Shown: in pieces, positions 1-64,000 of the stretch
How positions within the stretch are numbered: position 1 is the first letter of the stretch
How the letters are laid out: every line of letters begins with the position of its first letter
NCBI RefSeq assembly: GCF_002752655.1
Contig: NZ_CP023739.1
Coordinates: 1 to 64,000, forward strand
Direction of reading: 5' to 3'
Length of the DNA: 64,000 bases
DNA from: Methylosinus trichosporium OB3b
GTDB lineage: Bacteria > Pseudomonadota > Alphaproteobacteria > Rhizobiales > Beijerinckiaceae
Position numbers and translations under genes: made by a program
The notes under the pieces: generated by a model
Told to the model about the DNA's origin: nothing
What the model saw: only the letters and a program-made list of their open reading frames with translations
Databases searched by the model: none

Positions 1-537
1 ATGAAACGCGCCCTCGCCATTCTCGCTGTCTCCCTCGTCGCGGCCTACGAACCGGCGCGCGCCGCCGACGATCTGGCGAAAGGAACCTTCGTCAAGGCGT
101 GCATCGACACGGCCGCGCACGCCCACTCGATCCCTGCCGAGGTTCTGCTAATCCTTCTGAATGTCGAGAATGGGCGGCTCGGTGCGGTGAGCCAGAACAA
201 GAACGACACCGTCGACATCGGGCCGATGCAGGTCAACCAGATCTGGTTGCCGAAGCTCGCGGAACATTGGCGCGCGTCGCGAGAGGCTGCCTATCGCGCT
301 TTGCGCGACGAGTTCTGCGCCAATGTCGAAGGCGGGGCCTGGATTCTTCGACAGGCGCTCGACGAGGCGGATGGAGATCTCTGGGAGGGTATCGGGCTCT
401 ATCATTCGCACAATCAACGACACAAGACCGCCTACCTCCGCCTGGTCCTGGCGCAGGGTAGGCGTCTGCAGCGGCAGGCCGTCGCCGAGGCGGGCGTGGC
501 CGAACGACGCGCCGCTGTCACCATTGGAGCGAGGTGA
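1..537 (+). CDS. Lytic transglycosylase, VirB1-like, of the transfer apparatus
   Basis: Secreted muramidase-type enzyme (178 aa) expected to open peptidoglycan for the conjugation machine in the periplasm. A signal peptide ends about residue 21 (AARAAD-type site). The SLT fold is seen in VENGRLG (candidate catalytic Glu near residue 56) and the family motif GPMQVN near residue 75. The ATG is the first base of the window, so an upstream start cannot be excluded, but the signal peptide argues that it is the true one. Its stop overlaps the DotM-like gene by a GTGA junction, so it belongs to the transfer operon. Confidence 0.8.
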   Translation: MKRALAILAVSLVAAYEPARAADDLAKGTFVKACIDTAAHAHSIPAEVLLILLNVENGRLGAVSQNKNDTVDIGPMQVNQIWLPKLAEHWRASREAAYRALRDEFCANVEGGAWILRQALDEADGDLWEGIGLYHSHNQRHKTAYLRLVLAQGRRLQRQAVAEAGVAERRAAVTIGAR

Positions 538-1670
538 TGTCTGTTTCGCACTCTTCGCAGGAGAATGTGAGCGATGGCGCCGCCTTTTTGATGAGCGTCG
601 CCGTCTTCATTGTCGGCGTCGGCGTCGGCGGCTGGTATCTCTGGGACGAGCAGCACGCCGCGATCAGCGCGATCGTCATGCAGGGCCTGCACGGCCAAAT
701 GAGATTCATCCATCTGTTCACCGATCGCTACGACGTCGCCGACGCGCAGCTGCTCGCGACCAATCCCGCGACGGTGAAATTTCCGCAGCTGCTGCGGCTC
801 GCCCGCGAGGTCGGGCGCTTCTTTCTCCTGCCCTCGATCGGCGTCACTCTGGCTCTCGCCGCCATGTGCGCGAGCCGCGCCGGGGCGAAGCGCTTTTCCC
901 GGCCGCTCGATCTCGAAGCCTTGATGCGCGAGCAACTTCGATCCTTTCGGACGCCCTCCGCCTTCGTGCGCAGGCGGTTGGGGCTGGTCGATATCGACCA
1001 GGCCAAGCCGCGTCCCGCCGATCGCGCTTTGACCCGCACCGAATGGATCGAGCGCTGGGCCACAGACGACAAGGGCGCCTTCATCGAGGGCGCGGCGCGG
1101 GCGGAGCTCACGCGTCAGCTCGGCTGGGCGAGGCGCGAGCCGGAAGATGCGCCGCCGCATGTCCGGTGCATATTGGCGGCTTTTGCCCTGCATCGCGCCC
1201 GACGCCGCGACGAAGCGCAGCGCTATCTCGGCGATCTCTCGTCGGCGCTGGGGATGACCGGCAAGGAAGGGCGAGCAGGCCCCGATCGGGCGCTCGCATT
1301 CCCGTCCGCCGTGATCGAGCGGGCCGATCATTGGATGGGCGAACGAGATTTACGCCAGCCTCTGGTCGAGACGATGGCGGCGCATGGGTTCACCACACCG
1401 GCCGCCATGAGCGCTCTCCTCGCGGCGCGGGCGGAAGGGGGCGTTCTCCCGCCGGCGCAATTCGGATTCCTGAAGCTCGTCGATCGACGGCTGTGGTACG
1501 CGCTGCACTCCTTGGGCTATCCGGCGGATATGTTCGACCCTCTTCTTCACCCGACGCCGCTCGTCGAAGCGATCGCGGCGCGCGACCATTGGGCTTCCGA
1601 ATTGCTCGCGGGCGCGCCCTTGCGCGCGGCTGCGATCGACCATGCGCTCGCGGCGGTGCGGAAGGTCTGA
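537..1670 (+). CDS. DotM/IcmP-like (TrbA-like) type IVB secretion/conjugation protein
   Basis: Inner-membrane partner of the coupling ATPase in I-type type IV secretion. Two membrane segments (about residues 15-37 and 95-115) are followed by a cytosolic domain with family features: PPHVRCILAAFALHRARR near residue 205 and LKLVDRRLWYALHSLG near residue 320. At 377 aa it is close to Legionella DotM (about 380). ATG at 537 has GGAG 7 bases upstream; a GTG at 534 overlaps the previous stop and is an alternative. The order DotM, small protein, DotL matches trbA-trbB-trbC of IncI plasmids, although the middle gene is not recognisably TrbB. Confidence 0.82.
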   Translation: MSVSHSSQENVSDGAAFLMSVAVFIVGVGVGGWYLWDEQHAAISAIVMQGLHGQMRFIHLFTDRYDVADAQLLATNPATVKFPQLLRLAREVGRFFLLPSIGVTLALAAMCASRAGAKRFSRPLDLEALMREQLRSFRTPSAFVRRRLGLVDIDQAKPRPADRALTRTEWIERWATDDKGAFIEGAARAELTRQLGWARREPEDAPPHVRCILAAFALHRARRRDEAQRYLGDLSSALGMTGKEGRAGPDRALAFPSAVIERADHWMGERDLRQPLVETMAAHGFTTPAAMSALLAARAEGGVLPPAQFGFLKLVDRRLWYALHSLGYPADMFDPLLHPTPLVEAIAARDHWASELLAGAPLRAAAIDHALAAVRKV

Positions 1671-1734
1671 AGCGCCTTCTCTTTCGCGCGGCTCGGTACG
1701 AACATGAGGTTCAGGAAAGATCGAGGAGGCCCTG

Positions 1735-2172
1735 ATGGACGAATCCGTTCCCACGCAAGAGACCAAGGCCGTGTCGGAGCCGCCGCATATTCACATCGAC
1801 GTTCATGTGCATCTGGACGGCGCGATCGTCGCGACCTCGGCCGGCCAGCGTGACGCCCTCGGCGCCGAGATCGAACGTCGCAGCGCGCCCCCCTCGCCGA
1901 CGAGGCGGTCATTGCTCACGACGCTGCTCGTCGGATTCGGCGTGTCGGCCGTCGGCTATGTGGGCTTTCGGGCGGGAAGCGTCCCGTCTCAGCAAAAGTT
2001 CTTCGGCATGAACCAGGCGGCGGTTTCGCTGGAGCCGGCCGCGCCGGCGTCGACGCCATTGCCGGAGGCGCTTGCGCGCGACCTGCAGCGGCCCCCGCAG
2101 ATCACGCCCGCTCCGGGCGCATCGGCCGATGCCGGCCGATCCGGTCCCGCCGCCTTCGGGCTGCAACAATGA
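1735..2172 (+). CDS. Small membrane protein of the DotM-DotL operon
   Basis: 145 aa, not recognised. It has a polar N-terminus rich in His (PPHIHIDVHVHLDG near residue 18), one membrane segment about residues 60-80 after RRSLL, and a Pro/Ala-rich C-terminal tail, giving a single-pass topology. AGGAGG lies 6 bases before the ATG. It sits between the DotM-like and DotL-like genes, where IncI plasmids carry TrbB, but there is no thioredoxin CxxC motif, so it is a different protein. A role in the coupling complex is inferred only from position. Confidence 0.65.
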   Translation: MDESVPTQETKAVSEPPHIHIDVHVHLDGAIVATSAGQRDALGAEIERRSAPPSPTRRSLLTTLLVGFGVSAVGYVGFRAGSVPSQQKFFGMNQAAVSLEPAAPASTPLPEALARDLQRPPQITPAPGASADAGRSGPAAFGLQQ

Positions 2173-2200
2173 CGGGAGCCCCATCGTCGCGGAGAGCGGC

Positions 2201-4519
2201 ATGATCCCGCGCGAGATTTCCGGTCCGCAGGAAAGGTTCGAACGATCGGGCGCGCAAGCGCTGCGCGATCTGCGGCCGATGTCGACGCGCCTCTGGGGCT
2301 CGCTGATGAGCGAGTTTTCCGGCGCCGTTCTCTGCGTCGGGGCCGGACTCATGCTGCTGGAGCCCGCTTCGGTCGATCTGATTCTCCCGGCGGCGATCGG
2401 CTACGCGGCCCTCGTCCTGACGCGGCGCGTCGAGCTGCCGATGCGGCTTCCAAAGAGCGCCGGTGTCGCGGACTGGAACTATCCCGATCCCAAGAATCGC
2501 GCGCCGCGCATGGCGGCGGGCATCATCTATCTCGGCCGCGACATCGCCGGCCGGGAATTGTGGATCACCGCCGAGGACGGGCGGCAGCATGCGACCATTC
2601 CAGGGACGACCGGCGCCGGCAAGACGACCGCGATTTTGGGCTTCGTCTCCAATTCGCTGACCCATGCGAGCGGCTTCGTTCTCGTCGATGGCAAGGCCGA
2701 CCACACATTGTTCGGCGAGGTGATGGCGCTCGCGCGGCGGTTCGGTCGCGAGGACGATGTGCTGCATCTCAATCTCCTGGTCGCCAGCGGGAACAAGGAG
2801 AGCAATAGCTTCAATCCCTTCGCCACGGGCAACGCCGACGCGATCCGCGAGATGGTGGTGAGCCAGCTCGGCGAGCAAGCCGCCAATGATTCGAACGGCG
2901 TCTTCCGTAGCCGCGCCGTCGCCTTGATCGGGGCGGTGATCCCCGTCCTGACTTGGATCCGAGACCACGCCGGCGTTCCGATCGACATCGAGAAGATCCG
3001 CGACGCGCTCGAATTACGCGTGATCTGGAAGCTCGCCGTCAAGGGTCACTATGAATTGCGCGACCCCGCGACCGGGAAGGCGAAGGACATTCCGCTCGAT
3101 CTGCCGCAGGACGTGGTCTATCCGCTGCTCGCCTATCTCGGCGAGCTTCCCGGCTATGACACGGACCTCGATTACAACAAGCAGAAATCCGACGATCCGT
3201 CCAAGCAGCACGGCTATGCGCGGTTTTATTTCACCGAGATGTTCACGCAGCTCGGCGTGTCGCTCGGGCATATATTCAAGGTCGAGCAGGGCGACATCGA
3301 CATGCGCGACGTGGTCTTGAACCGGCGCATTCTCGTCGTCTCCCTGCCGGCGCTGGAGAACTCCTCCGACACATTGGCGGGCCTCGGCAAGATCGTGGTG
3401 ACGTCGCTCCGCGGCATGATGGCGCAAATGCTCGGCATGCCGAAAGAGATGCTCGGGATGGAAGCGCCCTATCATATCGTTCTGGACGAGCTCGCCTATT
3501 ATGCGACGAGCGATCTCGACCGGATGATGGCGCAGGGGCGCAGCCTCAACATCGCCTTCTGGCTCGGCTTTCAGGAGGTTTCGGGGATCTTCGCGCGGCT
3601 AGGCGAGAAGACCTATACGCTGCTCGGCAACGCCAATCTGACCGCGGCGATGCGCCAGCAGGACGCCAATCGCACCCGCGAATGGATCGAGGAGACCTCG
3701 GGCATGACGGATGTGGCGCAGGCGACGAGCTTTCGCGGCGGCGACATCGGCGTCTATCACGACACGCGGCAGGCCGATGTGCGTCAAGTGTCGCGGGTGA
3801 ACTGGCGCGACCTGCAGAGCCTTATCGAGGGCGAGGCGATCATGCTGTTCGGCGGCCGCCGCATCTACGCCAAGGTTTTTCACGCGAATGTCGACAATTC
3901 GGGCCCCAAGCGCCTCGTCAGGCGGATATCCCTCGCACCGCCGGCCCACGCCGAGCTGGAGGCGAGGCTCGACACGATCCGCGAAATCGCGGCCAGAATC
4001 GAGAATGGGATCGTCGCCGCCGGAGGCCGCGAGCCCATGGCGCCGACGTTGAGGGCGATATTCGACGCCTTTCGGCTCGCGAAGGCGAATGGAGGCGATC
4101 GAGACGCCTGCGTCGAAGCGGCGATCCGCGCGGCGGGCGAGGTTCCGTTTGTCGCGCGCGAGGAGCGACAGGGCGCGGGGGCGCGCTTTTCTCTCATGCT
4201 GAAGTCGGCGCTGCGCGGAACGAAAGGCGAGGCCACGGGGGAGGTTTGGCCTGTCGAACCATTCGACAAGGCGCTCTTCGAGAAGGTGCTCGAAATCGAG
4301 GCGGCGATCGGCGAGGATGGACCAGCGGCTAGGGAGAGGGCCTCGGCTCTTCTGGGCAAGATCGAGGTGGCATTGCAGGAGTCCGAGGGGACGTTGCCCA
4401 CGCGGGAAAATCGGGAGAAGCTGCAGGCGGACTTGGCCACGGTCACGGCGGTGATCGTTGGAGGAGCCGAGGCAGCGGAAAATCCGGCGGCGCGGCGGCG
4501 GGCGGAGATTTCCCCTTGA
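2201..4519 (+). CDS. DotL/IcmO-like (TrbC-like) type IVB coupling ATPase
   Basis: Hexameric coupling protein that hands relaxase-DNA to the secretion channel. With the chosen ATG it is 772 aa, close to DotL (783). Two membrane segments occur near residues 35-75. Walker A is GTTGAGKT near residue 137, followed by VDGKADHTLFGEV and ARRFGREDD, both typical of DotL; the Walker B-type stretch is IVLDELAYY near residue 427. An upstream ATG at 2072 would overlap the previous gene by 101 bases; 2201 has GGAG 6 bases before it and is preferred. The C-terminal 200 residues are variable and may be the adaptor-binding region. Confidence 0.88.
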   Translation: MIPREISGPQERFERSGAQALRDLRPMSTRLWGSLMSEFSGAVLCVGAGLMLLEPASVDLILPAAIGYAALVLTRRVELPMRLPKSAGVADWNYPDPKNRAPRMAAGIIYLGRDIAGRELWITAEDGRQHATIPGTTGAGKTTAILGFVSNSLTHASGFVLVDGKADHTLFGEVMALARRFGREDDVLHLNLLVASGNKESNSFNPFATGNADAIREMVVSQLGEQAANDSNGVFRSRAVALIGAVIPVLTWIRDHAGVPIDIEKIRDALELRVIWKLAVKGHYELRDPATGKAKDIPLDLPQDVVYPLLAYLGELPGYDTDLDYNKQKSDDPSKQHGYARFYFTEMFTQLGVSLGHIFKVEQGDIDMRDVVLNRRILVVSLPALENSSDTLAGLGKIVVTSLRGMMAQMLGMPKEMLGMEAPYHIVLDELAYYATSDLDRMMAQGRSLNIAFWLGFQEVSGIFARLGEKTYTLLGNANLTAAMRQQDANRTREWIEETSGMTDVAQATSFRGGDIGVYHDTRQADVRQVSRVNWRDLQSLIEGEAIMLFGGRRIYAKVFHANVDNSGPKRLVRRISLAPPAHAELEARLDTIREIAARIENGIVAAGGREPMAPTLRAIFDAFRLAKANGGDRDACVEAAIRAAGEVPFVAREERQGAGARFSLMLKSALRGTKGEATGEVWPVEPFDKALFEKVLEIEAAIGEDGPAARERASALLGKIEVALQESEGTLPTRENREKLQADLATVTAVIVGGAEAAENPAARRRAEISP

Positions 4520-4662
4520 GGGCGCCGGCGCGGCTTGTCGACCTCGAGTGTGTCGCGGCGCTGGCGCCGCTCTACGTCCTATCGAGCGCGCTCGCCGGCT
4601 GCGACGACAAGGAGAGATTCCCGCAGGCTCGACAATGGGCGCGCCGAAAGGAGACGCGATGA
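4516..4662 (+). CDS. Possible 48-residue lipoprotein, translationally coupled
   Basis: A TTG codon overlaps the DotL stop (TTGA) and the stop overlaps the next ATG (ATGA), so the ORF exactly fills the gap between two genes. The peptide has two early Arg, a hydrophobic stretch and a lipobox-like LAGC followed by Asp-Asp (residues 26-31), as expected for an inner-membrane-retained lipoprotein. Small lipoproteins in transfer operons are often entry-exclusion factors (TrbK, Eex); that role is inference. Against it: Asp and Glu lie near residue 10 in the leader, the start is TTG and there is no strong ribosome site. Confidence 0.4.
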   Translation: MRAPARLVDLECVAALAPLYVLSSALAGCDDKERFPQARQWARRKETR

Positions 4663-5231
4663 ACGGCGACCGCGGCGCGGGGATCAGCAATTTTATCGAG
4701 GGGATATCGGGCGGCAATGGCGCCCTTCTGGTCGCGCTCAGCGTCCTCCTTCTGGCGCTTCTCGCGTTCATCGCCTTGGTCGACCGTCGGCCTGCCTATC
4801 GGCGTGGGCGATTTCTCACGGCCAATGAAAAACGGTTCCTGAGCGTCTTGGACGAGGCGGTCGGGGAGGGCTTTCGCGTGTTCGCACAGGTGCGGCTCGC
4901 CGAGCTGGTCGACGTCGATCTTCGGGTGAGAAATTCGAAAAGGCGTGCGGCGATGAACAAGGTGTTCGGAAAGAGCATCGATTTCGTCATCTGCAATTCC
5001 ACCACCTTGGAACCCGTTGCAGCCATCGAATTGGACGACAGGACTCATGCGCTCCCGCATCGCAGGGAGCGCGACATATTCGTCGACGCGGTATTCGGGG
5101 AGATCGGAATTCCGCTACTGCGGGCGAGGGCGCGGCGCGCTTACTCCGTGGCGATGCTCGAACCTATGCTGCGAGAGGCCGGCGTCGTTAGAATGGCCCG
5201 ACCCGATCTCAGATCGATCGAGCGAGGATGA
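4659..5231 (+). CDS. Membrane-anchored DUF2726-type protein
   Basis: 190 aa. One membrane segment about residues 24-44, then a cytosolic domain resembling DUF2726 (a restriction-endonuclease-like fold): ANEKRFLSVLDEAV, VRLAELVDVD, KSIDFVICN and VAAIELDDRTH, with an Asp and Glu-Leu-Asp-Asp arrangement reminiscent of PD-(D/E)XK sites. AAAGGAGA lies just before ATG 4659, and that ATG overlaps the preceding small ORF stop; an earlier in-frame ATG at 4635 lacks such a site. Related domains occur near conjugation genes; whether it cuts DNA is not known. Confidence 0.72.
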   Translation: MNGDRGAGISNFIEGISGGNGALLVALSVLLLALLAFIALVDRRPAYRRGRFLTANEKRFLSVLDEAVGEGFRVFAQVRLAELVDVDLRVRNSKRRAAMNKVFGKSIDFVICNSTTLEPVAAIELDDRTHALPHRRERDIFVDAVFGEIGIPLLRARARRAYSVAMLEPMLREAGVVRMARPDLRSIERG

Positions 5232-5278
5232 GACGTCCACTCATCAGGGCGCGTCAAAATTCAGGGGAGCAATATCGA

Positions 5279-6010
5279 ATGCCCTTCCGACAGTCGCTTT
5301 ACGCCGGCGTCTTCGCTTTGGCGGCGCTCGGCCCCGCGATGGCGGCCGAACCGGTCGAGATACATTTCGCCCCTGCCGAAAACCTGGAGCGCTTCGATGT
5401 GGCGCTGCTACGCGCAGCGCGCTCGACCATCGATCTGGCCGCCTATGTGCTGACGGACTGGCCCGTCATCGACGCGTTGATCGACGCCCATCGGCGTGGC
5501 GTCGCGATCAGGGTCGTTCTCGACCCCAGCCAAGGGAGCGATCTCGACCGCCTGCGAGAGGTTTCGCAGAACCTTCGCGTCAGCCCGCCCGGTCCATTCA
5601 TGCATCTGAAATCCTATTCGGTCGATGGCGCGTTGCTGCGTTCGGGCTCGGCGAATTTGACGGCGTCGGGCCTCAAACAGCAGGACAATGATCTCCTCGT
5701 CATCCGCGATCGAGCGGCCGTGCAAGCCTTCGCGGCGCGCTTCGAGCAGATCTGGGCGGCGGCGAAGCCGGTGGGCGCGCCCAGGCCGGTTTTCGCATCG
5801 CGGTCCATCGCTTCGAATACGGCGAAGGCAACGGCGCCGGCGAACTGCGAGATCAAAGGGAACATCAATCGCAATGGCGAGCGGATATTTCATAAGCCGG
5901 GCGAAACGCTTTACGACCGCGTCAAGGTCGACCAGAGCGCCGGAGAACGGTGGTTCTGCTCGGAGCAAGAGGCGATCGCCGCCGGATGGAGGCATGCCGC
6001 CGAACGTTGA
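5279..6010 (+). CDS. Secreted phospholipase D-family nuclease with C-terminal sunset-like domain
   Basis: 243 aa, exported by a signal peptide ending near residue 22 (AMAAEP). One HKD motif is visible: HLKSYSVD followed by GSANLT, about residues 110-130, as in the pKM101 Nuc endonuclease that dimerises to form one active site. The last 55 residues (GNINRNGERIFHKPG to the C-terminus, with WFCSEQEAIAAGW) match a small domain often attached to secreted nucleases. ATG 5279 has AGGGGAG upstream; an ATG at 5228 overlapping the previous stop would spoil the signal peptide. It ends the transfer operon and converges on the relaxase gene. Confidence 0.8.
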   Translation: MPFRQSLYAGVFALAALGPAMAAEPVEIHFAPAENLERFDVALLRAARSTIDLAAYVLTDWPVIDALIDAHRRGVAIRVVLDPSQGSDLDRLREVSQNLRVSPPGPFMHLKSYSVDGALLRSGSANLTASGLKQQDNDLLVIRDRAAVQAFAARFEQIWAAAKPVGAPRPVFASRSIASNTAKATAPANCEIKGNINRNGERIFHKPGETLYDRVKVDQSAGERWFCSEQEAIAAGWRHAAER

Positions 6011-6033
6011 GGCGCGGCTCGGGGGCGGATCGC

Positions 6034-9000
6034 TCACGCGCCGGGCGACGGAGATGACGGACGCGCCGGAGCATTGGCCGGCGCCGTTTCTTCGATCGAG
6101 CGATAATCGGGGAGCCGCTGGGAATGTTTGCCGCGGAGCGCCGTCTCGACGCTCGCCACCGCGTCGTCGAGAATCGCCGCGTTTCCTTTCGCGACTTCCG
6201 CGATTGCGGCGATGTGAGGCGCAACTTCGTCGGCTGCGATCTTCGAGCGCACGCGTTCCCGCGCTTTTCGGCCGGGATCTTTGGCATCGTCGGGGCGCCT
6301 GTGAAACGTGCGGCCCTGCTCGATGAAAGAATCGATCGACCGCTCTCGCGTGCGCCGGCAGGCCTCGACAAGATCGAGGGCGAGCGACTTATAGGGCTTG
6401 GAGGCCATATCGGCGGCAACTCGTTTCCAAAGGTCTTCGGCGCTGATCGGCTTGGCGTCGCCGAGCGCTCGGCTTCTCCTCTCGGCCTCATGGACGGCCG
6501 CTTCGGAAATCATCGTCCAGGTCGTGCCCCTGGCGCGGCTTTCCGCGACATAGGCTTTGAAGGCCGTGATGCCGGCGCTGCCGCGCGGCAGCGCATCGAT
6601 ATGCTCGTCCGAGGTGACGCCTTGCGCCGCGTCGATCGTGAGCGCGTGGCCGAAGCCGAGCATCAGCCTTTTGCTCACAGGGTCGATCAGACGGCGCCAC
6701 TCGACCTCGCCGACCTGGCCCTTGGCGTTTTTCAGGAGGAGGCCGCCGGCGGTCTTGCCCATCACCTTCACGACATGGCCGTTATAGCCGATCGGGCCGT
6801 CCTTGCCGTCGATCTTCGACCATGTGTAGCGATAGAGCCGCAGATGGTCGCCGGTGGCGATCGGCAGATCGAAGGCGTGCGGCTCCTTCGCGCCGCGCGG
6901 CGCGATCGCCTTGTAAATCGTCTCGTCGGCGCCGATCTCCCCGCGCCCTTTGAGCCGCGTCCGGATCGCCATGCTGATCGCGGCGGCGTCCTCATTGGTC
7001 GGAGCGGAAATGGTGATCCCGCGCTTCGAGCCGGCGGCGTTCAGATTGTCGCGCCGGCTCACATAGAAATCGGCGATCTTTGCGGCGACCTGATCGAAGT
7101 CTCCGCCGACCAGCATGGCCGTTCCGTCGACGCGCTTCATAGCAAGGGCGGTCCCGGCCTCGGAGTCACGGAACATGCCGGCGATCTTGCGGCCGCGCCG
7201 ATCGACCTGACGGACGGCGGTGAGCAGTTCCGGCTGCGCCGATTTCGGCAGGGCGCGACGCAGGATTTCGATCGTGTCACCCGCTTCGATCGCCTGCGCC
7301 TGCTCGCGGTCGCCCAGCGCCTTTATGGTCATGCCGGTCTCGGCCTGCAGCTCGAGCAGCCGCAGCATCGGCCGTGGCGCGATCTGGCTGATCTCGTCGA
7401 TGACGAGGATCGTGTTGCGGGTCGGGACGAATTCGCCCGCGTCGACGGATTTGAGGAAAGGTTCGAGCGCCCGGGTCTGCGCGATGCCGGCGTCCTGCAG
7501 CTGGTCGGCCTGTCGCCACGCGGTCGAGACGCCGACGAGCTCGCGGCCCGCGGCCTCGTAACGCGTGTCGGCCTTCCAGGCGGCGACGAGGGGCCGCAAC
7601 AGCGTGGATTTGCCCGCGCCGGCGACGCCGGTGAGGAGCGAGAGCGCGCCGCCCTGGCCGAGCGCATAGATCGCGGCCTTTTGAGCGGCTCCATGCTCCG
7701 GCTCGCTGTCGAAATCGAGGCCTGAAGCCTCTATGGCGCGGCGGATGTCGGCGGCCGCCAGCGCGCCGGACGTGTCGAGCGCCGCGCGCGCGGCATGGCC
7801 GCGGAGGCTCTCCTCGACACGGATTTGGGCGGAATTGGTGACGCGGAGCACCTGTCGCGGCTCGTCCTCGGCATTCTCGCGCTTCGCCCAGGCGGAGACG
7901 AGATCGACATGCTCGCCGTGAAGCTCGATGCCCTTGCGCTCGATCCGCTCGACGACCCGGTCGATATCCTTGACGCCGCCGGCGACGCCCACGCCGATCA
8001 ATCCGCGCGCCGCGTGGATACGAAGGCGGTCATGGTCGATGACGGCGGCCGTGTGGAATTCCTCGGCGATATGCTTCGCCGCGAAGGCATATGCCCGCTC
8101 GATCCGCTCCTCGCTCGGCAGCGCGTCGATCTTCACGCCTTCCATGACGGTGGCGTGTTCCCAGCCCATCGCCTCCGCCTGATCCCGCCAGATTTTGTGG
8201 TCGGTCTTCTCGCCATGCTTGGCGAGGCGCGCGGCCGCCGCCGCCTCGCGGAGAATCTCGGCTTTCTTTTCCGCAGATATGTCGTCCCAATCGAGCCCCT
8301 GGCCGGCCGCGAAGGCCTTGGCGTTGCGCAGAACCTGATGCGCGCTCTTGCTGAAGGCCTCATTGGCGAATTGCGGGATGGCGAGGATGACGGCGGCTTG
8401 CTCCTTCTCGTCATAGGCGACGCGGATGCCGAGCGTGCGCAGCTCATCGGCGAGGACGGCCTGGGCGAAGGCGCCGAACTCATGGACGCGGGCGTGGAGG
8501 CGCTGTGTGTCGAGCGATCCGATATGGCCTTCGCCGGTAACGACGAGATTGAACAGCGCATTGTGGATGTGGTCGTGCGGATCGCCGGCGATCGGCGCTT
8601 CGAGGAGATAGGTCGCGCCCGCGCGTCCGTCCTGGACCGGCAGGGTCGGGCGGGCGATGTAATGTCGGAAGCTGACCCAGCCGACGGCGCCGGGATCCGC
8701 GCCGTTCTCCCCCGCGCGCCCGCGCCGCGCCCAGCCGATTTCACGGGCGACGTAGCGCATCGCCGCGTCATTGGCGCGATAGATGGCGTTGCGGATGGCG
8801 GCCGCTTCCGCTGGATCCTGCGCGAATTCGGCGGCGAGCGTCACGGATTTGTGCGGCGAGAAGGTGAAGTCGTAACCGCTGATTTCTCTCTTGTGCTTGG
8901 ACCAGGCCTCTCCCCTATCCGCACGCTTGCCTTCGAACAGCCGATCGAGCTCCTCGTCCTTGGGCGCGCGGTGAGAATTGATGCCGAGCGCTCGGGCGAT

Positions 9001-9204
9001 GGAGAGCGGCATGTCCGGCCGCCAAGCCGGCCCCGCGTCGCGGCCGGTGTAATAGCTGGTGAGACGCGACCCCGGCTCCAGCTGCTGCTGGCCGAGCGCC
9101 TCTGATGTCTGCTCGGCCGGCTGCGGGCCGAGCCGCGCCTCGGTGAAATACATGCGGACGAGCTTGCCATCGGAGGCGGCGGCGAATTTGCGGAAAGTGA
9201 TCAT
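6034..9204 (-). CDS. MobF-family conjugative relaxase-helicase (TrwC/TraI-like)
   Basis: 1056 aa. The N-terminal TrwC relaxase domain (to about residue 330) has TSYYTGRD, SGYDFTFSPHKSVTLAAEF and the metal-binding His cluster DPHDHIHNALF near residue 215; candidate nicking tyrosines are in TSYYTG (about 50-51). A helicase part follows: Walker A GVAGAGKST near residue 530, Walker B ILVIDEISQ near 610, and a UvrD_C_2-like segment DAAQGVTSDEH near 880. It would nick oriT and unwind the transferred strand. ATG 9204 lies 3 bases after the stop of the small upstream gene, so they are co-transcribed. The oriT may lie in 9526-10079. Confidence 0.9.
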   Translation of the reverse strand: MITFRKFAAASDGKLVRMYFTEARLGPQPAEQTSEALGQQQLEPGSRLTSYYTGRDAGPAWRPDMPLSIARALGINSHRAPKDEELDRLFEGKRADRGEAWSKHKREISGYDFTFSPHKSVTLAAEFAQDPAEAAAIRNAIYRANDAAMRYVAREIGWARRGRAGENGADPGAVGWVSFRHYIARPTLPVQDGRAGATYLLEAPIAGDPHDHIHNALFNLVVTGEGHIGSLDTQRLHARVHEFGAFAQAVLADELRTLGIRVAYDEKEQAAVILAIPQFANEAFSKSAHQVLRNAKAFAAGQGLDWDDISAEKKAEILREAAAAARLAKHGEKTDHKIWRDQAEAMGWEHATVMEGVKIDALPSEERIERAYAFAAKHIAEEFHTAAVIDHDRLRIHAARGLIGVGVAGGVKDIDRVVERIERKGIELHGEHVDLVSAWAKRENAEDEPRQVLRVTNSAQIRVEESLRGHAARAALDTSGALAAADIRRAIEASGLDFDSEPEHGAAQKAAIYALGQGGALSLLTGVAGAGKSTLLRPLVAAWKADTRYEAAGRELVGVSTAWRQADQLQDAGIAQTRALEPFLKSVDAGEFVPTRNTILVIDEISQIAPRPMLRLLELQAETGMTIKALGDREQAQAIEAGDTIEILRRALPKSAQPELLTAVRQVDRRGRKIAGMFRDSEAGTALAMKRVDGTAMLVGGDFDQVAAKIADFYVSRRDNLNAAGSKRGITISAPTNEDAAAISMAIRTRLKGRGEIGADETIYKAIAPRGAKEPHAFDLPIATGDHLRLYRYTWSKIDGKDGPIGYNGHVVKVMGKTAGGLLLKNAKGQVGEVEWRRLIDPVSKRLMLGFGHALTIDAAQGVTSDEHIDALPRGSAGITAFKAYVAESRARGTTWTMISEAAVHEAERRSRALGDAKPISAEDLWKRVAADMASKPYKSLALDLVEACRRTRERSIDSFIEQGRTFHRRPDDAKDPGRKARERVRSKIAADEVAPHIAAIAEVAKGNAAILDDAVASVETALRGKHSQRLPDYRSIEETAPANAPARPSSPSPGA

Positions 9205-9207
9205 CGG

Positions 9208-9525
9208 TCAAGGTTTCGCGAGGGAAGAGAAGCGCTTTTCCAGTGCCTCGACGGTCTTGTCCGGGAGGCTCTGCTGCATGTCGACGAGGAACTCGAAGGT
9301 TTTCCGCGAGAGGATGAGCTGCTCGCGGTTCTGCGCGATCAAATGGGCGAGCAAATCGCTCAGTGTCGGCTCGCCGGCGTCGTCCTTGGGCGTGAGCAGG
9401 GCGATGATCTCGTCGAGGCGGGCGATGGTGATGCGGATCTGCTCGTTCTGAAGGCCGATCGCTTCGACGATCTGGTGGGTTTCCTGCTCGACGCGAGCGA
9501 GCCCTTCTTTCAATTCCTTGGGCAT
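9208..9525 (-). CDS. Small helical relaxosome-type protein upstream of the relaxase
   Basis: 105 aa, acidic and helical, with heptad-like Leu/Ile spacing (QIVEAIGLQNEQIRITIARL) suggesting a coiled coil. No DNA-binding motif is recognisable. The start is set by GGAGG 7 bases before ATG 9525; a longer frame to 9678 lacks support. It is co-transcribed with the MobF relaxase 3 bases downstream, where accessory relaxosome proteins usually lie. Function otherwise unknown. Confidence 0.65.
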   Translation of the reverse strand: MPKELKEGLARVEQETHQIVEAIGLQNEQIRITIARLDEIIALLTPKDDAGEPTLSDLLAHLIAQNREQLILSRKTFEFLVDMQQSLPDKTVEALEKRFSSLAKP

Positions 9526-10079
9526 GATTGCGCCTCCGCTAAGAAAGCGAAGCGTCGCCGGAGTCTGCGCGTATGAAAACGATCGGCTCGGAAAGGTGCA
9601 TCGCCACGCGACAGAATCATCGTTGCCGTCCGCCGCGCGGATGCTCGGTCGCGCAATCCCCTCCGAGAGCCTTTTCACGCGCGCTCTGGGTCCAGGCCGT
9701 GTGAAAGCCCCGTCTGAGGGGATTCGCAGCGCTACATACTGCTTTTACCAAGCAGACTTTAGGCGCCAGCCACGTGCGGCGATGTTCGACTTCGGGCAAC
9801 CTCGCGGTGGCGGCGCTGGCCACGTCGACATAGAGACGGGTTGGGTCGAGACGCCAGCCGACCCTTGCGCCTTCATGCCATCGATTATCGCGATCAACGG
9901 TGGCCGAAATCCCGGATCGAGCCTCTTCGCCGTATTTATTCGATCAGGGGAACTGATCCCTTAAGCAGGGGCGGATATCGATCCGAGCCTCGAGCAGGGG
10001 GTTTGCGGTCCCCAGTCTGGCCAGACATATCGTCTGCTTTCGATAATGACGCGCGTTGCCTGCGTCGGGATCTGTTGCG
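9526..10079. other. Intergenic stretch upstream of the relaxase operon; candidate oriT region
   Basis: No convincing gene. A 12-bp perfect palindrome, GTCTGGCCAGAC, is at 10015-10026. The region lies between the relaxase operon and an insertion sequence and is the natural place for the MobF oriT, but no nick site is recognised. Confidence 0.35.
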
Positions 10080-11395
10080 CAGGGCTCCGAATTCGGGTTA
10101 ACGGCGGTTAACGGATGGGCTCAGGCGTGATTCCCTATCGGCGGAGTGATTCTGGAGCCGCCGTGATGAGCCTCGCCTTCGCAGTTTTCAAAGAGAAGTC
10201 GCGTCTGAAAGCGCTTCTCGACCATTTCTCGATCATTGACGACCCGCGCGAGCCCTGGCGCGTCGCGCATCCGCTTCGCGAGGTGCTGCTGCTCGTCGTC
10301 TGCGCCTCCATGGCCGATTGCGATCACTTCGACGCTATTGCATCTTGGGGCAAGGCCAACATCGGCTTCCTGCGCCGCTATTTGCCTTATGAGCACGGCG
10401 TGCCGGGCGGACGCTGGCTCACCCTGCTCATGAACCGCGTCGATCCGGCGCTGTTCTCGGCGGCCTTCACTGGCTGGGTGCGCGAGACCTGGCCGGAGCG
10501 ACCCGAGCTCATCGCCATCGACGGGAAGACCTCGCGTCGCAGCCATGATCGCGCCGAGGACAAAGCCCCGCTGCATCTCGTTTCCGCCTTCGCCACCACG
10601 AGCCGCCTCGTGCTCGGCCAGGAGGCGGTCGAGGGCAAGAGCAATGAACTATCGGCCATTCCCGTCCTGCTCGATCGCCTTTCCGAAGGCGGCTCGCTGA
10701 AAGGCGCGCTCGTCTCCATCGACGCCATCGCCACCAACGCCAGGATCGCCCAGGCGATCGTGGACAAGGGCGCCGATTATCTGCTGGCGGTCAAAGCCAA
10801 TCAGCCGACCCTGCGCGCCGAGATCGAGAGCGCTTTTTCCGCCGCGACGCGGATCGACACATGCGTCGATTTCGACAAGGGCCATGGCCGCATCGAGCAG
10901 CGCAGCGTGAGCGTCATCACCGAGATCGACTGGCTGAACGGCGAGCGCCGCTTTCCGGGCGAGCTGCGCCTGCCGAACGCCGCGACGATCATTCGCGTCA
11001 AATCGCAGGCCGAACTTGCCGACCGCGGCCGCTTCGAGACGCGCTATTACATCTCCTCGGCCCTTCTCCCAGCGAAGCGGGCGGGCGAGGCCGTGCGCGG
11101 CCATTGGGGCATAGAGAACCAGCTGCATTGGGTGCTCGACGTCGTCTTCGCCGAAGACCAATCCCGCTTGCGCAAGGGCCATGGCGCGAGAAACATGGCC
11201 GTCGTCAGGCATTTCGCCATCAATATGATCCGCACCGCCCCCGAGCCCGAGAACAAGCCCATGAAACCGCAGCGCAAGGCCACAAAGCCCACACGCACCA
11301 GCATCAAGCTCCGCAGAAAAATCGCCAGCTGGCGCGAGGATTATCTCGCCATCGCCTTGGAAGCCTCAGCCCGTTAACCCGGATTCAGAGCCCTG
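10080..11395 (+). mobile_element. Complete ISAs1-family insertion sequence with 10-bp target duplication
   Basis: 1316 bp. The terminal repeats are 25 bp: 10080-10104 and the reverse complement of 11371-11395, both starting CAGGGCTC and ending GGGTTAACGG, with 2 mismatches. The direct repeat ATCTGTTGCG occurs at 10070-10079 and 11396-11405. One full-length transposase gene is inside, so the element looks intact and recent. Removing it and one repeat rejoins the spacer between relaxosome and rtcB genes. Confidence 0.93.
10166..11377 (+). CDS. ISAs1-family transposase
   Basis: 403 aa DDE-type transposase. The N-terminal DDE_Tnp_1-associated region (LLDHFSIIDDPREPWRV, LLLVVCASMADCDHFDAIASWG) is typical of the family. 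Catalytic-site neighbourhoods are LIAIDGKTSRRS near residue 117, VSIDAIATN near residue 185 and the Glu in HWGIENQLHWVLDV near residue 320. The stop at 11377 lies inside the right terminal repeat, as is common. ATG 10166 is preferred to the upstream frame because the homologous N-terminus begins there. Confidence 0.92.
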   Translation: MSLAFAVFKEKSRLKALLDHFSIIDDPREPWRVAHPLREVLLLVVCASMADCDHFDAIASWGKANIGFLRRYLPYEHGVPGGRWLTLLMNRVDPALFSAAFTGWVRETWPERPELIAIDGKTSRRSHDRAEDKAPLHLVSAFATTSRLVLGQEAVEGKSNELSAIPVLLDRLSEGGSLKGALVSIDAIATNARIAQAIVDKGADYLLAVKANQPTLRAEIESAFSAATRIDTCVDFDKGHGRIEQRSVSVITEIDWLNGERRFPGELRLPNAATIIRVKSQAELADRGRFETRYYISSALLPAKRAGEAVRGHWGIENQLHWVLDVVFAEDQSRLRKGHGARNMAVVRHFAINMIRTAPEPENKPMKPQRKATKPTRTSIKLRRKIASWREDYLAIALEASAR

Positions 11396-11621
11396 ATCTG
11401 TTGCGCCGGGATCTTGAAACCCTTCGCGTATTGTGCTCTATCTGTAGTAAGGTGTCGAGCATTCGCTCCGCCGAATGCGAGGACGACCGATGAAAGCTAT
11501 CATCAGCCGCTCCCTAAGGAGCCCGACCGCCTAAGTCCTTGCGAGACGCAGGGATTGGCGCATCGACGCGCGTCGCTTTCGTGACGCGTCGCTTCGGACG
11601 TTCCCCAATCAAGAGATCTGC

Positions 11622-12761
11622 ATGGGCAATCTTTTGTCCGTGGACGGCTGCGCGCCGATCCACAGCTACTACTCGTCCAAGAACTGGATCGAGGGCGCCG
11701 CCGTGCGCCAACTCGAAGACGTCGCGAGGAAGCCGGGTGTAATCGCTGTCGCCGCCATGCCCGATCTGCATCCGGGCAAATATGGACCGGTCGGCTGCGC
11801 CATTCTCGCCGACAAAATCCATCCCGCATTCGTCGGGGCAGATGTCGGCTGCGGAATGTCGCTCTTTGCGCTCGACTTTCCGGCTCGCAAAATACGCGTA
11901 GACAAGGCTGCCGAGCGATTGCGCGCCATCGAAAGCCCCTTTGATGGAGACGTCGCCGACAAGATCCATAAAGCAGGGCTTCCGGTTTCGAATTTCGACG
12001 CCGCGCTCGGCACGATCGGTGGAGGAAATCATTTCTGCGAGCTTCAAGCCGTGGAGGAGGTGTTCATCCCGGAAGCCGGTCTCGACCGTGACCAAGCCTA
12101 CGTTCTCGTTCATTCAGGCTCTCGCGGCCTCGGCTACGCATTACTGGAGCGAGAATTGTCGGCCGGATTAGCGCCTCTCGATCCAGACAGCGCGAAAGGT
12201 CGAGCATATATGCAGGCCCATGATCACGCTTTGCGATGGGCGACGGCGAACCGGCGGCTCATCGCCGAACGGGCCGCGCACGCCTTGCGGTGCGAGGCGG
12301 AGCTGATCTGCGACTGCTCCCACAATTGCGCGGGACTATGCGGCGCTGGCGCCCTTCATCGCAAGGGCGCGGCGCCGGCTGACCGGGGGCGCGTCGTCGT
12401 TCCGGGTTCCCGGGGCGCCTTGTCCTATCTCGTCGAGCCGCTAGTCGGCGCGCCTAAAGGCGCCTTGGCGTCGATTGCGCACGGCGCGGGTCGAAAATTC
12501 GACCGCGCCTCGATGGCGGGACGTATCGGTGCGACCAAATCAGATCGGGAGCGTTTGACGCGCAATCCTTATGGTGGACGGGTCGTGTGTGAAGATCGCG
12601 CGCTTTTGATCGAGGAGGCGCCGGAGGCCTACAAGTCGATCAGGAGCGTCATCGACGATCTGGAAACGTTCGGCTTGGTGCGGATCGTCGCCAGCTTCCG
12701 ACCGCTGGTGACGTTGAAGAAAGTCGTCGAACCGGAGTCGCGCAAGGAGGGCCGCCGATGA
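11622..12761 (+). CDS. rtcB: RtcB-family RNA ligase, PrfH-associated type
   Basis: 379 aa GTP-dependent 3'-phosphate RNA ligase of the branch encoded next to PrfH. Visible motifs: [13 protein letters not shown] (near 47), [13 protein letters not shown] (near 73), [10 protein letters not shown] (near 134), HSGSRGLGY (near 165) and the likely guanylated His in [12 protein letters not shown] (near 287). RtcB joins 2',3'-cyclic-phosphate and 5'-OH ends; the PrfH-linked form is known to repair cleaved 16S rRNA. It is shorter than housekeeping RtcB (about 400-480). The stop overlaps prfH by ATGA, so the two are coupled. Confidence 0.88.
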
Positions 12762-13378
12762 TCCGACTGCTCTTCACGTCTGGTCATGGGCCAGCGGAAT
12801 GCCGCATGGCGCTAGCTCAGGTGTTGCGTCGCCTCCACGCCGAGTCCGGAGCAACGGGCTGTGAATGCGACATAGCCGCGGTCGAGCACCCCGACGGCGC
12901 TGGCCCAGGCTCCGCGGTCGTGGTTCTGTCGGGCGACGGTGCGGAACAACTCGCTCGGCGTTGGACAGGGGGAATAGTGTGGGTATGCAAAAGCCCGTTG
13001 CGCCCGCGCCACCCACGAAAGAATTGGTTCGTCGATGCCTTCGAGCTCCCGCCGCAGCCACCGCCTCCCGCCGTCTCGCTCGCGGACGTACGGTTCGAGT
13101 CGTTCCGCGCTGGCGGACCGGGCGGCCAACATCAGAACAAGACTGAGAGCGCAGTGCGCGCGATACACGTTCCGACCGGCGTCAGCGCGACTGCCCGGGA
13201 GGAGCGCTCTCAGCATCGCAATAGGGCGCTGGCATTGGGGCGGCTCGAAGCGTTGCTCGACTTGCGCGCTCGCCTGCGGGAGGCGGGGGAAGAACGGCTG
13301 ATCCACGGATTGCATCGCGATGTGCGACGAGGCGCCGCCGCGCTGCGATTCGAGGGAGTTGAATTCAAACCGGTATAG
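12758..13378 (+). CDS. prfH: Peptide chain release factor-like protein PrfH
   Basis: 206 aa. It has the class-I release factor catalytic loop [19 protein letters not shown] near residue 119, with the GGQ tripeptide that acts in the ribosomal peptidyl-transferase centre, but lacks the stop-codon recognition domain of RF1/RF2. PrfH proteins are found with RtcB and are thought to free peptide or recognise damaged ribosomes before RNA repair. The start overlaps the rtcB stop (ATGA). The Cys/Trp-rich N-terminal half ([23 protein letters not shown]) is typical of the PrfH family. Confidence 0.88.
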
Positions 13379-13407
13379 TCCGTCTACGACTTTGGGATAT
13401 TGATCTC

Positions 13408-14760
13408 ATGATATTTCAAGAGAGACCGGCCCAGTCCGGAGTTACCGCTTCCGAGAAGGCGGCGGGGTTCAAGTCCTCTTTGCGAAGAGGATCGGGACGT
13501 GCTGCGCTCCTGCTCGAAGCCGACCCGACGAACGAAGAGTTGCAGTCTGTGCTCCTATCGGCATGCAAGACGAACCTGACTTACGATCCTCAGTGCGAGG
13601 CAGAACGCGCGCCGTTTCTGTACCGCCTCATCACTCTGACCGGGCGGAGCGATTTTTTCTGGACAGAGCTATTGCGCTGTTTGGACAACGTCGACCCATC
13701 GAGTAAGGGGAACATAGCTCAAATATTCGGCATCCTTTGCCTCCTTGCGAGCGGTCGGATCGACCACGACCATCGTTCCTTGCGAGAATTTCTCGCGAGC
13801 GAAGCCATTCGAAAGGCGGAATTCGAACATGTCGGACATCCGTGCGGCGAACACCTCATTCGGCTCGACGGATTGGCCGCCTTTCTCGAGCTGATCCATC
13901 TCTATCACGCTGAGCTGCTGGATAACTTCGAGGCGCAAAGCGGCTGGGCCTACCGCTCATGGGGCGAAGCGTTGAGCGTGAGAGATGGAGTCCAGAGCAC
14001 CGCCGCCGCGTTGGAGAGGGCGAGATCGAGCTCCCCCGAATTGGACTTGTTGATATCGCTCGATGTCGATACCGCATCGGTCGCTCGCACCTTCGTCGAG
14101 CAGCCCAACGATGCGATCGACTATGCCGCGGCCAAAGTTGGACTCGATCCGAAGAAGGGCTTTTCCCTATTTTGGATCAAGTCCGCTTCTGCCGATGACC
14201 TGTTCGCGGCGGCTTCTGATCTCGTTCTCGAGACCGATGCAATGAAAATCCGGGCATATCTACGGATTTTCACCGCGCGCGATTTCCCTTTGAACCCCGA
14301 GCCACTATTCGCCATCGTCAAGGGCGCGAATTCACGAAACGCATGGCAAGCGACCAGGGCCCTGGGGAGGCTCCACCGCCACCGGATCAGGGGCCTTGCA
14401 TTCGAACTCCTCGATGGTCTGGATATCCCCAGCGCCATTCGACTGCTCTGCAGCAACTATCAGCCTGGGGATTTGATGATTATCGAGCGTGCGATACACG
14501 AGGCTGATCCGCTCGACGACAACGGATGGCATAGCGTCGGGTTGGCGGTTCTTGCCCTTATCGACGCCGCCACCATTCCCCCGATCGAGAGCCGTGACAT
14601 GTTGCTCAGTCTTTACGAAAACATCCCCTGTTCGCTATGTCGCGAGGAAGTCGTGAGGAAACTGCTTGAGTACGATCGCGTCCCGAGGTGGATGTTGAAG
14701 GAATGCGCGTTTGACGCGGAGCCGAGGACTGCGGAAATTTCTAAACGAAGCAGCCGCTAG
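13408..14760 (+). CDS. Helical-repeat hypothetical protein next to rtcB-prfH
   Basis: 450 aa, not recognised. No signal peptide or membrane segment. Largely helical, with repeating Leu/Ala patterns in the C-terminal half (NAWQATRALGRLHRHRIRG, SAIRLLCSNYQPGD) that look HEAT-like. It starts 29 bases after prfH and precedes a clearer HEAT-repeat gene, so the four genes may form one operon. A role as substrate sensor or scaffold in ribosome repair is only inference from position. Codon use is less GC-biased than in the conjugation genes. Confidence 0.6.
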   Translation: MIFQERPAQSGVTASEKAAGFKSSLRRGSGRAALLLEADPTNEELQSVLLSACKTNLTYDPQCEAERAPFLYRLITLTGRSDFFWTELLRCLDNVDPSSKGNIAQIFGILCLLASGRIDHDHRSLREFLASEAIRKAEFEHVGHPCGEHLIRLDGLAAFLELIHLYHAELLDNFEAQSGWAYRSWGEALSVRDGVQSTAAALERARSSSPELDLLISLDVDTASVARTFVEQPNDAIDYAAAKVGLDPKKGFSLFWIKSASADDLFAAASDLVLETDAMKIRAYLRIFTARDFPLNPEPLFAIVKGANSRNAWQATRALGRLHRHRIRGLAFELLDGLDIPSAIRLLCSNYQPGDLMIIERAIHEADPLDDNGWHSVGLAVLALIDAATIPPIESRDMLLSLYENIPCSLCREEVVRKLLEYDRVPRWMLKECAFDAEPRTAEISKRSSR

Positions 14761-14806
14761 CGTCGAGTTTCCCTATGCCGGCGCCACGTTTGCAAGGCAG
14801 TAGTCG

Positions 14807-15685
14807 ATGGCTGTTGAGATCAAAAGATCGCTGATGGAACGCGAAATCCGCGACCTTGTCGAGACCGCAGTCGCGCATATCGATGATCCAGATCGAGGAG
14901 ATGCCTTTGCCCTGTCGCCGGCTTGCGATGCGATAGCGACGTTGCAGCGCAATGGGGACCAGTCGGTCTTCGAGGTCTGCAGCGTTCTTTGTAGAAGCGC
15001 CGATCCGAGGGAGCGATCTGTGGGAGCCGCGATCCTCGGCCAATTGGGATATTCCCTGGAGCTCCTGCGCGACCAGCGTTTCGGCCTCCTGAAGGAAATG
15101 CTCGAACGGGAAATGTCGGGAGGCGCCGATCCAGAAATGCTCGTGGCGATCTGCTTCGCGTTCGGTCATCTGAAGGATCCGCGCGGCGTTTCCGCGGTCG
15201 TTCCTCTTGCCCGCCATCCTTTCTCGTCCGTGCGCTTTGCTGTCGCCTATGCTTTTTCGGCGCAAGACGACCCTGTTGCGATCACATGGCTGATCGAACT
15301 GTCGAATGACGAGGAACCGCACGTGCGCGACTGGGCTACCTTTGCCCTCGGCCAACAAATCGAGGCGGACAATTCGGAAATAAGAGAGGCGCTGAGTGCC
15401 AGGTTGACGGACGTCGACGTCGACACACGGTTGGAAGCGATATCGGGGCTTGCACGCCGCAATGATAAGAACGTGATCGATCACATTCTCGCGGCTCTCG
15501 AAGCGGGTGAAGTTGGAGCCGTGATTTATGGAGCCGTGACTGACATTGCGGATCCAATTTTCTGCATGCACCTGATGGGCACGAAACAGTCTGGCCGGGA
15601 ACTTCCGAAAGTCGTTGCGGAGTCCCGCTACCTTCGATCAGCGTGGCAGGCGGCGGTCTTGGCTTGCGGGTGCGACGCTACCTGA
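14807..15685 (+). CDS. HEAT-repeat protein next to rtcB-prfH
   Basis: 292 aa. Several helix pairs of HEAT type are visible: DPRERSVGAAILGQLGY, DPEMLVAICFAFGHLKDPRG, SSVRFAVAYAFSAQDDP, EPHVRDWATFALGQQIEAD and DVDTRLEAISGLARRND, at intervals of about 33 residues. Such domains bind proteins or nucleic acids as scaffolds. No catalytic motif. The gap to the previous gene is 46 bases, so co-transcription with the RtcB-PrfH set is likely. Its function is unknown. Confidence 0.72.
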   Translation: MAVEIKRSLMEREIRDLVETAVAHIDDPDRGDAFALSPACDAIATLQRNGDQSVFEVCSVLCRSADPRERSVGAAILGQLGYSLELLRDQRFGLLKEMLEREMSGGADPEMLVAICFAFGHLKDPRGVSAVVPLARHPFSSVRFAVAYAFSAQDDPVAITWLIELSNDEEPHVRDWATFALGQQIEADNSEIREALSARLTDVDVDTRLEAISGLARRNDKNVIDHILAALEAGEVGAVIYGAVTDIADPIFCMHLMGTKQSGRELPKVVAESRYLRSAWQAAVLACGCDAT

Positions 15686-15867
15686 TTACTAGACGCTGAA
15701 CGTGGCTGTGTCTGCGGCGTTCGCTTTCCGTCATAATTCCGCGTTCACCGCCGAGCGAGGAGGATGCGCCAGAATCGGACATTCCAGACGGGCAGACAGG
15801 ACACTTCTCGTGTCTCTCCCGCTCTGTCCTCGATCGACATGGAGCCCGAGCCAGATCGCCTTCATAG

Positions 15868-16170
15868 CTAAGCCGAATTTAAAATTCGAATAATGGCGGA
15901 GGGAGGAAGGAGAGCGAATTGTCCGCCGATCCCCGCCTCACGGCTTTCACTGAATGTTTCGTCTGGGTCGCAGAGATCGCGTAGATGGCCGGCTAGGCGG
16001 TGAATCGCTTCATTCGTTTGACGTAGATGGCTGACAGAATCGTCACCATCATAGTGGGCGCGAGCAAAAATGGTCATTTCCGTGATCGCCGTCGCAAGGA
16101 GCGTCAACAGCTCCTGGCGGTTCGCCGCGCGCATCCTATCGATCGTCTGTATCACTGTAATTTCCATCAC
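15868..16170 (-). CDS. Small hypothetical protein
   Basis: 100 aa, not recognised; a helical, soluble protein (NRQELLTLLATAITEMTIF, HLRQTNEAIHRLAGHLRDL). It could start at either of two adjacent ATGs (16170 or 16167). It stands alone between a plus-strand operon and the Nudix gene on the same strand. Its regular amphipathic helices suggest a real product. Upstream signals are weak. Confidence 0.45.
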   Translation of the reverse strand: MMEITVIQTIDRMRAANRQELLTLLATAITEMTIFARAHYDGDDSVSHLRQTNEAIHRLAGHLRDLCDPDETFSESREAGIGGQFALLPPSAIIRILNSA

Positions 16171-16236
16171 GTTTCATCCATAGTGTTCGGCATTGGGTTG
16201 CGCTTGGCGGTTCCCGCGTCGCGCCATGTGTGGACA

Positions 16237-16650
16237 TTAGTGAGGTACGAGAGGCGCAAAGAACTCGAAGGCCTCGTGAAAGAGTGGATGCCAGTTTCGA
16301 TCAAGCGGCAAATCGATCGGATGCCAGAAGAATGAGAAAGTATGACCGTGGTCGTCCTCAGCCTGATGTTGCCAAGTGTCGGGTAGGCCAGAAGAGCAAA
16401 AATGGAAGAAATGCCATAGCTGACGCTCAGCTCCGATCTGGTGTTGTCCGAGGTACACCAATGGTGACTGAATGGTCAGCCCGCTTTCTTCTCGTAACTC
16501 GCGCTCGGCAGCTTCGTCCGGCGTCTCTCCCGTTTCGATCGTTCCCTTCACGAACTGCTTTCCAGCGGAAGGATGCACAAAAGCAAGGACTTCCAGTCTG
16601 CACTCAAACGTTCGGATCACGACGAGGCACACTTTTTCCGATTTGTACAT
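16237..16650 (-). CDS. Nudix hydrolase
   Basis: 137 aa with a full Nudix box, from GTIETGETPDEAAERELREE to SGLT around residue 36-60, carrying the REXXEE metal-binding core. The family hydrolyses nucleoside diphosphates linked to another moiety; the substrate cannot be told from sequence. ATG 16650 gives the usual start just before the first beta strand (MYKSEKVCLVVI); the frame is open to 16806 but the extra 52 residues do not resemble the family. The gene is AT-richer than most neighbours, suggesting separate acquisition. Confidence 0.8.
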   Translation of the reverse strand: MYKSEKVCLVVIRTFECRLEVLAFVHPSAGKQFVKGTIETGETPDEAAERELREESGLTIQSPLVYLGQHQIGAERQLWHFFHFCSSGLPDTWQHQAEDDHGHTFSFFWHPIDLPLDRNWHPLFHEAFEFFAPLVPH

Positions 16651-16844
16651 CGAGCAACAATGCCTTCCCAATCCAGCAAATGGGGCGTAAGTAGTGTCAG
16701 GCGGTGCGGTCCGAGTTTTCGGAGCCCTATTGATTACCGGCATCCTACCGTCATAATCGCTATTCTTAAAGGTGCCGCCGAACAAATTCGCGCCGTGCCG
16801 AGGCAATTTTATGCAGGCATTTTTCAGAGCGGAGGAGTGCTGGT

Positions 16845-17288
16845 ATGGTGATACATGGGCGTGAGGAACTTCAGCGCGTTGGCCGCAGGGTCCAGGCGCG
16901 CGCGCACGCCTCGCTCATGTCGGATACGAAATGGCGGAAAGTGCTTTCGGAACTCAACAAGCCCGAGTGGCAATTGGAATATTGCATCGTGAAATTTATC
17001 GACGTTACCGAAGAAAAACTGGTCTATTTCCCGATAGGCTTATCTCCCCCGCGTCCTTGGGTCGACACCTTTGGCTTCGGCCCGATAACTTTGCGGTCCA
17101 TCGAATGGATGCTTATTCCTCGTATAGCGAAATATAAGCGGGGCAATCCCGGCGTTCCAGATGGAGAAATCGAGCAAGACGTCGAGGCAATTATGAGTGT
17201 GATCGATAAGCTTGGAAAATATCCGGTCCAGCTCACAGATCGAGGCTTATTGATCATGGGACACGTGACAGAGACACATTCTTGTTAA
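16845..17288 (+). CDS. Hypothetical protein, possibly DUF6678
   Basis: 147 aa. The central part (SDTKWRKVLSELNKP, VKFIDVTEEKLVYFP, FGPITLRSIEWMLIP) resembles small DUF6678 proteins as I remember them; this is not certain. No signal peptide or membrane segment. The true start may be the Met at 16917, which would trim 24 residues. It stands alone, divergent from the Nudix gene and with lower GC than its surroundings. Confidence 0.55.
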   Translation: MVIHGREELQRVGRRVQARAHASLMSDTKWRKVLSELNKPEWQLEYCIVKFIDVTEEKLVYFPIGLSPPRPWVDTFGFGPITLRSIEWMLIPRIAKYKRGNPGVPDGEIEQDVEAIMSVIDKLGKYPVQLTDRGLLIMGHVTETHSC

Positions 17289-17391
17289 ATTTAGAGTTAC
17301 GCGCTGACGAACGGGGACGTCTCGCCAGGAGCGCGCATTCCGAGGCAAACCGTCGAACGACTCGGATCGACCCGACGCAGAGAGGCGGCGA

Positions 17392-17640
17392 ATGAGTGAG
17401 TCCCCGATACACGCGCAGGAATGCCGAAGCGCGTTCAAGCTCTACAGCGAGGACGGGAAAAGAGCTGCCGACGTGCTGGAGTTCCGCAACGGCGAAACAT
17501 ATCTCGACGAGCAGGAATGGGTCGAAGGGACCACATTCAAGAACAGGCATTTCGGTAGGTTGGTTGGTCCGTTCGCCTCGCCAGCAGATGCGGAAAAATT
17601 CATAGTGTCTACGCCCTGGTTCCAGGGTAGCCGAGCATAG
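17392..17640 (+). CDS. Small hypothetical protein
   Basis: 82 aa, soluble, with a beta-rich pattern (FKLYSEDGKRAADVLEF, GETYLDEQEWVEG, GRLVGPFASPADAEKFI). GAGGCGGCGA lies just before the ATG. The end resembles short domains in which a residue run is indexed as FASPADAE. Not assigned to a family. No clear operon partner. Confidence 0.5.
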   Translation: MSESPIHAQECRSAFKLYSEDGKRAADVLEFRNGETYLDEQEWVEGTTFKNRHFGRLVGPFASPADAEKFIVSTPWFQGSRA

Positions 17641-17739
17641 GCCTCCGCTTCTCATCCCCATCTGAGACTTTACAGGTCAGCGAAGGTACGTGACCGCTTT
17701 GGATCAAAGACAGACATATTCTGACTCCCTTCGGGCTTG

Positions 17740-17829
17740 TCATTCCCCGAACCGAGCTTCATTCAGGAGTGGATGGCGCGCGGCATAGACCACGCGTTTC
17801 ACCTTCGGCTTCGTTGGTTCATCGTTCAT
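17740..17829 (-). CDS. Possible 29-residue microprotein coupled to the UvrD-type helicase
   Basis: The ATG overlaps the helicase stop (ATGA) on the same strand. The peptide is basic in its first half (EPTKPKVKRVVYAARHP) and acidic at the end. A GGGG run 3-4 bases upstream is a poor ribosome site, but coupling could replace it. It could be a spurious ORF. Confidence 0.3.
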   Translation of the reverse strand: MNDEPTKPKVKRVVYAARHPLLNEARFGE

Positions 17830-19889
17830 CCCCACATCCCCCGCATCTTTCCCCGCACATCGACCCGCAGCCCACCCCCTGCGAGACGCTCGCCCACGGC
17901 CCCGGCGGCTGGCCAACTGACGCATTCGAAAAACCGCAGCATATCCGCCGGAATGAAACGCGTGCGCGCCGCATAGATGTGCCGGTCACCCTGCGCCGGC
18001 TGGCCATGGGTGAAAAAGCGCTGCGGCGTCACAAGGCGCAGGCTGTCCTTCGCGCGCGTCATCGCGACATAGAGCAGCCGGCGCTCCTCCTCGATTTCCG
18101 CCGCCGTGCCCGTCGCGAGATCGGAGGGGATGCAGCCGTCGACGGCGTTCAGCACGAAAACGGAGCGCCACTCCTGCCCCTTGGCCGAATGGATCGTCGA
18201 GAGGATCAGATAATCCTCGTCGCGCAGAGGCGGGCCGGCCTCGTCGCTGGTCGCGTCCGGAGGGTCGAGCGTCAGCTCGGTGAGGAAGCGCTCGCGCGAG
18301 GGATAGCAGGCGGCGATCTGCTCGAGCTGGACGAGATCGGCGAGGCGGCTCGGCGCGTCCTCGTGCAGGCGCTCGAGATGCGGCTCATACCAGCGGCGCG
18401 CCGCTTCCATCTCCGCCGGCCAACCCTCTCGCGCATGCAGCATTTGCAGCGTCGCGATGAGTCCGCGCCATTCCTCCCCGGCGCGCGGAGGCGTCGGCGC
18501 CTCGGCGAGGCAGGTGAGCGGGTCCGGGCGCTCGATGAGGAAGTCGAGAATCTTCTGTGCGGATGAGGGGCCGACGCCGGGCAGGATTTGCAGAATGCGA
18601 AAGCCGGCGACGCGATCGCGCGGGTTCTGCGCGAAGCGTAGCAGGGCGAGAACATCCTTCACGTGCGCGCTGTCGAGGAACTTCAGCCCGCCGAATTTCA
18701 CGAAGGGAATGTTGCGGCGCGCGAGTTCCAGCTCCAACATGGCGCTGTGATGCGAGGCGCGGAACAGCGCCGCCTGTTGCTTCAACGTCATGCCGGACTC
18801 GCGTGCCTCCAGCACGCGCTCGGCGATGAAACGCGCCTGATCGCTCTCGTCGCGCACGGTGACGAGCTGCGGCCGCTCTGATGAGCGACGCTCGGTCCAG
18901 AGGTTCTTGGCGTAACGCTCGTCGGCGAGCGAGATGACGGCGTTGGCCGCGGCGAGGATCGGCTCGGTCGAGCGATAATTGCGGTCGAGCGTAATGACCT
19001 CCGCCGGCGGCGTGAAGCTCTTCGGAAACTCGAGAATGTTGCGCACAGTGGCGGCGCGGAAGGAATAGATGGATTGGGCGTCATCGCCGACGACGGTGAG
19101 CCCCTGGCCCTTTGGCTTCAAGGCGAGAAGGATGGAGGCCTGGAGGCGATTGGTGTCCTGATATTCGTCGACGAGAATGTGATCGAAGCGGCCGCCGATT
19201 TCCTCGGCGAGCGCTTCCTCCTGCACCATCTGCGCCCAGTAGAGCAGGAGATCATCGTAATCGAGCACGTTCTGCGCCTGCTTCGCCTCGACATAGGCGG
19301 CGAACAAGCGTCGCAGCTCCTCATGCCAGCGCGCGCACCAGGGGAAGGCGCCGAGCAGCGCCTGCTCGAGCGGGATTTCGGCGTTCACGGCGCGGGAGTA
19401 GATCGCAAGGCATGTGCCCTTGGTGGGGAAGCGGCTCTCGGTCTTGGAGAAGCCGAGCTCGTGGCGAATGAGATTCATCAGATCGGCCGAGTCTTCGCGA
19501 TCATGAATGGTGAAGGTGGGATCGAGCCCGATGGCGCCGGCATATTCGCGCAGCAGCCTGGCGCCGATCGCGTGAAACGTGCCGGCCCAGGCGAGGACAT
19601 CGCCGCCGCCTGTGGCGCCCAGCGCCTCGGCGCAGATGCGCTCGACCCGCCGCGCCATCTCGGCGGCGGCGCGGCGGGAGAAGGTCATCAGCAACATGCG
19701 ATGCGGATCGGCGCCCTGGACGATGAGATGCGCGACCCGATGGGCGAGCGTGTTCGTCTTTCCCGAGCCGGCGCCCGCGATGATCAGCAGCGGGCCGCCG
19801 GCGGGAGCTGACGAGCAGTCATGCAGGCCGTGCTCGACGGCGCGGCGTTGTTCGGCGTTGAGCTTTTCGAGATAGGCGACGGCGGTCAT
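17826..19889 (-). CDS. UvrD/PcrA-type superfamily 1 DNA helicase
   Basis: 687 aa 3'-5' DNA helicase. Motifs in order: QRRAVEHG near 14, Walker A AGAGSGKTNTLAHR near 38, DYDDLLLYW near 213, Walker B ILVDEYQDTN near 236, DDAQSIYSFR near 268, DRNYRSTEPIL near 302, STIHSAKGQEW near 560 and VAMTRAKDSLRL near 625. It is shorter than UvrD (about 720) but has all motifs. It may be an accessory copy that helps repair or plasmid replication. No LexA box was seen before it. Confidence 0.88.
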   Translation of the reverse strand: MTAVAYLEKLNAEQRRAVEHGLHDCSSAPAGGPLLIIAGAGSGKTNTLAHRVAHLIVQGADPHRMLLMTFSRRAAAEMARRVERICAEALGATGGGDVLAWAGTFHAIGARLLREYAGAIGLDPTFTIHDREDSADLMNLIRHELGFSKTESRFPTKGTCLAIYSRAVNAEIPLEQALLGAFPWCARWHEELRRLFAAYVEAKQAQNVLDYDDLLLYWAQMVQEEALAEEIGGRFDHILVDEYQDTNRLQASILLALKPKGQGLTVVGDDAQSIYSFRAATVRNILEFPKSFTPPAEVITLDRNYRSTEPILAAANAVISLADERYAKNLWTERRSSERPQLVTVRDESDQARFIAERVLEARESGMTLKQQAALFRASHHSAMLELELARRNIPFVKFGGLKFLDSAHVKDVLALLRFAQNPRDRVAGFRILQILPGVGPSSAQKILDFLIERPDPLTCLAEAPTPPRAGEEWRGLIATLQMLHAREGWPAEMEAARRWYEPHLERLHEDAPSRLADLVQLEQIAACYPSRERFLTELTLDPPDATSDEAGPPLRDEDYLILSTIHSAKGQEWRSVFVLNAVDGCIPSDLATGTAAEIEEERRLLYVAMTRAKDSLRLVTPQRFFTHGQPAQGDRHIYAARTRFIPADMLRFFECVSWPAAGAVGERLAGGGLRVDVRGKMRGMWG

Positions 19890-20242
19890 GGGCGAATCGG
19901 CAGGGTGAGTGGGCCCGCAGACTGAACCATAATTCTTGTTTTGTTCGCAATGACCGTTTCTTCGGGAGAGGTGAAAGCGAAGCCAGCGGCCCAGTTCGAA
20001 TTTCCGTGAGGTGCCAATAGCTGCCTTTCACTCGCCTCCAGATAGCGGACGTTCAGGTTACCGGTCGAACGCCCGGACCGCCCCTACGTACATCCGCCAT
20101 GCACGTGAAAGTCGGGCCGCCATCCTTGGGTTGTCTGTTGCCAAGATTCGACTAGGATGAGTTCCAGTAAAGCTTGAGATAGCTAGCAAAGCTAGGGGGT
20201 TCAGATGCGGTGGAGAGTCACCCTCGACGATGGCGCGCCCGC
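19890..20242. other. Spacer between the UvrD-type helicase and the ABC-3C operon
   Basis: 353 bp. A small inverted repeat, AGCTAGCAAAGCTAG, lies at about 20180-20194, followed by GGGGG. A 13-codon ORF (20205-20246) with this ribosome site ends in an ATGA overlap with the ABC-3C effector start at 20243 and could be a coupling leader. The divergent promoters must lie here. Confidence 0.4.
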
Positions 20243-21442
20243 ATGAGCGGCAACGCACGCTCACCGTATTCAGCCGCGGAGCAAGGTCTTGGCTATACAT
20301 ACCAAGCCCGGTTCGCGCTTTTGAAGATCCTGGAGCTACCAGAAGACAGCTCGCTTCTCCTTGAGAAGGAGGACGACGTCGATTTCGACGACACCTCAGG
20401 CCGGAAGAGCCTGATGTCCCTTAAGCACAAGGCCGTCGGCGACACCCTCACAGACCTTGCGACCGACTTTTGGAAATCGGTGCGCATCTGGCTCACGCAT
20501 TACAAGGCCAATGGCCGGATCGGCTGTGATGCGCGCTTCATGCTGTTCACCACGGCGACGGTCAGCGCGGAGTCCGTCCTCACGAAGTTCACAGACCATG
20601 ATGCCGATGGCGAAGCACGGGCCCAGGCTGTCCAAAAGCCGCTAGCGAAATCCAAGAGCGTATTGATCGCCGCCGTACGCGACGAACTGGCGACGCTGAC
20701 GACGGCCGAGCTGGACGACTTTTACTCTCGGATCACAATCGCCGACGCGGAGCTTCGAATTACCGAAATTCCCGGCGTCATCATTAATCAGCACCTGCGA
20801 ACCATCCGCAGGGAGTCGCGACCACTTCTATTCGAACGGCTTGAAGGTTGGTGGATGGACCAAGCGATCCAGCTTCTGGCCGGCGAGCGCAAAGCACCGA
20901 TCACCGGGATTGAGGTGTCCGACAAGCTCTCCTCGATGGCGGAGGAATATCGTAACGACAACCTGCCCATCACTTTCCGGCAACGGCAGCCCGACCAGAT
21001 CGACATCGCCAACGATCCGCGTCTGTTCATCGAACAGCTTCGCGCTTTGGACCTGTCCACGACCCGCTTGCGGAATGCGATCATCGACTACTACCGGGCG
21101 TTTGAGCAGCGTTCCAGTTGGGCCCGAGAAAACCTGCTCGTCTCCAACGAAATCGAAGAATACGAAGACCGGCTCATCGACGAATGGACCCGCTACAAGG
21201 AAGTCATCTTCGAGACCATCACCGATAAGAGCGATGATGCCGCGTGTCTGTCCGCGGGACGTGAACTCTACCGCTGGGCCGAGTTGGAAACGACTTCCCT
21301 TCGCATTCGCGAGCGCGTGACAGAGCCCTATGTCGTCCGCGGCGCCTTCCACATCTTGGCCAATGCGAGACCCCAGCCGCACATTCACTGGCACCCACGC
21401 TTTCTAGCGGAACTGGCCCGAATTCTGGGGAAAGCGGCATGA
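20243..21442 (+). CDS. ABC-three-component (ABC-3C) system effector, Cap4-like nuclease plus C-terminal domain
   Basis: 399 aa. The N-terminus (EQGLGYTYQARFALLKIL, LLLEKEDDVDF, LMSLKHKA) has the layout of Cap4/DUF4297-type PD-(D/E)XK nucleases: a YQ helix, acidic residues, then a strand ending in KHK. The last 150 residues (DYYRAFEQRSSWARENLL to FHILANARPQPHIHWHPRF) resemble the ABC-3C C-terminal domain. ABC-3C systems are predicted conflict systems built from an effector, a middle component and an SMC-like ATPase. A GTG at 20210 is an alternative start; ATG 20243 begins the homologous part. The stop overlaps the middle component (ATGA). Confidence 0.78.
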   Translation: MSGNARSPYSAAEQGLGYTYQARFALLKILELPEDSSLLLEKEDDVDFDDTSGRKSLMSLKHKAVGDTLTDLATDFWKSVRIWLTHYKANGRIGCDARFMLFTTATVSAESVLTKFTDHDADGEARAQAVQKPLAKSKSVLIAAVRDELATLTTAELDDFYSRITIADAELRITEIPGVIINQHLRTIRRESRPLLFERLEGWWMDQAIQLLAGERKAPITGIEVSDKLSSMAEEYRNDNLPITFRQRQPDQIDIANDPRLFIEQLRALDLSTTRLRNAIIDYYRAFEQRSSWARENLLVSNEIEEYEDRLIDEWTRYKEVIFETITDKSDDAACLSAGRELYRWAELETTSLRIRERVTEPYVVRGAFHILANARPQPHIHWHPRFLAELARILGKAA

Positions 21443-21928
21443 GGGTTTGGGACCGGCGGCCAATCGAAATCCGAAACCTCTTCAACCCAGCCTTCTGTGG
21501 CCTGGTGCTATTCAGGGCCATGGTGGCCTTCGAGGAAGAGGACGAGCGCGGTCTTCCGTTCTCGCTCGTGCCGCTCATTTTGCCAATTTGCCTGCACAAG
21601 CAGTCACGAGAAATCCTTGCCCCGAGTACGCGCAGCTATTTCCTCAAGCTCGTCGCCAATCATCCGCAATTGCTCGTGGGGTTCGGCGGTCGCGCCCAGG
21701 ACATGCTGCCTTTCACGTTCGAGGCGCTGGGACTGCTGCACCACCTTGGAGCGATCCCAAGTGCGGTCCGACGGGCGCTTGAAAGGCAACCCGCAAGGGG
21801 TGCGCAAGTCGATAACGGGCTCGGAGGAGACTCAATCGATCCAGAAGGTCGCTAAGTATCTGGGGAAGGAGTTTGCTCGCATCGGTGATCGGGTGACGAT
21901 CTACGCAACGATGGGCGTTCGGCCATGA
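21439..21928 (+). pseudogene. ABC-3C middle component, interrupted by a frameshift
   Basis: The first half (WDRRPIEIRNLFNPAFCGLV, GLPFSLVPLILPICLHKQSR, LPFTFEALGLLHHLGAIP) matches the ABC-3C middle component but its frame stops at 21855. The expected ending (VAKYLGKEFARIGDRV, then TIYATMGVRP) is in the next frame and stops at 21928, overlapping the ATPase ATG by ATGA exactly as the gene start overlaps the effector stop. One extra base, or two missing, around 21735-21785 would explain this. It may be a true disabling mutation, a sequencing error or, less likely, programmed frameshifting. Confidence 0.75.
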
Positions 21929-23880
21929 AGATCAAATCCATCCACATCTACAGCCACGATGGCCGCCGCCGCGACGTGATGTTTCACCTAAATGGCCTGA
22001 ACGTCATCACGGGCCGGTCTTCGACGGGTAAGTCTGCGCTGTCCGACATCCTCGAATATTTGATGGGCCGCTCCACATTCAACATCCCCGAGGGGGTGAT
22101 CCGCGATCGCGTGGCGTGGTTTGCAGTGATCTACCAGTTCGACGGCGAGCAGGTCCTGGTCGCCAAACCCACGCCCGACAGTGGCCGCGCGAGTTGCAGC
22201 CTCGCCATGTTAAGGCGCGGCGCCCAGTTGAACGTGCCGGTCTTTGCCGAGCTAACCGTCAACGACGATGACGATGGGGTGGAGACGCTGCTGTCACGCC
22301 TCCTGGGCATCCCAGAGAACGTCACGGATGTGCCACTGAGTAGCACCCGAGAAAGCTACCAAGCCAACATCAAGCACACGCACTACTACCTGTTTCAAAA
22401 GCAGGGCATCGTCGCCAACAAGGACCAGCTATTCTATCGACAGAACGAGCAGTTCCAACCGCAAGCGATCAAGGATACGCTGCCAATTTTACTCGGTATC
22501 TCCTCCCGCGACAAGTATGAGCTGGAATCGCGTCTTCGCGGCGTACAACGCGACATTCGTCTCAACGGAAAACTGCTGGAACAGGCCCGCAACGCGATTG
22601 CGACCTCTGATGAGAAGGCGCTCGGCCTTCTGTCCGAGGCCAGGGCCGTCGGCATTGCTCTTTTGGATGTCGGTGAGACCCGTTCTTGGGTGGATCTCCT
22701 TCGGAGCGTTCTGGCCTGGAAGCCCGCGCCTGTGCCGGAGGATGATGGCCTGCGCGTTTCGGCCATCGAAAACGACCTGGTGTTGCTGCGCGAACGTCGC
22801 CGGGAAATTCAGCAGCGCATCGACGCGGCGATCCAGTACGCAAAGCGCTCGGAGGGTTTCGAGACCGAGGCCGAGGAGCAGAAAGATCGGCTGACCTCGA
22901 TCAAGCTCCTGCCCAAAAACCCCGCGACCGGAGCGTGGCAGTGGCCATTCGCCGAAGCCAATCTGGGCATGGAGACCCCATTGGCCGCCGCCCTGCTCGC
23001 CGAGCTTGAATCACTCGAACGCGAAATGGCGGCTGTGGTCGGCGAACGCCCGGCCCTGGATGAATACCTCGCCGGCCAGCGCCAGGACATCCAGGATATC
23101 GGTGACCAGATCCGCAACAAGGAGGTGGAGCTATCGGGCGCTATCGCCAGCAGCGAGATCATCGCTCAGATGGGCAACCGCAACAATGCGGCCTCCCGCG
23201 TGGTAGGTCGAGTCAGCCTGTTCCTAGAAGGCCTTGTGCCCGATGAAGAACTTGCCCGGCTTGAGCGCGAGGACCGGCGTCTTAAGGCCAAGGCCGAAGA
23301 CCTAGAGCGCAAGATCGGCACTGATGACTCCAGAGAACGGCTGGTGTCCACGCTTAACAGCATCGCCATGCACATGTCGGGCTACATTTCCGCGCTGGGC
23401 GGCGAATTTGGCCAATTTCCCGCGCGTCTGGATTTGCACAACCTAACCGTGGCGATCGATCGTCCAGGCCGGCCGATCTACATGCCCCGGACCGGGGGCG
23501 GCGAAAACCATCTCGCCTACCACCTAGCGGCCCTGCTGGCCCTGCATCGCTATGCGGCCAACAACAACCAGCCGATCCCCCGGTTCCTGCTCATTGACCA
23601 GCCGACCCAGGTCTACTTCCCGTCGGAGACGGTCTACAAGGCCGCCGACGGTTCTGTCGAGACGACCGAAACTGACGCCGATCTCGAAGCCGTTCGTCGC
23701 CTGTTCGAACTCCTGCGTCGCTTCACGGAGGTAGACGCGCCAGGATTCCAGATCATCGTCACCGAACATGCCAACCTGCGGGACGGCTGGTTCCAGGCCG
23801 CGCTGGTCGAGCGGCCATGGACGAAACCGCCGGCGCTGGTGCCTGGCGATTGGCCCAACGAGAACGGCGAAGTGGCCTGA
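21925..23880 (+). CDS. ABC-3C ATPase, DUF3732 / SMC-like
   Basis: 651 aa. Walker A GRSSTGKSAL near residue 30 follows the typical start IHIYSHDGRRRDVMFHLNGL. A long central coiled-coil region (about 190-450; LEREDRRLKAKAEDLERKI) is Glu/Arg-rich. The ABC signature-like GGGENHLAYHLA is near 530 and Walker B RFLLIDQPTQVYFP near 552, followed by the His-containing IIVTEHANL. DUF3732 proteins are the ATPase of ABC-3C systems and probably sense or bind invading nucleoprotein. The start overlaps the frameshifted middle component. Confidence 0.85.
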   Translation: MKIKSIHIYSHDGRRRDVMFHLNGLNVITGRSSTGKSALSDILEYLMGRSTFNIPEGVIRDRVAWFAVIYQFDGEQVLVAKPTPDSGRASCSLAMLRRGAQLNVPVFAELTVNDDDDGVETLLSRLLGIPENVTDVPLSSTRESYQANIKHTHYYLFQKQGIVANKDQLFYRQNEQFQPQAIKDTLPILLGISSRDKYELESRLRGVQRDIRLNGKLLEQARNAIATSDEKALGLLSEARAVGIALLDVGETRSWVDLLRSVLAWKPAPVPEDDGLRVSAIENDLVLLRERRREIQQRIDAAIQYAKRSEGFETEAEEQKDRLTSIKLLPKNPATGAWQWPFAEANLGMETPLAAALLAELESLEREMAAVVGERPALDEYLAGQRQDIQDIGDQIRNKEVELSGAIASSEIIAQMGNRNNAASRVVGRVSLFLEGLVPDEELARLEREDRRLKAKAEDLERKIGTDDSRERLVSTLNSIAMHMSGYISALGGEFGQFPARLDLHNLTVAIDRPGRPIYMPRTGGGENHLAYHLAALLALHRYAANNNQPIPRFLLIDQPTQVYFPSETVYKAADGSVETTETDADLEAVRRLFELLRRFTEVDAPGFQIIVTEHANLRDGWFQAALVERPWTKPPALVPGDWPNENGEVA

Positions 23881-23917
23881 CGCTTGCGCTAAGGTCCGCC
23901 TCTACGGAGGTGACGGC

Positions 23918-24100
23918 GTGCTGATGGCCTTAAAGGCCGATCCTGGAAGGCCGTACGCGTCCGACCAAGTCTGCCTTGACCTTTTCAACCGCAACGCCTT
24001 CTCAACCCGCCAGTACGCTGTTTCCGGCGCTCCGGCGGCAGACCTGACCAAAGACGGGGTAAACGCGCCATGGAATTGCCCCACGACCTTGAGCGGCTGA
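23918..24100 (+). CDS. Small ORF between ABC-3C ATPase and nuclease
   Basis: A GTG preceded by GGAGG at 7 bases opens a 60-codon frame that overlaps the next gene by 31 bases. The peptide (KADPGRPYASDQVCLDLFNR in its first half) is soluble and has no recognisable motif. The ribosome site and overlap favour translation; it could serve mainly to couple the nuclease gene to the operon. Confidence 0.42.
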   Translation: MLMALKADPGRPYASDQVCLDLFNRNAFSTRQYAVSGAPAADLTKDGVNAPWNCPTTLSG

Positions 24101-25053
24101 TCCAGGATGCGCTCGCCGAGCTCGGGATCAAAGCCGACTCCGCCAAGATCGCACACAAGGTCAAGCTGCTGAACTTGGGCCTGCCCGCCGAGGACCAGTT
24201 CCAGGTGATCTGCGCGTGGCTGGGAAAATGCGACCTGATCCACAAGCTCGATCAGGTACAGGCTCCGCTCGCCTCGCGCCAGACCTACCAGGTGCCCGAT
24301 CTGTTGGCGCACTTCCAAGAGCAGGGCGCCTTCCTGATCGAGGTCAAGGTATTCGGCAAGCAAACCCTGTCGCTCCGTGCCGACTATCTGGCTAGGCTGA
24401 AGGCCTATGCCACGTTGGTCAGTAAGCCTCTGCTGATCGCCTGGACGTTCCATGGCCTTTGGACGCTGTTCGACGCGCGCCATCTCAAGCTGGCCAAGAC
24501 CAACTTCAACATTAAACACAGCGAGGCCATGCGCCAGAGCCTTCTCGGCGTGCTGGCGGGTGACTGCGTATTCAAACTCGCGCCTGGTGCCGGCGTCCAT
24601 TTCGAGATGAGCAAGGATGCGCTCGAACAGGTCGAGGAGACGGACACTCGAAAGGTCGAGACTTGGCGCATGCACATCGCAAAGGTCGGCTTCACGAAGG
24701 GGGGCGGTTTGCCCGCCGCTAACCTTCACCCCGAAACCCGACAGTTGTTGGTGGCTTGGGACCTGGAGGTGCATGACGATCACCATCCCGACCACATTGA
24801 CCGACATTTCGTAGTCGGCGACGAGGGCATGCAGTTCGCACATATGGCATTGGTCCAGCTGCTGGCTTGGGAGCGTGGGGCAGACAGGGCGCAGGACTGG
24901 CGGCAAATCCTCCGCGCGCCGGAGATCACCAAGACCATCGTCAGCTTTAGCGCCGCCTTAGACCGCGCCTTGGCCGAAGGGGTAGTCTCACACATTTTCC
25001 ACTTACAGCCGAACGACTGGGGCGATCTCCGGCGGCCGGCCAAGCAAAGATGA
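24070..25053 (+). CDS. PD-(D/E)XK-like nuclease downstream of the ABC-3C genes
   Basis: 327 aa, not a named family that I recognise. The N-terminal third looks nuclease-like: YQVPDLLAHFQEQGAFLIEV has Asp near residue 77 and ends in the EVK motif (IEVKVFGK) near 91-93, followed by a helix with YLARLKAYA, the usual PD-(D/E)XK order. The middle and C-terminal parts (VAWDLEVHDDHHPDHIDRHF; VSHIFHLQPNDWGDL) are unknown. It lies 189 bases after the ATPase gene with the same, less GC-biased base use, so it may be an extra effector of the same system. Confidence 0.6.
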   Translation: MELPHDLERLIQDALAELGIKADSAKIAHKVKLLNLGLPAEDQFQVICAWLGKCDLIHKLDQVQAPLASRQTYQVPDLLAHFQEQGAFLIEVKVFGKQTLSLRADYLARLKAYATLVSKPLLIAWTFHGLWTLFDARHLKLAKTNFNIKHSEAMRQSLLGVLAGDCVFKLAPGAGVHFEMSKDALEQVEETDTRKVETWRMHIAKVGFTKGGGLPAANLHPETRQLLVAWDLEVHDDHHPDHIDRHFVVGDEGMQFAHMALVQLLAWERGADRAQDWRQILRAPEITKTIVSFSAALDRALAEGVVSHIFHLQPNDWGDLRRPAKQR

Positions 25054-25256
25054 AAGGAGAATACGGCGCCCATTACGCGCCGCCGGGAGATCGAATGACA
25101 ACGCCTCAGCCGCCCACGCGCAGCCTGGGCCTGGGCGAACATCGCTACGGCCAGCACCAGGAAGCAGACGTTCACAAGGTCTGAGAAGGGTCAAAAGTAG
25201 GCGCCACCTCTTCACCAGATATCGTCGAGCAGCCGGAGCGGAAAGCGCCGATCGGC

Positions 25257-25715
25257 TCATAGCCGCCGTTTTTGCTCTCGGATAATGGCTTGGTCCAACG
25301 CTCGAAGGAACTGCGACCGGTTAGCTGAAGAAAATGGCGGAGGGCCGCCGGTGATTTCGCCCGTCGAGCGGATATGCTCCATGAGCGAGCGTTGCGCGAG
25401 AGCCAGACCGATCGAGTCCTGTGTAAAGGCGCGACCATAGGGTGCGATAGCATGCGCGTCCTTTGCCAATACTCGTCCGGCCAAAGGAATATCGCTGGTG
25501 ACGACCACATCTCCAGCAACGACCTGCTCTACGATCCAATCGTCGGCCACGTCGGCTCCGGCATCCACGATTATCCTGGCGATCAGCGGCGACCGCGGGA
25601 TTTGTATAAAACTGTTAGATACGACGAAAGTCTGCAAGCCATAGCGAGAGGCAACTTTGTAAGTTTCATCTTTCACGGGGCACGCGTCGCCGTCGATGTA
25701 GATCTTGATCGTCAT
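25257..25715 (-). CDS. YaiI/YqxD (UPF0178, DUF188) family protein
   Basis: 152 aa, the usual length. Family motifs: IYIDGDACPVKDE at the N-terminus, VSNSFIQIPRSPLI, DVVVTSDIPLAGRVL and GEITGGPPPFSSANRSQFL. The fold is PIN-like with conserved acidic residues, but the biochemical role is not established. The start at 25715 gives the conserved N-terminus; the frame runs on to 26543 opposite imuA without homology. It shares a divergent spacer with the SOS-controlled imuA gene. Confidence 0.88.
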   Translation of the reverse strand: MTIKIYIDGDACPVKDETYKVASRYGLQTFVVSNSFIQIPRSPLIARIIVDAGADVADDWIVEQVVAGDVVVTSDIPLAGRVLAKDAHAIAPYGRAFTQDSIGLALAQRSLMEHIRSTGEITGGPPPFSSANRSQFLRALDQAIIREQKRRL

Positions 25716-25891
25716 GGCGCATCCTAACCTATCGGGCGTCGGTCGTCGCCCGCTCGCAAGACTGGTCCCGGTTACTCTTTCCCGTTCACGAACGGCGAGC
25801 TCGCGCCGCACGTTCACGTTCCTGAATCGTGGCCTTACGCGCAGAGAAATATCCGCAAGCCCGTCCTCTTGACTCCCGACCTCGAAGAGAA

Positions 25892-25906
25892 GAACATTTA
25901 GAGAAC
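25892..25906 (+). promoter_or_regulatory. LexA (SOS) operator of imuA-imuB-dnaE2
   Basis: GAAC-ATTTAGA-GAAC is a perfect match to the alphaproteobacterial LexA box GAAC-N7-GAAC. It lies 38 bases before the imuA start. This cassette is a well-known LexA target in Alphaproteobacteria. Confidence 0.85.
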
Positions 25907-25943
25907 ATGACGTTGAGCCCACACCCAGAGGTCGAGAAGGCGA

Positions 25944-26696
25944 TTGCGGCACCAGCCCGCCATAGAGTCGTTGCGCGCGCAGATCGAGAAGATCGAAGGC
26001 CAAACGCGGCGCGTCAAATCGGTCCTTCCGTTCGGAATCGCCGACATCGACGCGCGCCTTCCGGGCGGTGGTCTCCCCCTGGGCGCGCTCCATGAGATCG
26101 CTGGCGGCGGCAATGGCGCAGTGGACGGCGCGGCCGCGGCGCTGTTCGCCGCCGGGATCGCGACGCGTACAAAAGGCAAGGTTCTCTGGGTCATCACGCG
26201 ATCCGACCTCTTCGCCCCGGCGCTGGCGCAGGCGGGCTTGGCGCCCGATCGCGTGATCTATGTCGAGGCCGGCAATGACAAGACCGTGCTGGCATGTGTC
26301 GAGGAAGGCTTGCGGCACGGCGGTCTCGGCGCGGTCGTCGGAGAAGTCGCGCGTCTCGACATGACAGCGTCCCGGCGTCTCCAGCTCTGCGCCGAGGGAA
26401 GCGGCTCGATCGGACTCGCGTTGCGGCGCTGGCGCCGGCAATCCGAAGCCGTAGACTTCGGTCAGCCGACTGCCGCGGCGACCAGATGGCGCGTCTCGGT
26501 CATGCCCTCGGCGGCGCTGCCGGTTCCCGGCGTCGGCCGCCACCGCTGGCTCCTGGAGCTGATCCGCGTCCGCGCCGGTGAAAGCGCGGATTTCGAAGTG
26601 GAGGCGTGTGATGGTTCGGGTCGTCTCGCTGTTCCTGCCGAGCTGGCCCGCGGACCGGCTTCGACGGCAGGCTGGCGACGCGGCGCCGCCGGCTGA
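25944..26696 (+). CDS. imuA: ImuA, SOS mutagenesis accessory protein (RecA/SulA-like)
   Basis: 250 aa, first gene of the ImuA-ImuB-DnaE2 translesion synthesis cassette. Family features: LPFGIADIDARLPGGGLPLG near residue 30 (RecA-like core without a proper Walker A), GALHEIAGGG, VLWVITRSDLFAPALAQAGL and WLLELIRVRAGESADFEVEA near the C-terminus. The apparent start is TTG at 25944 behind AGAAGG; no better in-frame start was found. It overlaps imuB by 86 bases, so the two are coupled. The LexA box upstream implies damage-inducible expression. Confidence 0.85.
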   Translation: MRHQPAIESLRAQIEKIEGQTRRVKSVLPFGIADIDARLPGGGLPLGALHEIAGGGNGAVDGAAAALFAAGIATRTKGKVLWVITRSDLFAPALAQAGLAPDRVIYVEAGNDKTVLACVEEGLRHGGLGAVVGEVARLDMTASRRLQLCAEGSGSIGLALRRWRRQSEAVDFGQPTAAATRWRVSVMPSAALPVPGVGRHRWLLELIRVRAGESADFEVEACDGSGRLAVPAELARGPASTAGWRRGAAG

Positions 26697-28134
26697 GACG
26701 CCGCTCGTCCTGATCGGTCACGACGGGAGGAGGCAGGTGGTGCGGGCTGCGGACGCGGCGGCCATGGCTGCGGGCGCGCGCGTCGGAATGCCAGCCGCCA
26801 AGGCGCGGATTCTCGTGCAGGGTCTCGTCGTTCGAGATCACGACCCCGCGGCCGACGCCCAGGGCCTCGACCGTCTCGCACTGTGGGCGCTCCGACGCTA
26901 CGCGCCGATCGTCGCCGCCGATCCCCCGGATGGCTTGGTGATCGACTCTACCGGAGCCGATCATCTCCACGGCGGCGAAGAACCCATGCTCGCCGGCCTG
27001 ATCGACAGGCTTGCATCGTCCGGCGTGCGTGCGCGTGCGGCGATCGCCGACAGCTGGGGCGCGGCGCACGCCTTGGCTCGCTACGCCGCGCGGCCTGTGC
27101 TGATCGCGCCGCTCGGTCATAGCGGATCCGTGCTGACGGGCCTTCCGCTCGCCGCGCTTCGCCTGCCTGCCGACATGGTTGCGGCGCTCCATGTTCTCGG
27201 CTTCGAGCGGATCGGCGATCTCCTCGCGCAACCACGCGCGCCGCTCACTCTGCGCTTCGGGCCGCAGCTCGGGCGCCGCATCGATCAGGCCCTCGGAATT
27301 CTCAGCGAACCGATCGTGCCGATCCGACCGGACGAGCTGATCGAGGTGAGGCGCAACTTCGCGGAGCCCATCGGCGCGGCCGAGACCATAGCTCGTCATA
27401 TCGGCGAGCTGGTCGCCCAGCTCTGCGCCGGGCTGGAGGCCGAAGGGCTGGGAGCCAAGCGCCTCGACCTCATTTGTCACCGGGTGGACGATCGCCTGCA
27501 GGCGGTGCGTGTCGGGGTCGCCATGCCGGTGCGCGACGTGAAGCGCCTCACGCGGCTCCTGATCGACAAGATCGAGACGATCGAGCCCGGTTTCGGCATC
27601 GAAACCCTCAGCCTCGCCGCGACACTGGCCGAGCCGCTCGCGGAAAGGCAGATCCTGACCACGATGGTCGATGACGGAACGCCGGACGTCTCCGATCTCG
27701 TCGACACCCTCGTCAACCGCGTCGGTGAGCGTAGCCTCTACCGAGCTGCGCCGGTCGCCACCGAGACGCCCGAGCGCTCGGTGCTCCGAATTCCGGCCAT
27801 GGCGCCCGACACCGGCGAGACATGGCAGGGGCGCTGGCCGCGGCCGTCGCGGCTGTTGGCGTCGCCCGAACCGATCGAGACGCTGGCCGCCCTGCCGGAT
27901 CATCCGCCGGTCGCCTTCACCTGGCGTGGCGTGAGGCGGCGCGTCCGCCGGGCCGACGGACCCGAGCGCATCCGCGGCGAGTGGTGGCGGCGCGACGCAG
28001 AGCTGACCGCCGTGCGTGACTATTTCCGCGTCGAGGACGACGCCGGCGAACGCTACTGGATCTTCCGCTCCGGGGACGGCGAGGATCCCAACAGCGGCTC
28101 GCAGCGCTGGTTCCTGCACGGAGTGTTCGGATGA
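26611..28134 (+). CDS. imuB: ImuB, inactive Y-family polymerase-like mutasome hub
   Basis: 507 aa. It begins with [16 protein letters not shown], typical of ImuB, and lacks the catalytic acidic residues of Y-family polymerases. Y-family landmarks: [27 protein letters not shown] and [22 protein letters not shown]. ImuB bridges DnaE2 to the beta clamp. ATG 26611 is chosen because the conserved N-terminus starts there. The stop overlaps dnaE2 by ATGA. The order imuA-imuB-dnaE2 is the standard one. Confidence 0.9.
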
Positions 28135-31100
28135 GCGGCCCATTCCGCTACGCCGAGCTGCAGGTCACATCGCATTTTTCGTTTCTGCGCGGCGCGTCAT
28201 CCTGCGACGAGATTTTCGCCCAGGCGGCGCTGCAGGGCGTCGAAGCGGTCGCCGTGGTCGACCGCAACTCGCTGGCCGGCGTCGTGCGCGCATTCGAGGC
28301 CGCCAAGACGACCGGCGTGCGCCTCATCGTCGGCTGTCGCCTCGATCTCATCGATGGCATGTCGGTGCTGGTCTATCCGACCGACCGCGCCGCCTATGGC
28401 CGCCTTTGCCGGCTGCTGTCGCTCGGCAAGAGGCGCGGCGGCAAGGCGAAATGCCTCCTGGAATGGGCCGATCTCGTCGCCTTCAGCGAGGGCCTGATCG
28501 GCATCCTCGTTCCTGACGAGGCCGATGAGACCTGCGGCCTGCGATTGCGCCGGCTGCGCGACGCCTTCGGCGACCGCGCCTATCTCGCATTGACGCTTCG
28601 CCGGCGCCCGAACGACCAGCTTCGCATCCACGAGCTGTCGACCATGGCCGCGCGGATGCGCGTGCCGAGCGTCGTCACCAATGACGTGCTCTATCACGCG
28701 CCCGACCGGCGAATGCTGCAGGATGTCGTGACCTGCATTCGCCACGGCGTCACCATCGACGAGCTCGGCGATCGACGCGAGCACGGCGACCGCTACATGA
28801 AGCCGCCCGAGGAAATGCGCCGGCTGTTCCCGCGCAATCCCGAGGCGGTCGCGCGCACGATCGAGATCGCGGCGCGTTGCCGCTTCGACCTCGGGGAGCT
28901 TTCCTACCAATATCCGGAAGAGCGCGACGATCCGACGCTCACTCCGCAGGAGACGCTGGAAAAGCTCGTCTGGGAAGGCGCAGAAACGCGCTATCCCGAA
29001 GGCGTGCCGGAGAGCGTCCGGGCGTCCCTGCGGCACGAGCTGGGCCTGATCGAGAAGCTTCGATACGCGCCGTATTTTCTCACGGTGAACAGCATCGTCC
29101 GCTTCGCCCGCTCCCGGGATATCCTCTGCCAGGGTCGTGGGTCGGCCGCCAATTCCGCCGTCTGCTACGTGCTCGGCGTCACCTCGATCGATCCCGGCCG
29201 CAACGACCTTCTGTTCGAGAGGTTCGTCAGCGAGGAGCGCCGCGAGCCGCCGGACATCGATGTCGATTTCGAGCACGAACGGCGCGAGATCGTCATGCAG
29301 TGGGTATTCGACACCTATGGCCGCGACCGCGCGGCGCTTTGCTCGACGGTGATCCGCTATCGAGCCAAGGGCGCGATGCGCGACGTCGGCAAGGCGCTCG
29401 GCCTCACTCAGGATATCGTCGAGACGCTGTCGAGCCGGGTCTGGGAACAATCGGAGGGCGCCGAGGACGAACACGGCGGAGCGCTCGGCGACCGGCGCTT
29501 GCGCTTGGCGCTCGACCTCGCGCGTCAGCTCATGGGGACGCCCCGGCATCTGTCGCAGCATCCCGGCGGATTCGTGCTCACCCAGGACAGGCTCGACGAG
29601 CTTGTCCCGATCGAGCCGGCCGCGATGGACGCCCGGCAGGTGATCGAATGGGACAAGGACGACATCGACGCCATGAAGTTCATGAAGGTCGACGTGCTGG
29701 CTCTGGGGATGCTGAGCTGCATGAAGCGCGGCCTCGACATGCTCGCCGATCACAAGGGAATCCATCTCGATCTCGCCGCCATCCCGGCGGAGGATCCGCG
29801 CACCTACGCGATGATCCGGCGCGCCGACACGCTCGGAACCTTTCAGATCGAGTCCCGCGCGCAGATGTCGATGTTGCCGCGGCTGAAGCCGCGGACCTTC
29901 TACGATCTCGTCGTGCAGGTCGCGATCGTCAGGCCGGGACCGATCCAGGGCGACATGGTCCACCCCTATCTGCGCCGCCGGGAAGGGCTGGAGCCCGTCG
30001 TCTTCCCGAAGCCGGAGCTCGAAAAAGTGCTCGGCAAGACCTTGGGCGTTCCGCTCTTTCAGGAACAGGCCATGCGCGTGGCGATCGAATGCGCCGGCTT
30101 CACGCCCGGCGAAGCCGATATGCTGCGCAAATCCATGGCCACGTTCAAATTCACCGGCGGAGTCTCCGGATTCAAGCAGAAGCTGATCGAAGGGATGGTC
30201 GACCGCGGCTATGAGCGCGACTTCGCCGAGCAGACTTTCCGCCAGCTCGAAGGCTTCGGCTCTTACGGCTTTCCGGAATCGCACGCGGCCTCTTTCGCGC
30301 TCATCGCCTATGCCAGCGCCTGGCTGAAATGCTGGCATCCCGATGTGTTCTGCGCGGCGCTGCTGAACGCTCAGCCCATGGGCTTCTATGCGCCGGCCCA
30401 GATCGTCAGGGACGCGGTCGCGCATCGAGTCGATGTGCGGCCAGTCTGCGTCAACGCCTCGCGCTGGGATTGCGCGCTGGAGCCGACCGAGGACGACAGC
30501 CGCTTCGCTGTGCGCCTCGGCCTGCGCATGGTCAAAGGTCTCGCCAACGCCCATGGCGGCGCCATCGTCGCCGCACGCGCCGACCGGCCCTTCGCCTCGG
30601 TCGACGATCTCTGGCGCCGCGCCGGCGTCCCATCCGCGGTTCTGGTCCATCTCGCCGAAGCCGACGCCTTCCGTCCGGCCCTGGGGCTCGCCCGCCGCGA
30701 AGCGTTATGGGCGATCAAGGCGCTGCGGGACGAGCCGCTTCCTCTCTTCGCCGCCGCCTCCGCGCGGGAGGCCGAATTCGTCCCCGAGGTGAGCGAGCCG
30801 GCGGTGACATTGCGGCCGATGACAGCGGGCGGCGAGGTCGTCGAGGACTACGGCCATGTCGGGCTGACGTTGAGGGCGCACCCGCTCAGCTTCCTACGCG
30901 AGGATCTCCGGCGCCGGCGCATCGTCACTTGCGCCGAGTCGATGGTGGCGCGCGACGGCCTCTGGCTGGAAGCCGCCGGCATCGTCCTCGTCCGCCAGCG
31001 TCCGGGCAGCGCCAAGGGGGTCATGTTCGTCACCTTGGAGGACGAGACCGGCATCGCCAACCTCGTGATCTGGGCGAAGGTGCTCGAGGCGAACCGGCGC

Positions 31101-31337
31101 GCAATCCTGTCGGCCGGCATGATGGCGGCGCACGGACGCGTCCAGCGCGAGGGCGACGTTGTTCATCTGGTCGCGCAGCGCATCACGGACTTATCGGCCG
31201 ACCTCGCCAGTGTGGGCAGCAGGGAAGCGGCGTTTCCTCTCCCACATGGACGCGGCGACCAGCTTCGCCGCGGCGTTTCCGGTCGTCCCGATTTGCCCAG
31301 AGGCTCGATAAGAGTGAGAAGCCGGGATTTCCACTGA
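28131..31337 (+). CDS. dnaE2: Error-prone DNA polymerase III alpha subunit DnaE2 (ImuC)
   Basis: 1068 aa C-family polymerase for translesion synthesis. The PHP domain starts [18 protein letters not shown]; catalytic Asp residues are in [14 protein letters not shown] near residue 380; the palm continues through [36 protein letters not shown] and [20 protein letters not shown]. The C-terminus ends RSRDFH, as in DnaE2. Its start overlaps the imuB stop. Expression should follow LexA through the imuA promoter. A plasmid copy may raise host mutability under stress. Confidence 0.93.
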
Positions 31338-31722
31338 TCACGCAAGCGGGCTCAAAAAAATTCGTCACCCGCGCCGCGCGCAGCCATCGCCGCGCCGGCG
31401 GCCCTTCCAAATTCAACTTTTGCGCAATTCGACGCGCATCAGCGCGCTTTGCGCGCGTACTTCGCCGGCTCGGCTCTGCCCGCCCCGGAGGGGCGTCCGG
31501 CACCAACGGTGCAATGGTCCATAATGGTTGTTTTTGCCGTCCCGTTGCTGTCCCGGGTCTGTCTCGGAGGTGTCGCGGAAGCGTCCCGCTCGGCGGGGGC
31601 GTAAGCAAGAAGCGGGCCGCTATGGCGGCCGGAGCGCGGGACGCGCGGCTTCTCATTCGCGCAGATGCGACTCACGGTGACCCGTCAAGAGCGAATTTGC
31701 AACCCGCGGGGGTCAGAGCGCG
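31338..31722. promoter_or_regulatory. Intergenic region with a long branched inverted repeat (31581-31644)
   Basis: 385 bp with no gene. The outer arms GCGTCCCG (31581-31588) and CGGGACGC (31637-31644) enclose an inner hairpin GGCCGC-TATG-GCGGCC (31615-31630). It lies 79 bases before a plus-strand operon. The architecture resembles the repeats of the 40-62 kb region but without their GCAAGGG motif. It could be a promoter/operator, a terminator after dnaE2 or an oriT-type site. Confidence 0.5.
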
Positions 31723-32412
31723 ATGCAGAAGAAGACGGAACGGGTTCTCGGGCTGATCGCCCGGCCGGCGAACCGATCTGCGCTGTTTTGGTGGATGCTC
31801 GAAAACCACGATCGGATCGCCGAGGCGTCGCGCGGAACGCGGATGGACTGGCGGGGGTTGTGCGCGGAATTCGCGGCGATGGGAATGGGCGACACGACGG
31901 GCAAGCCCATGTCGGAGGCCAACGCGCGAAAGACCTGGTTCCGGGCGCGGCGCGAAAAGCAGCGGCGCGACGAAGCGGCGCGAGCGAGCGAGGCGGCGCG
32001 GGCGGCCGCCGCCGAGGTGCGAAAGAGCTACCCGTCACGGCAGCCGGCGGACTTGCGGCCGCTGGCGGCGACGAATGGCGCGGGGAGCTCGGTCGCGAGC
32101 GGCCCGGGGGGCCGGCGCGTGCTCGCTCTGCCGAAAGCCGGCGCGCCCGGCGTTCGCGAGGGACTGGTGCGACATCCGATCGAGCCCCAGCGGGCGGTGC
32201 AGCAGCGCGTCGCGGCCGAGGCGGACATTCGCACACGCATGAGCGAGACCGGGGAGGACGGGCGTCTGACGCCGCGCGCGATCGAACTGACAATGGCGTG
32301 GAGCGGGATGCAGGCGCGCCGAGCGGACAAGTGGACGGGCATAGCGCAGGGACTGCTCGTCCTCGAGGACGAGGTGCTTCTGGTCGAGTTCGAAACGGCG
32401 AGGCGGCCATGA
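31723..32412 (+). CDS. Hypothetical plasmid protein, possible DNA-binding partner of the ParA-like gene
   Basis: 229 aa, basic. The N-terminus (FWWMLENHDRIAEASRGTRM then DWRGLCAEFAAMGMGD and MSEANARKTWFRARREKQRR) looks like a helix-turn-helix plus basic helix, followed by an Ala/Arg-rich coiled segment. The C-terminus has LTPRAIELTMAWSGMQA. The stop overlaps an ATG in the next frame (ATGA at 32409). First in a three-gene set (DNA-binding-like, ParA-like ATPase, membrane/coiled coil) like traK-traL-traM of IncP or stbABC of R388; that equivalence is inference. Confidence 0.6.
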   Translation: MQKKTERVLGLIARPANRSALFWWMLENHDRIAEASRGTRMDWRGLCAEFAAMGMGDTTGKPMSEANARKTWFRARREKQRRDEAARASEAARAAAAEVRKSYPSRQPADLRPLAATNGAGSSVASGPGGRRVLALPKAGAPGVREGLVRHPIEPQRAVQQRVAAEADIRTRMSETGEDGRLTPRAIELTMAWSGMQARRADKWTGIAQGLLVLEDEVLLVEFETARRP

Positions 32413-32516
32413 CGAAGGGACACAAAAATCCGAATTCATATTCGCACAGGCTGGGGCGACGTTTGCGGCGTCGGCGCGGCCAAGACGGCGGCGGTCGAGA
32501 AGCGGAGGCTATGACG

Positions 32517-33350
32517 ATGGCAAAGGTCGAAAACCAAATCGAAGACACGGGAACCGCGGTCACTGGCGCGCCGAAGGCGGGCGAAGGCGCCGCGCTTCCC
32601 GTGCTGATCATGATGCTGGGCCGGGGTCGAGTCGGGAAGACGGCGACGGCGACGACGCTCATTCAATATTATCGGTCGGCGGGCGGGCAATTGCAGGTCT
32701 GGAATGCGGACCAACAAAACGAGACGCACAGCCTGTCGCGTTTTCATATGGACGCGCTGGAACCGCGCCCGGGGAGCACTTTCGAGGACCGAAAGCGCTG
32801 GCTGGAGGAAAGGATTCAGGATCAGAGTCGGGCGCGATTTCACGCCTTGATCGACTTTCCCGGCGGGGATTCGACCGTGTTGAAGCTGGCGCAGGAGACG
32901 CGCCTCATTCGTTTGTTGAAGCGGATGGGCATCCGGCCGGTGGCGGTCCACGTCGTCGGGCCGGAAAAGGCCGATCTCGATTATCTGCGCCACATGGCGG
33001 CGGCGGATGTGTTCATGCCGGAGGCGACGCTCATCGTTTTGAACGGGGGCCTCGTGCAGTCGGGTCAGTCGGTCGATCAGGCGTTTGCGGAAATTATGAC
33101 GGACGGCGTCATTCTGGACGCTGTTTCGAGGGGCGCGGTGGTGATCACCATGCCGGCGCTTCCCTGCATGTCGGATATCATGGATCTGGGGATTTCGTTC
33201 CGCGACGCGGCGGATGGGAATTTCGAGACGGGCGAAGAACTGCTGTCGTTGTTCAATCGGGCTCGGACGGAGATTTTCTTGGAGGAGGAGCTTCCCGAGG
33301 CGTTGAGCGGGATTCCGCTGGCGTGGACTCCTGCGACGAAGGAGGCATGA
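32517..33350 (+). CDS. ParA/MinD-like ATPase (TraL/StbB-like)
   Basis: 277 aa. A deviant Walker A, GRGRVGKTATATTL, near residue 37 replaces the usual KGGVGKT, followed by QVWNADQQNETHSLSRF and ALIDFPGGDSTVLKL, where ParA-type proteins have their second acidic motif. No membrane segment. GGAGG is 8 bases before ATG 32517; ATG 32511 or the coupled ATG 32409 would add residues, the latter an Arg-rich leader. Such ATPases act in plasmid stabilisation or transfer. The full ParA family is broad, so TraL/StbB is only the best guess. Confidence 0.68.
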   Translation: MAKVENQIEDTGTAVTGAPKAGEGAALPVLIMMLGRGRVGKTATATTLIQYYRSAGGQLQVWNADQQNETHSLSRFHMDALEPRPGSTFEDRKRWLEERIQDQSRARFHALIDFPGGDSTVLKLAQETRLIRLLKRMGIRPVAVHVVGPEKADLDYLRHMAAADVFMPEATLIVLNGGLVQSGQSVDQAFAEIMTDGVILDAVSRGAVVITMPALPCMSDIMDLGISFRDAADGNFETGEELLSLFNRARTEIFLEEELPEALSGIPLAWTPATKEA

Positions 33351-33352
33351 TC

Positions 33353-34042
33353 ATGTTGGATCAGACCAATCGGCCGAGTGGCGCGCAGGCGTTCGAGACG
33401 GCGACGATCACGGAGCCGCTCGAAGGAGCGATCCGCGAGGTCGAGCAGGCGGCTCACGGCTGGGGCGTTCGAACGAACCATCCAGAGGGTCGGTTCATAG
33501 CGGTGTTCATGGCGGCGCTGCGGGCGCTCGGGTCGCTCGTTGCGGGATCGGTGGCGGAAATGCGAGAGATCGTTCGCGGCGCGCAGAGCGCGACGGATGC
33601 GGAGATCGCGCGGCTTCGTGAGGCGAACCGAATGGCTGCTCTGGCGATCCGGCAGGCGGAAGTTGTTCAGGAGACGATCGTCAGCAATGTCTGCAAGGAC
33701 CTAGTGAAGAATCTGACGAGCGAATCGCAGCAATGGCTGGTTCTGGCGGAGAACAATATCCATCGTCGCCGCACGCGCATTTTCGCGATGAAGATGAGCG
33801 CGGCGGCGGTGGCGCTGCTGAGTGTGAGCTTTTGGTCCGGCTATCAGATTCGCGTGTTGCAGGACGAACCGGCGCTGCAATCGCTGGCGCGTTGCGCGAA
33901 GACGCCGATGCGTGTGGCGATACAGGGCCAGCCGACGGGCGACTGGGTGTGCAAGCTGGAGACGCTGGCTCCGCGGGAGTGGCGCGATTTGCCGGACGAA
34001 CTGAAGCATCGATGGCTGACGTGGTGGCCATTTTCGGGCTGA
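33353..34042 (+). CDS. Coiled-coil/membrane protein following the ParA-like gene
   Basis: 229 aa. A helical N-terminal part with heptads (VAEMREIVRGAQSATDAEI) leads to one membrane segment about residues 143-162 (MSAAAVALLSVSFWSGYQIR), then a C-terminal part with two Cys (SLARCAKT; DWVCKLE) that may face the periplasm. AAGGAGG is 7 bases before ATG 33353. Third in the set, in the position of TraM/StbC. A 59-bp piece of this gene (33842-33900) is repeated at 34590-34648. Confidence 0.6.
   Translation: MLDQTNRPSGAQAFETATITEPLEGAIREVEQAAHGWGVRTNHPEGRFIAVFMAALRALGSLVAGSVAEMREIVRGAQSATDAEIARLREANRMAALAIRQAEVVQETIVSNVCKDLVKNLTSESQQWLVLAENNIHRRRTRIFAMKMSAAAVALLSVSFWSGYQIRVLQDEPALQSLARCAKTPMRVAIQGQPTGDWVCKLETLAPREWRDLPDELKHRWLTWWPFSG
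33842..33900 (+). repeat. 59-bp segment duplicated at 34590-34648 (copy 1)
   Basis: It encodes YQIRVLQDEPALQSLARCA in the gene at 33353-34042. 57 of 59 bases match copy 2. Confidence 0.9.
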
Positions 34043-34067
34043 GGCCGCGCCGGCGGTTCTGATTACG

Positions 34068-34106
34068 GATGATGGGCAGATGCGCGACGCGTGTCTGCCC
34101 ATCATC
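34068..34106. repeat. Perfect 13-bp inverted repeat
   Basis: GATGATGGGCAGA (34068-34080) and its complement (34094-34106) with a 13-base spacer. It lies between two plus-strand genes. A 26-codon ORF (34080-34160) crosses it but is weak. No T-run follows, so it is not a standard terminator; it could be a protein-binding or processing site. Confidence 0.7.
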
Positions 34107-34164
34107 GAGGACGCGTTCGCCGCCGAGGTCGACCGGCGCAAAAAGGACCTGAAGACATAGAAAA

Positions 34165-34482
34165 ATGAACGTCATCAAATGGATGGATGAAATCGTGTTC
34201 TCCGTCGCCGTCGCGGTCGGTTACAGCCTGGCGGTCGTTCCGATGGCGATCTGGCCGAATTACGTCAGTGCGCTGTTGCTGGAGCCGGAAGCGCCTCGAG
34301 ATCGCGGATACCGCATCGCTCCGACGCCTGCCGACCGCATTCTCAGCGTGATTACCTTGATGACGGCGGGATTGGCGACGATCGGCGCGTCCATAGTCGG
34401 AATGGGATCGGCCGGCGCCGCCCGGAAATACGCGACGATCCGAATGTGGGCTTTCGGAAGAATGGCGGAACCCGCCGAGTGA
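34165..34482 (+). CDS. Small inner-membrane protein
   Basis: 105 aa with two hydrophobic segments, about residues 10-30 (FSVAVAVGYSLAVVPMAIW) and 58-82 (ILSVITLMTAGLATIGASIV). Not recognised. It follows the ParA-like set on the same strand after a 122-base gap containing a strong hairpin. It may be part of the same transfer or maintenance module. Confidence 0.5.
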   Translation: MNVIKWMDEIVFSVAVAVGYSLAVVPMAIWPNYVSALLLEPEAPRDRGYRIAPTPADRILSVITLMTAGLATIGASIVGMGSAGAARKYATIRMWAFGRMAEPAE

Positions 34483-34488
34483 CGATCA

Positions 34489-34587
34489 CTAGAAGAGCCG
34501 CAGGACGATATCGTTGTTGTTCGCGATCGATAGCGACTGGACGGCAAGCTGCTGCTGGTTCTCCAAGGCCTGCAAGCGCGTGGATTC
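34489..34587 (-). pseudogene. 3' end of a flagellin gene (remnant)
   Basis: On the minus strand 32 codons read ESTRLQALENQQQLAVQSL and then SIANNNDIVLRLF plus a stop. This is the conserved flagellin C-terminus (STRLQALQTQQQLAVQ, SIAN, LSLF). Nothing upstream continues the gene; the fragment meets the duplicated 59-bp segment after 2 bases. It is a recombination scar, not a working gene. Confidence 0.75.
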
Positions 34588-34589
34588 CG

Positions 34590-34648
34590 TATCAGATTCG
34601 CGTGTTGCAGGACGAGCCGGCGCTGCAATCGCTGGCGCGCTGCGCGAA
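34590..34648 (+). repeat. 59-bp duplicated segment (copy 2), partial gene copy
   Basis: It matches 33842-33900 at 57 of 59 bases. It carries the codons of YQIRVLQDEPALQSLARCA without the rest of that gene, next to the flagellin scrap. Confidence 0.9.
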
Positions 34649-34712
34649 TGGACGGCGTTCATTCGCGTGTCTCCTGTCAGAGTGGCGAATCCGAAGCGCT
34701 GAGAGCGCTCGG

Positions 34713-34892
34713 TCATTCGGGGTCGGGGGGCTTCTGTCTGGCGCGGCGATAGGAGGCCTTGCCCTTTTTCGGCGCGACGATTTTGGGGCGGGCGTCGAGA
34801 GCGATCTCGGCACCGGCGTTGGCGGCGCGTCGGCGCAGGGCGCGGGCGGCCTGGTTGATCGGGCGGGCGATGGGCCGGCGGGTGAGAGGCAT
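34713..34892 (-). CDS. Small basic hypothetical protein (59 aa)
   Basis: A minus-strand ORF too short for usual thresholds: MPLTRRPIARPINQAARALR at the start and KIVAPKKGKASYRRARQKP near the end. Strongly basic, possibly nucleic-acid binding. There is no clear ribosome site, and the reading depends on good codon use and on lying in a row of minus-strand genes of the same type. Confidence 0.38.
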   Translation of the reverse strand: MPLTRRPIARPINQAARALRRRAANAGAEIALDARPKIVAPKKGKASYRRARQKPPDPE

Positions 34893-35003
34893 AGCGATGA
34901 CTTTCGGGGTAGCGACGCGAGCCGTGAGCTGGATGGGGCGCTTTCCTCGTCGGGGGGAACGTCGATAAAATGCGGAAGCCTTGCGGCTCCCGCACGTTTT
35001 TCG

Positions 35004-35453
35004 TCAAGCGCCGAAGGCGTCGATTTCGGCCTGGGGAGACTTGCGCTCTGCGGGCTCGGCCCGATCGGCGGCTTTCACGAACTGGGCGACGAATGTGAAG
35101 CTCGTTCCCGAATTGCCGTTGAACGGCTTCCAATATCCGCGCATGTCCAACGTTGCGCCGATCGCATATCCGGCGACGATCGCGTCGAATTCGTCGCGGC
35201 TCATATGATCAGGGGCGTACCAGACGGCGCGGGCCTCGCGGCCGTTCGGCTGGTCGCCATAGAAATGGAGGGTGCGGTCGCCGGCGATGGTGAAGCGGGC
35301 GTCCGGGTGATCGGCGAGGGTGACGCGGAGGGCGTCGCGGGATCGCAGGAGGCGACGGGTGTGGTCGGCGGCGATGGCGTCGGCGCGGCGGCGCTGTTCC
35401 TGCTCGCGCTGCTCGGCGGCGTTCGGGCGGCGGAGCTTGCTGAAGTCGAACAT
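35004..35453 (-). CDS. Hypothetical plasmid protein
   Basis: 149 aa. It starts FDFSKLRRPNAAEQREQEQR, a charged helix, then an alpha/beta part with TIAGDRTLHFYGDQPNGREA and WYAPDHMSRDEFDAIVAGY; the ending KSPQAEIDAFGA resembles that of its neighbours (KSAAAELGAFG). GGAGA is 5 bases before ATG 35453; an ATG at 35465 lies within that region and is less likely. Not recognised; the shared C-terminal ending suggests a small related set of proteins. Confidence 0.6.
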   Translation of the reverse strand: MFDFSKLRRPNAAEQREQEQRRRADAIAADHTRRLLRSRDALRVTLADHPDARFTIAGDRTLHFYGDQPNGREARAVWYAPDHMSRDEFDAIVAGYAIGATLDMRGYWKPFNGNSGTSFTFVAQFVKAADRAEPAERKSPQAEIDAFGA

Positions 35454-35484
35454 GACGTTCTCCATCGAGATCGCGAGAGAGGGA

Positions 35485-35508
35485 GGCGGGGCGCTTTCGC
35501 TCCCCGCC
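35485..35508 (-). terminator. Hairpin after the 35517-36113 gene
   Basis: GGCGGGG and CCCCGCC arms lie just past the stop in the minus direction. No T-run, so possibly a processing or attenuation hairpin. A very similar one follows the paralogous gene at 37515-37538. Confidence 0.45.
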
Positions 35509-35516
35509 AGGCGGCT

Positions 35517-36113
35517 TCAGCCGAAGGCGCCCAATTCGGCGGCGGCGGACTTGCGCTCGACGGTCTCGGCTTCGCTCGGGGCGACGTAGGGCTTCCAATC
35601 CTCGCCGGTGATTTCGAGGTATGCGTCGATGGCGCCGTGGGCGGCGGCGAGCAAGGCGTAGGACTGCATAGCGAGATCAGCGGCGAACTGGCGGGCGCGC
35701 TGGGCCTTGCTCTCGAAGCCGGCGGGGGCGTCGCGGTCCTCGTCGCGGCTATCGTTGGCGAGCTTGGCGGTGAGGGCGCGGGCTTCGGTCAGCTTGTCGG
35801 AATAGAAGCGCCCGGCTCCCTGGGCGGAGGCGACATAGATTCCGACGACGCGCTGGAAGTGCATTTGAGCGGCCTTCTCATTGAGGGCGTCGTCGAAGGC
35901 GAGCGCGGTTTCACGAAGGAGCTTTTCATGAGACGCGCGAATGCCGAGATAGTCCGGGGTGGAGAGGCCGAAGGCGGTTGCGATGCTGACGGCCTGTGCG
36001 TCGGTGGGGCAGAGGAGGCGGGCGGCCTCGAAAGAGATTTGCGGACGAGGGGGGCGCGCGTTCTTGTTGGCTTTGGCGGCGACGGCGGCGGACTTCTGAG
36101 AGCGATTAGCCAT
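35517..36113 (-). CDS. Hypothetical plasmid protein, paralogue of 37547-38125
   Basis: 198 aa, helical. It opens with a basic Ala/Lys-rich segment, then RPQISFEAARLLCPTDAQAV, MHFQRVVGIYVASAQGAGRF, ESKAQRARQFAADLA and EITGEDWKPYVAPSE. It shares most of its length with the gene at 37547-38125. Start ATG 36113 has AAGGA upstream; the longer frame to 36197 runs into an inverted repeat. No known domain. A large branched inverted repeat precedes it. Confidence 0.62.
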   Translation of the reverse strand: MANRSQKSAAVAAKANKNARPPRPQISFEAARLLCPTDAQAVSIATAFGLSTPDYLGIRASHEKLLRETALAFDDALNEKAAQMHFQRVVGIYVASAQGAGRFYSDKLTEARALTAKLANDSRDEDRDAPAGFESKAQRARQFAADLAMQSYALLAAAHGAIDAYLEITGEDWKPYVAPSEAETVERKSAAAELGAFG

Positions 36114-36148
36114 GACGAATTTCCTTTTTTCCAAATGGACTGGCCCCT

Positions 36149-36196
36149 TGCCAGTGCCGAGGCTCGGCCCTTCAGGGCCGCGCCTTGGCATTGGCA
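36149..36196 (-). promoter_or_regulatory. Branched inverted repeat upstream of the 35517-36113 gene
   Basis: The outer arms TGCCAGTGCCGAGG and CCTTGGCATTGGCA pair with 2 mismatches and enclose CGGCCC-TTCA-GGGCCG (36165-36180). The layout is like the family at 40-62 kb but the sequence differs, so it is an analogous or diverged member. Confidence 0.55.
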
Positions 36197-36851
36197 TGGG
36201 TGCCGATGCCGCGCGCCCTAAGCCGAGCGGTCAAAGAATCGCGCGCCTTCGCGCGACCGCTCTGCGGCGCGGAGCCACGCACAGGCGGCGGCGCTTCGAA
36301 GCGCCGACGACGAGCATGGCGAGCGTTCTTGACGGCGAGGCTGGGCGCGCCAGAGAGACGGCCGAGGCCGGGCGGAGTCCCGGCGTCGGCTGGAAAAGAG
36401 ATTTCTTCTTTATGAGAGAGGCGCAGCGTCTCTCGGGACCGGCATGCGGAGGCATGCGGGGAAACTCATCCGTGCGCGGGAGCGCGCTGGGGAAAAACGT
36501 CGTCAGGCTTCTTGGCATGCGGTGATTATTCGCTGGGACGGCCGGCTCTCGCGAAAAGCGATCGTGACCGGGACGGCCGAGACGTCGCTCGCGACGGCTC
36601 GGTGAGCGCCGCTCGCGGCGCGAGTAGAGCGCGGTTCCGATTTATCGGAATTCGCCCGTTATTCTATTGTCGAGCGCAGCGCCCTTCCGATTATTCACTG
36701 GCCGCTCGTCAACGCTCTCGGAACGAGGAGACAACCTGTTCTGCGGCTCCCATCAACCGCGGATAAGGCGCCCGACGGAACATCAGGCTCGAGCAAGAAC
36801 GCCTTCGTACAGTCATGCTTTCTTATGCCGGCCCGGAGCTTTTGGAATACG
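36197..36851. other. Non-coding stretch with a 66-bp repeat
   Basis: No gene seen. It holds repeat copy 36591-36656. Base composition shifts from very GC-rich to more AT-rich near 36640 towards the next gene. Confidence 0.4.
36591..36656 (+). repeat. 66-bp intergenic repeat (copy 1)
   Basis: 59 of 66 bases match 39057-39122. It ends with the hairpin TTCCGAT-TT-ATCGGAA followed by TTCGCC. The two copies, in the same orientation, bracket the 36852-38125 genes. Confidence 0.8.
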
Positions 36852-37460
36852 ATGCAGGTCTCCAGCTCGAATAATCTAAATCCTTTTCTTAAACAGGACT
36901 CTTCGACGAAGAGTGGCAATTCATCAGGAGACAATAATCAAGATTCGTTCGCGGCGCTTTTAGGCGGCGGGCCAACCCAGCACGATTTGCAAACGGGCTT
37001 TTTTGGACGTTCTCGGAACACGTTGGATTCGGTCGCAGAGACTGGAAAATACGTCATCAACACGCTTTCGTATCTGACTGCGTCAGACATCGATCTGATC
37101 CAACGCACGACGGGCGTTACGGTAAAAGACGGCAGCTACTATGATAGTGAGGGGAACCAAGTCGGCATTCACTACGACAGCAAGGGGAACCTGCTGGAAC
37201 CTGATGCAGGCGAAACTACGGCGGCAGCAGATCTGGCCTTCGCTCTTTCCGAGATGAGAGACAGTGGCGGCCCTCAAGGCGACACGAGCCTGCAGGAGGG
37301 TCGCAAGGTCACGGTGGACGATCTCGAAACCTACCTCAAGGATTATGCGGCCGCGAAGGCCTCGGGTCAGAACGTCTATGTTCCCTATACGGATGTGATC
37401 AAGCAGGCGGAACAGATGCTCTCGTCGGAGCAATCGCCGACTGACCCGAACGCCGCATAG
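36852..37460 (+). CDS. Hypothetical protein of foreign base composition
   Basis: 202 aa, not recognised. A Ser/Asn/Gln-rich flexible N-terminus (VSSSNNLNPFLKQDSS) without signal peptide, then TGKYVINTLSYLTASDIDLI and a YYDSEGNQVGIHYDSKGN segment with a repeated YDS-GN pattern. The disordered start resembles substrates of flagellar or type III export, which is only an impression. Codons are clearly less GC-rich than in its neighbours, so it was probably acquired separately. ATG 36852 is favoured; 36825 is an alternative. Confidence 0.55.
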   Translation: MQVSSSNNLNPFLKQDSSTKSGNSSGDNNQDSFAALLGGGPTQHDLQTGFFGRSRNTLDSVAETGKYVINTLSYLTASDIDLIQRTTGVTVKDGSYYDSEGNQVGIHYDSKGNLLEPDAGETTAAADLAFALSEMRDSGGPQGDTSLQEGRKVTVDDLETYLKDYAAAKASGQNVYVPYTDVIKQAEQMLSSEQSPTDPNAA

Positions 37461-37514
37461 AGCGGCGCCCGTCGAGCCGCTCTCGTGATCCTCATCCCCC
37501 TCGAGAGAGCGGGC

Positions 37515-37538
37515 GGCGGGGATCTTTCGATCCCCGCC
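37515..37538. terminator. Strong hairpin between convergent genes
   Basis: GGCGGGGATC-TTTC-GATCCCCGCC, a perfect 10-bp stem with a 4-base loop, sits between the stops of 36852-37460 and 37547-38125 and may serve both. There is no T-run on either side. Confidence 0.55.
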
Positions 37539-37546
37539 GCTCCGGC

Positions 37547-38125
37547 TCAGCCGAAGGCTCCCAATTCGGCGGCGGCGGACTTACGCTCGACGTTTTCGGT
37601 CTCGCTGGGGGCGACGTAGGGCTTCCAATCTTCGCCGGTGATTTCGAGATAGGCCTGGACGGCTCCCTCGGCGGCGGCGAGGAGGGCGTAGGCCTGGATG
37701 GCGAGATCGGCGGCGAACTGGCGAGCGCGCTGGGCCTTGGACTCGAAGCCGGCGGGGGCGTCGCGATCCTCGTCGCGGGGCTCGTTGGCGAGCTTTGCGG
37801 TGAGGGTTCGGGCCTCGGTCAGCTTTTCGGAGTAGAAGCGTCCGGCTCCCTGGGCGGAAGCGACGTAGGTTCCGACGATGCGCTGATAGTGCATTTTGGT
37901 GGCGGTTTCGTTGAGCGCCTCGTCGAAGGCGGTCCAGGTCTTGCGGAGCAGCGTGTCGTGGGCCTCGCGGATTCCGGAGAAGTCGGGCACGGAGAGGGCG
38001 AAGGCTGCGGCGACGTTCGTCGCGATCGCGTCGTCTGGGCAGAGGAGGCGCGCGCTCTCGAGGGAGATCTGGGGGCGAGCGGGCTTATTGCGTTTCGCAG
38101 CGGACGTTTGGGGACGCTTGGTCAT
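37547..38125 (-). CDS. Hypothetical plasmid protein, paralogue of 35517-36113
   Basis: 192 aa. The same blocks as its paralogue: RPQISLESARLLCPDDAIAT, MHYQRIVGTYVASAQGAGRF, ESKAQRARQFAADLA, EITGEDWKPYVAPSE and the ending KSAAAELGAFG. ATG 38125 has AGGATC 8 bases upstream; the open frame to 38377 is GC-rich read-through. The close similarity, even at DNA level in the 3' part, shows a fairly recent duplication. Confidence 0.65.
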   Translation of the reverse strand: MTKRPQTSAAKRNKPARPQISLESARLLCPDDAIATNVAAAFALSVPDFSGIREAHDTLLRKTWTAFDEALNETATKMHYQRIVGTYVASAQGAGRFYSEKLTEARTLTAKLANEPRDEDRDAPAGFESKAQRARQFAADLAIQAYALLAAAEGAVQAYLEITGEDWKPYVAPSETENVERKSAAAELGAFG

Positions 38126-39056
38126 GATCGTGATCCTGATTTTCTGGGCCGGGGGTTTCGCCGGCCCGATGCCGGTTTGTTCCCCTCGGTGCGATCCCTG
38201 AAAGCCTGGCCCTGAGAGCGGACCTGCACCCGCGACCGTCGCCCGTAGGGCGTCGGCGCGGGCCGTAGCAAAGCGGAGGAGGGCCGACGCCAATTTTTTG
38301 TTTGGCGATGCAAAGATGTCCGGGGCGAGGAAAAGAGACCGGCGCTTGCGCCGGGCACAAAAGAAGCGCCCCGGCATCTGCGGAAAAAAATTGGCGTCGG
38401 CCCTTGCTGGTCCGGTCGGCCAGGCTTAGGGACGCACACAACCGAGGGGGCAAACCGAGACATCGGGCTCGCGCGGCGAAACGCCCCCCAGAGAAATCGA
38501 GCGATCTTCGAGACCGAGCGTGTTTCCCCGAACTCCGCGACTGCGAGACGCATCCCGCGCCCTGCGATCGACCGGGAGCGCGCCGACGACTGCCGCAGCG
38601 CGCGACGAACCGTCGATTGGCGCGGCCTCGACCTCGATCGCCTCCGACGATCTCCCGCGGCCCATGACGCGCGCCAAGACCGAACCGCCCGGCGCTCGAC
38701 GACTCCGCCCCGGCACAACAGCGCATCGGACGGACCGAGGCGCGCACTGCCGGGAGCCAGCTTCTCTGAGACAGCGACCGGGCTCTGAATCCCGACAGCG
38801 CGCTCGCCATCGACAGCGACGAGGGCGCGCCCCGCCGTGCGAGAGACCTGGGACCAGCGCTCACCTTCGCGCCGAGCCATGCAGGGCAACGCCTGCCGCC
38901 TGCCGTGGGAGCGTCTCGCCGATCAGAACGGCGAGATTGGCTGCCCCGGCGCCGCGAGATCACGGCGAGCGCAAATCCGACGCGCTGCCGAACGGGCGCC
39001 CGGCCCGAGCGGCGGGAATGAAAGGCGCCTGCCTCTCCGCACACCCGCCTCTTCTT
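38126..39056. other. Very GC-rich non-coding stretch of about 930 bp
   Basis: All six frames are open for long distances because of GC content, but the products are Arg/Ser/Pro-rich and not protein-like, and no ribosome site and start agree. A hairpin GGGCCGG...CCGGCCC lies near 38147-38168 upstream of the 37547-38125 gene. Confidence 0.5.
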
Positions 39057-39122
39057 GCGACGGCTCGTTGGGCGCCGCGCGCGGCGCGAGACGAGCGCAG
39101 CTCCGATTTATCGGAATTCGCC
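39057..39122 (+). repeat. 66-bp intergenic repeat (copy 2)
   Basis: Matches 36591-36656 at 59 of 66 positions, including the terminal hairpin. It abuts the stop of the next minus-strand gene. Confidence 0.8.
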
Positions 39123-39641
39123 TCAAGGATGGGTGAGAGGGGTCTGTGGGATGGCTTTCATGAGGGCCGCTACGGCTCCGACGACGGTTCCGATCATGAG
39201 GAGGGTTTGGAAACCGATTGCGCTGATGACCCATTTGAGGGTGTTGGCGTTTACTTCGGTGATTTTTCGATCGAGGCCTTCGACTTTGAGCTCGAGGCCG
39301 GCTTTCAACTCGCCGATTTTGAGCTCGAGGCGGTGCTCGACACCGTCGATCTTCTGATCGAGACCGGTTCTGACGTCGGCAATTTTAGCTTCGAGACGAT
39401 GCTCTGTGGCTTCGAGGTCGGACTTCAATTCGGCGACCTTGAGCTCGAGGCGGTGCTCTGCACCGTCGATCTTCTGATCGAGACCTGTTCTGACGGCGTC
39501 GATTTTCTGATCGAGCTTATGGCTGGCGGCTTCGACATCGGCTTTGGTCGCGGCCTGAGTGTCAACCAATTCGGCGAGCGCAGAGACTTGCTCGACGGAG
39601 AAGCCGGAGGCCTGGAGTTTGAGAATAGCAGCAGCGCTCAT
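39123..39641 (-). CDS. Coiled-coil protein with internal repeats and a C-terminal membrane anchor
   Basis: 172 aa. After AAILKLQASGFSVEQVSALA the central part is a coiled coil built of repeats: VRTGLDQKIDGAEHRLELKV and VRTGLDQKIDGVEHRLELKI, about 40 residues apart. A membrane segment near residues 140-162 (WVISAIGFQTLLMIGTVVGA) ends the protein. It resembles DUF1640/CCDC90-type and similar phage or plasmid anchors. AGGAT is 8 bases before the ATG. The repeats make the reverse strand look like a long ORF too. Confidence 0.7.
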   Translation of the reverse strand: MSAAAILKLQASGFSVEQVSALAELVDTQAATKADVEAASHKLDQKIDAVRTGLDQKIDGAEHRLELKVAELKSDLEATEHRLEAKIADVRTGLDQKIDGVEHRLELKIGELKAGLELKVEGLDRKITEVNANTLKWVISAIGFQTLLMIGTVVGAVAALMKAIPQTPLTHP

Positions 39642-39742
39642 GGTTTAAATCCTATCATGAAGTTGGAGACGGGAGAAGGGGAGGGGAGTCGAGGGCCGGG
39701 CGTGAGGGAGTTCACGCCGCAGAGGCCGCGATGTCGTGGGGG

Positions 39743-40117
39743 TTATCCCCAGCCGACATGGGTGGCCCCGGCGTCCTTGCCTTGTCGAACGAGGGTGGAG
39801 AGCTCGTGGAGCCTTCGATTGAGGTAGCCTTCTGCGCGGCCGCAATCGACGACGGTCATTCGCCCGGGCGCTCGGTCGATCGTCATGGGAATTTCGGCGG
39901 AGGGCTGGTCGATCGACTTACGCAGAGCGGCGGTGACGCGGTCCAGAAAGCCGAGGATCGGCTGCGGGGGCGCGGACCACAAGGCTTCAAAGCCCAAGAC
40001 GGAGAGAAGATCGCTCGCGTTCGCATTGGAGAGATCGAAGATTTCGTTCGCGGTTTCCACGATGAGGTACTCCTCGGCTCCTGCGTCGAAGATGTAGGGA
40101 TAGAAGCTGACGGTCAT
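39743..40117 (-). CDS. Hypothetical plasmid protein
   Basis: 124 aa, soluble. VSFYPYIFDAGAEEYLIVET, SNANASDLLSVLGFEALW and RAEGYLNRRLHELSTLV are the main features; no family recognised. Start ATG 40117 is followed by a good protein pattern, while the upstream extension to 40300 runs through an inverted repeat. One of the minus-strand genes preceded by the GCAAGGG-type repeat element. Confidence 0.58.
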   Translation of the reverse strand: MTVSFYPYIFDAGAEEYLIVETANEIFDLSNANASDLLSVLGFEALWSAPPQPILGFLDRVTAALRKSIDQPSAEIPMTIDRAPGRMTVVDCGRAEGYLNRRLHELSTLVRQGKDAGATHVGWG

Positions 40118-40221
40118 GATGGGCTCCGGCGGTTGAGGAGAGAGCTTGTCGAAGATCGAAGCGTCCCCTGTTTCGTTCGGGACTATTCCTCGAACATTTT
40201 CCCGCTGCGCCGCCGTCGGGG

Positions 40222-40273
40222 CGCGGGGGCAAGGGGCGCGCATAGCGCGCCTCGACTTGCCCTTGCGGCCGCG
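40222..40273 (-). promoter_or_regulatory. GCAAGGG-type branched inverted repeat (element E)
   Basis: Plus-strand left arm GGGGCAAGGG (to 40235) and right arm CCCTTGCGGC (from 40260) pair over GCAAGGG/CCCTTGC. The inner hairpin is GGCGCGC-ATA-GCGCGCC (40235-40251), touching the left arm. A pyrimidine-rich tract (CTTTCACCTTTTTTCTTC) follows at about 40293-40311. It stands between divergent genes, 105 bases before the minus-strand start at 40117. Confidence 0.7.
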
Positions 40274-40518
40274 CGCCGATGGTGGCAATCGAGCTTTCAC
40301 CTTTTTTCTTCAGATGATTACGTCCTTTCGCGCTCGGCGATTGTTCTCGGCGTAGCGAGCGGACGAGCGGCCGCAGCAGGAGTCGAGGTCGGCGGCGCCG
40401 ATCGACCGAGTTCGAATTTCGATTTTTTGCTTCGAGATCCGCGCCGATTTCGCGGAGCCTCTCGGACGCGCGTCGGAATTCCGGCACGGGCTGGAGCGAC
40501 GCGCGGCGAGGATTTGCA

Positions 40519-41823
40519 ATGGCGATACATTTTCTGAACGTCGGCTCGGTTCGGCGGTCCGAGGGGCGAAGCGTGATTTCGGCGGCGGCGTATTGCTCGC
40601 GATCGAGGCTGAAGGACGCGAAGACACTTCACGAGGTGGACTTTTCCGCCGCGAACGACCTCATTCATTCAGAGATTTTGCTGCCCCACGGCGCAGACGC
40701 TCGGTGGGCGGAACGAGAGATTCTCTGGAACGAGGTCGAAGCGGTCGAGACGCGCAGCAATGCGCAGCTCGCGCTGGAAATCGAGGCGGCGCTGCCCGAA
40801 GCTCTTCCTGCTGGCGACGAGGTGGGCCTCTGCAGGGAATTCGTGACGCCGCTCTTCGTCGAGCGCGGAAGGGTGGTGGACGTCAATCTGCATCGCGCCG
40901 TCGGCGCCGATGGACATCCGCGCGTGTATCTTCATGCGCTGTTGTCGATGAGGGAGATCGGATCGGACGGTTTCGGGAAGAAGCTGGACGATTGGCATGG
41001 GCCGAAGCTCCTCATGCAATGGCGCGAGCGCTGGGCGATGCTCTCGAACAAATATCTTCTCGCCGCGGGCCGGGATCGGTTGATCCGGGCGGGCGCGGAC
41101 GCGGCGCCCGGCCGAGAGCTCGAACCACTTTTCGACGACGCCGAAAGGGAGCGCCAGGCGGAGAACTATGAAATCGCGTGGCGCAATGGCGAGCGCCTGC
41201 TCGGAGAACCCGAGTTGGCGCTGAGGGCGTTGACGCATGCCGGCGCGACATTCACGTACGGCGAAATGATCGCGTTCGTGAGTAAAAATACTGCAGGCAA
41301 AGAGCAATTCGAGACGGCGCGAGCGCGCGTGGAATGTTCGGTCGAGCTGGTCCGGCTCGCCGACGGCGAGAGTTTCAGCACGCGTAGCCTCGCCGCGACA
41401 GTGCAATGCGCATCCGGCGAAAACGGCGCCGTTGCTGCGGCTCCCGGCGGCCTCGACGCGGCGGAAGCGAAGCGGACGCTGGCGGAGGCGATTTCGCAAT
41501 GGGAGCGCGCTGGCCTGCGGCTTCGTGGAGTGGGCTTGACATATGAGACGGCGAAGGCGTTTGAGAAAAAGTCGGGCATCAAGAGCGTCGGGGTCCACGG
41601 GCTTCTCGGGCGGTGGCAGAAGAAGCAGGATCGACTGGCTCCGACGGACGTGCTGGTCGTGAATGACGCCAAAGGCTTGAGCGCGCGGCAGAAGGAATGG
41701 ATGTTGCGGGCGACGCGCGCGGCGCGGTCGAAGCTGGTGTTGGTCGACGGGATCCGACTGGTCGAAATCGACGGCGGCGCGACCGGACTGAGCCCCGAAG
41801 AAATGACGGCCGTGAGCTGTTGA
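40519..41823 (+). CDS. Degenerate MobQ/TraA-type relaxase
   Basis: 434 aa. It opens like Ti-plasmid TraA/MobA-MobL: IHFLNVGSVRRSEGRSVISA, AAAYCSRSRL (catalytic-type Tyr near 25), LIHSEILLPHGADARWAERE and LWNEVEAVETRSNAQLALEI. The metal site looks damaged: where the family has PHAHVMLTMR this protein has VYLHALLSMR (near 145), so the first His of HxH is Tyr. The C-terminal part aligns with the TraA helicase but has no Walker A, and Walker B (VLVIDEA) is replaced by VLVVNDAKG. The frame is intact, so it may have a new role or be slowly decaying. Confidence 0.72.
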   Translation: MAIHFLNVGSVRRSEGRSVISAAAYCSRSRLKDAKTLHEVDFSAANDLIHSEILLPHGADARWAEREILWNEVEAVETRSNAQLALEIEAALPEALPAGDEVGLCREFVTPLFVERGRVVDVNLHRAVGADGHPRVYLHALLSMREIGSDGFGKKLDDWHGPKLLMQWRERWAMLSNKYLLAAGRDRLIRAGADAAPGRELEPLFDDAERERQAENYEIAWRNGERLLGEPELALRALTHAGATFTYGEMIAFVSKNTAGKEQFETARARVECSVELVRLADGESFSTRSLAATVQCASGENGAVAAAPGGLDAAEAKRTLAEAISQWERAGLRLRGVGLTYETAKAFEKKSGIKSVGVHGLLGRWQKKQDRLAPTDVLVVNDAKGLSARQKEWMLRATRAARSKLVLVDGIRLVEIDGGATGLSPEEMTAVSC

Positions 41824-41899
41824 CGGCGAACGAGTTGCACACATCCTTTGAGCAGAGGCCATTGTCGTAGCGATAGTAAGTATTTGGAGAGACGTGCCG

Positions 41900-42154
41900 A
41901 TGAACGCCCGCATTACATTGACGGATATCGATCGCCCGCGCGAACCACTGGAGGTCGAGGTCGTGGAATCGAAGGCGCGCACGATGATCGTGGCGGTTCC
42001 GGGCACGATCATGGAATTCCAGTTGCGGCGGTCGCGTGACGGCGCCGCTTTCGAAGGAGCGATCGGCGGCCGCTATTTCCGCTTCGATCCGAGCGCGCCG
42101 ACGACATGCGTCGGCGCGAAGGGTAAGCCGAAGACGACAAAGGCGGCGGCGTAG
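41900..42154 (+). CDS. Small hypothetical protein
   Basis: 84 aa, beta-rich (NARITLTDIDRPREPLEVEV, MIVAVPGTIMEFQLRR, GGRYFRFDPSAP) with a Lys-rich tail. GGAGAG is 9 bases before ATG 41900. It follows the TraA-like gene by 76 bases on the same strand. Not recognised. Confidence 0.55.
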   Translation: MNARITLTDIDRPREPLEVEVVESKARTMIVAVPGTIMEFQLRRSRDGAAFEGAIGGRYFRFDPSAPTTCVGAKGKPKTTKAAA

Positions 42155-42236
42155 TTTATTGCGCGCGTTCAATGCGCTACGTCGCATTCCGAAGGCGCGC
42201 AGGTTCGATGAAGCGGTCCGAGACAGGAGATTTCCG

Positions 42237-42818
42237 ATGCATATTGAGTTGACGCCCGGCCTGACGAATGTCGTGCGCTTTCCGATCGAGCGGCGGGCGA
42301 AGCCGTCGATGGATGTGGTTCGTGAGATCGCGCCGGATTCGCGAGAAGTCTCATTGGTGATCGAGTCGTTCCGATTCGACGACGACATCGATGGCATTCG
42401 CGATGCGGCCGACCAGGACATGGCGGATTACATTGCGCAGAAGAGGGCTCGCCAGTCGGGCTCGAAGGGATGGGCGGAGCTCGACCGGCTGCTGCAGTCG
42501 CTTGTCGAACGCGCGGTGTCGCTGTGCCGTGAGGCGCATGACGCGTCATTAGCGGCGGTGAAGGCGCAGCGCCTGGTGGTCGAGGCGCAGTCGGAAGGCG
42601 GCTATTGGCTGACGCCACTCAGCGAGCGGGCGTCGGCGCGGACCTTCTACGCCGCGCGATTGCTGGTCGACGCCCATGTGGCGTGTCAGCGCGCGGCGGG
42701 CGCGTCGCGCGCGATCGAGATCGCGAAGCGCGGCGACACATGGACGCCGTTCGACTTGCACACGGAAGCGCTCGCGATGTGCATCGACGAAGTCGCGGCG
42801 AGATCGTCGAATCGTTGA
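42237..42818 (+). CDS. Hypothetical helical protein
   Basis: 193 aa. AGGAGA lies 7 bases before ATG 42237. Helical, with EVSLVIESFRFDDDIDGIRD, GWAELDRLLQSLVERAVSLC and YWLTPLSERASARTFYAARL. No membrane segment or known domain. Third plus-strand gene in a row after the degenerate relaxase, so the three may be co-transcribed. Confidence 0.58.
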   Translation: MHIELTPGLTNVVRFPIERRAKPSMDVVREIAPDSREVSLVIESFRFDDDIDGIRDAADQDMADYIAQKRARQSGSKGWAELDRLLQSLVERAVSLCREAHDASLAAVKAQRLVVEAQSEGGYWLTPLSERASARTFYAARLLVDAHVACQRAAGASRAIEIAKRGDTWTPFDLHTEALAMCIDEVAARSSNR

Positions 42819-42891
42819 AACGCTCACGATCAAGGGCGCACCGAAATAGGGACGAGGGGAGGAGTCGAGAGCCTCCCCTGCGGCCAATCGA

Positions 42892-43169
42892 TCAATAGGG
42901 AATGGCGTCATCCGTGGCGGAAGACGCGCTCCTTTGCCCGCGCCCGATGGAGTCGTTTCGCCCCTCAGCGTCGCGATACTCTCCATCACGATTGTCGGCG
43001 GCCCGCGCGAGGCGCGAGAAATCATTGCAGATGAGATCGACGGTGAAGACACGCTCGCCATCGTCGCGCTCGTAGCTGTTCTGGCGGACGCGGCCGCGCG
43101 CGTGAACGAGATCGCCTTTGCCGATATATTTTTCGATGTACCGCGCCGTGGCGGTCGAGAAAACGACGA
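42892..43169 (-). pseudogene. ssb: ssb, 3' part of a split single-stranded DNA-binding protein gene
   Basis: It reads FSTATARYIEKYIGKGDLVH, ARGRVRQNSYERDDGERVFT, VDLICNDFSRLA and a tail ending DDAIPY, close to the SSB tip DDDIPF that binds partner proteins. The OB-fold start is missing here and lies at 44963-45149. Between the two halves is a 1.8-kb insertion with a 7-bp duplicated target. In the SSB frame a stop occurs just past the junction, so this half cannot be made as one SSB. Confidence 0.78.
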
Positions 43170-43231
43170 AAGTGATCCCCAGCCCCTATACTCGCGAGGT
43201 TTAGGACAACGCACAATGTCGATTGACGATT

Positions 43232-43395
43232 TGCACACGCGATCCCACCGCGCAGAACGTAGAAGATGGCATTCACGATCTCGCGCATCGGCCATTCACG
43301 CCGCCGGCCGTCGAGCCGGGCAGCGGCAGGAATGCCACGATCAACCGCCACTCCACGTCGTTCAAATCCGTCTGGTATCGTTTCGCCACGCGCGT
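43232..43395 (-). pseudogene. IS5-like transposase N-terminal remnant, frameshifted
   Basis: One frame gives AKRYQTDLNDVEWRLIVAFL and the next continues ARLDGRRREWPMREIVNAIF and YVLRGGIA, the familiar N-terminal region of IS5-family transposases. The gene then ends abruptly near the left end of the insertion. A frameshift at about 43310-43325 and the missing C-terminus make it non-functional. Confidence 0.72.
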
Positions 43396-43573
43396 ATGCT
43401 GCGCTCGAGTAGGCGGGGTCCAGATTCTTGTCTCCGAGATGTCCGCAAACTCCCGGAATCATATCGACATCGGCTGTTCTACCACTTTCGAAACGGCCTC
43501 TCAGGCCGTCGTTCGATAGATGGCGGCGGGATCGCTGGGCATAGGTTCGCCGCCCGGGGCGCCGATGTCTCGA

Positions 43574-43987
43574 TCAACGCCCCGTGCTGAAGCTGAAACA
43601 ATATCGGCCGGCCGGATGTTTGCCGCTTCCCACGCCGCCATAGTTGAATCCGCCGCCTTCCGAGGCCGTATCGAAATGCGCGCATAATTCGTACGAGGCA
43701 TCGTCCTTGAGCAGATATTCATAGGGGTGCTGCGCATCGTCGTGCAGTTTGAGCGTCACCCAGTTCTGATCCTGCACCAATTGCTCAAGCGTTTCTGGGA
43801 GTCTATGGGTCTTGCCACGAAAAGCGTTAATGGCGCTGGAAAGGCCCTGTAAATCACGCAGTCTTTTTTCGTCTAGCTTTTTGAAACGTGCAATTTCTGG
43901 AGAATCCATGATCGACAATCCGCCAGTGATCGCCAGAACCACGCAGACCGCGATAAAGCCGGCAAAGAGGGAGGGTCGGGCTTTCAT
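43574..43987 (-). CDS. Membrane-anchored hypothetical protein carried in the ssb insertion
   Basis: 137 aa. One N-terminal membrane segment (LFAGFIAVCVVLAITGGLSI, residues 7-26) then a soluble part: IARFKKLDEKRLRDLQGLSS, LPETLEQLVQDQNWV, YEYLLKDDASYELCAHFDTA. The layout recalls type II pseudopilin-like proteins but without a processing motif. The start overlaps the stop of the next upstream gene by ATGA, so they are coupled and probably act together. Confidence 0.6.
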   Translation of the reverse strand: MKARPSLFAGFIAVCVVLAITGGLSIMDSPEIARFKKLDEKRLRDLQGLSSAINAFRGKTHRLPETLEQLVQDQNWVTLKLHDDAQHPYEYLLKDDASYELCAHFDTASEGGGFNYGGVGSGKHPAGRYCFSFSTGR

Positions 43988-44610
43988 ACGCGCTCTCCCT
44001 GCCGCATCTCGGACAGAAAATAGAAAAAATTGCCGCCAGCGAGAATGGCGACGATCAAAGTCTTGAGCGCGATACGAATGGACATTTCGCCGCCGAGTCC
44101 GCTGTAAATGAGATAGCTCACGTCGCAAATCAGAGTGATGGTCGCAATGAGCAGCGTGAGATAGGTGAGCGCTTTTCGCGTTCGTGAGTCGCGCCGGACA
44201 GGATCGGCGGCGATCGATTTGTTGACGAGGTGGAACGTGTAGAAAAACACGGGGGACACCACGATGAGCGAGGAGATGCTCCAACGCAGACCGTCGGAAA
44301 AAATGAAACTCCGGTCGACCGCAGGATCTGGGAAAAAATGTGTCACATAGTCGAAGCCCACCGACCCTATGTCGTAGACGGTTTTATAAAGCGCAATAAA
44401 CATGACGAGATAAATAAAAACCTCGCGCGCCGAGAGGAATGGCTTGGGTTTTGGCACGGGGGTGACAAAATCTACATCTGCAAAGGCGTTCATGGCTGTG
44501 GCGATGTGCGGTCGTGTCCATCCGGCTGCGCGCAATGTTTGCTCAATCTCGTCGCGTCCGGCCTTCCTGTCCAAGGCGCGACGAACAAATTCCTTCAAAT
44601 CAGCATTCAT
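43984..44610 (-). CDS. Multi-pass membrane protein, DUF5671-like
   Basis: 208 aa. A soluble head (NADLKEFVRRALDRKAGRDE, LRAAGWTRPHIATAMNAF) precedes about four membrane segments (FLSAREVFIYLVMFIALYKT; ISSLIVVSPVFFYTFHLV; LTYLTLLIATITLICDVSYL; IALKTLIVAILAGGNFFYFL). The head plus FIYLVMFIALY is the DUF5671 pattern. ATG 44610 sits after GGGGATGGCAG; a longer frame to 44700 is less likely. Coupled to the next gene by ATGA. Confidence 0.65.
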   Translation of the reverse strand: MNADLKEFVRRALDRKAGRDEIEQTLRAAGWTRPHIATAMNAFADVDFVTPVPKPKPFLSAREVFIYLVMFIALYKTVYDIGSVGFDYVTHFFPDPAVDRSFIFSDGLRWSISSLIVVSPVFFYTFHLVNKSIAADPVRRDSRTRKALTYLTLLIATITLICDVSYLIYSGLGGEMSIRIALKTLIVAILAGGNFFYFLSEMRQGERV

Positions 44611-44962
44611 CTGCCATCCCCTAATTTCTGCGAAATATCTAGCGCCAGAGACCGCTATTACGCAAGACATCCAACGTCGAGTTCTGCTCATTGAGAGCAC
44701 GACTGATTTCGTTTAGCGAAAGATATCGCCGTATGTTGCTCGCCGAGCCCGTCGTTGGAATGTCAGCTATTGCCTATATCCTGTCGTTCGACCTTACTTT
44801 GTTCCGGATGTCGCACGGCGCGCTTCTGTCATATCGCCAATCTTTGCCCGGACCTCAGACGACTGCGACAAAGGCCGCGATCGAAAGGGAGTATATAGGT
44901 TGATTATGTAACCGTCTGCATCCTACGGAAAAAGAAGGAAGAGTTGCAGATTGAGGGTCACT
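44611..44962. other. Upstream region of the passenger genes
   Basis: 352 bp with no gene; relatively AT-rich. It probably holds the promoter of the two membrane-protein genes and ends with the right terminal repeat of the insertion. Confidence 0.4.
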
Positions 44963-45149
44963 ACGACGACCTCGTTCCAATGCGGGTCGTCCCGCCACTC
45001 TCCGCTCTCGTCCTTGTAGGAGTAGTTCGACGCGACGGTGACGTGCGTGGTGGACCGGTCGCCCATCGACATGAACGATCGGCGCGTGTCGCGTCGGCGA
45101 CCGCGACGAAATCAGCGACTGCGAATTCTGTGATTGACAGGAGATTCAC
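44963..45149 (-). pseudogene. ssb: ssb, 5' part of the split single-stranded DNA-binding protein gene
   Basis: It contains SMGDRSTTHVTVASNYSYKD and ESGEWRDDPHWNEVVV, the beta-barrel part of plasmid SSBs ending where the 3' half resumes. The expected start (NLLSITEFAVADFVAV) is in another frame, shifted by one base near 45072, so the gene is broken twice. Confidence 0.65.
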
Positions 45150-45199
45150 ATACGCACCGAGGAGCGCAATGTTGGGCGCCTTCTGAAAATGGAGGTCTC

Positions 45200-45883
45200 A
45201 TGTTGCGCAATATGGATATGTCCCGTCATGACGGCGGCGGAGGAGGGCAAGGTGGAAGACGAGGGCGACTCGTCGTCTCATGTCGATTGATTGCGGTGGC
45301 TCTCGCCGTGGGCGCGGGGTGGGCGTTGTGGGCGCCGACCCCGGGGATAGCCGATCCGACCCCTGTCGTCGAACGCGGACTGCCGGCCACCGTGATTCCG
45401 ACGTATCGCGAGAAAGGCGCGCCGAATTTCAGCTATCCGACCGGCGGAACGGATACCGGTGGCGGGAACGGAGGCGGAGGAAATGGTGGAGGCCATGGGT
45501 ATAATGGCGATGGCGGCATTGGCGCCGGAACGATCGCAACGGACTACAGTCAATACAACGGACAGAGCGTCGGAAGCGGGCAATGCGTCGCGCTGGCGCA
45601 GGCGACATCCGACGTCGGCCTGACGTCGACCTGGGTTCCGGGCGAACGTGTCGAGGGCGCTAGCGACATTGCAACGGGAACTGTGATCGCGACTTTTGGC
45701 GATGACGGGACATACACGAACACGCCGGGCCAGAGTCACACGGCGATTTACCTCGGTCAGAACGATCAGGGTATACAGGTAATGGACCAGTGGTTGAATC
45801 AGCCGGCCCATTACCGGACGATATATTGGACTGGGAACAATCAATATGAAGCGGGAGATAAATTTTATGTCGTATCGCACTAA
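45200..45883 (+). CDS. BPSL0067-family amidase-like protein with membrane/signal segment and Gly-rich linker
   Basis: 227 aa. After a short positive region there is a hydrophobic segment near residues 28-46 (LVVSCRLIAVALAVGAGWAL), a proline-containing stretch and a Gly-rich linker, then the BPSL0067 domain: SVGSGQCVALAQATSDVG with the likely catalytic Cys, GTVIATFGDDGTYTN, GQSHTAIYLGQNDQGIQVMD with the likely His, and YWTGNNQYEAGDKFYVV. The family resembles type VI amidase effectors. GGAGG is 5 bases before ATG 45200. Export by Sec is plausible but unusual for a type VI effector. Confidence 0.72.
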   Translation: MLRNMDMSRHDGGGGGQGGRRGRLVVSCRLIAVALAVGAGWALWAPTPGIADPTPVVERGLPATVIPTYREKGAPNFSYPTGGTDTGGGNGGGGNGGGHGYNGDGGIGAGTIATDYSQYNGQSVGSGQCVALAQATSDVGLTSTWVPGERVEGASDIATGTVIATFGDDGTYTNTPGQSHTAIYLGQNDQGIQVMDQWLNQPAHYRTIYWTGNNQYEAGDKFYVVSH

Positions 45884-46187
45884 GGCGCTCACCATACTGA
45901 TGCTGATGGTTCCTTCGGCGGCCTTCGCCGTCGAACCTTGCAAGAATAACCTATCGGGGATCACGATCATTTCGGGATTAGCGGACCCGCCGGGGACACT
46001 CACGCCGGACACAGAATCGCTGACGGCTGACGGCTCTCTGAAGGAGCAAGGATGGCACAATCTCAAAAAGGCGCATCAACCGCTAAAACTCGTGTGCCGA
46101 TATAAGGATGGAACGCACGAAACGTTTGTCTTCAAAGGTCCGATTGATCGATGCGTGTACACTCCTGGGCGCGTGGTGTGCAAATAG
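45867..46187 (+). CDS. Small secreted protein, candidate immunity partner of the BPSL0067-type amidase
   Basis: 106 aa with a signal peptide (MSYRTKALTILMLMVPSAAF, cut near AVEPC). The mature part has four Cys and a beta-rich pattern (LTADGSLKEQGWHNL, LKLVCRYKDGTHETFVF, DRCVYTPGRVVC) like the STY0301 family, which is often next to BPSL0067 proteins. It overlaps the amidase gene by 17 bases. GGGAGA is 8 bases before ATG 45867; an ATG at 45846 is possible. The toxin-immunity pairing is inferred from this arrangement. Confidence 0.65.
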   Translation: MSYRTKALTILMLMVPSAAFAVEPCKNNLSGITIISGLADPPGTLTPDTESLTADGSLKEQGWHNLKKAHQPLKLVCRYKDGTHETFVFKGPIDRCVYTPGRVVCK

Positions 46188-46328
46188 CGGCGAGCGCCAA
46201 CATCGAACTGTGAATGAGGATCGGGTGCGACTCAGGCATTCGATCCTCCATTTATATCCGCGCACAGCGAGCTGAGGGTTGCGATGCGGTCGATAGTGGT
46301 GTCGCCGCGTGCAGCTTCGGAGGCCTTC

Positions 46329-46676
46329 ATGAATAAGGAATCGTCGTCAGATATTTATTCCAGTGGAAGCTGGATTTCGAAATCAGTCGCGGCCTTCCTC
46401 GCAGGCGCTCTGTCGATAGCAGTCGGGGCTGGCGCGCTGGGCGCAGCCGTCGCCAGCATTGTCGTGTTGGTGCTGGACGGTCCGACAGCGATCCGAGGGC
46501 GTATGGTCGATGCGTCCTTCATTCATCCTGTCCCGCGCGTCAGCGAAGACTTGGCGCGCCTGTTCGAAAGAACCGCGAGCGAGCGAAGCGAGATTTCGGA
46601 TTTCCATGTTGTCGGCATGAATCTGTCGCGACGAGCGCGGATGGCGCCACGCCCGCCTTTCCGGAACGAGGAATGA
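46329..46676 (+). CDS. Small membrane protein
   Basis: 115 aa. One long hydrophobic stretch, about residues 18-48 (VAAFLAGALSIAVGAGALGA, then AVASIVVLVLDG), perhaps two segments. No family recognised. It follows the amidase/immunity pair after 141 bases on the same strand. The start at 46329 is chosen because the longer frame has no matching upstream site. Confidence 0.45.
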   Translation: MNKESSSDIYSSGSWISKSVAAFLAGALSIAVGAGALGAAVASIVVLVLDGPTAIRGRMVDASFIHPVPRVSEDLARLFERTASERSEISDFHVVGMNLSRRARMAPRPPFRNEE

Positions 46677-46798
46677 TCTCGGATGTAATCTGGCGCTCGA
46701 AATCGGCGAAAGTTGCGAGGGGAGGTATTGCCGACACACTTCGGCGCCCTCTGCTTCACATGCGCGTCGAGAGCGAGTGCGCTCGACCACCGCCTCGT

Positions 46799-47206
46799 TT
46801 ACGCCGCGACAAGTGGAAGCGGCAATTTGCGACCGGAGAGCCGCGGAAGAGTCGGATATGCCGTCGCTTCTTTGCACATGCCGAGATCGTCGTGGAGGAT
46901 CAATGTGCGGACGGCGATCTTGCGGATGCGCCCATCTCGAAGGGAACGCACGAGGGCGAGATCGGAGCGTCTACTCACATAGACGTCTTCCCATTTGCCT
47001 GCGGCGGCGCTGCGACGGGAAGCGGCGACGACGCCATTCAAAAACGCGAGAACGATCCAAGGATTGCGGCGTATAGGCGTCCCGCGAAATCGATCACGCC
47101 AATAGCCGTCGTTCTGCAGGTAGTAGATGGAGCCGACCGCGATGACGCCGACGCCTTTCGGATTGTCGCCGCCCTGACGGCGTTGGGCATAATATTGCCG
47201 CATCAT
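46799..47206 (-). CDS. Hypothetical plasmid protein
   Basis: 135 aa, basic. GVGVIAVGSIYYLQNDGYWR, TPIRRNPWIVLAFLNGVVAA and KIAVRTLILHDDLGMCKEA. GGGAG is 7 bases before the first ATG, which supports this frame over the overlapping plus-strand one. Possibly one membrane-associated segment near residue 45. Not recognised. It starts a run of small minus-strand genes that reaches the ParB-like gene. Confidence 0.5.
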   Translation of the reverse strand: MMRQYYAQRRQGGDNPKGVGVIAVGSIYYLQNDGYWRDRFRGTPIRRNPWIVLAFLNGVVAASRRSAAAGKWEDVYVSRRSDLALVRSLRDGRIRKIAVRTLILHDDLGMCKEATAYPTLPRLSGRKLPLPLVAA

Positions 47207-47249
47207 GTCGCAACTCCCTAGTTAGGGCATCCGGTGGGAAGGCTCCATG

Positions 47250-47498
47250 TCAGTCCGCCCAAGCGCCGACATGAAGAACGGAGCCGTCTTTGAAAGCGAC
47301 TCGAATACCGACGCCGCATTCGATTTCTGTTTTGGAATGATCGATTTCGAAGGGCCAATCTCTCTGAATCAACCTCATGGCGTATTCGACGGTCATCTCT
47401 CGGCTGTCTTCGCGGTCGAATGCGAATTGCGCCAGATGCGCGATGCTGGTCGCGCTGCCGAAGATCTCCGCGGTGACGTCGACGTGCGTTCTGGCCAT
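47250..47498 (-). CDS. Small hypothetical protein
   Basis: 82 aa. HVDVTAEIFGSATSIAHLAQ, EYAMRLIQRDWPFEIDHSKT and VAFKDGSVLHVGAW. AGGAGG before ATG 47498 is strong; the frame upstream to 47600 is rejected for that reason. Soluble. No family recognised. Confidence 0.6.
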   Translation of the reverse strand: MARTHVDVTAEIFGSATSIAHLAQFAFDREDSREMTVEYAMRLIQRDWPFEIDHSKTEIECGVGIRVAFKDGSVLHVGAWAD

Positions 47499-47684
47499 CT
47501 TCAGTCCTCCTGGGGTCGGCCTGCGGAAGGGACGAGGGCGCGACGTCCACATCGCGGCTGCGAGAACGAGACCGACCACCACGTCGGCTCGCGGACGCAA
47601 TCCGGCGGCCCAGAAGAGGGCGTCGGGGCATTTGACGACGGGCGTGACAACGCCACATCATGGGCGATTCTGCTCTAGTGTCGC

Positions 47685-47978
47685 CTAGGAAGGCGGATGC
47701 GCGGGAGAGGCTGGTATATCGAGATCGATCTCCTCGACTTCGTTGCCCTCATCGTCCAGCAACACGCAATAGACGCGCGTTCGAACGAGATTGTCGGGTT
47801 CGATGCGGGCGCTCTGCCCGTCGGGCAGGGAGACCCAGTTGGACGATTTCTCCCGCGCGCGAGCATGGGCGCCGACGAGGATTTTTGCGCCGTCTCGAGG
47901 CGTGGAGGCGGCGACTTTGAATTCTGCGCAGTCGCTTTCCACCTGCTCTTCGACGAGAAGGATGCGGTAGGTCGGCAT
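47685..47978 (-). CDS. Small acidic hypothetical protein
   Basis: 97 aa. PTYRILLVEEQVESDCAEFK, GAKILVGAHARAREKSSNWV and RVYCVLLDDEGNEVEEIDLD show a compact alpha/beta or beta protein. GGAGAG is about 8 bases before the ATG. Not recognised. Confidence 0.6.
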   Translation of the reverse strand: MPTYRILLVEEQVESDCAEFKVAASTPRDGAKILVGAHARAREKSSNWVSLPDGQSARIEPDNLVRTRVYCVLLDDEGNEVEEIDLDIPASPAHPPS

Positions 47979-48002
47979 TCGGGCTCTCCATAGGTTGAAA
48001 GG

Positions 48003-48179
48003 CTATGAGCGCGCGGGGCTTTGCGCCGTGATCTCGGTTGCATCTGTGAGAATGCGAACGAGGTTTCGTGTCTCGTCGAAGGTGAGACTCGCGTGTCCGA
48101 AGCTGTCGGTGAAACGAAATTGCACGGCGACGATGCGCGGCGACTCGTTATAGACGCGAATGCAATCTTGCGCCTTCAT
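48003..48179 (-). CDS. Small hypothetical protein
   Basis: 58 aa from ATG 48179, or 83 aa from ATG 48254, which has GGAG upstream; both starts are possible. The core is DCIRVYNESPRIVAVQFRFT and FDETRNLVRILTDATEITAQ, beta-rich. No family recognised. In line with its small neighbours on the same strand. Confidence 0.5.
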   Translation of the reverse strand: MKAQDCIRVYNESPRIVAVQFRFTDSFGHASLTFDETRNLVRILTDATEITAQSPARS

Positions 48180-48277
48180 TGGTCTCTCGGTCTTGGGAAC
48201 GCGTTTCAGAAGTGGCGCGCGCCATCGCGACGCCATTTGCAGTATCGCATCCATTGTCGGGGCTCCTCCGATTGCGG

Positions 48278-48556
48278 TCAGGCTTCGGCATCGGCGCCGG
48301 CATGCCGCATTGTGAACGGTTCGCCGCCCTCGAACAAACTCACGAAGGCATACGCTTCGCTGGCCTGAAGCGCGAACTGGTCGGCGAGCCGCAATGCTGC
48401 GTCTCCCGTCGGGAGCAGCGATTTAGACGCGGGTGACGGGGGAGCCGCCGCCAGCGTGCGAAATTCGGCTTCATGATCCTTGAAGCGCTCGGTCGCGACG
48501 CGGCAGATATTGGCGAGCGTGGCGAGATCGTGTTCGGTGATGAATTTCGATTTCAT
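48278..48556 (-). CDS. Small helical hypothetical protein
   Basis: 92 aa. FITEHDLATLANICRVATER, DAALRLADQFALQASEAYAF. GAGGAA lies 5 bases before the ATG, which overlaps the stop of the gene upstream (ATGA), so the two are coupled. No family recognised. Confidence 0.6.
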   Translation of the reverse strand: MKSKFITEHDLATLANICRVATERFKDHEAEFRTLAAAPPSPASKSLLPTGDAALRLADQFALQASEAYAFVSLFEGGEPFTMRHAGADAEA

Positions 48557-48756
48557 CGGGGTTCCTCATGTTTGCGTCGAGAGTCGTCGGAGACGAGCGT
48601 GCGAATTTTCTCCATCGCCGCATTCGCGTCGTGGCGACTGAGGTAGGAAGCTTCATAGAGATCGTAGGCCTCCGTTCTTGGACGAGGCCGAGGCGATCGG
48701 CTGTTGGTCAAGAAGTCGATGCGCCAACTCCCATCCTGGAATTGAAAGGCGTACAT
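48553..48756 (-). CDS. Small hypothetical protein
   Basis: 67 aa. YAFQFQDGSWRIDFLTNSRS, LYEASYLSRHDANAAMEKIR. GGAGG lies 7 bases before ATG 48756. It overlaps the next gene by ATGA. Probably co-transcribed with the small genes down to 47250. Confidence 0.6.
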   Translation of the reverse strand: MYAFQFQDGSWRIDFLTNSRSPRPRPRTEAYDLYEASYLSRHDANAAMEKIRTLVSDDSRRKHEEPR

Positions 48757-48854
48757 GGTCGAACCTCCGTCATCGTCGCCACTTCGGCGCGTTCCGCCGT
48801 GGCGACCAGGCATAGGCTGGAGCGCGGAAGAGCGCCCTACGCGCCAGAGGACAC

Positions 48855-48873
48855 GGCCGGCGTGAAGCCGGCC
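48855..48873. terminator. Hairpin after the ParB-like gene
   Basis: GGCCGGC-GTGAA-GCCGGCC lies 16 bases past the ParB-like stop in the minus direction, and 99 bases before the next ATG. No T-run, so efficiency is uncertain. Confidence 0.5.
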
Positions 48874-48888
48874 GCGCCGTGACTATGC

Positions 48889-50721
48889 TCAGTCCAATTC
48901 CTCCGCTTGGTGATCCTCTTCGGGATCGGAGTCCTCGTCGGAGGCGCCGATCTCCGGAGCGGGGCCGTCGACATTCCCCTCGTCGTCCTCGGAGCGTTCG
49001 GTCGTCCGGGCGAACTCGCTCGCGATCTCCTCTTCGGAAAGGGCGAAGCGCGCGGCCGGAAGCACGAATGTTGCGCCGGAGACGTGCTCGATGAAGGCGG
49101 CGCGCGTCTCCTTGGCGCGCGGACGGGGCAGCACGGAGTGCGCCGCGGCGGCCTTTTCGAGCGCGGCCTTCGACAGCGACGAGAGAAAATCGTCCGTGGC
49201 CATATTGGGAAGATGCGCGTCCGCGCCGATCGCGTCCCCGACGAGGCGGGCGGCGACGCCGCTCGAATGATAGCCGGGGCGGCAATTGAGAACATGGGCC
49301 AGCATGTCGCGCGCGGCCTTCCGAACGAGGGCAGCGTCCTGGGTGATCCGTCCCTCATTGGCGAGCCGGTGCGCGAGGCCTCGACGCAGGCCCGAGGAGT
49401 AGCCGCTGGCTTTCACATCGACATTGTCGGCGCCGAAGGCGACGACGAGCAGACCGAGAAGCGTGAAGTCGTCGATCTCGTTTTCCGCCAGCGCTTTGGC
49501 CAGGGCGTCGGTGCGGAAATCGCCGATGATCGCGAGACCTTTTTGCGTGATCTCGGGGCGGGTGCGGGTCGGTTCGGAAATCGTCTCGGACTCGCCGGCG
49601 CCCGCCCCAGTCTTTCCCTTCTTTGCGGTCTTCGGATCCGCCTTGGGCACACGAAAGACGATTTCCTTCACCGATCCGTCGCGAGTGTCGACGTAACGGC
49701 CGATCGTGTCGCTCTTTCTCGGCTGCCCCCAATTCCGCTCGGCCTTCGGCGGCAGCTTGCCCTGGCCGTATTCATCAATTTGCAAAATGACCCCATTTTT
49801 CGGCAGATTGGCTTCGATCCATGCGGCCTGCGCGGCGAAGAACGCTTCGACCTGGGTGGTGTAGCGGTTGTCCTGATCGCCCTGCTCGAACAAATCATCC
49901 TCCCACACGATGCCGAAAGCCTGCTCTTCGTCGGGACCGAACTTCGCGATCTTGGCGTAGAGACGCCGCTTGGTGAGCGCGCGAGCGACTTCGTGCCAAA
50001 TGACCGTCTCTTGGCCCTTCTTGGGCTTGTGCTTCTTCCAGACGGACGCCTGCTCGTCGGCGCCAGCGGCGGCGATGGTACGCAGATGACTTTCCTGCGG
50101 CATATCGCCCTTGGCGATCTGGTCGAGCATGTCCGGATGAATATGGGCGAGCAGGCGCAATTTCTTGATCGTCCGCACGGGTAGGGCGAGTGCGCCGCCG
50201 ATCGCCTCTTCCGTCCAGTGATCGGAAATGAGCGCTTCGATCGTGCGCCACTGGTCGACCGGCGCCATCTGCATGCGTACGACGTTCTCGGAGAGCGCGC
50301 GGAGATTGTCGGCGCCGTCGTCGGGGCCGCGGACGAGGACCAGGATTTCGGTGAAGCCAGCGCCGATGGCGGCGCGCACGCGGCCATGACCGGCGACGAT
50401 GACGAGATCGTCGCCGTCGGGACGCACCACGGGCGGCTGCGTAATGCCGGTGGCCTTGATATTGGCGATCATTTGCCGGTCGGCATGTTCGCTGGGAGCG
50501 GTGCGACGGGGATTGTTGGGATTGGGCTTGAGAGAGCGTGGATCGACGTGACGCAATTCCATACGGACGCGGGCGTGCTCCGCCGCCGTGCCGAGATTGT
50601 CGCCGCCGTCCGCCTCGACTTCGGCGACGATTTGGCGATCGGCAGGCTCGCTGGGAGCGACGCGGCCGCGCTTGTTGGAATTGGGCTCTTTAGAGCCAGC
50701 ATCGATGTGAGGCTGTGCCAT
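48889..50721 (-). CDS. ParB/Spo0J-like nuclease-domain protein
   Basis: 610 aa. A ParB N-terminal domain (residues 60-150: DPRSLKPNPNNPRRTAPSEH, VIVAGHGRVRAAIGAGFTEI, LSENVVRMQMAPVDQWRTIE) is followed by a helix-turn-helix region (EEAIGGALALPVRTIKKLRL) and a long C-terminal part ending in a Glu/Asp-rich tail. The first 60 residues repeat part of the ParB box in degenerate form (APSEPADRQ against APSEHADRQ). Plasmid ParB-like proteins of this size are common in leading regions and are not partition proteins proper. Preceded by a GCAAGAG-type repeat element. Confidence 0.82.
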   Translation of the reverse strand: MAQPHIDAGSKEPNSNKRGRVAPSEPADRQIVAEVEADGGDNLGTAAEHARVRMELRHVDPRSLKPNPNNPRRTAPSEHADRQMIANIKATGITQPPVVRPDGDDLVIVAGHGRVRAAIGAGFTEILVLVRGPDDGADNLRALSENVVRMQMAPVDQWRTIEALISDHWTEEAIGGALALPVRTIKKLRLLAHIHPDMLDQIAKGDMPQESHLRTIAAAGADEQASVWKKHKPKKGQETVIWHEVARALTKRRLYAKIAKFGPDEEQAFGIVWEDDLFEQGDQDNRYTTQVEAFFAAQAAWIEANLPKNGVILQIDEYGQGKLPPKAERNWGQPRKSDTIGRYVDTRDGSVKEIVFRVPKADPKTAKKGKTGAGAGESETISEPTRTRPEITQKGLAIIGDFRTDALAKALAENEIDDFTLLGLLVVAFGADNVDVKASGYSSGLRRGLAHRLANEGRITQDAALVRKAARDMLAHVLNCRPGYHSSGVAARLVGDAIGADAHLPNMATDDFLSSLSKAALEKAAAAHSVLPRPRAKETRAAFIEHVSGATFVLPAARFALSEEEIASEFARTTERSEDDEGNVDGPAPEIGASDEDSDPEEDHQAEELD

Positions 50722-50795
50722 GGTGATGATCTCCTGTTCAATTCTGATTGCCGGTCTTCTTTTCGAAAACGAGGATCGAACGCCCCGATCGCGGA

Positions 50796-50851
50796 CGGCG
50801 GGGCAAGAGCGCGGGGCACGCGCGGGAGCAGAGCGACGAACTCTTGCGGCG
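50796..50851 (-). promoter_or_regulatory. GCAAGAG-type branched inverted repeat (element B)
   Basis: GGGGCAAGAG (50800-50809) and CTCTTGCGGC (50841-50850) pair over GCAAGAG/CTCTTGC; the G-to-A change on one arm is matched by C-to-T on the other. An inner hairpin GCGCG-GGGCA-CGCGC lies inside. A pyrimidine-rich tract (CCTTCTCGATTTCCTGTTTC) follows at about 50874. It is 75 bases before the ParB-like start. Confidence 0.7.
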
Positions 50852-51008
50852 ATGGCCGCGCATGGGGCAAATCGCCTTCTCGATTTCCTGTTTCTTATTC
50901 CTGCGCTCGGCGCGAACGGGGATGAGCGAGCGCCAGAAGCGTCGGTAGCGGTGAGTAAGGCGCCGACGCCATCTGCGCTGAACTTCGGGTCCAGCGGGCG
51001 CGAGAAAT

Positions 51009-51404
51009 TCAGCGCAGCCAGACTTGTGATCGGGCGGAGGCGGCTTCAGCTGCGACTCGAAGACCTCCAGCGAGGACGGCGGCGACGGCCCGTTGAAACG
51101 AGACCGTGGGATCGTCGGTCGGGAACGCCGTCATTTCGCGATGGCTGCGTTCGGCCGCCGTCGCGGCGGCTCGCGAAATGGAACTCGCGATGTCTTCGAG
51201 AAATTGATGGAAGTCTTGTTCGGGCATCGTCTCGGCGAAGGTCATAGCGAAGAATTCGACAAAGTGCTTCGCTTGGTCTTCGATTTGGTCGAGATCGAGT
51301 GGTTCGATGTCGAATGTCTCGATCAGGCGCTCCGTTTCGCGCTTCGAAGGCGCCATCGCAATGATGGCATTCGATTCGTCTGGGTGTTTCGAGGAAGTGT
51401 GCAT
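51009..51404 (-). CDS. Hypothetical plasmid protein
   Basis: 131 aa, acidic, helical. KRETERLIETFDIEPLDLDQ, AKHFVEFFAMTFAETMPEQD, ILEDIASS-like FHQFLEDIASSISRAAATA and VSFQRAVAAVLAGGLRVAAE. AAGGAG lies 9 bases before ATG 51404. No family recognised. It is preceded by a perfect member of the GCAAGGG repeat family. Confidence 0.58.
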   Translation of the reverse strand: MHTSSKHPDESNAIIAMAPSKRETERLIETFDIEPLDLDQIEDQAKHFVEFFAMTFAETMPEQDFHQFLEDIASSISRAAATAAERSHREMTAFPTDDPTVSFQRAVAAVLAGGLRVAAEAASARSQVWLR

Positions 51405-51466
51405 GTTCTGTCTCCTTTTCGATTTTGATTTCCTTTCGAAATCGAAAATAGGAGCTTCGCGAGAGG

Positions 51467-51536
51467 GATCGGGACGCAAGGGCGCGCTCGCTCGGGACGA
51501 GCAGGCGCGCATGTCTCGACCCTTGCGTCCCGGATC
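51467..51536 (-). promoter_or_regulatory. GCAAGGG-type branched inverted repeat (element C)
   Basis: The longest outer stem of the family: GGGACGCAAGGG (51471-51482) and CCCTTGCGTCCC (51520-51531), 12 bp perfect, extended by GATC on both sides. Inside, GCGCGC pairs with GCGCGC (51482-51487, 51505-51510) around GCTCG-GGA-CGAGC (51490-51502). It lies 62 bases before the start at 51404 and 47 bases before a plus-strand gene at 51584, so it may serve both directions. Confidence 0.75.
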
Positions 51537-51583
51537 GCTCGTGATAGCTTTCGTTCTTCGGTAAATATTTCGAGGACTTTATT

Positions 51584-51991
51584 GTGAACGAACATGGGAC
51601 TTCTCATCCGAGAACCGAGAGGCATGGGAAGCCTTGGGGAAGCGACGAGGACCGCAGGCTTTATGATGCATTCGTGAACGGCCTCGATGTCGATGATCTC
51701 GCTTGTGAGCACAAGCGAAAGGTCGGAGGGATAAGGGCGCGACTGAAGCGTCTCGGATTGCTCGACGCGAACGGCTGTTCGGTCTCGCCTGTTCCTCCGT
51801 TTGATCGCGCTCCTCGTGCGGCGCCGACGACGGTGAACGAATTGAACGTGCGGGAACGTATATTCATCGGCATGCTTCGCGACGTGCCGAGGCGCAAACA
51901 GAGGATCGCCTTCGCAGTGTTGAGAGCGTTGGTGGATCAGGCGACGTTGTCGTCGACGCCAGAGGATGACGTAGACGCCTTGTCGGATTAG
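51584..51991 (+). CDS. Small hypothetical protein with possible SANT/Myb-like fold
   Basis: 135 aa from GTG 51584 (GAGGA 9 bases upstream). GKPWGSDEDRRLYDAFVNGL then VDDLACEHKRKVGGIRARLK and RLGLLD looks like a Myb/SANT-type helical DNA-binding domain with W-S-x-E-D-x-x-L. The second half (RERIFIGMLRDVPRRKQRIA) is helical. Divergent from the 51009-51404 gene across element C. Role unknown. Confidence 0.58.
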   Translation: MNEHGTSHPRTERHGKPWGSDEDRRLYDAFVNGLDVDDLACEHKRKVGGIRARLKRLGLLDANGCSVSPVPPFDRAPRAAPTTVNELNVRERIFIGMLRDVPRRKQRIAFAVLRALVDQATLSSTPEDDVDALSD

Positions 51992-52031
51992 ACCGCCTAT
52001 CCTCGACGATCGGCGCGAGGAGGCCCGCCGT

Positions 52032-52583
52032 TCATTCGGAGAAATCAAATAGCGATCCTTGGCGCAGCATCGTCGGCGGCTCGGGCGCTGTCGCCGGCGA
52101 CGCCAGACCGGAGAGTGCATCCGGTCGGGGGATCGGCTCGTATTTGGCTTTCAGACGCGCGAGCTGCTCGCGCTCTCGACGGGCGATGTCACTGTCGCGC
52201 TGCGCCTTTACGATCGCGAGAAGGCTCGCCGTCGTGATCCGCGATTGGACGACGATCTCCACGTCGCAAAATGTAAATTCCGCGGAGCCATAACAGGGCC
52301 ATTTCAGCGTTTGTTCGATGAATTCTGCCTTCGTTTCGAAGGCCAGAAAGTAGTGCTCGAAGAAGCCTCGCCTATCGTGGTGAGCAATGTTCCCAAAACT
52401 ATTGGAGAGGCGCACATATAATCGGTCGGTGAAGCCGCTCCTCGGGCAATCGTCCGCGAGGAATTTCAACAAGGCGTTCGCGAACCAGGCCTTGTCGTCG
52501 GCCGTGTGGAAGTTGGTCGGCGTGAAGTCGGCGGCCGTCAGTTGTGGTGTTCGGAGAGATCGAATGATTGCGGTCGGGAGCAT
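52032..52583 (-). CDS. Hypothetical protein, coupled to a PP-loop enzyme
   Basis: 183 aa. LPTAIIRSLRTPQLTAADFT, WFANALLKFLADDCPRSGFT, GFFEHYFLAFETKAEFIEQT and a charged C-terminal helix ending QGSLFDFSE. AGGAGA is about 8 bases before ATG 52583, which lies inside the end of the upstream PP-loop gene (46-base overlap), so translation is linked. The ending LFDFS resembles clamp-binding-type motifs but this is not firm. Confidence 0.58.
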   Translation of the reverse strand: MLPTAIIRSLRTPQLTAADFTPTNFHTADDKAWFANALLKFLADDCPRSGFTDRLYVRLSNSFGNIAHHDRRGFFEHYFLAFETKAEFIEQTLKWPCYGSAEFTFCDVEIVVQSRITTASLLAIVKAQRDSDIARREREQLARLKAKYEPIPRPDALSGLASPATAPEPPTMLRQGSLFDFSE

Positions 52584-53422
52584 CGAAGGTCTCCTGGTTG
52601 GAATGGGGCGAGCGGCGATGCGGGCTCCTTCGGATCGCCGGCGCCGAGATGCTCCGACCAGGACCATCGCCGTCCGAGCCCGCGAGTGGTCGTGAGGCCG
52701 CGACGGTGTGCGCGCCGCTCCATCTCAATTGAGATCGTCGCCAGCTCGGGATGGGTCACTGCGATCCAGTCGACCTCGTGCTTCTTGGAAGCCGGACACA
52801 TGAAGCAGGCCGATTTCAGCGGCGTCGGCAGGCCTTCGTCGGCAATGACCCGTTCGCAGATTTCGCGCGTCCAGCCCCATTCGGCGAGTGGATACCGATA
52901 GCGATGACCAGGCGGCCATTTTCCAGACGCCTTTACGATGCGCCTGGCGTCGGCCGGTCCGGCGTCATATCCGATGAGCTTCGTGACGAACGCCCCGTGC
53001 CTCCATCGGCGCTGGCGCCGATCCCAGCCGAACTGGTCGCGAGTAAACGCCCATTGGGGGTCCACCTTCCACTTCAACGAGCACGAATGGCCGCCGTATG
53101 CGAGCGACGGCAGAATGCTTTTGCGCAAGCATTCCTCGTGCAATGAGGTATCGCCCGCGCGTGGGCTTCGCCGACGGACGATGGTGATCGGCGGAAACGC
53201 ATTGGCGGCGAGCCACGCGCCGATGACGCCGAGATAGGCGATGGTTTCGGGCTTTTCCGATCCGGTGTCGGCGAACAGAATGAGGTTCGGCGATATGTTG
53301 CGATCGCGCAGACCGATCAGCATAGCGGTGCTGTCGACGCCGGCCCCATAGGCGACGATGATTGGATCGGAGCCGAAGGAGTCGCGAAACGCGTGGGAAG
53401 ATGCGTGAGCGAGGATCGTCAC
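52538..53422 (-). CDS. PP-loop ATPase, phosphoadenosine phosphosulfate reductase family (DndC-like), first copy
   Basis: 294 aa. The ATP-pyrophosphatase loop is IIVAYGAGVDSTAMLIGLRD (near residue 22), with the SGGxDS motif changed to GAGVDS. ILFADTGSEKPETIAYLG and the His/Cys part LAYGGHSCSLKWKVDP and ACFMCPASKKHEVDWIAV are typical of plasmid and phage members. These enzymes make adenylates; in DndC the target is sulfur modification of DNA, but no dnd partners are present here. Function in the plasmid is unknown. A second, different copy lies at 59684-60745. Confidence 0.78.
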   Translation of the reverse strand: MTILAHASSHAFRDSFGSDPIIVAYGAGVDSTAMLIGLRDRNISPNLILFADTGSEKPETIAYLGVIGAWLAANAFPPITIVRRRSPRAGDTSLHEECLRKSILPSLAYGGHSCSLKWKVDPQWAFTRDQFGWDRRQRRWRHGAFVTKLIGYDAGPADARRIVKASGKWPPGHRYRYPLAEWGWTREICERVIADEGLPTPLKSACFMCPASKKHEVDWIAVTHPELATISIEMERRAHRRGLTTTRGLGRRWSWSEHLGAGDPKEPASPLAPFQPGDLRCSRPQSFDLSEHHN

Positions 53423-53478
53423 GGGGGTGTCCTTTCGGGGATTTCATGATTTGATGGAGGCGGGCGCCGATCGACGTG

Positions 53479-56400
53479 TCAGGCCGCGGAGCTGGCTTCG
53501 GCGTTTCCGTCGTCATTCGCGGCGAGCGACGCGTCGAGCGCCGCCAGCTCGTCGCGTTTCGCGTCGAGCTCGTCCTCATAGGCGAAAGCTTCATCGAGGC
53601 GCCGGCGATAGGCCGGGAGGCGTTCGGCGGCGTCACTCATGGCGCGCTTCTGCTCGGCCAGATCCACTTCGAAGCGCGAGAGGCAATATTCGAGGCGGGA
53701 GATGACGCCGAGCGGCGTCAGATCGTGCGAATATTCGATATCGAAATGCCGGCCGGCGCGTTGCATCGTCAGCTCGACCTCGGCGAGCTTCTGGCGCTCG
53801 ACGGATTTCGCCGTTACGGACAAATCGAAGCCGCCGATGTTGGCCACGCGCCAGTCGCCGCCCTTGCCTTCGAACTCCCTGGCCCGGATGTTTTTGAGCA
53901 GGGCGGCGCCGGCGTCCTTGCGTTCGACGAATCGCTCGCCGTTCACCTCCATTCGGAAGGCGTCGCCGCGGGTCGGGATTCGCCGGGCGATGTCCTGCTC
54001 GATCTCGCCGATCCGCTTTTCGGCGTGACGGAGCGAGGCCTCGGTCGAGGAGATCGTGCGGCGGACGGCGTATTGATCGTCGAAATGCGCGTCGCGCAGA
54101 CGTTCCAGTCGAGCGATCTCGGCTTCGAGCCCGGCCTTCTGCATGAGCCTCGGGTCGCCCGATGCAATGGCCTTCGCCATGGCGAATTGATTGACCTGCG
54201 ATCCGGCGTCTTCCAGCCGACGGATGCTGCGGTCGCCGGACATGGCCATCTCGATGAACCGAGCTTTCCGCTCCAGCAATTGCCAGCCGGTCGCGTCGAC
54301 GCTGCCCTTGGTGGCGTAGGCGTAGAGCCCGATTTCGTCATTCTCGTTGCCCTGCCGCTCGATACGGCCTTCGCGCTGCTCGATGTGGGAAGGGAGCCAG
54401 GGAACGTCGAGGTGATGGAGGGCGATGAGGCGGCGCTGGGCGTTGACGCCCGTGCCCATCGTGTCGGACGATCCGATCACGATGCGGGTCTTGCCGGCGT
54501 TGATGTCCTGGAACAGGCGCTGCTTGGCGCTCGACTTCTTGTAGTCCTGCATGAAGGCGATCTGCTCGGCGGGAACGCCGAGCGCGACGAGCCGCGACTT
54601 CATCCAGCGATAGGCCGAGAAGCCGCGGGTCGCCTCGACGTTGAGCGTGCCGAGATCGGAGAAGATCATCTGCGCCGCCCCGGGCAGAAGGTAGGGAACG
54701 CCGTCAGCCCGCGTGTAGCGGCGATCGGAGGTCTCGCGCCAGATCGAATAGACATTGTCGATCAGGGAGTTGAGCTTGTTGCCGTCCTCATTTGCGGCGC
54801 CGGGGAGGACGAAGCGCAGATCGATGGCGGCGTGGCGGCCGTCGGTGATGACGGAGAGGAGAATGTCGTCGCCCTTCTCGGGCTTGCCCTTGCGCTGCTC
54901 GATGACGGCGATGCGCTGGGCGAGGATTTTCTGATAAGCCTTGAAGGCGTCAGTCGGCTCGGCCGTGACGATCTGGCGCTTGCCGCCCTTGACGCTCGGC
55001 AGGCGCAGATAATGGCGCAGGTCCGATTTGAGCACGACGTCGGCGACCGAGCGATACATGGCCATGAGATCGGCGACATTGACGAATTCCGAAAAGCGCG
55101 TGACCGGCTTGTAGAGGCCGGACGGCTGAAGCTCCAGCTCGGTTCGCGTCTCGCCGAAGGTCGCCGCCCAGGCGTCAAACTCGTGAATGCCGCGTTCTTC
55201 GAGCGTCTCCGGCTGCATGAATCGCTGGAGGGTGAACATTTCGCCGAGCGTGTTGGTGATCGGCGTGCCGGAGGCGAGGAGCAGAGCCCGGCCGGGGTTC
55301 TTTCCGTCGATGAAGCGGGATTTGACGAAGAGATCCCAGGCGCGCTGCGACCCGTCCGGATCGACGCCCTTCAGGCTCGTCATATTGGTGGCGAAGGAGA
55401 GTTTGCGGAACTCCTGCGCCTCGTCGACGATGAGTTGATCGACGCCCATCTCGCCGATGGTCAGGAGGTCGTCCTTACGGCTCTGCAAGGTCTCGAGCTT
55501 GGCTTCCAGCCCCTCCTTCATGCGCTCGATGCGCTTGCGCGAGATGCGGTCGTCGCCGTCGATCTTCTCGAGCAATTCGGAATAGCTGGCGAGGTGGTTC
55601 TGAATGAGCGCCTGCTCGAAGGCGGCAGGAGCCGGCACGAATTTGAAGGCGCTGTGGGTGATGATGATGCAGTCCCACTGCGCCGTGGCGGCGCGGGCGA
55701 GGAAGCGCTGGCGCTTGTCCTTGGAGAAATTCGTCTCGTCGGCGACCAGAATGCGGGCGTTCGGATAGAGCAGGAGGAATTCGCGGCTCGCCTGCGCCAG
55801 GCAATGACCGGGAACCACCAGCATCGCCTTGGCGACGAGGCCGAGCCGCTTCTGCTCCATGATGGCCGCGGCGATGGTGAAGGTCTTTCCGGCTCCGACC
55901 GAATGGGCGATGTAGGTTTTGCCGGCGCTGACGATGCGCCAGATCGCGCGCTTCTGGTGGTCGTAGAATTTGATGACGCTGCTCGCGCCGGGAAGCTGCA
56001 GATGGCCTCCGTCGAAGTGGCGCGGGACCAGATTGTTGAACTGGTCGTTGTAGATGCGGGTGAGCCGCTCGGCCCGCTCGACATTGGTCCAGACCCAGCG
56101 CTCGAACGCCGTCTTGATCTTGGCGAGCTTCTCCTTGGCCGCTTCGGTCTCGGCGGCGTTCAGCTCGCGCCGTTCTCTGCCGTCCTCCTTCCAGACGTCA
56201 TAGATTTGCGGGATCGACGAATTGAGCGCGTCGGCGAGCAGCAGGCCGGCGTTGCGGCGCGCCGTGCCCCATTCGGAGGTCGCCTCGGCGCGGCCGGAGA
56301 AGGCGGAGAGCTCGACGGTCCAGGAGGCGATCTCGACGGTGTGGCGGATCGAGGCCTTCACGCCGATGACATCGGCGACGAACCCCATGACGACGTCGAT

Positions 56401-58536
56401 CGGGATCCATGGCGCGCCGAGCCGCGCCGAAATATCCGACGGCTTCAGATCCTCGGGCTGGACAGGGCCGAGCGCCTCGACATTGCGCCGATAGCGCGGG
56501 TCGCGTTCGGCCGCGGCGATCGCGGCGGTGAGCTTGGTGCGCACCGAGCCGGACAGATAGGCGTCGGCGGTCTGCCAGCTTTCGAAGCCCTCGATCGTCG
56601 TCTGAGGATCGAGGAAGACGCGGTCGCCCAGCTCGGCGAGCGCTTCGTCGCGCAATCGGCCGAGGAGGTCGGCGATCCGGTCGATGTCGACAAGGCCGAG
56701 CTCGTGCAGGGTTACGGCGAGGGCGTCCGCCGCGCTCTCGATCGTCGGCGTCGCCGGCGGATGCAGCACGCGCTCGGAAAAGATCGGCCCCTTCTTCGCC
56801 ACGCCGGTCTCGACGTCGTAATCTTCGATCGAGGCGACGAGCCAGACGTCGGGGTCGTCGAGGAAGGGCTGGAGATTGGGGCGGCGCTGCGTCTCGCGCG
56901 CCTCGCCGGTCTTCGGATCGGTGGTCTCGCTGATGGTGGTGAGATTGATCGCTCCGAAATTGCGCAGGAAGCTGTTGTAGGCGATGCGCAGGCGCGTCTG
57001 GGCCGGCCCCCAGGGCTCGTTGGCTTCCTGGGCGCGCAGGACCTCGCGGATGGCGTCCCGGATCGGGATGAGGGTGCGAATGATGCGGGCGTGCTTTGCG
57101 GGAATGCCTTCGCCTCCCTTGCCGCCGCGCACCTCGATCTTGCGCGGCGCGCCATCGATAATCTGCATCAGCGCGTCGTCGACGATGACGAAGCTTCCCT
57201 CCTTGATCGTCGCGCCTTCCGCGGCGGTCCCGATGCGAAGGGCAGGGCGGTTCGGCGCGGATGCGGCCGATCGCGCGCTCGGCTGATGGATTCCGCGCGG
57301 CAGACGCGAAACGGCGGCGTCGATTTGCTCGTCGAGCGCGGCGCGATCCTTTCGCAGGCAGGTGTAGGTCGGGCCATAGGCGCTGCTGGTCCGCGCGTGG
57401 AGCCCCATGACCATCTCTGGATGATCGATGAAATACCGATTGATCGAGAGAGCCTCCTCGCCATCCTCGGCGGGGACCGCTTCGGCGAGGCCGTCCCAGA
57501 GCGCGCCGCCGGGCTCCTGGTCAGCGGCGCGCTTCTGCAGGAACAGGATGTCGACGACGACGTCGGTTCCCGCAGTTGCGTTCATGGCTCCCTCGGGAAG
57601 CCGGATCGCGCCGACGAGATCAGCCATGGCGGCGATGTGGGCGCGCGCCTTGTCGTCGACCTTGTCCATGGTCCAGCGGCTGGTGACGAAGGCGGCGAGG
57701 CCGCCCGGCTTCAGGCGCTCGACCGACCGCGCGATGAAATAATCATGCAGCGAAAGGTCGAGGCGCTCTGCCCCGTCGAGACGCGCGCGGCGGTCACTGA
57801 ACGGCGGATTGCCGATGACAAGGTCGAAGCTCTCGGAGAGGCGCGCCTTCGTAAAATCCTCGCGCCGGATCCAGGCGTTCGGAAACAGCTGAGCCGCGAT
57901 GCGCGCGGTGGTGGCGTCCATCTCGACGCCGGTGAGGCTCGATTTGCCGGCGAGCGCTTCCGGCATGAGGGAGAAGAAGAGCCCTGTCCCGCATCCCGGC
58001 TCCAGGATCGAGCCGCCGCAAAAGCCCATGCGCTGGACGGCGCGCCAGATGGCGCGGATGATGAACTCCGGCGTGTAATGGGCATATTGCGTGGCGCGGG
58101 CGAGGCTCGCCAGCTCTTCGCGCGGGACGAGCCGCTCCAGCTCCTCGCCCAAATCCTCCCAGCCTTCAGCGAAGGTCTCGCCGGCGCGGCGGAACATCAT
58201 GTCGGCGAGGTCGCGCGCGCCGAAGCCGACGAAGCGGCTCAGGACGTCCTGCTCCTCCGAAGTCGCATTCCGCTTTTCAGCCTCGATGTCGAGCGCCAGC
58301 CGGATGGCGGCGAGGTTGTCGGCGGCGCGGGCCTTCCAGCCGTGGGCGAGCTGGCGGTCGCCGCGAAGCACGAAGTCCTGCGCGGGAATGGCAGGCGCCT
58401 CCGCGACGGCCGGCGCTTCGTTCTCTACGGGGATATCGGTCGAGGGGCGAAAACTTCCGCCGTCGAGCGTCAATCCCCCGGAGAGGCTGGTGGAATCGAA
58501 CAGAGAAAGCGTCAACTGATTGCTGTCTTTTGCCAT
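53479..58536 (-). CDS. Very large DNA methylase-helicase (N6-adenine methylase plus SF2 helicase)
   Basis: 1685 aa. The methylase part has motif I ILEPGCGTGLFFSLMPEAL (near 179) and the catalytic DLVIGNPPFSDRR (near 245), an adenine-N6 type. A helicase part follows: Walker A HSVGAGKTFTIAAAIM (near 882), DEAQEFRK box (near 1039) and motif VI HIEQREGRIERQGNENDEIG (near 1390). Similar giant proteins occur in the leading regions of conjugative plasmids and in phages, and are thought to protect entering DNA. The opposite strand is open for 1964 codons, but that is a GC effect. No strong promoter element directly before it except a weak hairpin. Confidence 0.9.
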   Translation of the reverse strand: MAKDSNQLTLSLFDSTSLSGGLTLDGGSFRPSTDIPVENEAPAVAEAPAIPAQDFVLRGDRQLAHGWKARAADNLAAIRLALDIEAEKRNATSEEQDVLSRFVGFGARDLADMMFRRAGETFAEGWEDLGEELERLVPREELASLARATQYAHYTPEFIIRAIWRAVQRMGFCGGSILEPGCGTGLFFSLMPEALAGKSSLTGVEMDATTARIAAQLFPNAWIRREDFTKARLSESFDLVIGNPPFSDRRARLDGAERLDLSLHDYFIARSVERLKPGGLAAFVTSRWTMDKVDDKARAHIAAMADLVGAIRLPEGAMNATAGTDVVVDILFLQKRAADQEPGGALWDGLAEAVPAEDGEEALSINRYFIDHPEMVMGLHARTSSAYGPTYTCLRKDRAALDEQIDAAVSRLPRGIHQPSARSAASAPNRPALRIGTAAEGATIKEGSFVIVDDALMQIIDGAPRKIEVRGGKGGEGIPAKHARIIRTLIPIRDAIREVLRAQEANEPWGPAQTRLRIAYNSFLRNFGAINLTTISETTDPKTGEARETQRRPNLQPFLDDPDVWLVASIEDYDVETGVAKKGPIFSERVLHPPATPTIESAADALAVTLHELGLVDIDRIADLLGRLRDEALAELGDRVFLDPQTTIEGFESWQTADAYLSGSVRTKLTAAIAAAERDPRYRRNVEALGPVQPEDLKPSDISARLGAPWIPIDVVMGFVADVIGVKASIRHTVEIASWTVELSAFSGRAEATSEWGTARRNAGLLLADALNSSIPQIYDVWKEDGRERRELNAAETEAAKEKLAKIKTAFERWVWTNVERAERLTRIYNDQFNNLVPRHFDGGHLQLPGASSVIKFYDHQKRAIWRIVSAGKTYIAHSVGAGKTFTIAAAIMEQKRLGLVAKAMLVVPGHCLAQASREFLLLYPNARILVADETNFSKDKRQRFLARAATAQWDCIIITHSAFKFVPAPAAFEQALIQNHLASYSELLEKIDGDDRISRKRIERMKEGLEAKLETLQSRKDDLLTIGEMGVDQLIVDEAQEFRKLSFATNMTSLKGVDPDGSQRAWDLFVKSRFIDGKNPGRALLLASGTPITNTLGEMFTLQRFMQPETLEERGIHEFDAWAATFGETRTELELQPSGLYKPVTRFSEFVNVADLMAMYRSVADVVLKSDLRHYLRLPSVKGGKRQIVTAEPTDAFKAYQKILAQRIAVIEQRKGKPEKGDDILLSVITDGRHAAIDLRFVLPGAANEDGNKLNSLIDNVYSIWRETSDRRYTRADGVPYLLPGAAQMIFSDLGTLNVEATRGFSAYRWMKSRLVALGVPAEQIAFMQDYKKSSAKQRLFQDINAGKTRIVIGSSDTMGTGVNAQRRLIALHHLDVPWLPSHIEQREGRIERQGNENDEIGLYAYATKGSVDATGWQLLERKARFIEMAMSGDRSIRRLEDAGSQVNQFAMAKAIASGDPRLMQKAGLEAEIARLERLRDAHFDDQYAVRRTISSTEASLRHAEKRIGEIEQDIARRIPTRGDAFRMEVNGERFVERKDAGAALLKNIRAREFEGKGGDWRVANIGGFDLSVTAKSVERQKLAEVELTMQRAGRHFDIEYSHDLTPLGVISRLEYCLSRFEVDLAEQKRAMSDAAERLPAYRRRLDEAFAYEDELDAKRDELAALDASLAANDDGNAEASSAA

Positions 58537-58638
58537 GGCGAGAAAACCTTTCGGCGAGCACGAAAAAGCCCGGCGCGCGATGGGCGGCCGGGCGTGGGCA
58601 GAAGGACGAATGTGCGAAGGGGAAGCTTCGGGACGGAC

Positions 58639-58965
58639 TCACCAGGGTCCGAAGGCGGCTTCGATGGCAAAGCGCTCGCGTCGATCGACGAGGTCCAGGG
58701 CGCGGATATGCAGCGCGGAGCCTGCTCGCGCCCGCGCGACGACATGCGCCCAGGCCTCTCTGTCGTCGTGAAATTTCGGCGGACCTTGCTCCGGGTTGTC
58801 GAACTTCTGCAGCTCGATGTGCGGCGCGTCGTCGCGATAATTGCCGCAATCGGATATCACCCAGCCGTCGCGGCGTGCGGCCTCGTGATCGAACGCGTCG
58901 AGACTGAACGCCGCCGCAGTGGCGGCGTCGCGAATTTCGGATCCAGTCGTGCTGAACTGTTGCAT
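58639..58965 (-). CDS. Hypothetical plasmid protein
   Basis: 108 aa. SEIRDAATAAAFSLDAFDHE, DGWVISDCGNYRDDAPHIEL and EAWAHVVARARAGSALHIRA. AGGAG before ATG 58965. It lies between the giant methylase-helicase and a branched repeat, and probably heads the operon containing the giant gene. Not recognised. Confidence 0.6.
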   Translation of the reverse strand: MQQFSTTGSEIRDAATAAAFSLDAFDHEAARRDGWVISDCGNYRDDAPHIELQKFDNPEQGPPKFHDDREAWAHVVARARAGSALHIRALDLVDRRERFAIEAAFGPW

Positions 58966-59017
58966 CGGAGTCTCCTCTCGATCTTCTTCTCGAAGACCCC
59001 GATCCCGAACCGAGGAC

Positions 59018-59109
59018 GAATGGCTGGGGCAAAGGCGGCGCCTCGTGCGCCGGGATCGATCCGGCCCAGCGAAGCGGCCGGAGCGACCCACCCTTTGCGG
59101 CGGCCATTC
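59018..59109 (-). promoter_or_regulatory. GCAAAGG-type branched inverted repeat (element D)
   Basis: The outer arms GAATGGC..GGGGCAAAGG (59018-59035) and CCTTTGCGGC..GCCATTC (59092-59109) pair over GCAAAGG/CCTTTGC and GAATGGC/GCCATTC; the A in the first is matched by T in the second, unlike elements A, C and E. Inside, CCGGCC and GGCCGG pair (59061-59066, 59076-59081). A long pyrimidine tract (CCTTCCTTTTCTCGTTCCTC and on) follows from 59122. It is 52 bases before the start at 58965. Confidence 0.75.
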
Positions 59110-59184
59110 GTTCGCGGTAACGCCTTCCTTTTCTCGTTCCTCTTTTTCTATTTCCTTCTTTTCGGACCTACGAATTGCGCGGCG

Positions 59185-59619
59185 TCACGAATGGGGCCGA
59201 ACGAGTCGCGCCGCCGGCGTCTTGTCACGCGCAATACGTTCCGAGAGCCAGCGCCGACAATCGATCCTGTCGACGACGCGCTGCGCGCCGAGATCGAGCA
59301 GACAGGCTGCGCCACCGAATGCGTCGAACGAGGGGAACGCGCAGCCCTGACTCCATTGGAAGCCCCATAAGCCCGTCAGTCCGAACGTCCTCGCACAGCG
59401 CTGAACGAACGCGATCACTTGCTCGGGATCGCCATCTTCGCCGGAGACGATACGAAGACTTCCTCGATCGAGGTCGCAGGCCTTCACGGTGAAGCAGATG
59501 CGCTCATATCTGGCGTCGAGCTCCTCGGCATATCGCTCATAGAGAGTGAGAGCCGATGGCAGAAACTCGGCGCGACCGAGTGGAAGAACGCAGGAAAAAT
59601 GCGTGTAGGAGCGGGACAT
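59185..59619 (-). CDS. Hypothetical plasmid protein
   Basis: 144 aa. SRSYTHFSCVLPLGRAEFLP, LYERYAEELDARYERICFTV, GEDGDPEQVIAFVQRCARTF and GLTGLWGFQWSQGCAFPSFD with an Asp/Glu-rich middle. AGGAGA 7 bases before ATG 59619. Not recognised. Next to the second PP-loop gene on the same strand, so probably in its operon. Confidence 0.6.
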   Translation of the reverse strand: MSRSYTHFSCVLPLGRAEFLPSALTLYERYAEELDARYERICFTVKACDLDRGSLRIVSGEDGDPEQVIAFVQRCARTFGLTGLWGFQWSQGCAFPSFDAFGGAACLLDLGAQRVVDRIDCRRWLSERIARDKTPAARLVRPHS

Positions 59620-59683
59620 GGCGATGTCTCCTCTGGGAGGCGAGAAACGGATTGTGAAAAAGGGAAGCCGAGAACTGCGGGTG

Positions 59684-60745
59684 TCAGCCGGGACCGGCGG
59701 CGTCGCCGAAGGCGCCGGCGGGCAGACGCCAGGATTCGGTGGATGTGCGTATCGGTGGCGACCAATGCTCGGACATGGCGAGCTGGACCAGGTCTGACCG
59801 AGCGAGCGCGGCCGGATAGGGTCTGCCGCGATCGGCGACGGCATGGATCGAAGCGTCGCGTTTGACGGTGCAGCCGAAGCGGCGTTCGTATTCGGCAATC
59901 GTCTCGAAGCGTTCCGGCGCCATCCATCTGATCGTCGCCAACTGATCGGGCGACGCGAAGATGCAGTGCATGCAGGAGACGCGGCCGAAGCCGAGCTGAT
60001 AGGCGACGTGCGGAATAACGCCGTGATGCCGGAGCAGATCCCAGACTTGTCGTTCCTCCAAGCCGTGGATCGGACGCCAATGGTCGACATGGCGACGCCG
60101 GCGCGGACCGCCGCGTGTGTCGGTGCGATGCGCCTCGAACGTCAGATAGAGAGCCCTCGCTGGGCTCTCCTCGGCGCGTTCGCCGGTGACGACGAGCGTG
60201 CGCTTGCCGAGGAAGCGCGGCGAATTGCAGATCATGCTTCGCATCACGTCGATTTTCGCGACGGGGCTACACCAACGAAGCCGCAAATCTCCCGTCACCT
60301 GCGGAAACCGCAGACGCGTGCCGGGAACGCCGTGACCGCCGACCGTCGTGACGCCTCCTTCCGGCGTCTCGAACATCACCGACGCGGTGGGCTCGCTATC
60401 ACGCAACATCTCACGGCGCAGTCCGCCGTCGCGCCATGAGAAGTAGAGCGGAACGCCGAAGGACTCGGCGAGCGCTCGGCAATAGCCTGCCGTGATCGGC
60501 CAATCGAACGTGGGCGGCCCGCGACCGTCGACGTCGTGATGATGCAGCTCGATCCGAGTGGGATCGACGCCTTCATCGATGAGATGAAGGAGTGTTCCAA
60601 CTGAATCTTTGCCTCCAGATGAGGCAATCAATATGTAGTCGTAGCTCCTGAGATCAGGAGCGATGGAGGATTCGGGGCGAGAGCGAGCGTGCAGATTCTC
60701 GTCGCCTGCGAGGTTCGTCGATATGGCGCGTGTCATGGCGATCAC
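59684..60745 (-). CDS. PP-loop ATPase, phosphoadenosine phosphosulfate reductase family (DndC-like), second copy
   Basis: 353 aa. The PP-loop YILIASSGGKDSVGTLLHLI near residue 40 has the full SGGKDS. Further features: LHHHDVDGRGPPTFDWPITA, LRLRWCSPVAKIDVMRSMIC, VTGERAEESPARA and the Cys pair FGRVSCMHCIFASPDQLATI. It differs from the copy at 52538-53422 and is closer to the DndC-like plasmid type. The start is GTG 60745 overlapping the ArdC-like stop (GTGA), or ATG 60736. The DNA target or substrate is unknown; no other dnd genes are present. Confidence 0.8.
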   Translation of the reverse strand: MIAMTRAISTNLAGDENLHARSRPESSIAPDLRSYDYILIASSGGKDSVGTLLHLIDEGVDPTRIELHHHDVDGRGPPTFDWPITAGYCRALAESFGVPLYFSWRDGGLRREMLRDSEPTASVMFETPEGGVTTVGGHGVPGTRLRFPQVTGDLRLRWCSPVAKIDVMRSMICNSPRFLGKRTLVVTGERAEESPARALYLTFEAHRTDTRGGPRRRRHVDHWRPIHGLEERQVWDLLRHHGVIPHVAYQLGFGRVSCMHCIFASPDQLATIRWMAPERFETIAEYERRFGCTVKRDASIHAVADRGRPYPAALARSDLVQLAMSEHWSPPIRTSTESWRLPAGAFGDAAGPG

Positions 60746-61719
60746 GCGGCCTCGACGAGGGGCGCGTCGCTATCGGCAGCGTCCTGTTCATCCGAGTCGC
60801 TGTGGCTTTCAGCGAAGTCTGGATGAAAGGCGAGGCAGAAATCCGCTGCCTTCTGCGCGGCGGCGGCTGCGCGAAAGATTTCGCGCTTGTCGCTCTTGAG
60901 GCGCTCTAGCCAAAATGCTACATAACTCGCGTGGTTCTCGATTTCAGTCGGCAGACCGAGTTCTGTGTTGACGAAACAACTTGCTAAATCGGCCACTAAC
61001 TCTTCGAACGCGTATTTCGCGGAGCCGAATACTCCCGTCAGATCGCGGTTCAGACGGCTCGGCGCCGCTGTCCAGTGGCAAAGTTCATGAATCTCGACCG
61101 AGGCGAGCGCTTCAGGCGAACGGAACGCGTTTTTCGGCGGCAAATGAATGCTATCGGTAGACGGGCGGTAGAAGGCCTGATCCCCGCCAATATGGACAAT
61201 GGCGCGGCTGTTCCGCATGATGATGTCCGGCGCGTCGAATCGACGCCATGGCGCCTCTTCGATCGTGGGCGGCGTAAACGCCGGAATACCGTCTATCTGC
61301 GAGCCGTTGAAAACAGTGAAAGAGCGAAGCAGCGGGATGTTGCGCGTGTGCTCTTCTCCATCCGAAGGCGCGTCGCGATCTTCGACCTGAAGCTGCTTGT
61401 AGAAGTATATTGTGGTTCCCTTCTCGCCGGCGCGCACCTGCCAGCCCCTGTCCTTCGCCTGCTTGTAGCTGCAAAAGCGAGGATCGCCATTCGCGAAGGA
61501 GAATTGCGACATGCCGAGCAAGAGGACGTTGATCCCGTGATACCGGCGTCCGGTCGTTGCGTTGATCGGCGAGAGCGGCCCGGCGGCCGTGTCGGGGTTC
61601 CAGGGTCTGCGCCAGGGGGCGACGCCCTGTTCAAGCGCAGCGACGATGCGATCGGTCACGTCTCGGTAGTGATCGCGACGCGCGGGCGCGCGTCCATTGC
61701 TCTTCAATTTGCCGTTCAT
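60742..61719 (-). CDS. ArdC-like antirestriction protein (ssDNA-binding domain plus zinc protease-like domain)
   Basis: 325 aa. The N-terminal DUF1738-type part (DHYRDVTDRIVAALEQGVAP, WRRPWNPDTAAGPLSPINAT, YHGINVLLLGMSQF) is followed by KQAKDRGWQVRAGEKGTTIY and the metallopeptidase-like site SVEIHELCHWTAAPSRLNRD (HEXXH-type near 215) with further acidic residues in FEELVADLASCF. ArdC proteins protect incoming single-stranded plasmid DNA from host restriction. It is the first gene after element A and is coupled to the second PP-loop gene. Confidence 0.87.
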   Translation of the reverse strand: MNGKLKSNGRAPARRDHYRDVTDRIVAALEQGVAPWRRPWNPDTAAGPLSPINATTGRRYHGINVLLLGMSQFSFANGDPRFCSYKQAKDRGWQVRAGEKGTTIYFYKQLQVEDRDAPSDGEEHTRNIPLLRSFTVFNGSQIDGIPAFTPPTIEEAPWRRFDAPDIIMRNSRAIVHIGGDQAFYRPSTDSIHLPPKNAFRSPEALASVEIHELCHWTAAPSRLNRDLTGVFGSAKYAFEELVADLASCFVNTELGLPTEIENHASYVAFWLERLKSDKREIFRAAAAAQKAADFCLAFHPDFAESHSDSDEQDAADSDAPLVEAA

Positions 61720-61773
61720 GGGATTCGTCTCCGTTTCAGGTCTCGGAACGAAATCCCACGCCCCGCATCACGG

Positions 61774-61845
61774 CCGCCGGGGCAAGGGCGGGCTCGCCGC
61801 TCGCGGCGAGACCGGGCGCGCGCGCCTTTACCCTTGCGGCGGCGA
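61774..61845 (-). promoter_or_regulatory. GCAAGGG-type branched inverted repeat (element A)
   Basis: The outer arms CCGCC-GGG-GCAAGGG (61774-61788) and CCCTTGC-GGCGG (61831-61842) pair with a 3-base bulge. Inside are CTCGCCGC-TC-GCGGCGAG (61793-61810) and the palindrome GGCGCGCGCGCC (61815-61826). A pyrimidine-rich stretch (CTTTCCGCTGTTCATTCTCT) follows at about 61866. It is 54 bases before the ArdC-like start and stands in the divergent spacer to the MucR-like gene. Confidence 0.75.
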
Positions 61846-62071
61846 ACGCGCATGCGGGAACGGCGCTTTCCGCTGTTCATTCTCTTTTTCGCTTCAGCTT
61901 TCGGCATTTTCTGCATGCGCCGACCGGCGCGCGGCCGAAAACACTCGGCGTCGGAGGAACAGTCCATTCGATCTGTCCTGAGAAAAAGTCGCCGAAAGCG
62001 CTTGCGCCATGTCGAAAGAGCGGCCAATAGTTGCGGAATCTTGATCGTCATGAACTTCGAGGAAAATTCGA

Positions 62072-62557
62072 ATGACGGCCTCCGAGGCAGAACCTTCTCG
62101 TTCGACCACGCTCGCAGCCGAGGTCGTCACGGCCTTCGTCGCCAATAATTCCCTGCCGATCGGAGACCTGCCTACGCTGATCCACGCTGTGCGCGGAGCG
62201 CTGGAAAATCTCGGCAAAACGCCAATCGATACGACGCCGCCGGTGGCGAAACGGGAGCCGGCAGTTTCGGTCCGCAAGTCGATCACGCCCGATTTCATCA
62301 TATGTCTCGAAGACGGAAAGAGCTTCAGATCGCTGCGACGCCATTTGAGGGCTCTCGGCATGAGTCCGGAGGAGTATCGGGCGAAGTGGAACCTTCCGGC
62401 GGACTATCCGATGGTGGCGCCCAATTACGCGGCGCAGCGATCGGAAATGGCCAAGTCTCTCGGGCTCGGCCAGCATCGCAAAAACGCAGCGTCGGACCCG
62501 AAGACGGCCGCCAGCGGGCCCGCCAAGCGTGGACGGGCGACCAAGAAAAAAGTGTAA
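62072..62557 (+). CDS. MucR/Ros-family transcriptional regulator
   Basis: 161 aa. VTAFVANNSLPIGDLPTLIH near the start and SVRKSITPDFIICLEDGKSF, RSLRRHLRALGMSPEEYRAK, WNLPADYPMVAPNYAAQRSE are the MucR/Ros signature, with one Cys and the His of the zinc-finger helix visible (the first Cys is less clear). These proteins repress surface-polysaccharide, virulence and plasmid genes in Alphaproteobacteria. GAGGAA lies 8 bases before ATG 62072. Divergent from the ArdC-like operon, so it may control it. Confidence 0.8.
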   Translation: MTASEAEPSRSTTLAAEVVTAFVANNSLPIGDLPTLIHAVRGALENLGKTPIDTTPPVAKREPAVSVRKSITPDFIICLEDGKSFRSLRRHLRALGMSPEEYRAKWNLPADYPMVAPNYAAQRSEMAKSLGLGQHRKNAASDPKTAASGPAKRGRATKKKV

Positions 62558-63056
62558 GCGACGACGGGCCTCGTCCGCAATGTGCGCCATTCGACGTGGA
62601 TCGAGTGGCGCACGGCGCAACAGCCAGCGCTATGACTGGTGAGGCGTTGCCATTTTCATGGTGGGCATCGCGTTCGTCGGGATGTTGCTGGTGACCGCTC
62701 GTCAACTGATAGACCTTTGCGACCGTCTTGATTTTGGAGCTCCCCATGCCCGCCTTCAATTTTCTAAAAGGTATAGAATATGGAACATTTCTTGCTGCAC
62801 TTCGACTTCCACAACCCTGTTGCAATTACAGTAATAGGGTAGGGGAGAGGTCGCCGACCTAATGCCCCGCGACCGATCGCCGAATGACGCACAACCAATT
62901 GATTAGAATTGTGAACCTGCGATTCGGATAATCTCGATTATGGAACCTAGAGCCTCGCCCGACGAGCCGCGCAAAAAACAATGATCCTCCCCGCGGCGTC
63001 TCTGACGCCCTCATCGACGATAAGATCGGTCTCGCCGCAGCTCCGACAAACGCAAT
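62558..63056. other. Non-coding stretch between regulator and hydrolase
   Basis: About 500 bp with a low-GC patch at 62745-62945. In the minus direction just before the end, codons for CRSCGETDLIVDEG are open, reminiscent of a small zinc-ribbon piece, but no start codon supports a gene. Nothing else seen. Confidence 0.4.
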
Positions 63057-63914
63057 TCAGAGATGCTCGCCGAAAAAGCTCAGGATCCTCTCGCGGTATT
63101 CGGCGTTGGTGCGGAAATAAATGTCCTCGTGGCCAACCCCTTCCACGGCCCAGAAGGCCTTCGGCTCTGGAGCGCGGGCGAAAAGTTCCCGCGCTTCGTT
63201 GATATGGGTATTGGGGTCGCAAACGCCCGAAATGACGAACACCGGCGCGCGGATCTTGTCGATCCGATCGATCGGACGCAGAAACGCCGGGTCGAGCCCC
63301 GTCATTGTCCGCCCGACGACGAGCAGCGCCGGCGTCACGAGATGGCCGAGCGGACCGAAAGGCGCCGTCAAACGGTCGTCGATGGCGCGGTCGATGTCGG
63401 GATAGACGGATTCGAGCACGAAGGCGTCGGCCGTGATCGGCCCCTGTCCCAGGAGCGCCGCTGCGCCGCCGAGCGACTGCCCGATCACGGCGATCTTTCG
63501 ACCCGGCAGCTTTTCTCGCATGTAGGAGAGCGCCGCGGCTGCGTCGGCGCTCTCGTCTTGACCGAAAGTGATTTTGTCGCCGTTGCTCTCGCCATGCGCG
63601 CGAAAGTCGATCGCGGCGACGGAATAGCCAGCCTCGTTCAAAAAGCGCATTCGGGCGATCATCGCGAGCCGGTTGGCGCGCACGCCATGCAAGAGCAACA
63701 CGCCGCCGCTTTCGGGCGCGCCCGGCATGAACCAGCCCTGGACATTCACGCCGCCGCTCAGGGTGAGCGTGAAGCGCGTCACCGGCAGATCGTCCGGCGC
63801 CTTTACGGTCGCCGGCGCGGGGGCCGTCAGCGCATGCACGAGACCGACGAGCGCGATCGGAAAAAGCGCGAGCGCGCCAAGAGCGGCGTAAAGGAGTGGG
63901 CGCAAAAATCTCAT
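63057..63914 (-). CDS. Alpha/beta hydrolase with N-terminal membrane anchor
   Basis: 285 aa. An N-terminal hydrophobic segment (LYAALGALALFPIALVGLVH, residues 8-27) anchors or exports it. Alpha/beta hydrolase motifs: GVLLLHGVRANRLAM (oxyanion region near 75), nucleophile elbow VIGQSLGGAAAL (Ser near 147), PVFVISGVCDPNTHINEARE (Asp near 240) and VGHEDIYF (His near 265). The substrate is unknown. It is a chromosomal-type gene and may mark the edge of the plasmid-like block. Confidence 0.82.
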   Translation of the reverse strand: MRFLRPLLYAALGALALFPIALVGLVHALTAPAPATVKAPDDLPVTRFTLTLSGGVNVQGWFMPGAPESGGVLLLHGVRANRLAMIARMRFLNEAGYSVAAIDFRAHGESNGDKITFGQDESADAAAALSYMREKLPGRKIAVIGQSLGGAAALLGQGPITADAFVLESVYPDIDRAIDDRLTAPFGPLGHLVTPALLVVGRTMTGLDPAFLRPIDRIDKIRAPVFVISGVCDPNTHINEARELFARAPEPKAFWAVEGVGHEDIYFRTNAEYRERILSFFGEHL

Positions 63915-64000
63915 CTGTCTGTTGCCCTTTTATCGAATGCATGAACGGGCGCCGAGAATCCAACCGGTATCTCAGCGCCAATGTGTCTTTGATACAGGAA

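Follow-up and report, generated by a model that had tools for sequence, protein, structure and literature searches.

Branched, covarying hairpins ahead of establishment-type genes on alphaproteobacterial conjugative plasmids: candidate single-strand promoters on the transferred strand

The window, by which we mean the whole stretch of 64,000 nucleotides analysed here, is part of plasmid pOB3b_02 of Methylosinus trichosporium OB3b. Five inverted-repeat elements, A to E, are found in it together with genes of mobilisation and establishment type, as listed below; for each element the span is that of the covariance model match and the strand is that of the gene direction, the predicted folding strand being the plus strand in all five.

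6034..9204, minus strand: MobF (TrwC-type) relaxase gene (Pfam TrwC, E 1.1e-40)
40208..40287, minus strand: element A, 90 nt ahead of a hypothetical CDS at 39743-40117; stem at 40229-40266, GCAAGGG with its exact complement
40519..41823, plus strand: MobA/MobL family gene adjoining element A (annotation, tblastn relatives)
48889..50721, minus strand: gene of a ParB N-terminal-domain protein, behind element B (Pfam ParB_N, E 7.6e-11; annotation)
50781..50869, minus strand: element B, 59 nt ahead of the ParB-like gene; stem at 50803-50847, GCAAGAG with its exact complement
51455..51546, minus strand: element C, 50 nt ahead of a hypothetical CDS at 51009-51404; stem at 51476-51526, GCAAGGG with its exact complement
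53479..58536, minus strand: N-6 methylase / DEAD-box helicase gene, the second gene behind element D (Pfam, annotation)
59008..59119, minus strand: element D, 42 nt ahead of a small hypothetical CDS at 58639-58965; stem at 59029-59098, GCAAAGG with its exact complement
60742..61719, minus strand: ArdC-like gene (ArdcN and zincin-like metallopeptidase), behind element E (Pfam ArdcN, E 1e-37; MPTase-PolyVal, E 1.9e-44)
61761..61859, minus strand: element E, 41 nt ahead of the ArdC-like gene; stem at 61782-61837, GCAAGGG with its exact complement

The five GCAAGGG-type stems with paired changes, which had been pointed out in the earlier note, are all present, and they are real and well beyond chance: GCAARRG inverted repeats occur 5 times in the window against a mean of 0.065 and a maximum of 1 in 200 dinucleotide shuffles. 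An annotated minus-strand CDS lies behind every element, as that note had said, and its GGGGCAA on the left with TTGCGGC on the right holds for A, B, D and E, unlike element C, whose arms extend as GGGAC/GTCCC. The stems are where it had placed them, but the elements themselves are larger according to the model spans, since the outer stem resumes past a small mismatch. As for the polypyrimidine tract which it had ascribed to the same side of all five, this tract (on the right, plus strand) is clear in D and E, moderate in A and B and weak in C, purines making up 0.86 of the 50 flanking nt of the minus strand in D, 0.74 in E, 0.68 in A, 0.66 in B and 0.54 in C. Moreover, a sixth copy is detected by the covariance model outside the window, at plasmid positions 163832-163920 (contig 71539-71627).

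Members of the family are imperfect branched hairpins of 80-112 nt with a nearly invariant CAA/TTG core, in which an outer stem, about 20 positions long at most, is followed by the small mismatch, an inner stem of 7-8 bp and terminal branches. The training set of the covariance model included B and E and left out A, C and D, and the weakest match in the window is element C with an E value of 0.022. Compensatory double changes are found in 24 of the 34 modelled pairs, and the covariation score is 0.287 on an alignment fitted to the model itself, whereas shuffles give 0.091, none of the 500 reaching the observed score, and sliding the structure gives 0.072 at most; in an independent MAFFT alignment of 17 sequences, double changes are seen in 15 of the 34 pairs and the covariation is 0.173 against 0.088. 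A search of the whole window with Rfam 15 at E values up to 0.5 gave no match of the elements to any curated family, the matches obtained being two unrelated weak ones (20.7 kb and 37.6 kb) that fall short of the gathering scores.

Relatives of the elements are detected by the covariance model on plasmids of several alphaproteobacterial families, and in the literature searched we found no report of this element family. Among 385 genomes of the class, with the best 11 first-look candidates per genome scored, model R1 matches in 3, while the exact pattern occurs in 5, being read as true in two (OB3b itself and G326) and as chance in the other three because the arms do not pair; such class-wide counts say little about frequency. 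In OB3b, where 11 candidates of the genome were scored with the model, pattern and model matches are confined to one plasmid block and to one strand. Seven plasmids with 27 copies, up to seven copies each, carry them on one strand per plasmid. For the 26 ParB-like loci, an element lies within 200 nt upstream of ParB in 15 and elsewhere in the locus in 11, of which 6 (L025, L026, L028, L029, L031 and L032) come from the palindromic pattern only, which is strand-blind. Other structured regions are also observed upstream of the ParB and ArdC genes of pTi-type plasmids, one of them behind a purine tract, and the model does not match them.

The position of the copies relative to genes and to the origin of transfer is conserved as well. 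Within 160 nt of the copy, an ORF start that carries a ribosome-site-like motif is found on the sense side in 47 of the 50 copies and on the other side in 11, and the leader from element to start codon measures 21-94 nt. In gene direction the copies sit behind a purine-rich tract, and the entering strand thus has a flanking pyrimidine tract. In all 24 pTi-type records common to both listings, the elements lie on that side of oriT which would be expected to lead into the recipient, and the genes have the entering strand as their template; for pTiS4, strand and side fit only with its second oriT. The three MOBF plasmids are all arranged like F, which has the same architecture as the family-bearing plasmids. 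In pOB3b_02 the elements are located on the 5' side of the mobF relaxase gene and on its strand, and from this arrangement we infer that they would lie in the leading region, their genes being templated by the entering strand. For pOB3b_02 itself no oriT was located: an RSF1010-like nic motif was found neither near mobF nor ahead of the MobA/MobL gene, which is possibly a second mobilisation gene. The covariance search of related plasmids, suggested in the earlier note, thus yielded copies that do precede leading-region genes, and its description of a covarying family ahead of anti-restriction and establishment-type genes is supported.

Which of the two strands folds was evaluated with 23 elements, namely the 77 available reduced to 34 by de-duplication at 85% and then to 23 by removing 11 dispersed-repeat types. 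The shuffle-corrected z is more negative on the entering than on the coding strand in all 23, and the folding excess of the entering strand over shuffles is 3.2 kcal/mol, being positive in 21 of the 23. In a plain comparison of energies the entering strand comes out ahead for 22 of the 23, but base composition accounts for part of this, as shuffled sequences lean the same way, and the comparison was superseded by the corrected test. On the coding strand, G.T pairs number 8 against 25.5 expected and A.C pairs 30 against 39.7, the G.T pairs being the more depleted (p 0.03, optimistic like all these p values since the copies share ancestry); the count of 8 against 30 drops a terminal U.G column without a Watson-Crick pair in any sequence, and with this column it is 21 against 30. 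A first wobble count (28 against 9, p 0.0026) had ignored column composition and was corrected to p 0.02-0.03. As a positive control, a weak one and uncorrected for shuffles, the Frpo repeats of F fold better on the entering strand by 2.0 and 1.8 kcal/mol (both of the two related copies). From covariation and energies together, the transferred strand is predicted to form the stem-loop. In the window, the plus strands of A, C and D as single DNA strands reach z values of -5.4 to -5.9 against shuffles, that of E reaches less (-2.9), and that of B is not clearly above shuffles (z -1.6, 10 of 200 equally good); the strand preference itself is absent in B and hardly present in E.

With regard to promoter signals, a -35-like TTG[A/C] motif is present in the inner stem, and none of 37 copies, out of the 40 given, has on either arm a sigma70 -10 hexamer (at least 4 of its 6 positions) spaced 16-18 nt from the TTG. 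A sigma54-like spacing was weighed by eye and dropped.

Strand, side, position, covariation and folding of the entering strand are best explained by Frpo-like single-strand promoters, and with moderate confidence we regard the elements as hairpins which are formed by the transferred strand of conjugative plasmids in Alphaproteobacteria and which act in the manner of promoters. Binding of the polymerase, start of the transcript, timing and shut-off are inferred as follows. In the recipient, as long as the transferred strand is unpaired, each element would fold into its imperfect hairpin and offer RNA polymerase a double-strand-like site with the -35-like motif; transcription, templated by the entering strand, would then proceed from the hairpin into the adjoining gene, and ArdC-like, methylase, ParB-like and primase-like genes might in this way be expressed ahead of second-strand synthesis, which would remove the hairpin and thereby end transcription. 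Points against this reading are the missing -10 hexamer, the lack of a model match in the leading region of F, the strand preference absent in B and hardly present in E, and the many dispersed relatives on both strands in one genus (see below). In addition, for pLPU83a a single leading-region gene (DUF3991) appears among the genes given in PMC13055273 as induced upon de-repression of transfer, and this induction could come from an ordinary promoter. The proposal of the earlier note that the repeats are Frpo-like promoters stands as far as the orientation, kept on many plasmids, and the evolutionary record, which favours folding of the entering strand, are concerned; they are not equated with Frpo itself, because the -10 box is missing and the model finds no match in the leading region of F. 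More tentatively, they might form an alphaproteobacterial class of single-strand promoter of their own that lacks a -10 box and has no relationship to Frpo. Several establishment genes would be read by this class separately from the entering strand, perhaps with the DUF3991/toprim protein or another plasmid factor assisting, and it may also prime the second strand. Were the promoter reading true, early expression from the incoming strand would look general, a structure-defined family on several hundred plasmids of Agrobacterium, Rhizobium, Sinorhizobium, Bradyrhizobium, Roseomonas and methanotrophs would provide a marker by which anti-defence genes of Alphaproteobacteria could be located, and one would have to ask what allows a hairpin lacking the -10 box to be read.

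Several other explanations can be weighed against the same observations. Single-strand initiation sites, that is, hairpins of the entering strand where primase or a primosome starts the second strand, placed in intergenic gaps because there is room, would equally predict the folding preference of the entering strand, the location on the leading side and the flanking pyrimidine tract, and a DUF3991/toprim gene, primase-like by name, belongs to the same block; nothing would bind such sites to gene starts, whereas nearly all copies stand just ahead of one, and up to seven copies per plasmid each precede a different gene, so that we regard priming as the main role as unlikely. Priming may nevertheless be combined with promoter function in a dual role, and Frpo itself reportedly yields both transcription and primer RNA. 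Operators and attenuators, offered as alternatives in the earlier note, are less likely. Operators or cruciforms in double-stranded DNA, to which a plasmid regulator of the block binds, would agree with a conserved core sequence recurring before several genes of one plasmid, but a double-stranded site does not call for compensatory changes along the long outer stem and within the inner hairpins and gives no reason for a difference between the two strands, which makes them improbable.

Structured RNA leaders, acting as attenuators or translation regulators and transcribed from ordinary upstream promoters, would fit the short distance to the start codon and the further hairpin seen by eye between element and start codon. 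Against them, G.U pairs of the coding strand are depleted rather than tolerated and the coding strand folds worse, and the better folding of the entering strand favours an element of single-stranded DNA over an mRNA leader; besides the lack of an Rfam family, an ordinary promoter (at least 9 of 12) was found upstream of the element in none of 32 cases, a weak point as shuffles reach that level in only 4%. We therefore consider such leaders quite improbable. A mobile palindromic repeat of REP type, without function for the neighbouring genes, seems very improbable. It is true that in genus g336 relatives of the inner structure are dispersed on both strands (in 7 of 8 genomes among those listed, with 13 copies in one), and that a loose test places an ORF start no more than 160 nt away in 14 of 25 dispersed rows. 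Two chance hits and three types of plasmid are excluded from these rows, among which one place is counted twice and one entry belongs to another genus. However, the purine tract is found in 38 of the 50 family copies and in none of these 25 rows, and the matches in OB3b are not scattered.

Hairpins that work on single-stranded plasmid DNA, as proposed for the present family, are also found as single-strand initiation sites and sso origins; those are not known to be defined by a location ahead of genes, which would set the family apart from them. The experimentally studied single-strand promoters cited in the literature consulted are those of F and ColIb-P9, and Frpo1 and Frpo2 of F act in vivo as single-strand promoters on the entering strand, according to PMC9849209. 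The candidates of Samuel et al. 2024 were collected by BLAST to five known sequences and a -35/-10 consensus, as stated in PMC11541004. They follow the same idea and concern the same kind of genes, but that search depends on -35/-10 boxes and on resemblance to Frpo/ssi sequences already known, whereas the present family is defined by structure; the words "Alphaproteobacteria" and "Agrobacterium" are absent from its main text. Searching 20 kb of the F leading region with model R2 gave no match at E values up to 10. Like the Frpo/ssi elements of F (Frpo1, Frpo2) and ColIb-P9, the elements described here are hairpins of the transferred strand in the leading region, ahead of establishment genes which that strand templates, and in more than one copy per plasmid. 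Unlike them, the family is without a canonical -10 box, has one copy per small gene or operon, and possesses a conserved CAA/TTG core and a branched top, its promoter activity being predicted. Altogether the family is probably a variant of the single-strand promoter that is distinct from the Frpo of F.

All five GCAARRG inverted repeats that the earlier note had placed between window 40222 and 61845 (elements A to E, each before a minus-strand gene) are present there, as against a mean of 0.065 and a maximum of 1 in 200 shuffled windows. Window 40000-64000 is identical to part of the Methylosinus trichosporium OB3b plasmid pOB3b_02 (NZ_CP119871.1, 209103 bp), a repABC plasmid with Dot/Icm-like transfer genes, and in the 40-64 kb region the record position minus 92293 gives the window position; for genes at 6-31 kb the offset is 92291, which implies a two-base assembly difference somewhere in window 31-40 kb. 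The remainder of pOB3b_02 holds no further GCAARRG repeat. R1, the first covariance model of the family, was trained on 17 elements, of which two come from the window. It detects a sixth copy, at record 163832-163920 before a DUF3991/toprim gene; the exact pattern misses the stem of this copy. Element C is the poorest match (E-value 0.022). The minus-strand genes around the elements are ParB-like, N-6 methylase/helicase, PAPS-reductase-like and ArdC-like, and beyond the window the block continues with DUF3991/toprim, second ParB-like and DUF932 genes. Two genes of the transfer type lie in the window:

6034-9204, minus strand, MobF relaxase
40519-41823, plus strand, MobA/MobL gene

Between mobF and the elements, window 11.6-25 kb carries defence-type cargo, namely an RtcB-like ligase with release factor PrfH, and an ABC-three-component system with restriction endonuclease. 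The oriT of pOB3b_02 was not located; a second oriT could lie at 40288-40519, the interval that separates element A from the MobA/MobL gene, in which no RSF1010-like nic motif was found.

By R1 the element is 80-112 nt long, which exceeds the repeats first described. In gene direction a purine-rich tract comes first, then an outer stem, at most about 20 positions long and with a few mismatches. A small C-rich mismatch leads to the inner stem, which reads GCAAGGG/CCCTTGC (TCAAGGG/CCCTTGA in many Rhizobiales); inner hairpins of variable size come next, and then the mirror image. Among 50 copies, not de-duplicated, an ORF start with a ribosome-site-like motif lies at most 160 nt away in 47 on the sense side and in 11 on the other side, the element standing 21-94 nt from the start codon in 47 of the 50. 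The upstream 50 nt are at least 70% purines in 38 copies, a share reached by 0.9% of random 50-mers drawn from these sequences. By eye, the leaders at window 50722-50802, 51405-51475, 58966-59028 and 61720-61781 appear to carry an extra small hairpin near the ribosome site, such as TCTTC...GAAGA in the case of element D.

In an enlarged alignment of 44 matches (41 distinct rows), standard pairs fill 83.8% of pair cells, and in 24 of 34 pairs both partners have changed. The covariation score, 0.287, compares with 0.091 in shuffles, of which none in 500 scores so high, and with 0.072 or less when slid; the CAA/TTG core is almost invariant. The first alignment, made without a model, already gave both-side changes in 15 of 34 pairs and a score of 0.173 against 0.088.

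In a structure acting in mRNA, G.U pairs on the coding strand are expected to be tolerated. In fact coding-strand G.T is observed 8 times against 25.5 expected from shuffled columns, and A.C, equivalent to G.T on the entering (transferred) strand, 30 times against 39.7; the former is depleted more (p 0.03, optimistic because the copies share ancestry). When folded with DNA energies and compared with dinucleotide shuffles, all 23 de-duplicated copies have the more negative z-score on the entering strand (mean -3.9 vs -2.5). The excess in energy over shuffles amounts to 3.2 kcal/mol and is above zero in 21 of 23 (p 1e-5, optimistic for the same reason). Within the window, A, C and D show a clear entering-strand preference, E hardly any, and B is slightly reversed (z -1.62 vs -1.74).

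Which strand enters was read from the pTi-type oriT, whose core is conserved between traC (minus) and traA (plus), and whose nic-like motif, of pTi/RSF1010 type, reads on the minus strand. Samuel et al. (PMC11541004) place the relaxase typically in the lagging region. Motif orientation and relaxase location together make the traCDG side the leading one, with the minus strand entering. Among the records listed (60 of 515 and 60 of 496 for oriT; 30 of 520, 60 of 481 and 60 of 453 for elements), the element lies on the predicted strand and side in 24 of 24 pTi-type records common to both, many of these plasmids being related, at 13-48 kb from oriT (median 22 kb). In a 25th, pTiS4, it is on the wrong side of a first oriT-like site and on the right side of a second, 33 kb away; this plasmid (NC_011982.1) has two oriT-like sites of the same type, at about 36 kb and 86.9 kb, with traC/traD adjoining each. 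In three MOBF plasmids the elements lie 5' of mobF on the mobF strand, and leading genes of F are arranged likewise relative to the start of its transfer genes.

The earlier note's proposal implied copies before leading-region genes of related plasmids, and the model search does find relatives before genes, on one strand per plasmid in seven plasmids. Each of the 26 loci retrieved from genome contigs with a ParB-like protein query carries one element or more; the model detects it on the gene strand in 20, and the palindromic pattern alone in 6. In 15 an element stands within 200 nt upstream of the ParB-like gene. PLSDB BLAST returned 520 records for one Rhizobiales element (E <= 1; 382 covering at least 80% of the query), 481 for another (E <= 0.01; 356 so covering), and 40 for an Acetobacteraceae element (E <= 1; 19 Roseomonas, up to seven places per record), the weaker matches of this last list being possibly chance. 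Model R2, whose training set included some copies from the plasmids searched, finds 27 copies in seven whole plasmids, on a single strand within each; matches on the opposite strand repeat these places in reverse reading and score lower.

Copies found by R2 (E <= 0.05)
pOB3b_02, 6
pMSC49b, 7
Roseomonas gilardii plasmid, 7
Ancylobacter pD, 2
pShin-12, 2
pAt12D1, 2
pTiS4, 1

The elements precede DUF3991 and DUF1419 genes in pTi-type plasmids, and several genes including ArdC-like ones in Roseomonas and Methylosinus, ParB-like too in the latter. The pTi-type order (L046, L048, L050, L083, L047) is DUF3991/toprim, DUF1419, DUF3085, N6 methylase/helicase, ParB-like, ArdC-like, with gaps and variants and with ImuABC upstream in some; the block is flanked by ImuABC or trb genes on one side and by oriT on the other, and in the Roseomonas variant ArdC comes first. 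Other large structured regions, with no model match, stand upstream of pTi-type ParB and ArdC genes, that before ParB in L083 being also preceded by a purine tract:

L083, 18711-19077
L050, 9976-10302
L050, 15505-16013

Besides these, genus g336 (L052-L081, large contigs, same order) has a dispersed repeat related to the inner hairpin, TCAAGGGTGAAGG...CCCTTGA, on both strands in 7 of 8 listed genomes; none of 25 dispersed rows has the purine tract, and by a loose test an ORF start lies no more than 160 nt away in 14 of the 25.

As to promoter boxes, the inner stem incorporates a -35-like TTG[A/C], and no -10 hexamer occurs at 16-18 nt on either arm in 37 copies. No ordinary promoter of at least 9 of 12 is found upstream or downstream in 32 copies, which says little because shuffles too reach this in only 3.8% and 2.5%. 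In a transfer-de-repressed pLPU83a mutant, RNA sequencing showed a DUF3991 gene as the only induced one apart from the transfer genes and two genes next to them (PMC13055273); the cause may be an ordinary promoter, or transcripts made from transferred strands. Among the papers listed in a search that covered neither subscription journals nor preprints nor supplements, none by its title concerns single-strand promoters of Alphaproteobacteria.

Frpo of F is a stem-loop that carries -10 and -35 boxes, and deletion of Frpo1 or Frpo2 abolishes early expression (PMC9849209). The earlier note's reading of the elements as Frpo-type promoters thus agrees with their position and predicted fold, whereas the Frpo boxes and detectable homology are absent: with no -10 hexamer (0/37) and no model match in the F leading region, the element is only partly Frpo-like. 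It probably works like Frpo, as a candidate rather than an established member of that family. The F leading region has ParB-like, methylase, antirestriction, DUF932 and SSB genes, several kinds of which are common to the pOB3b_02 block.
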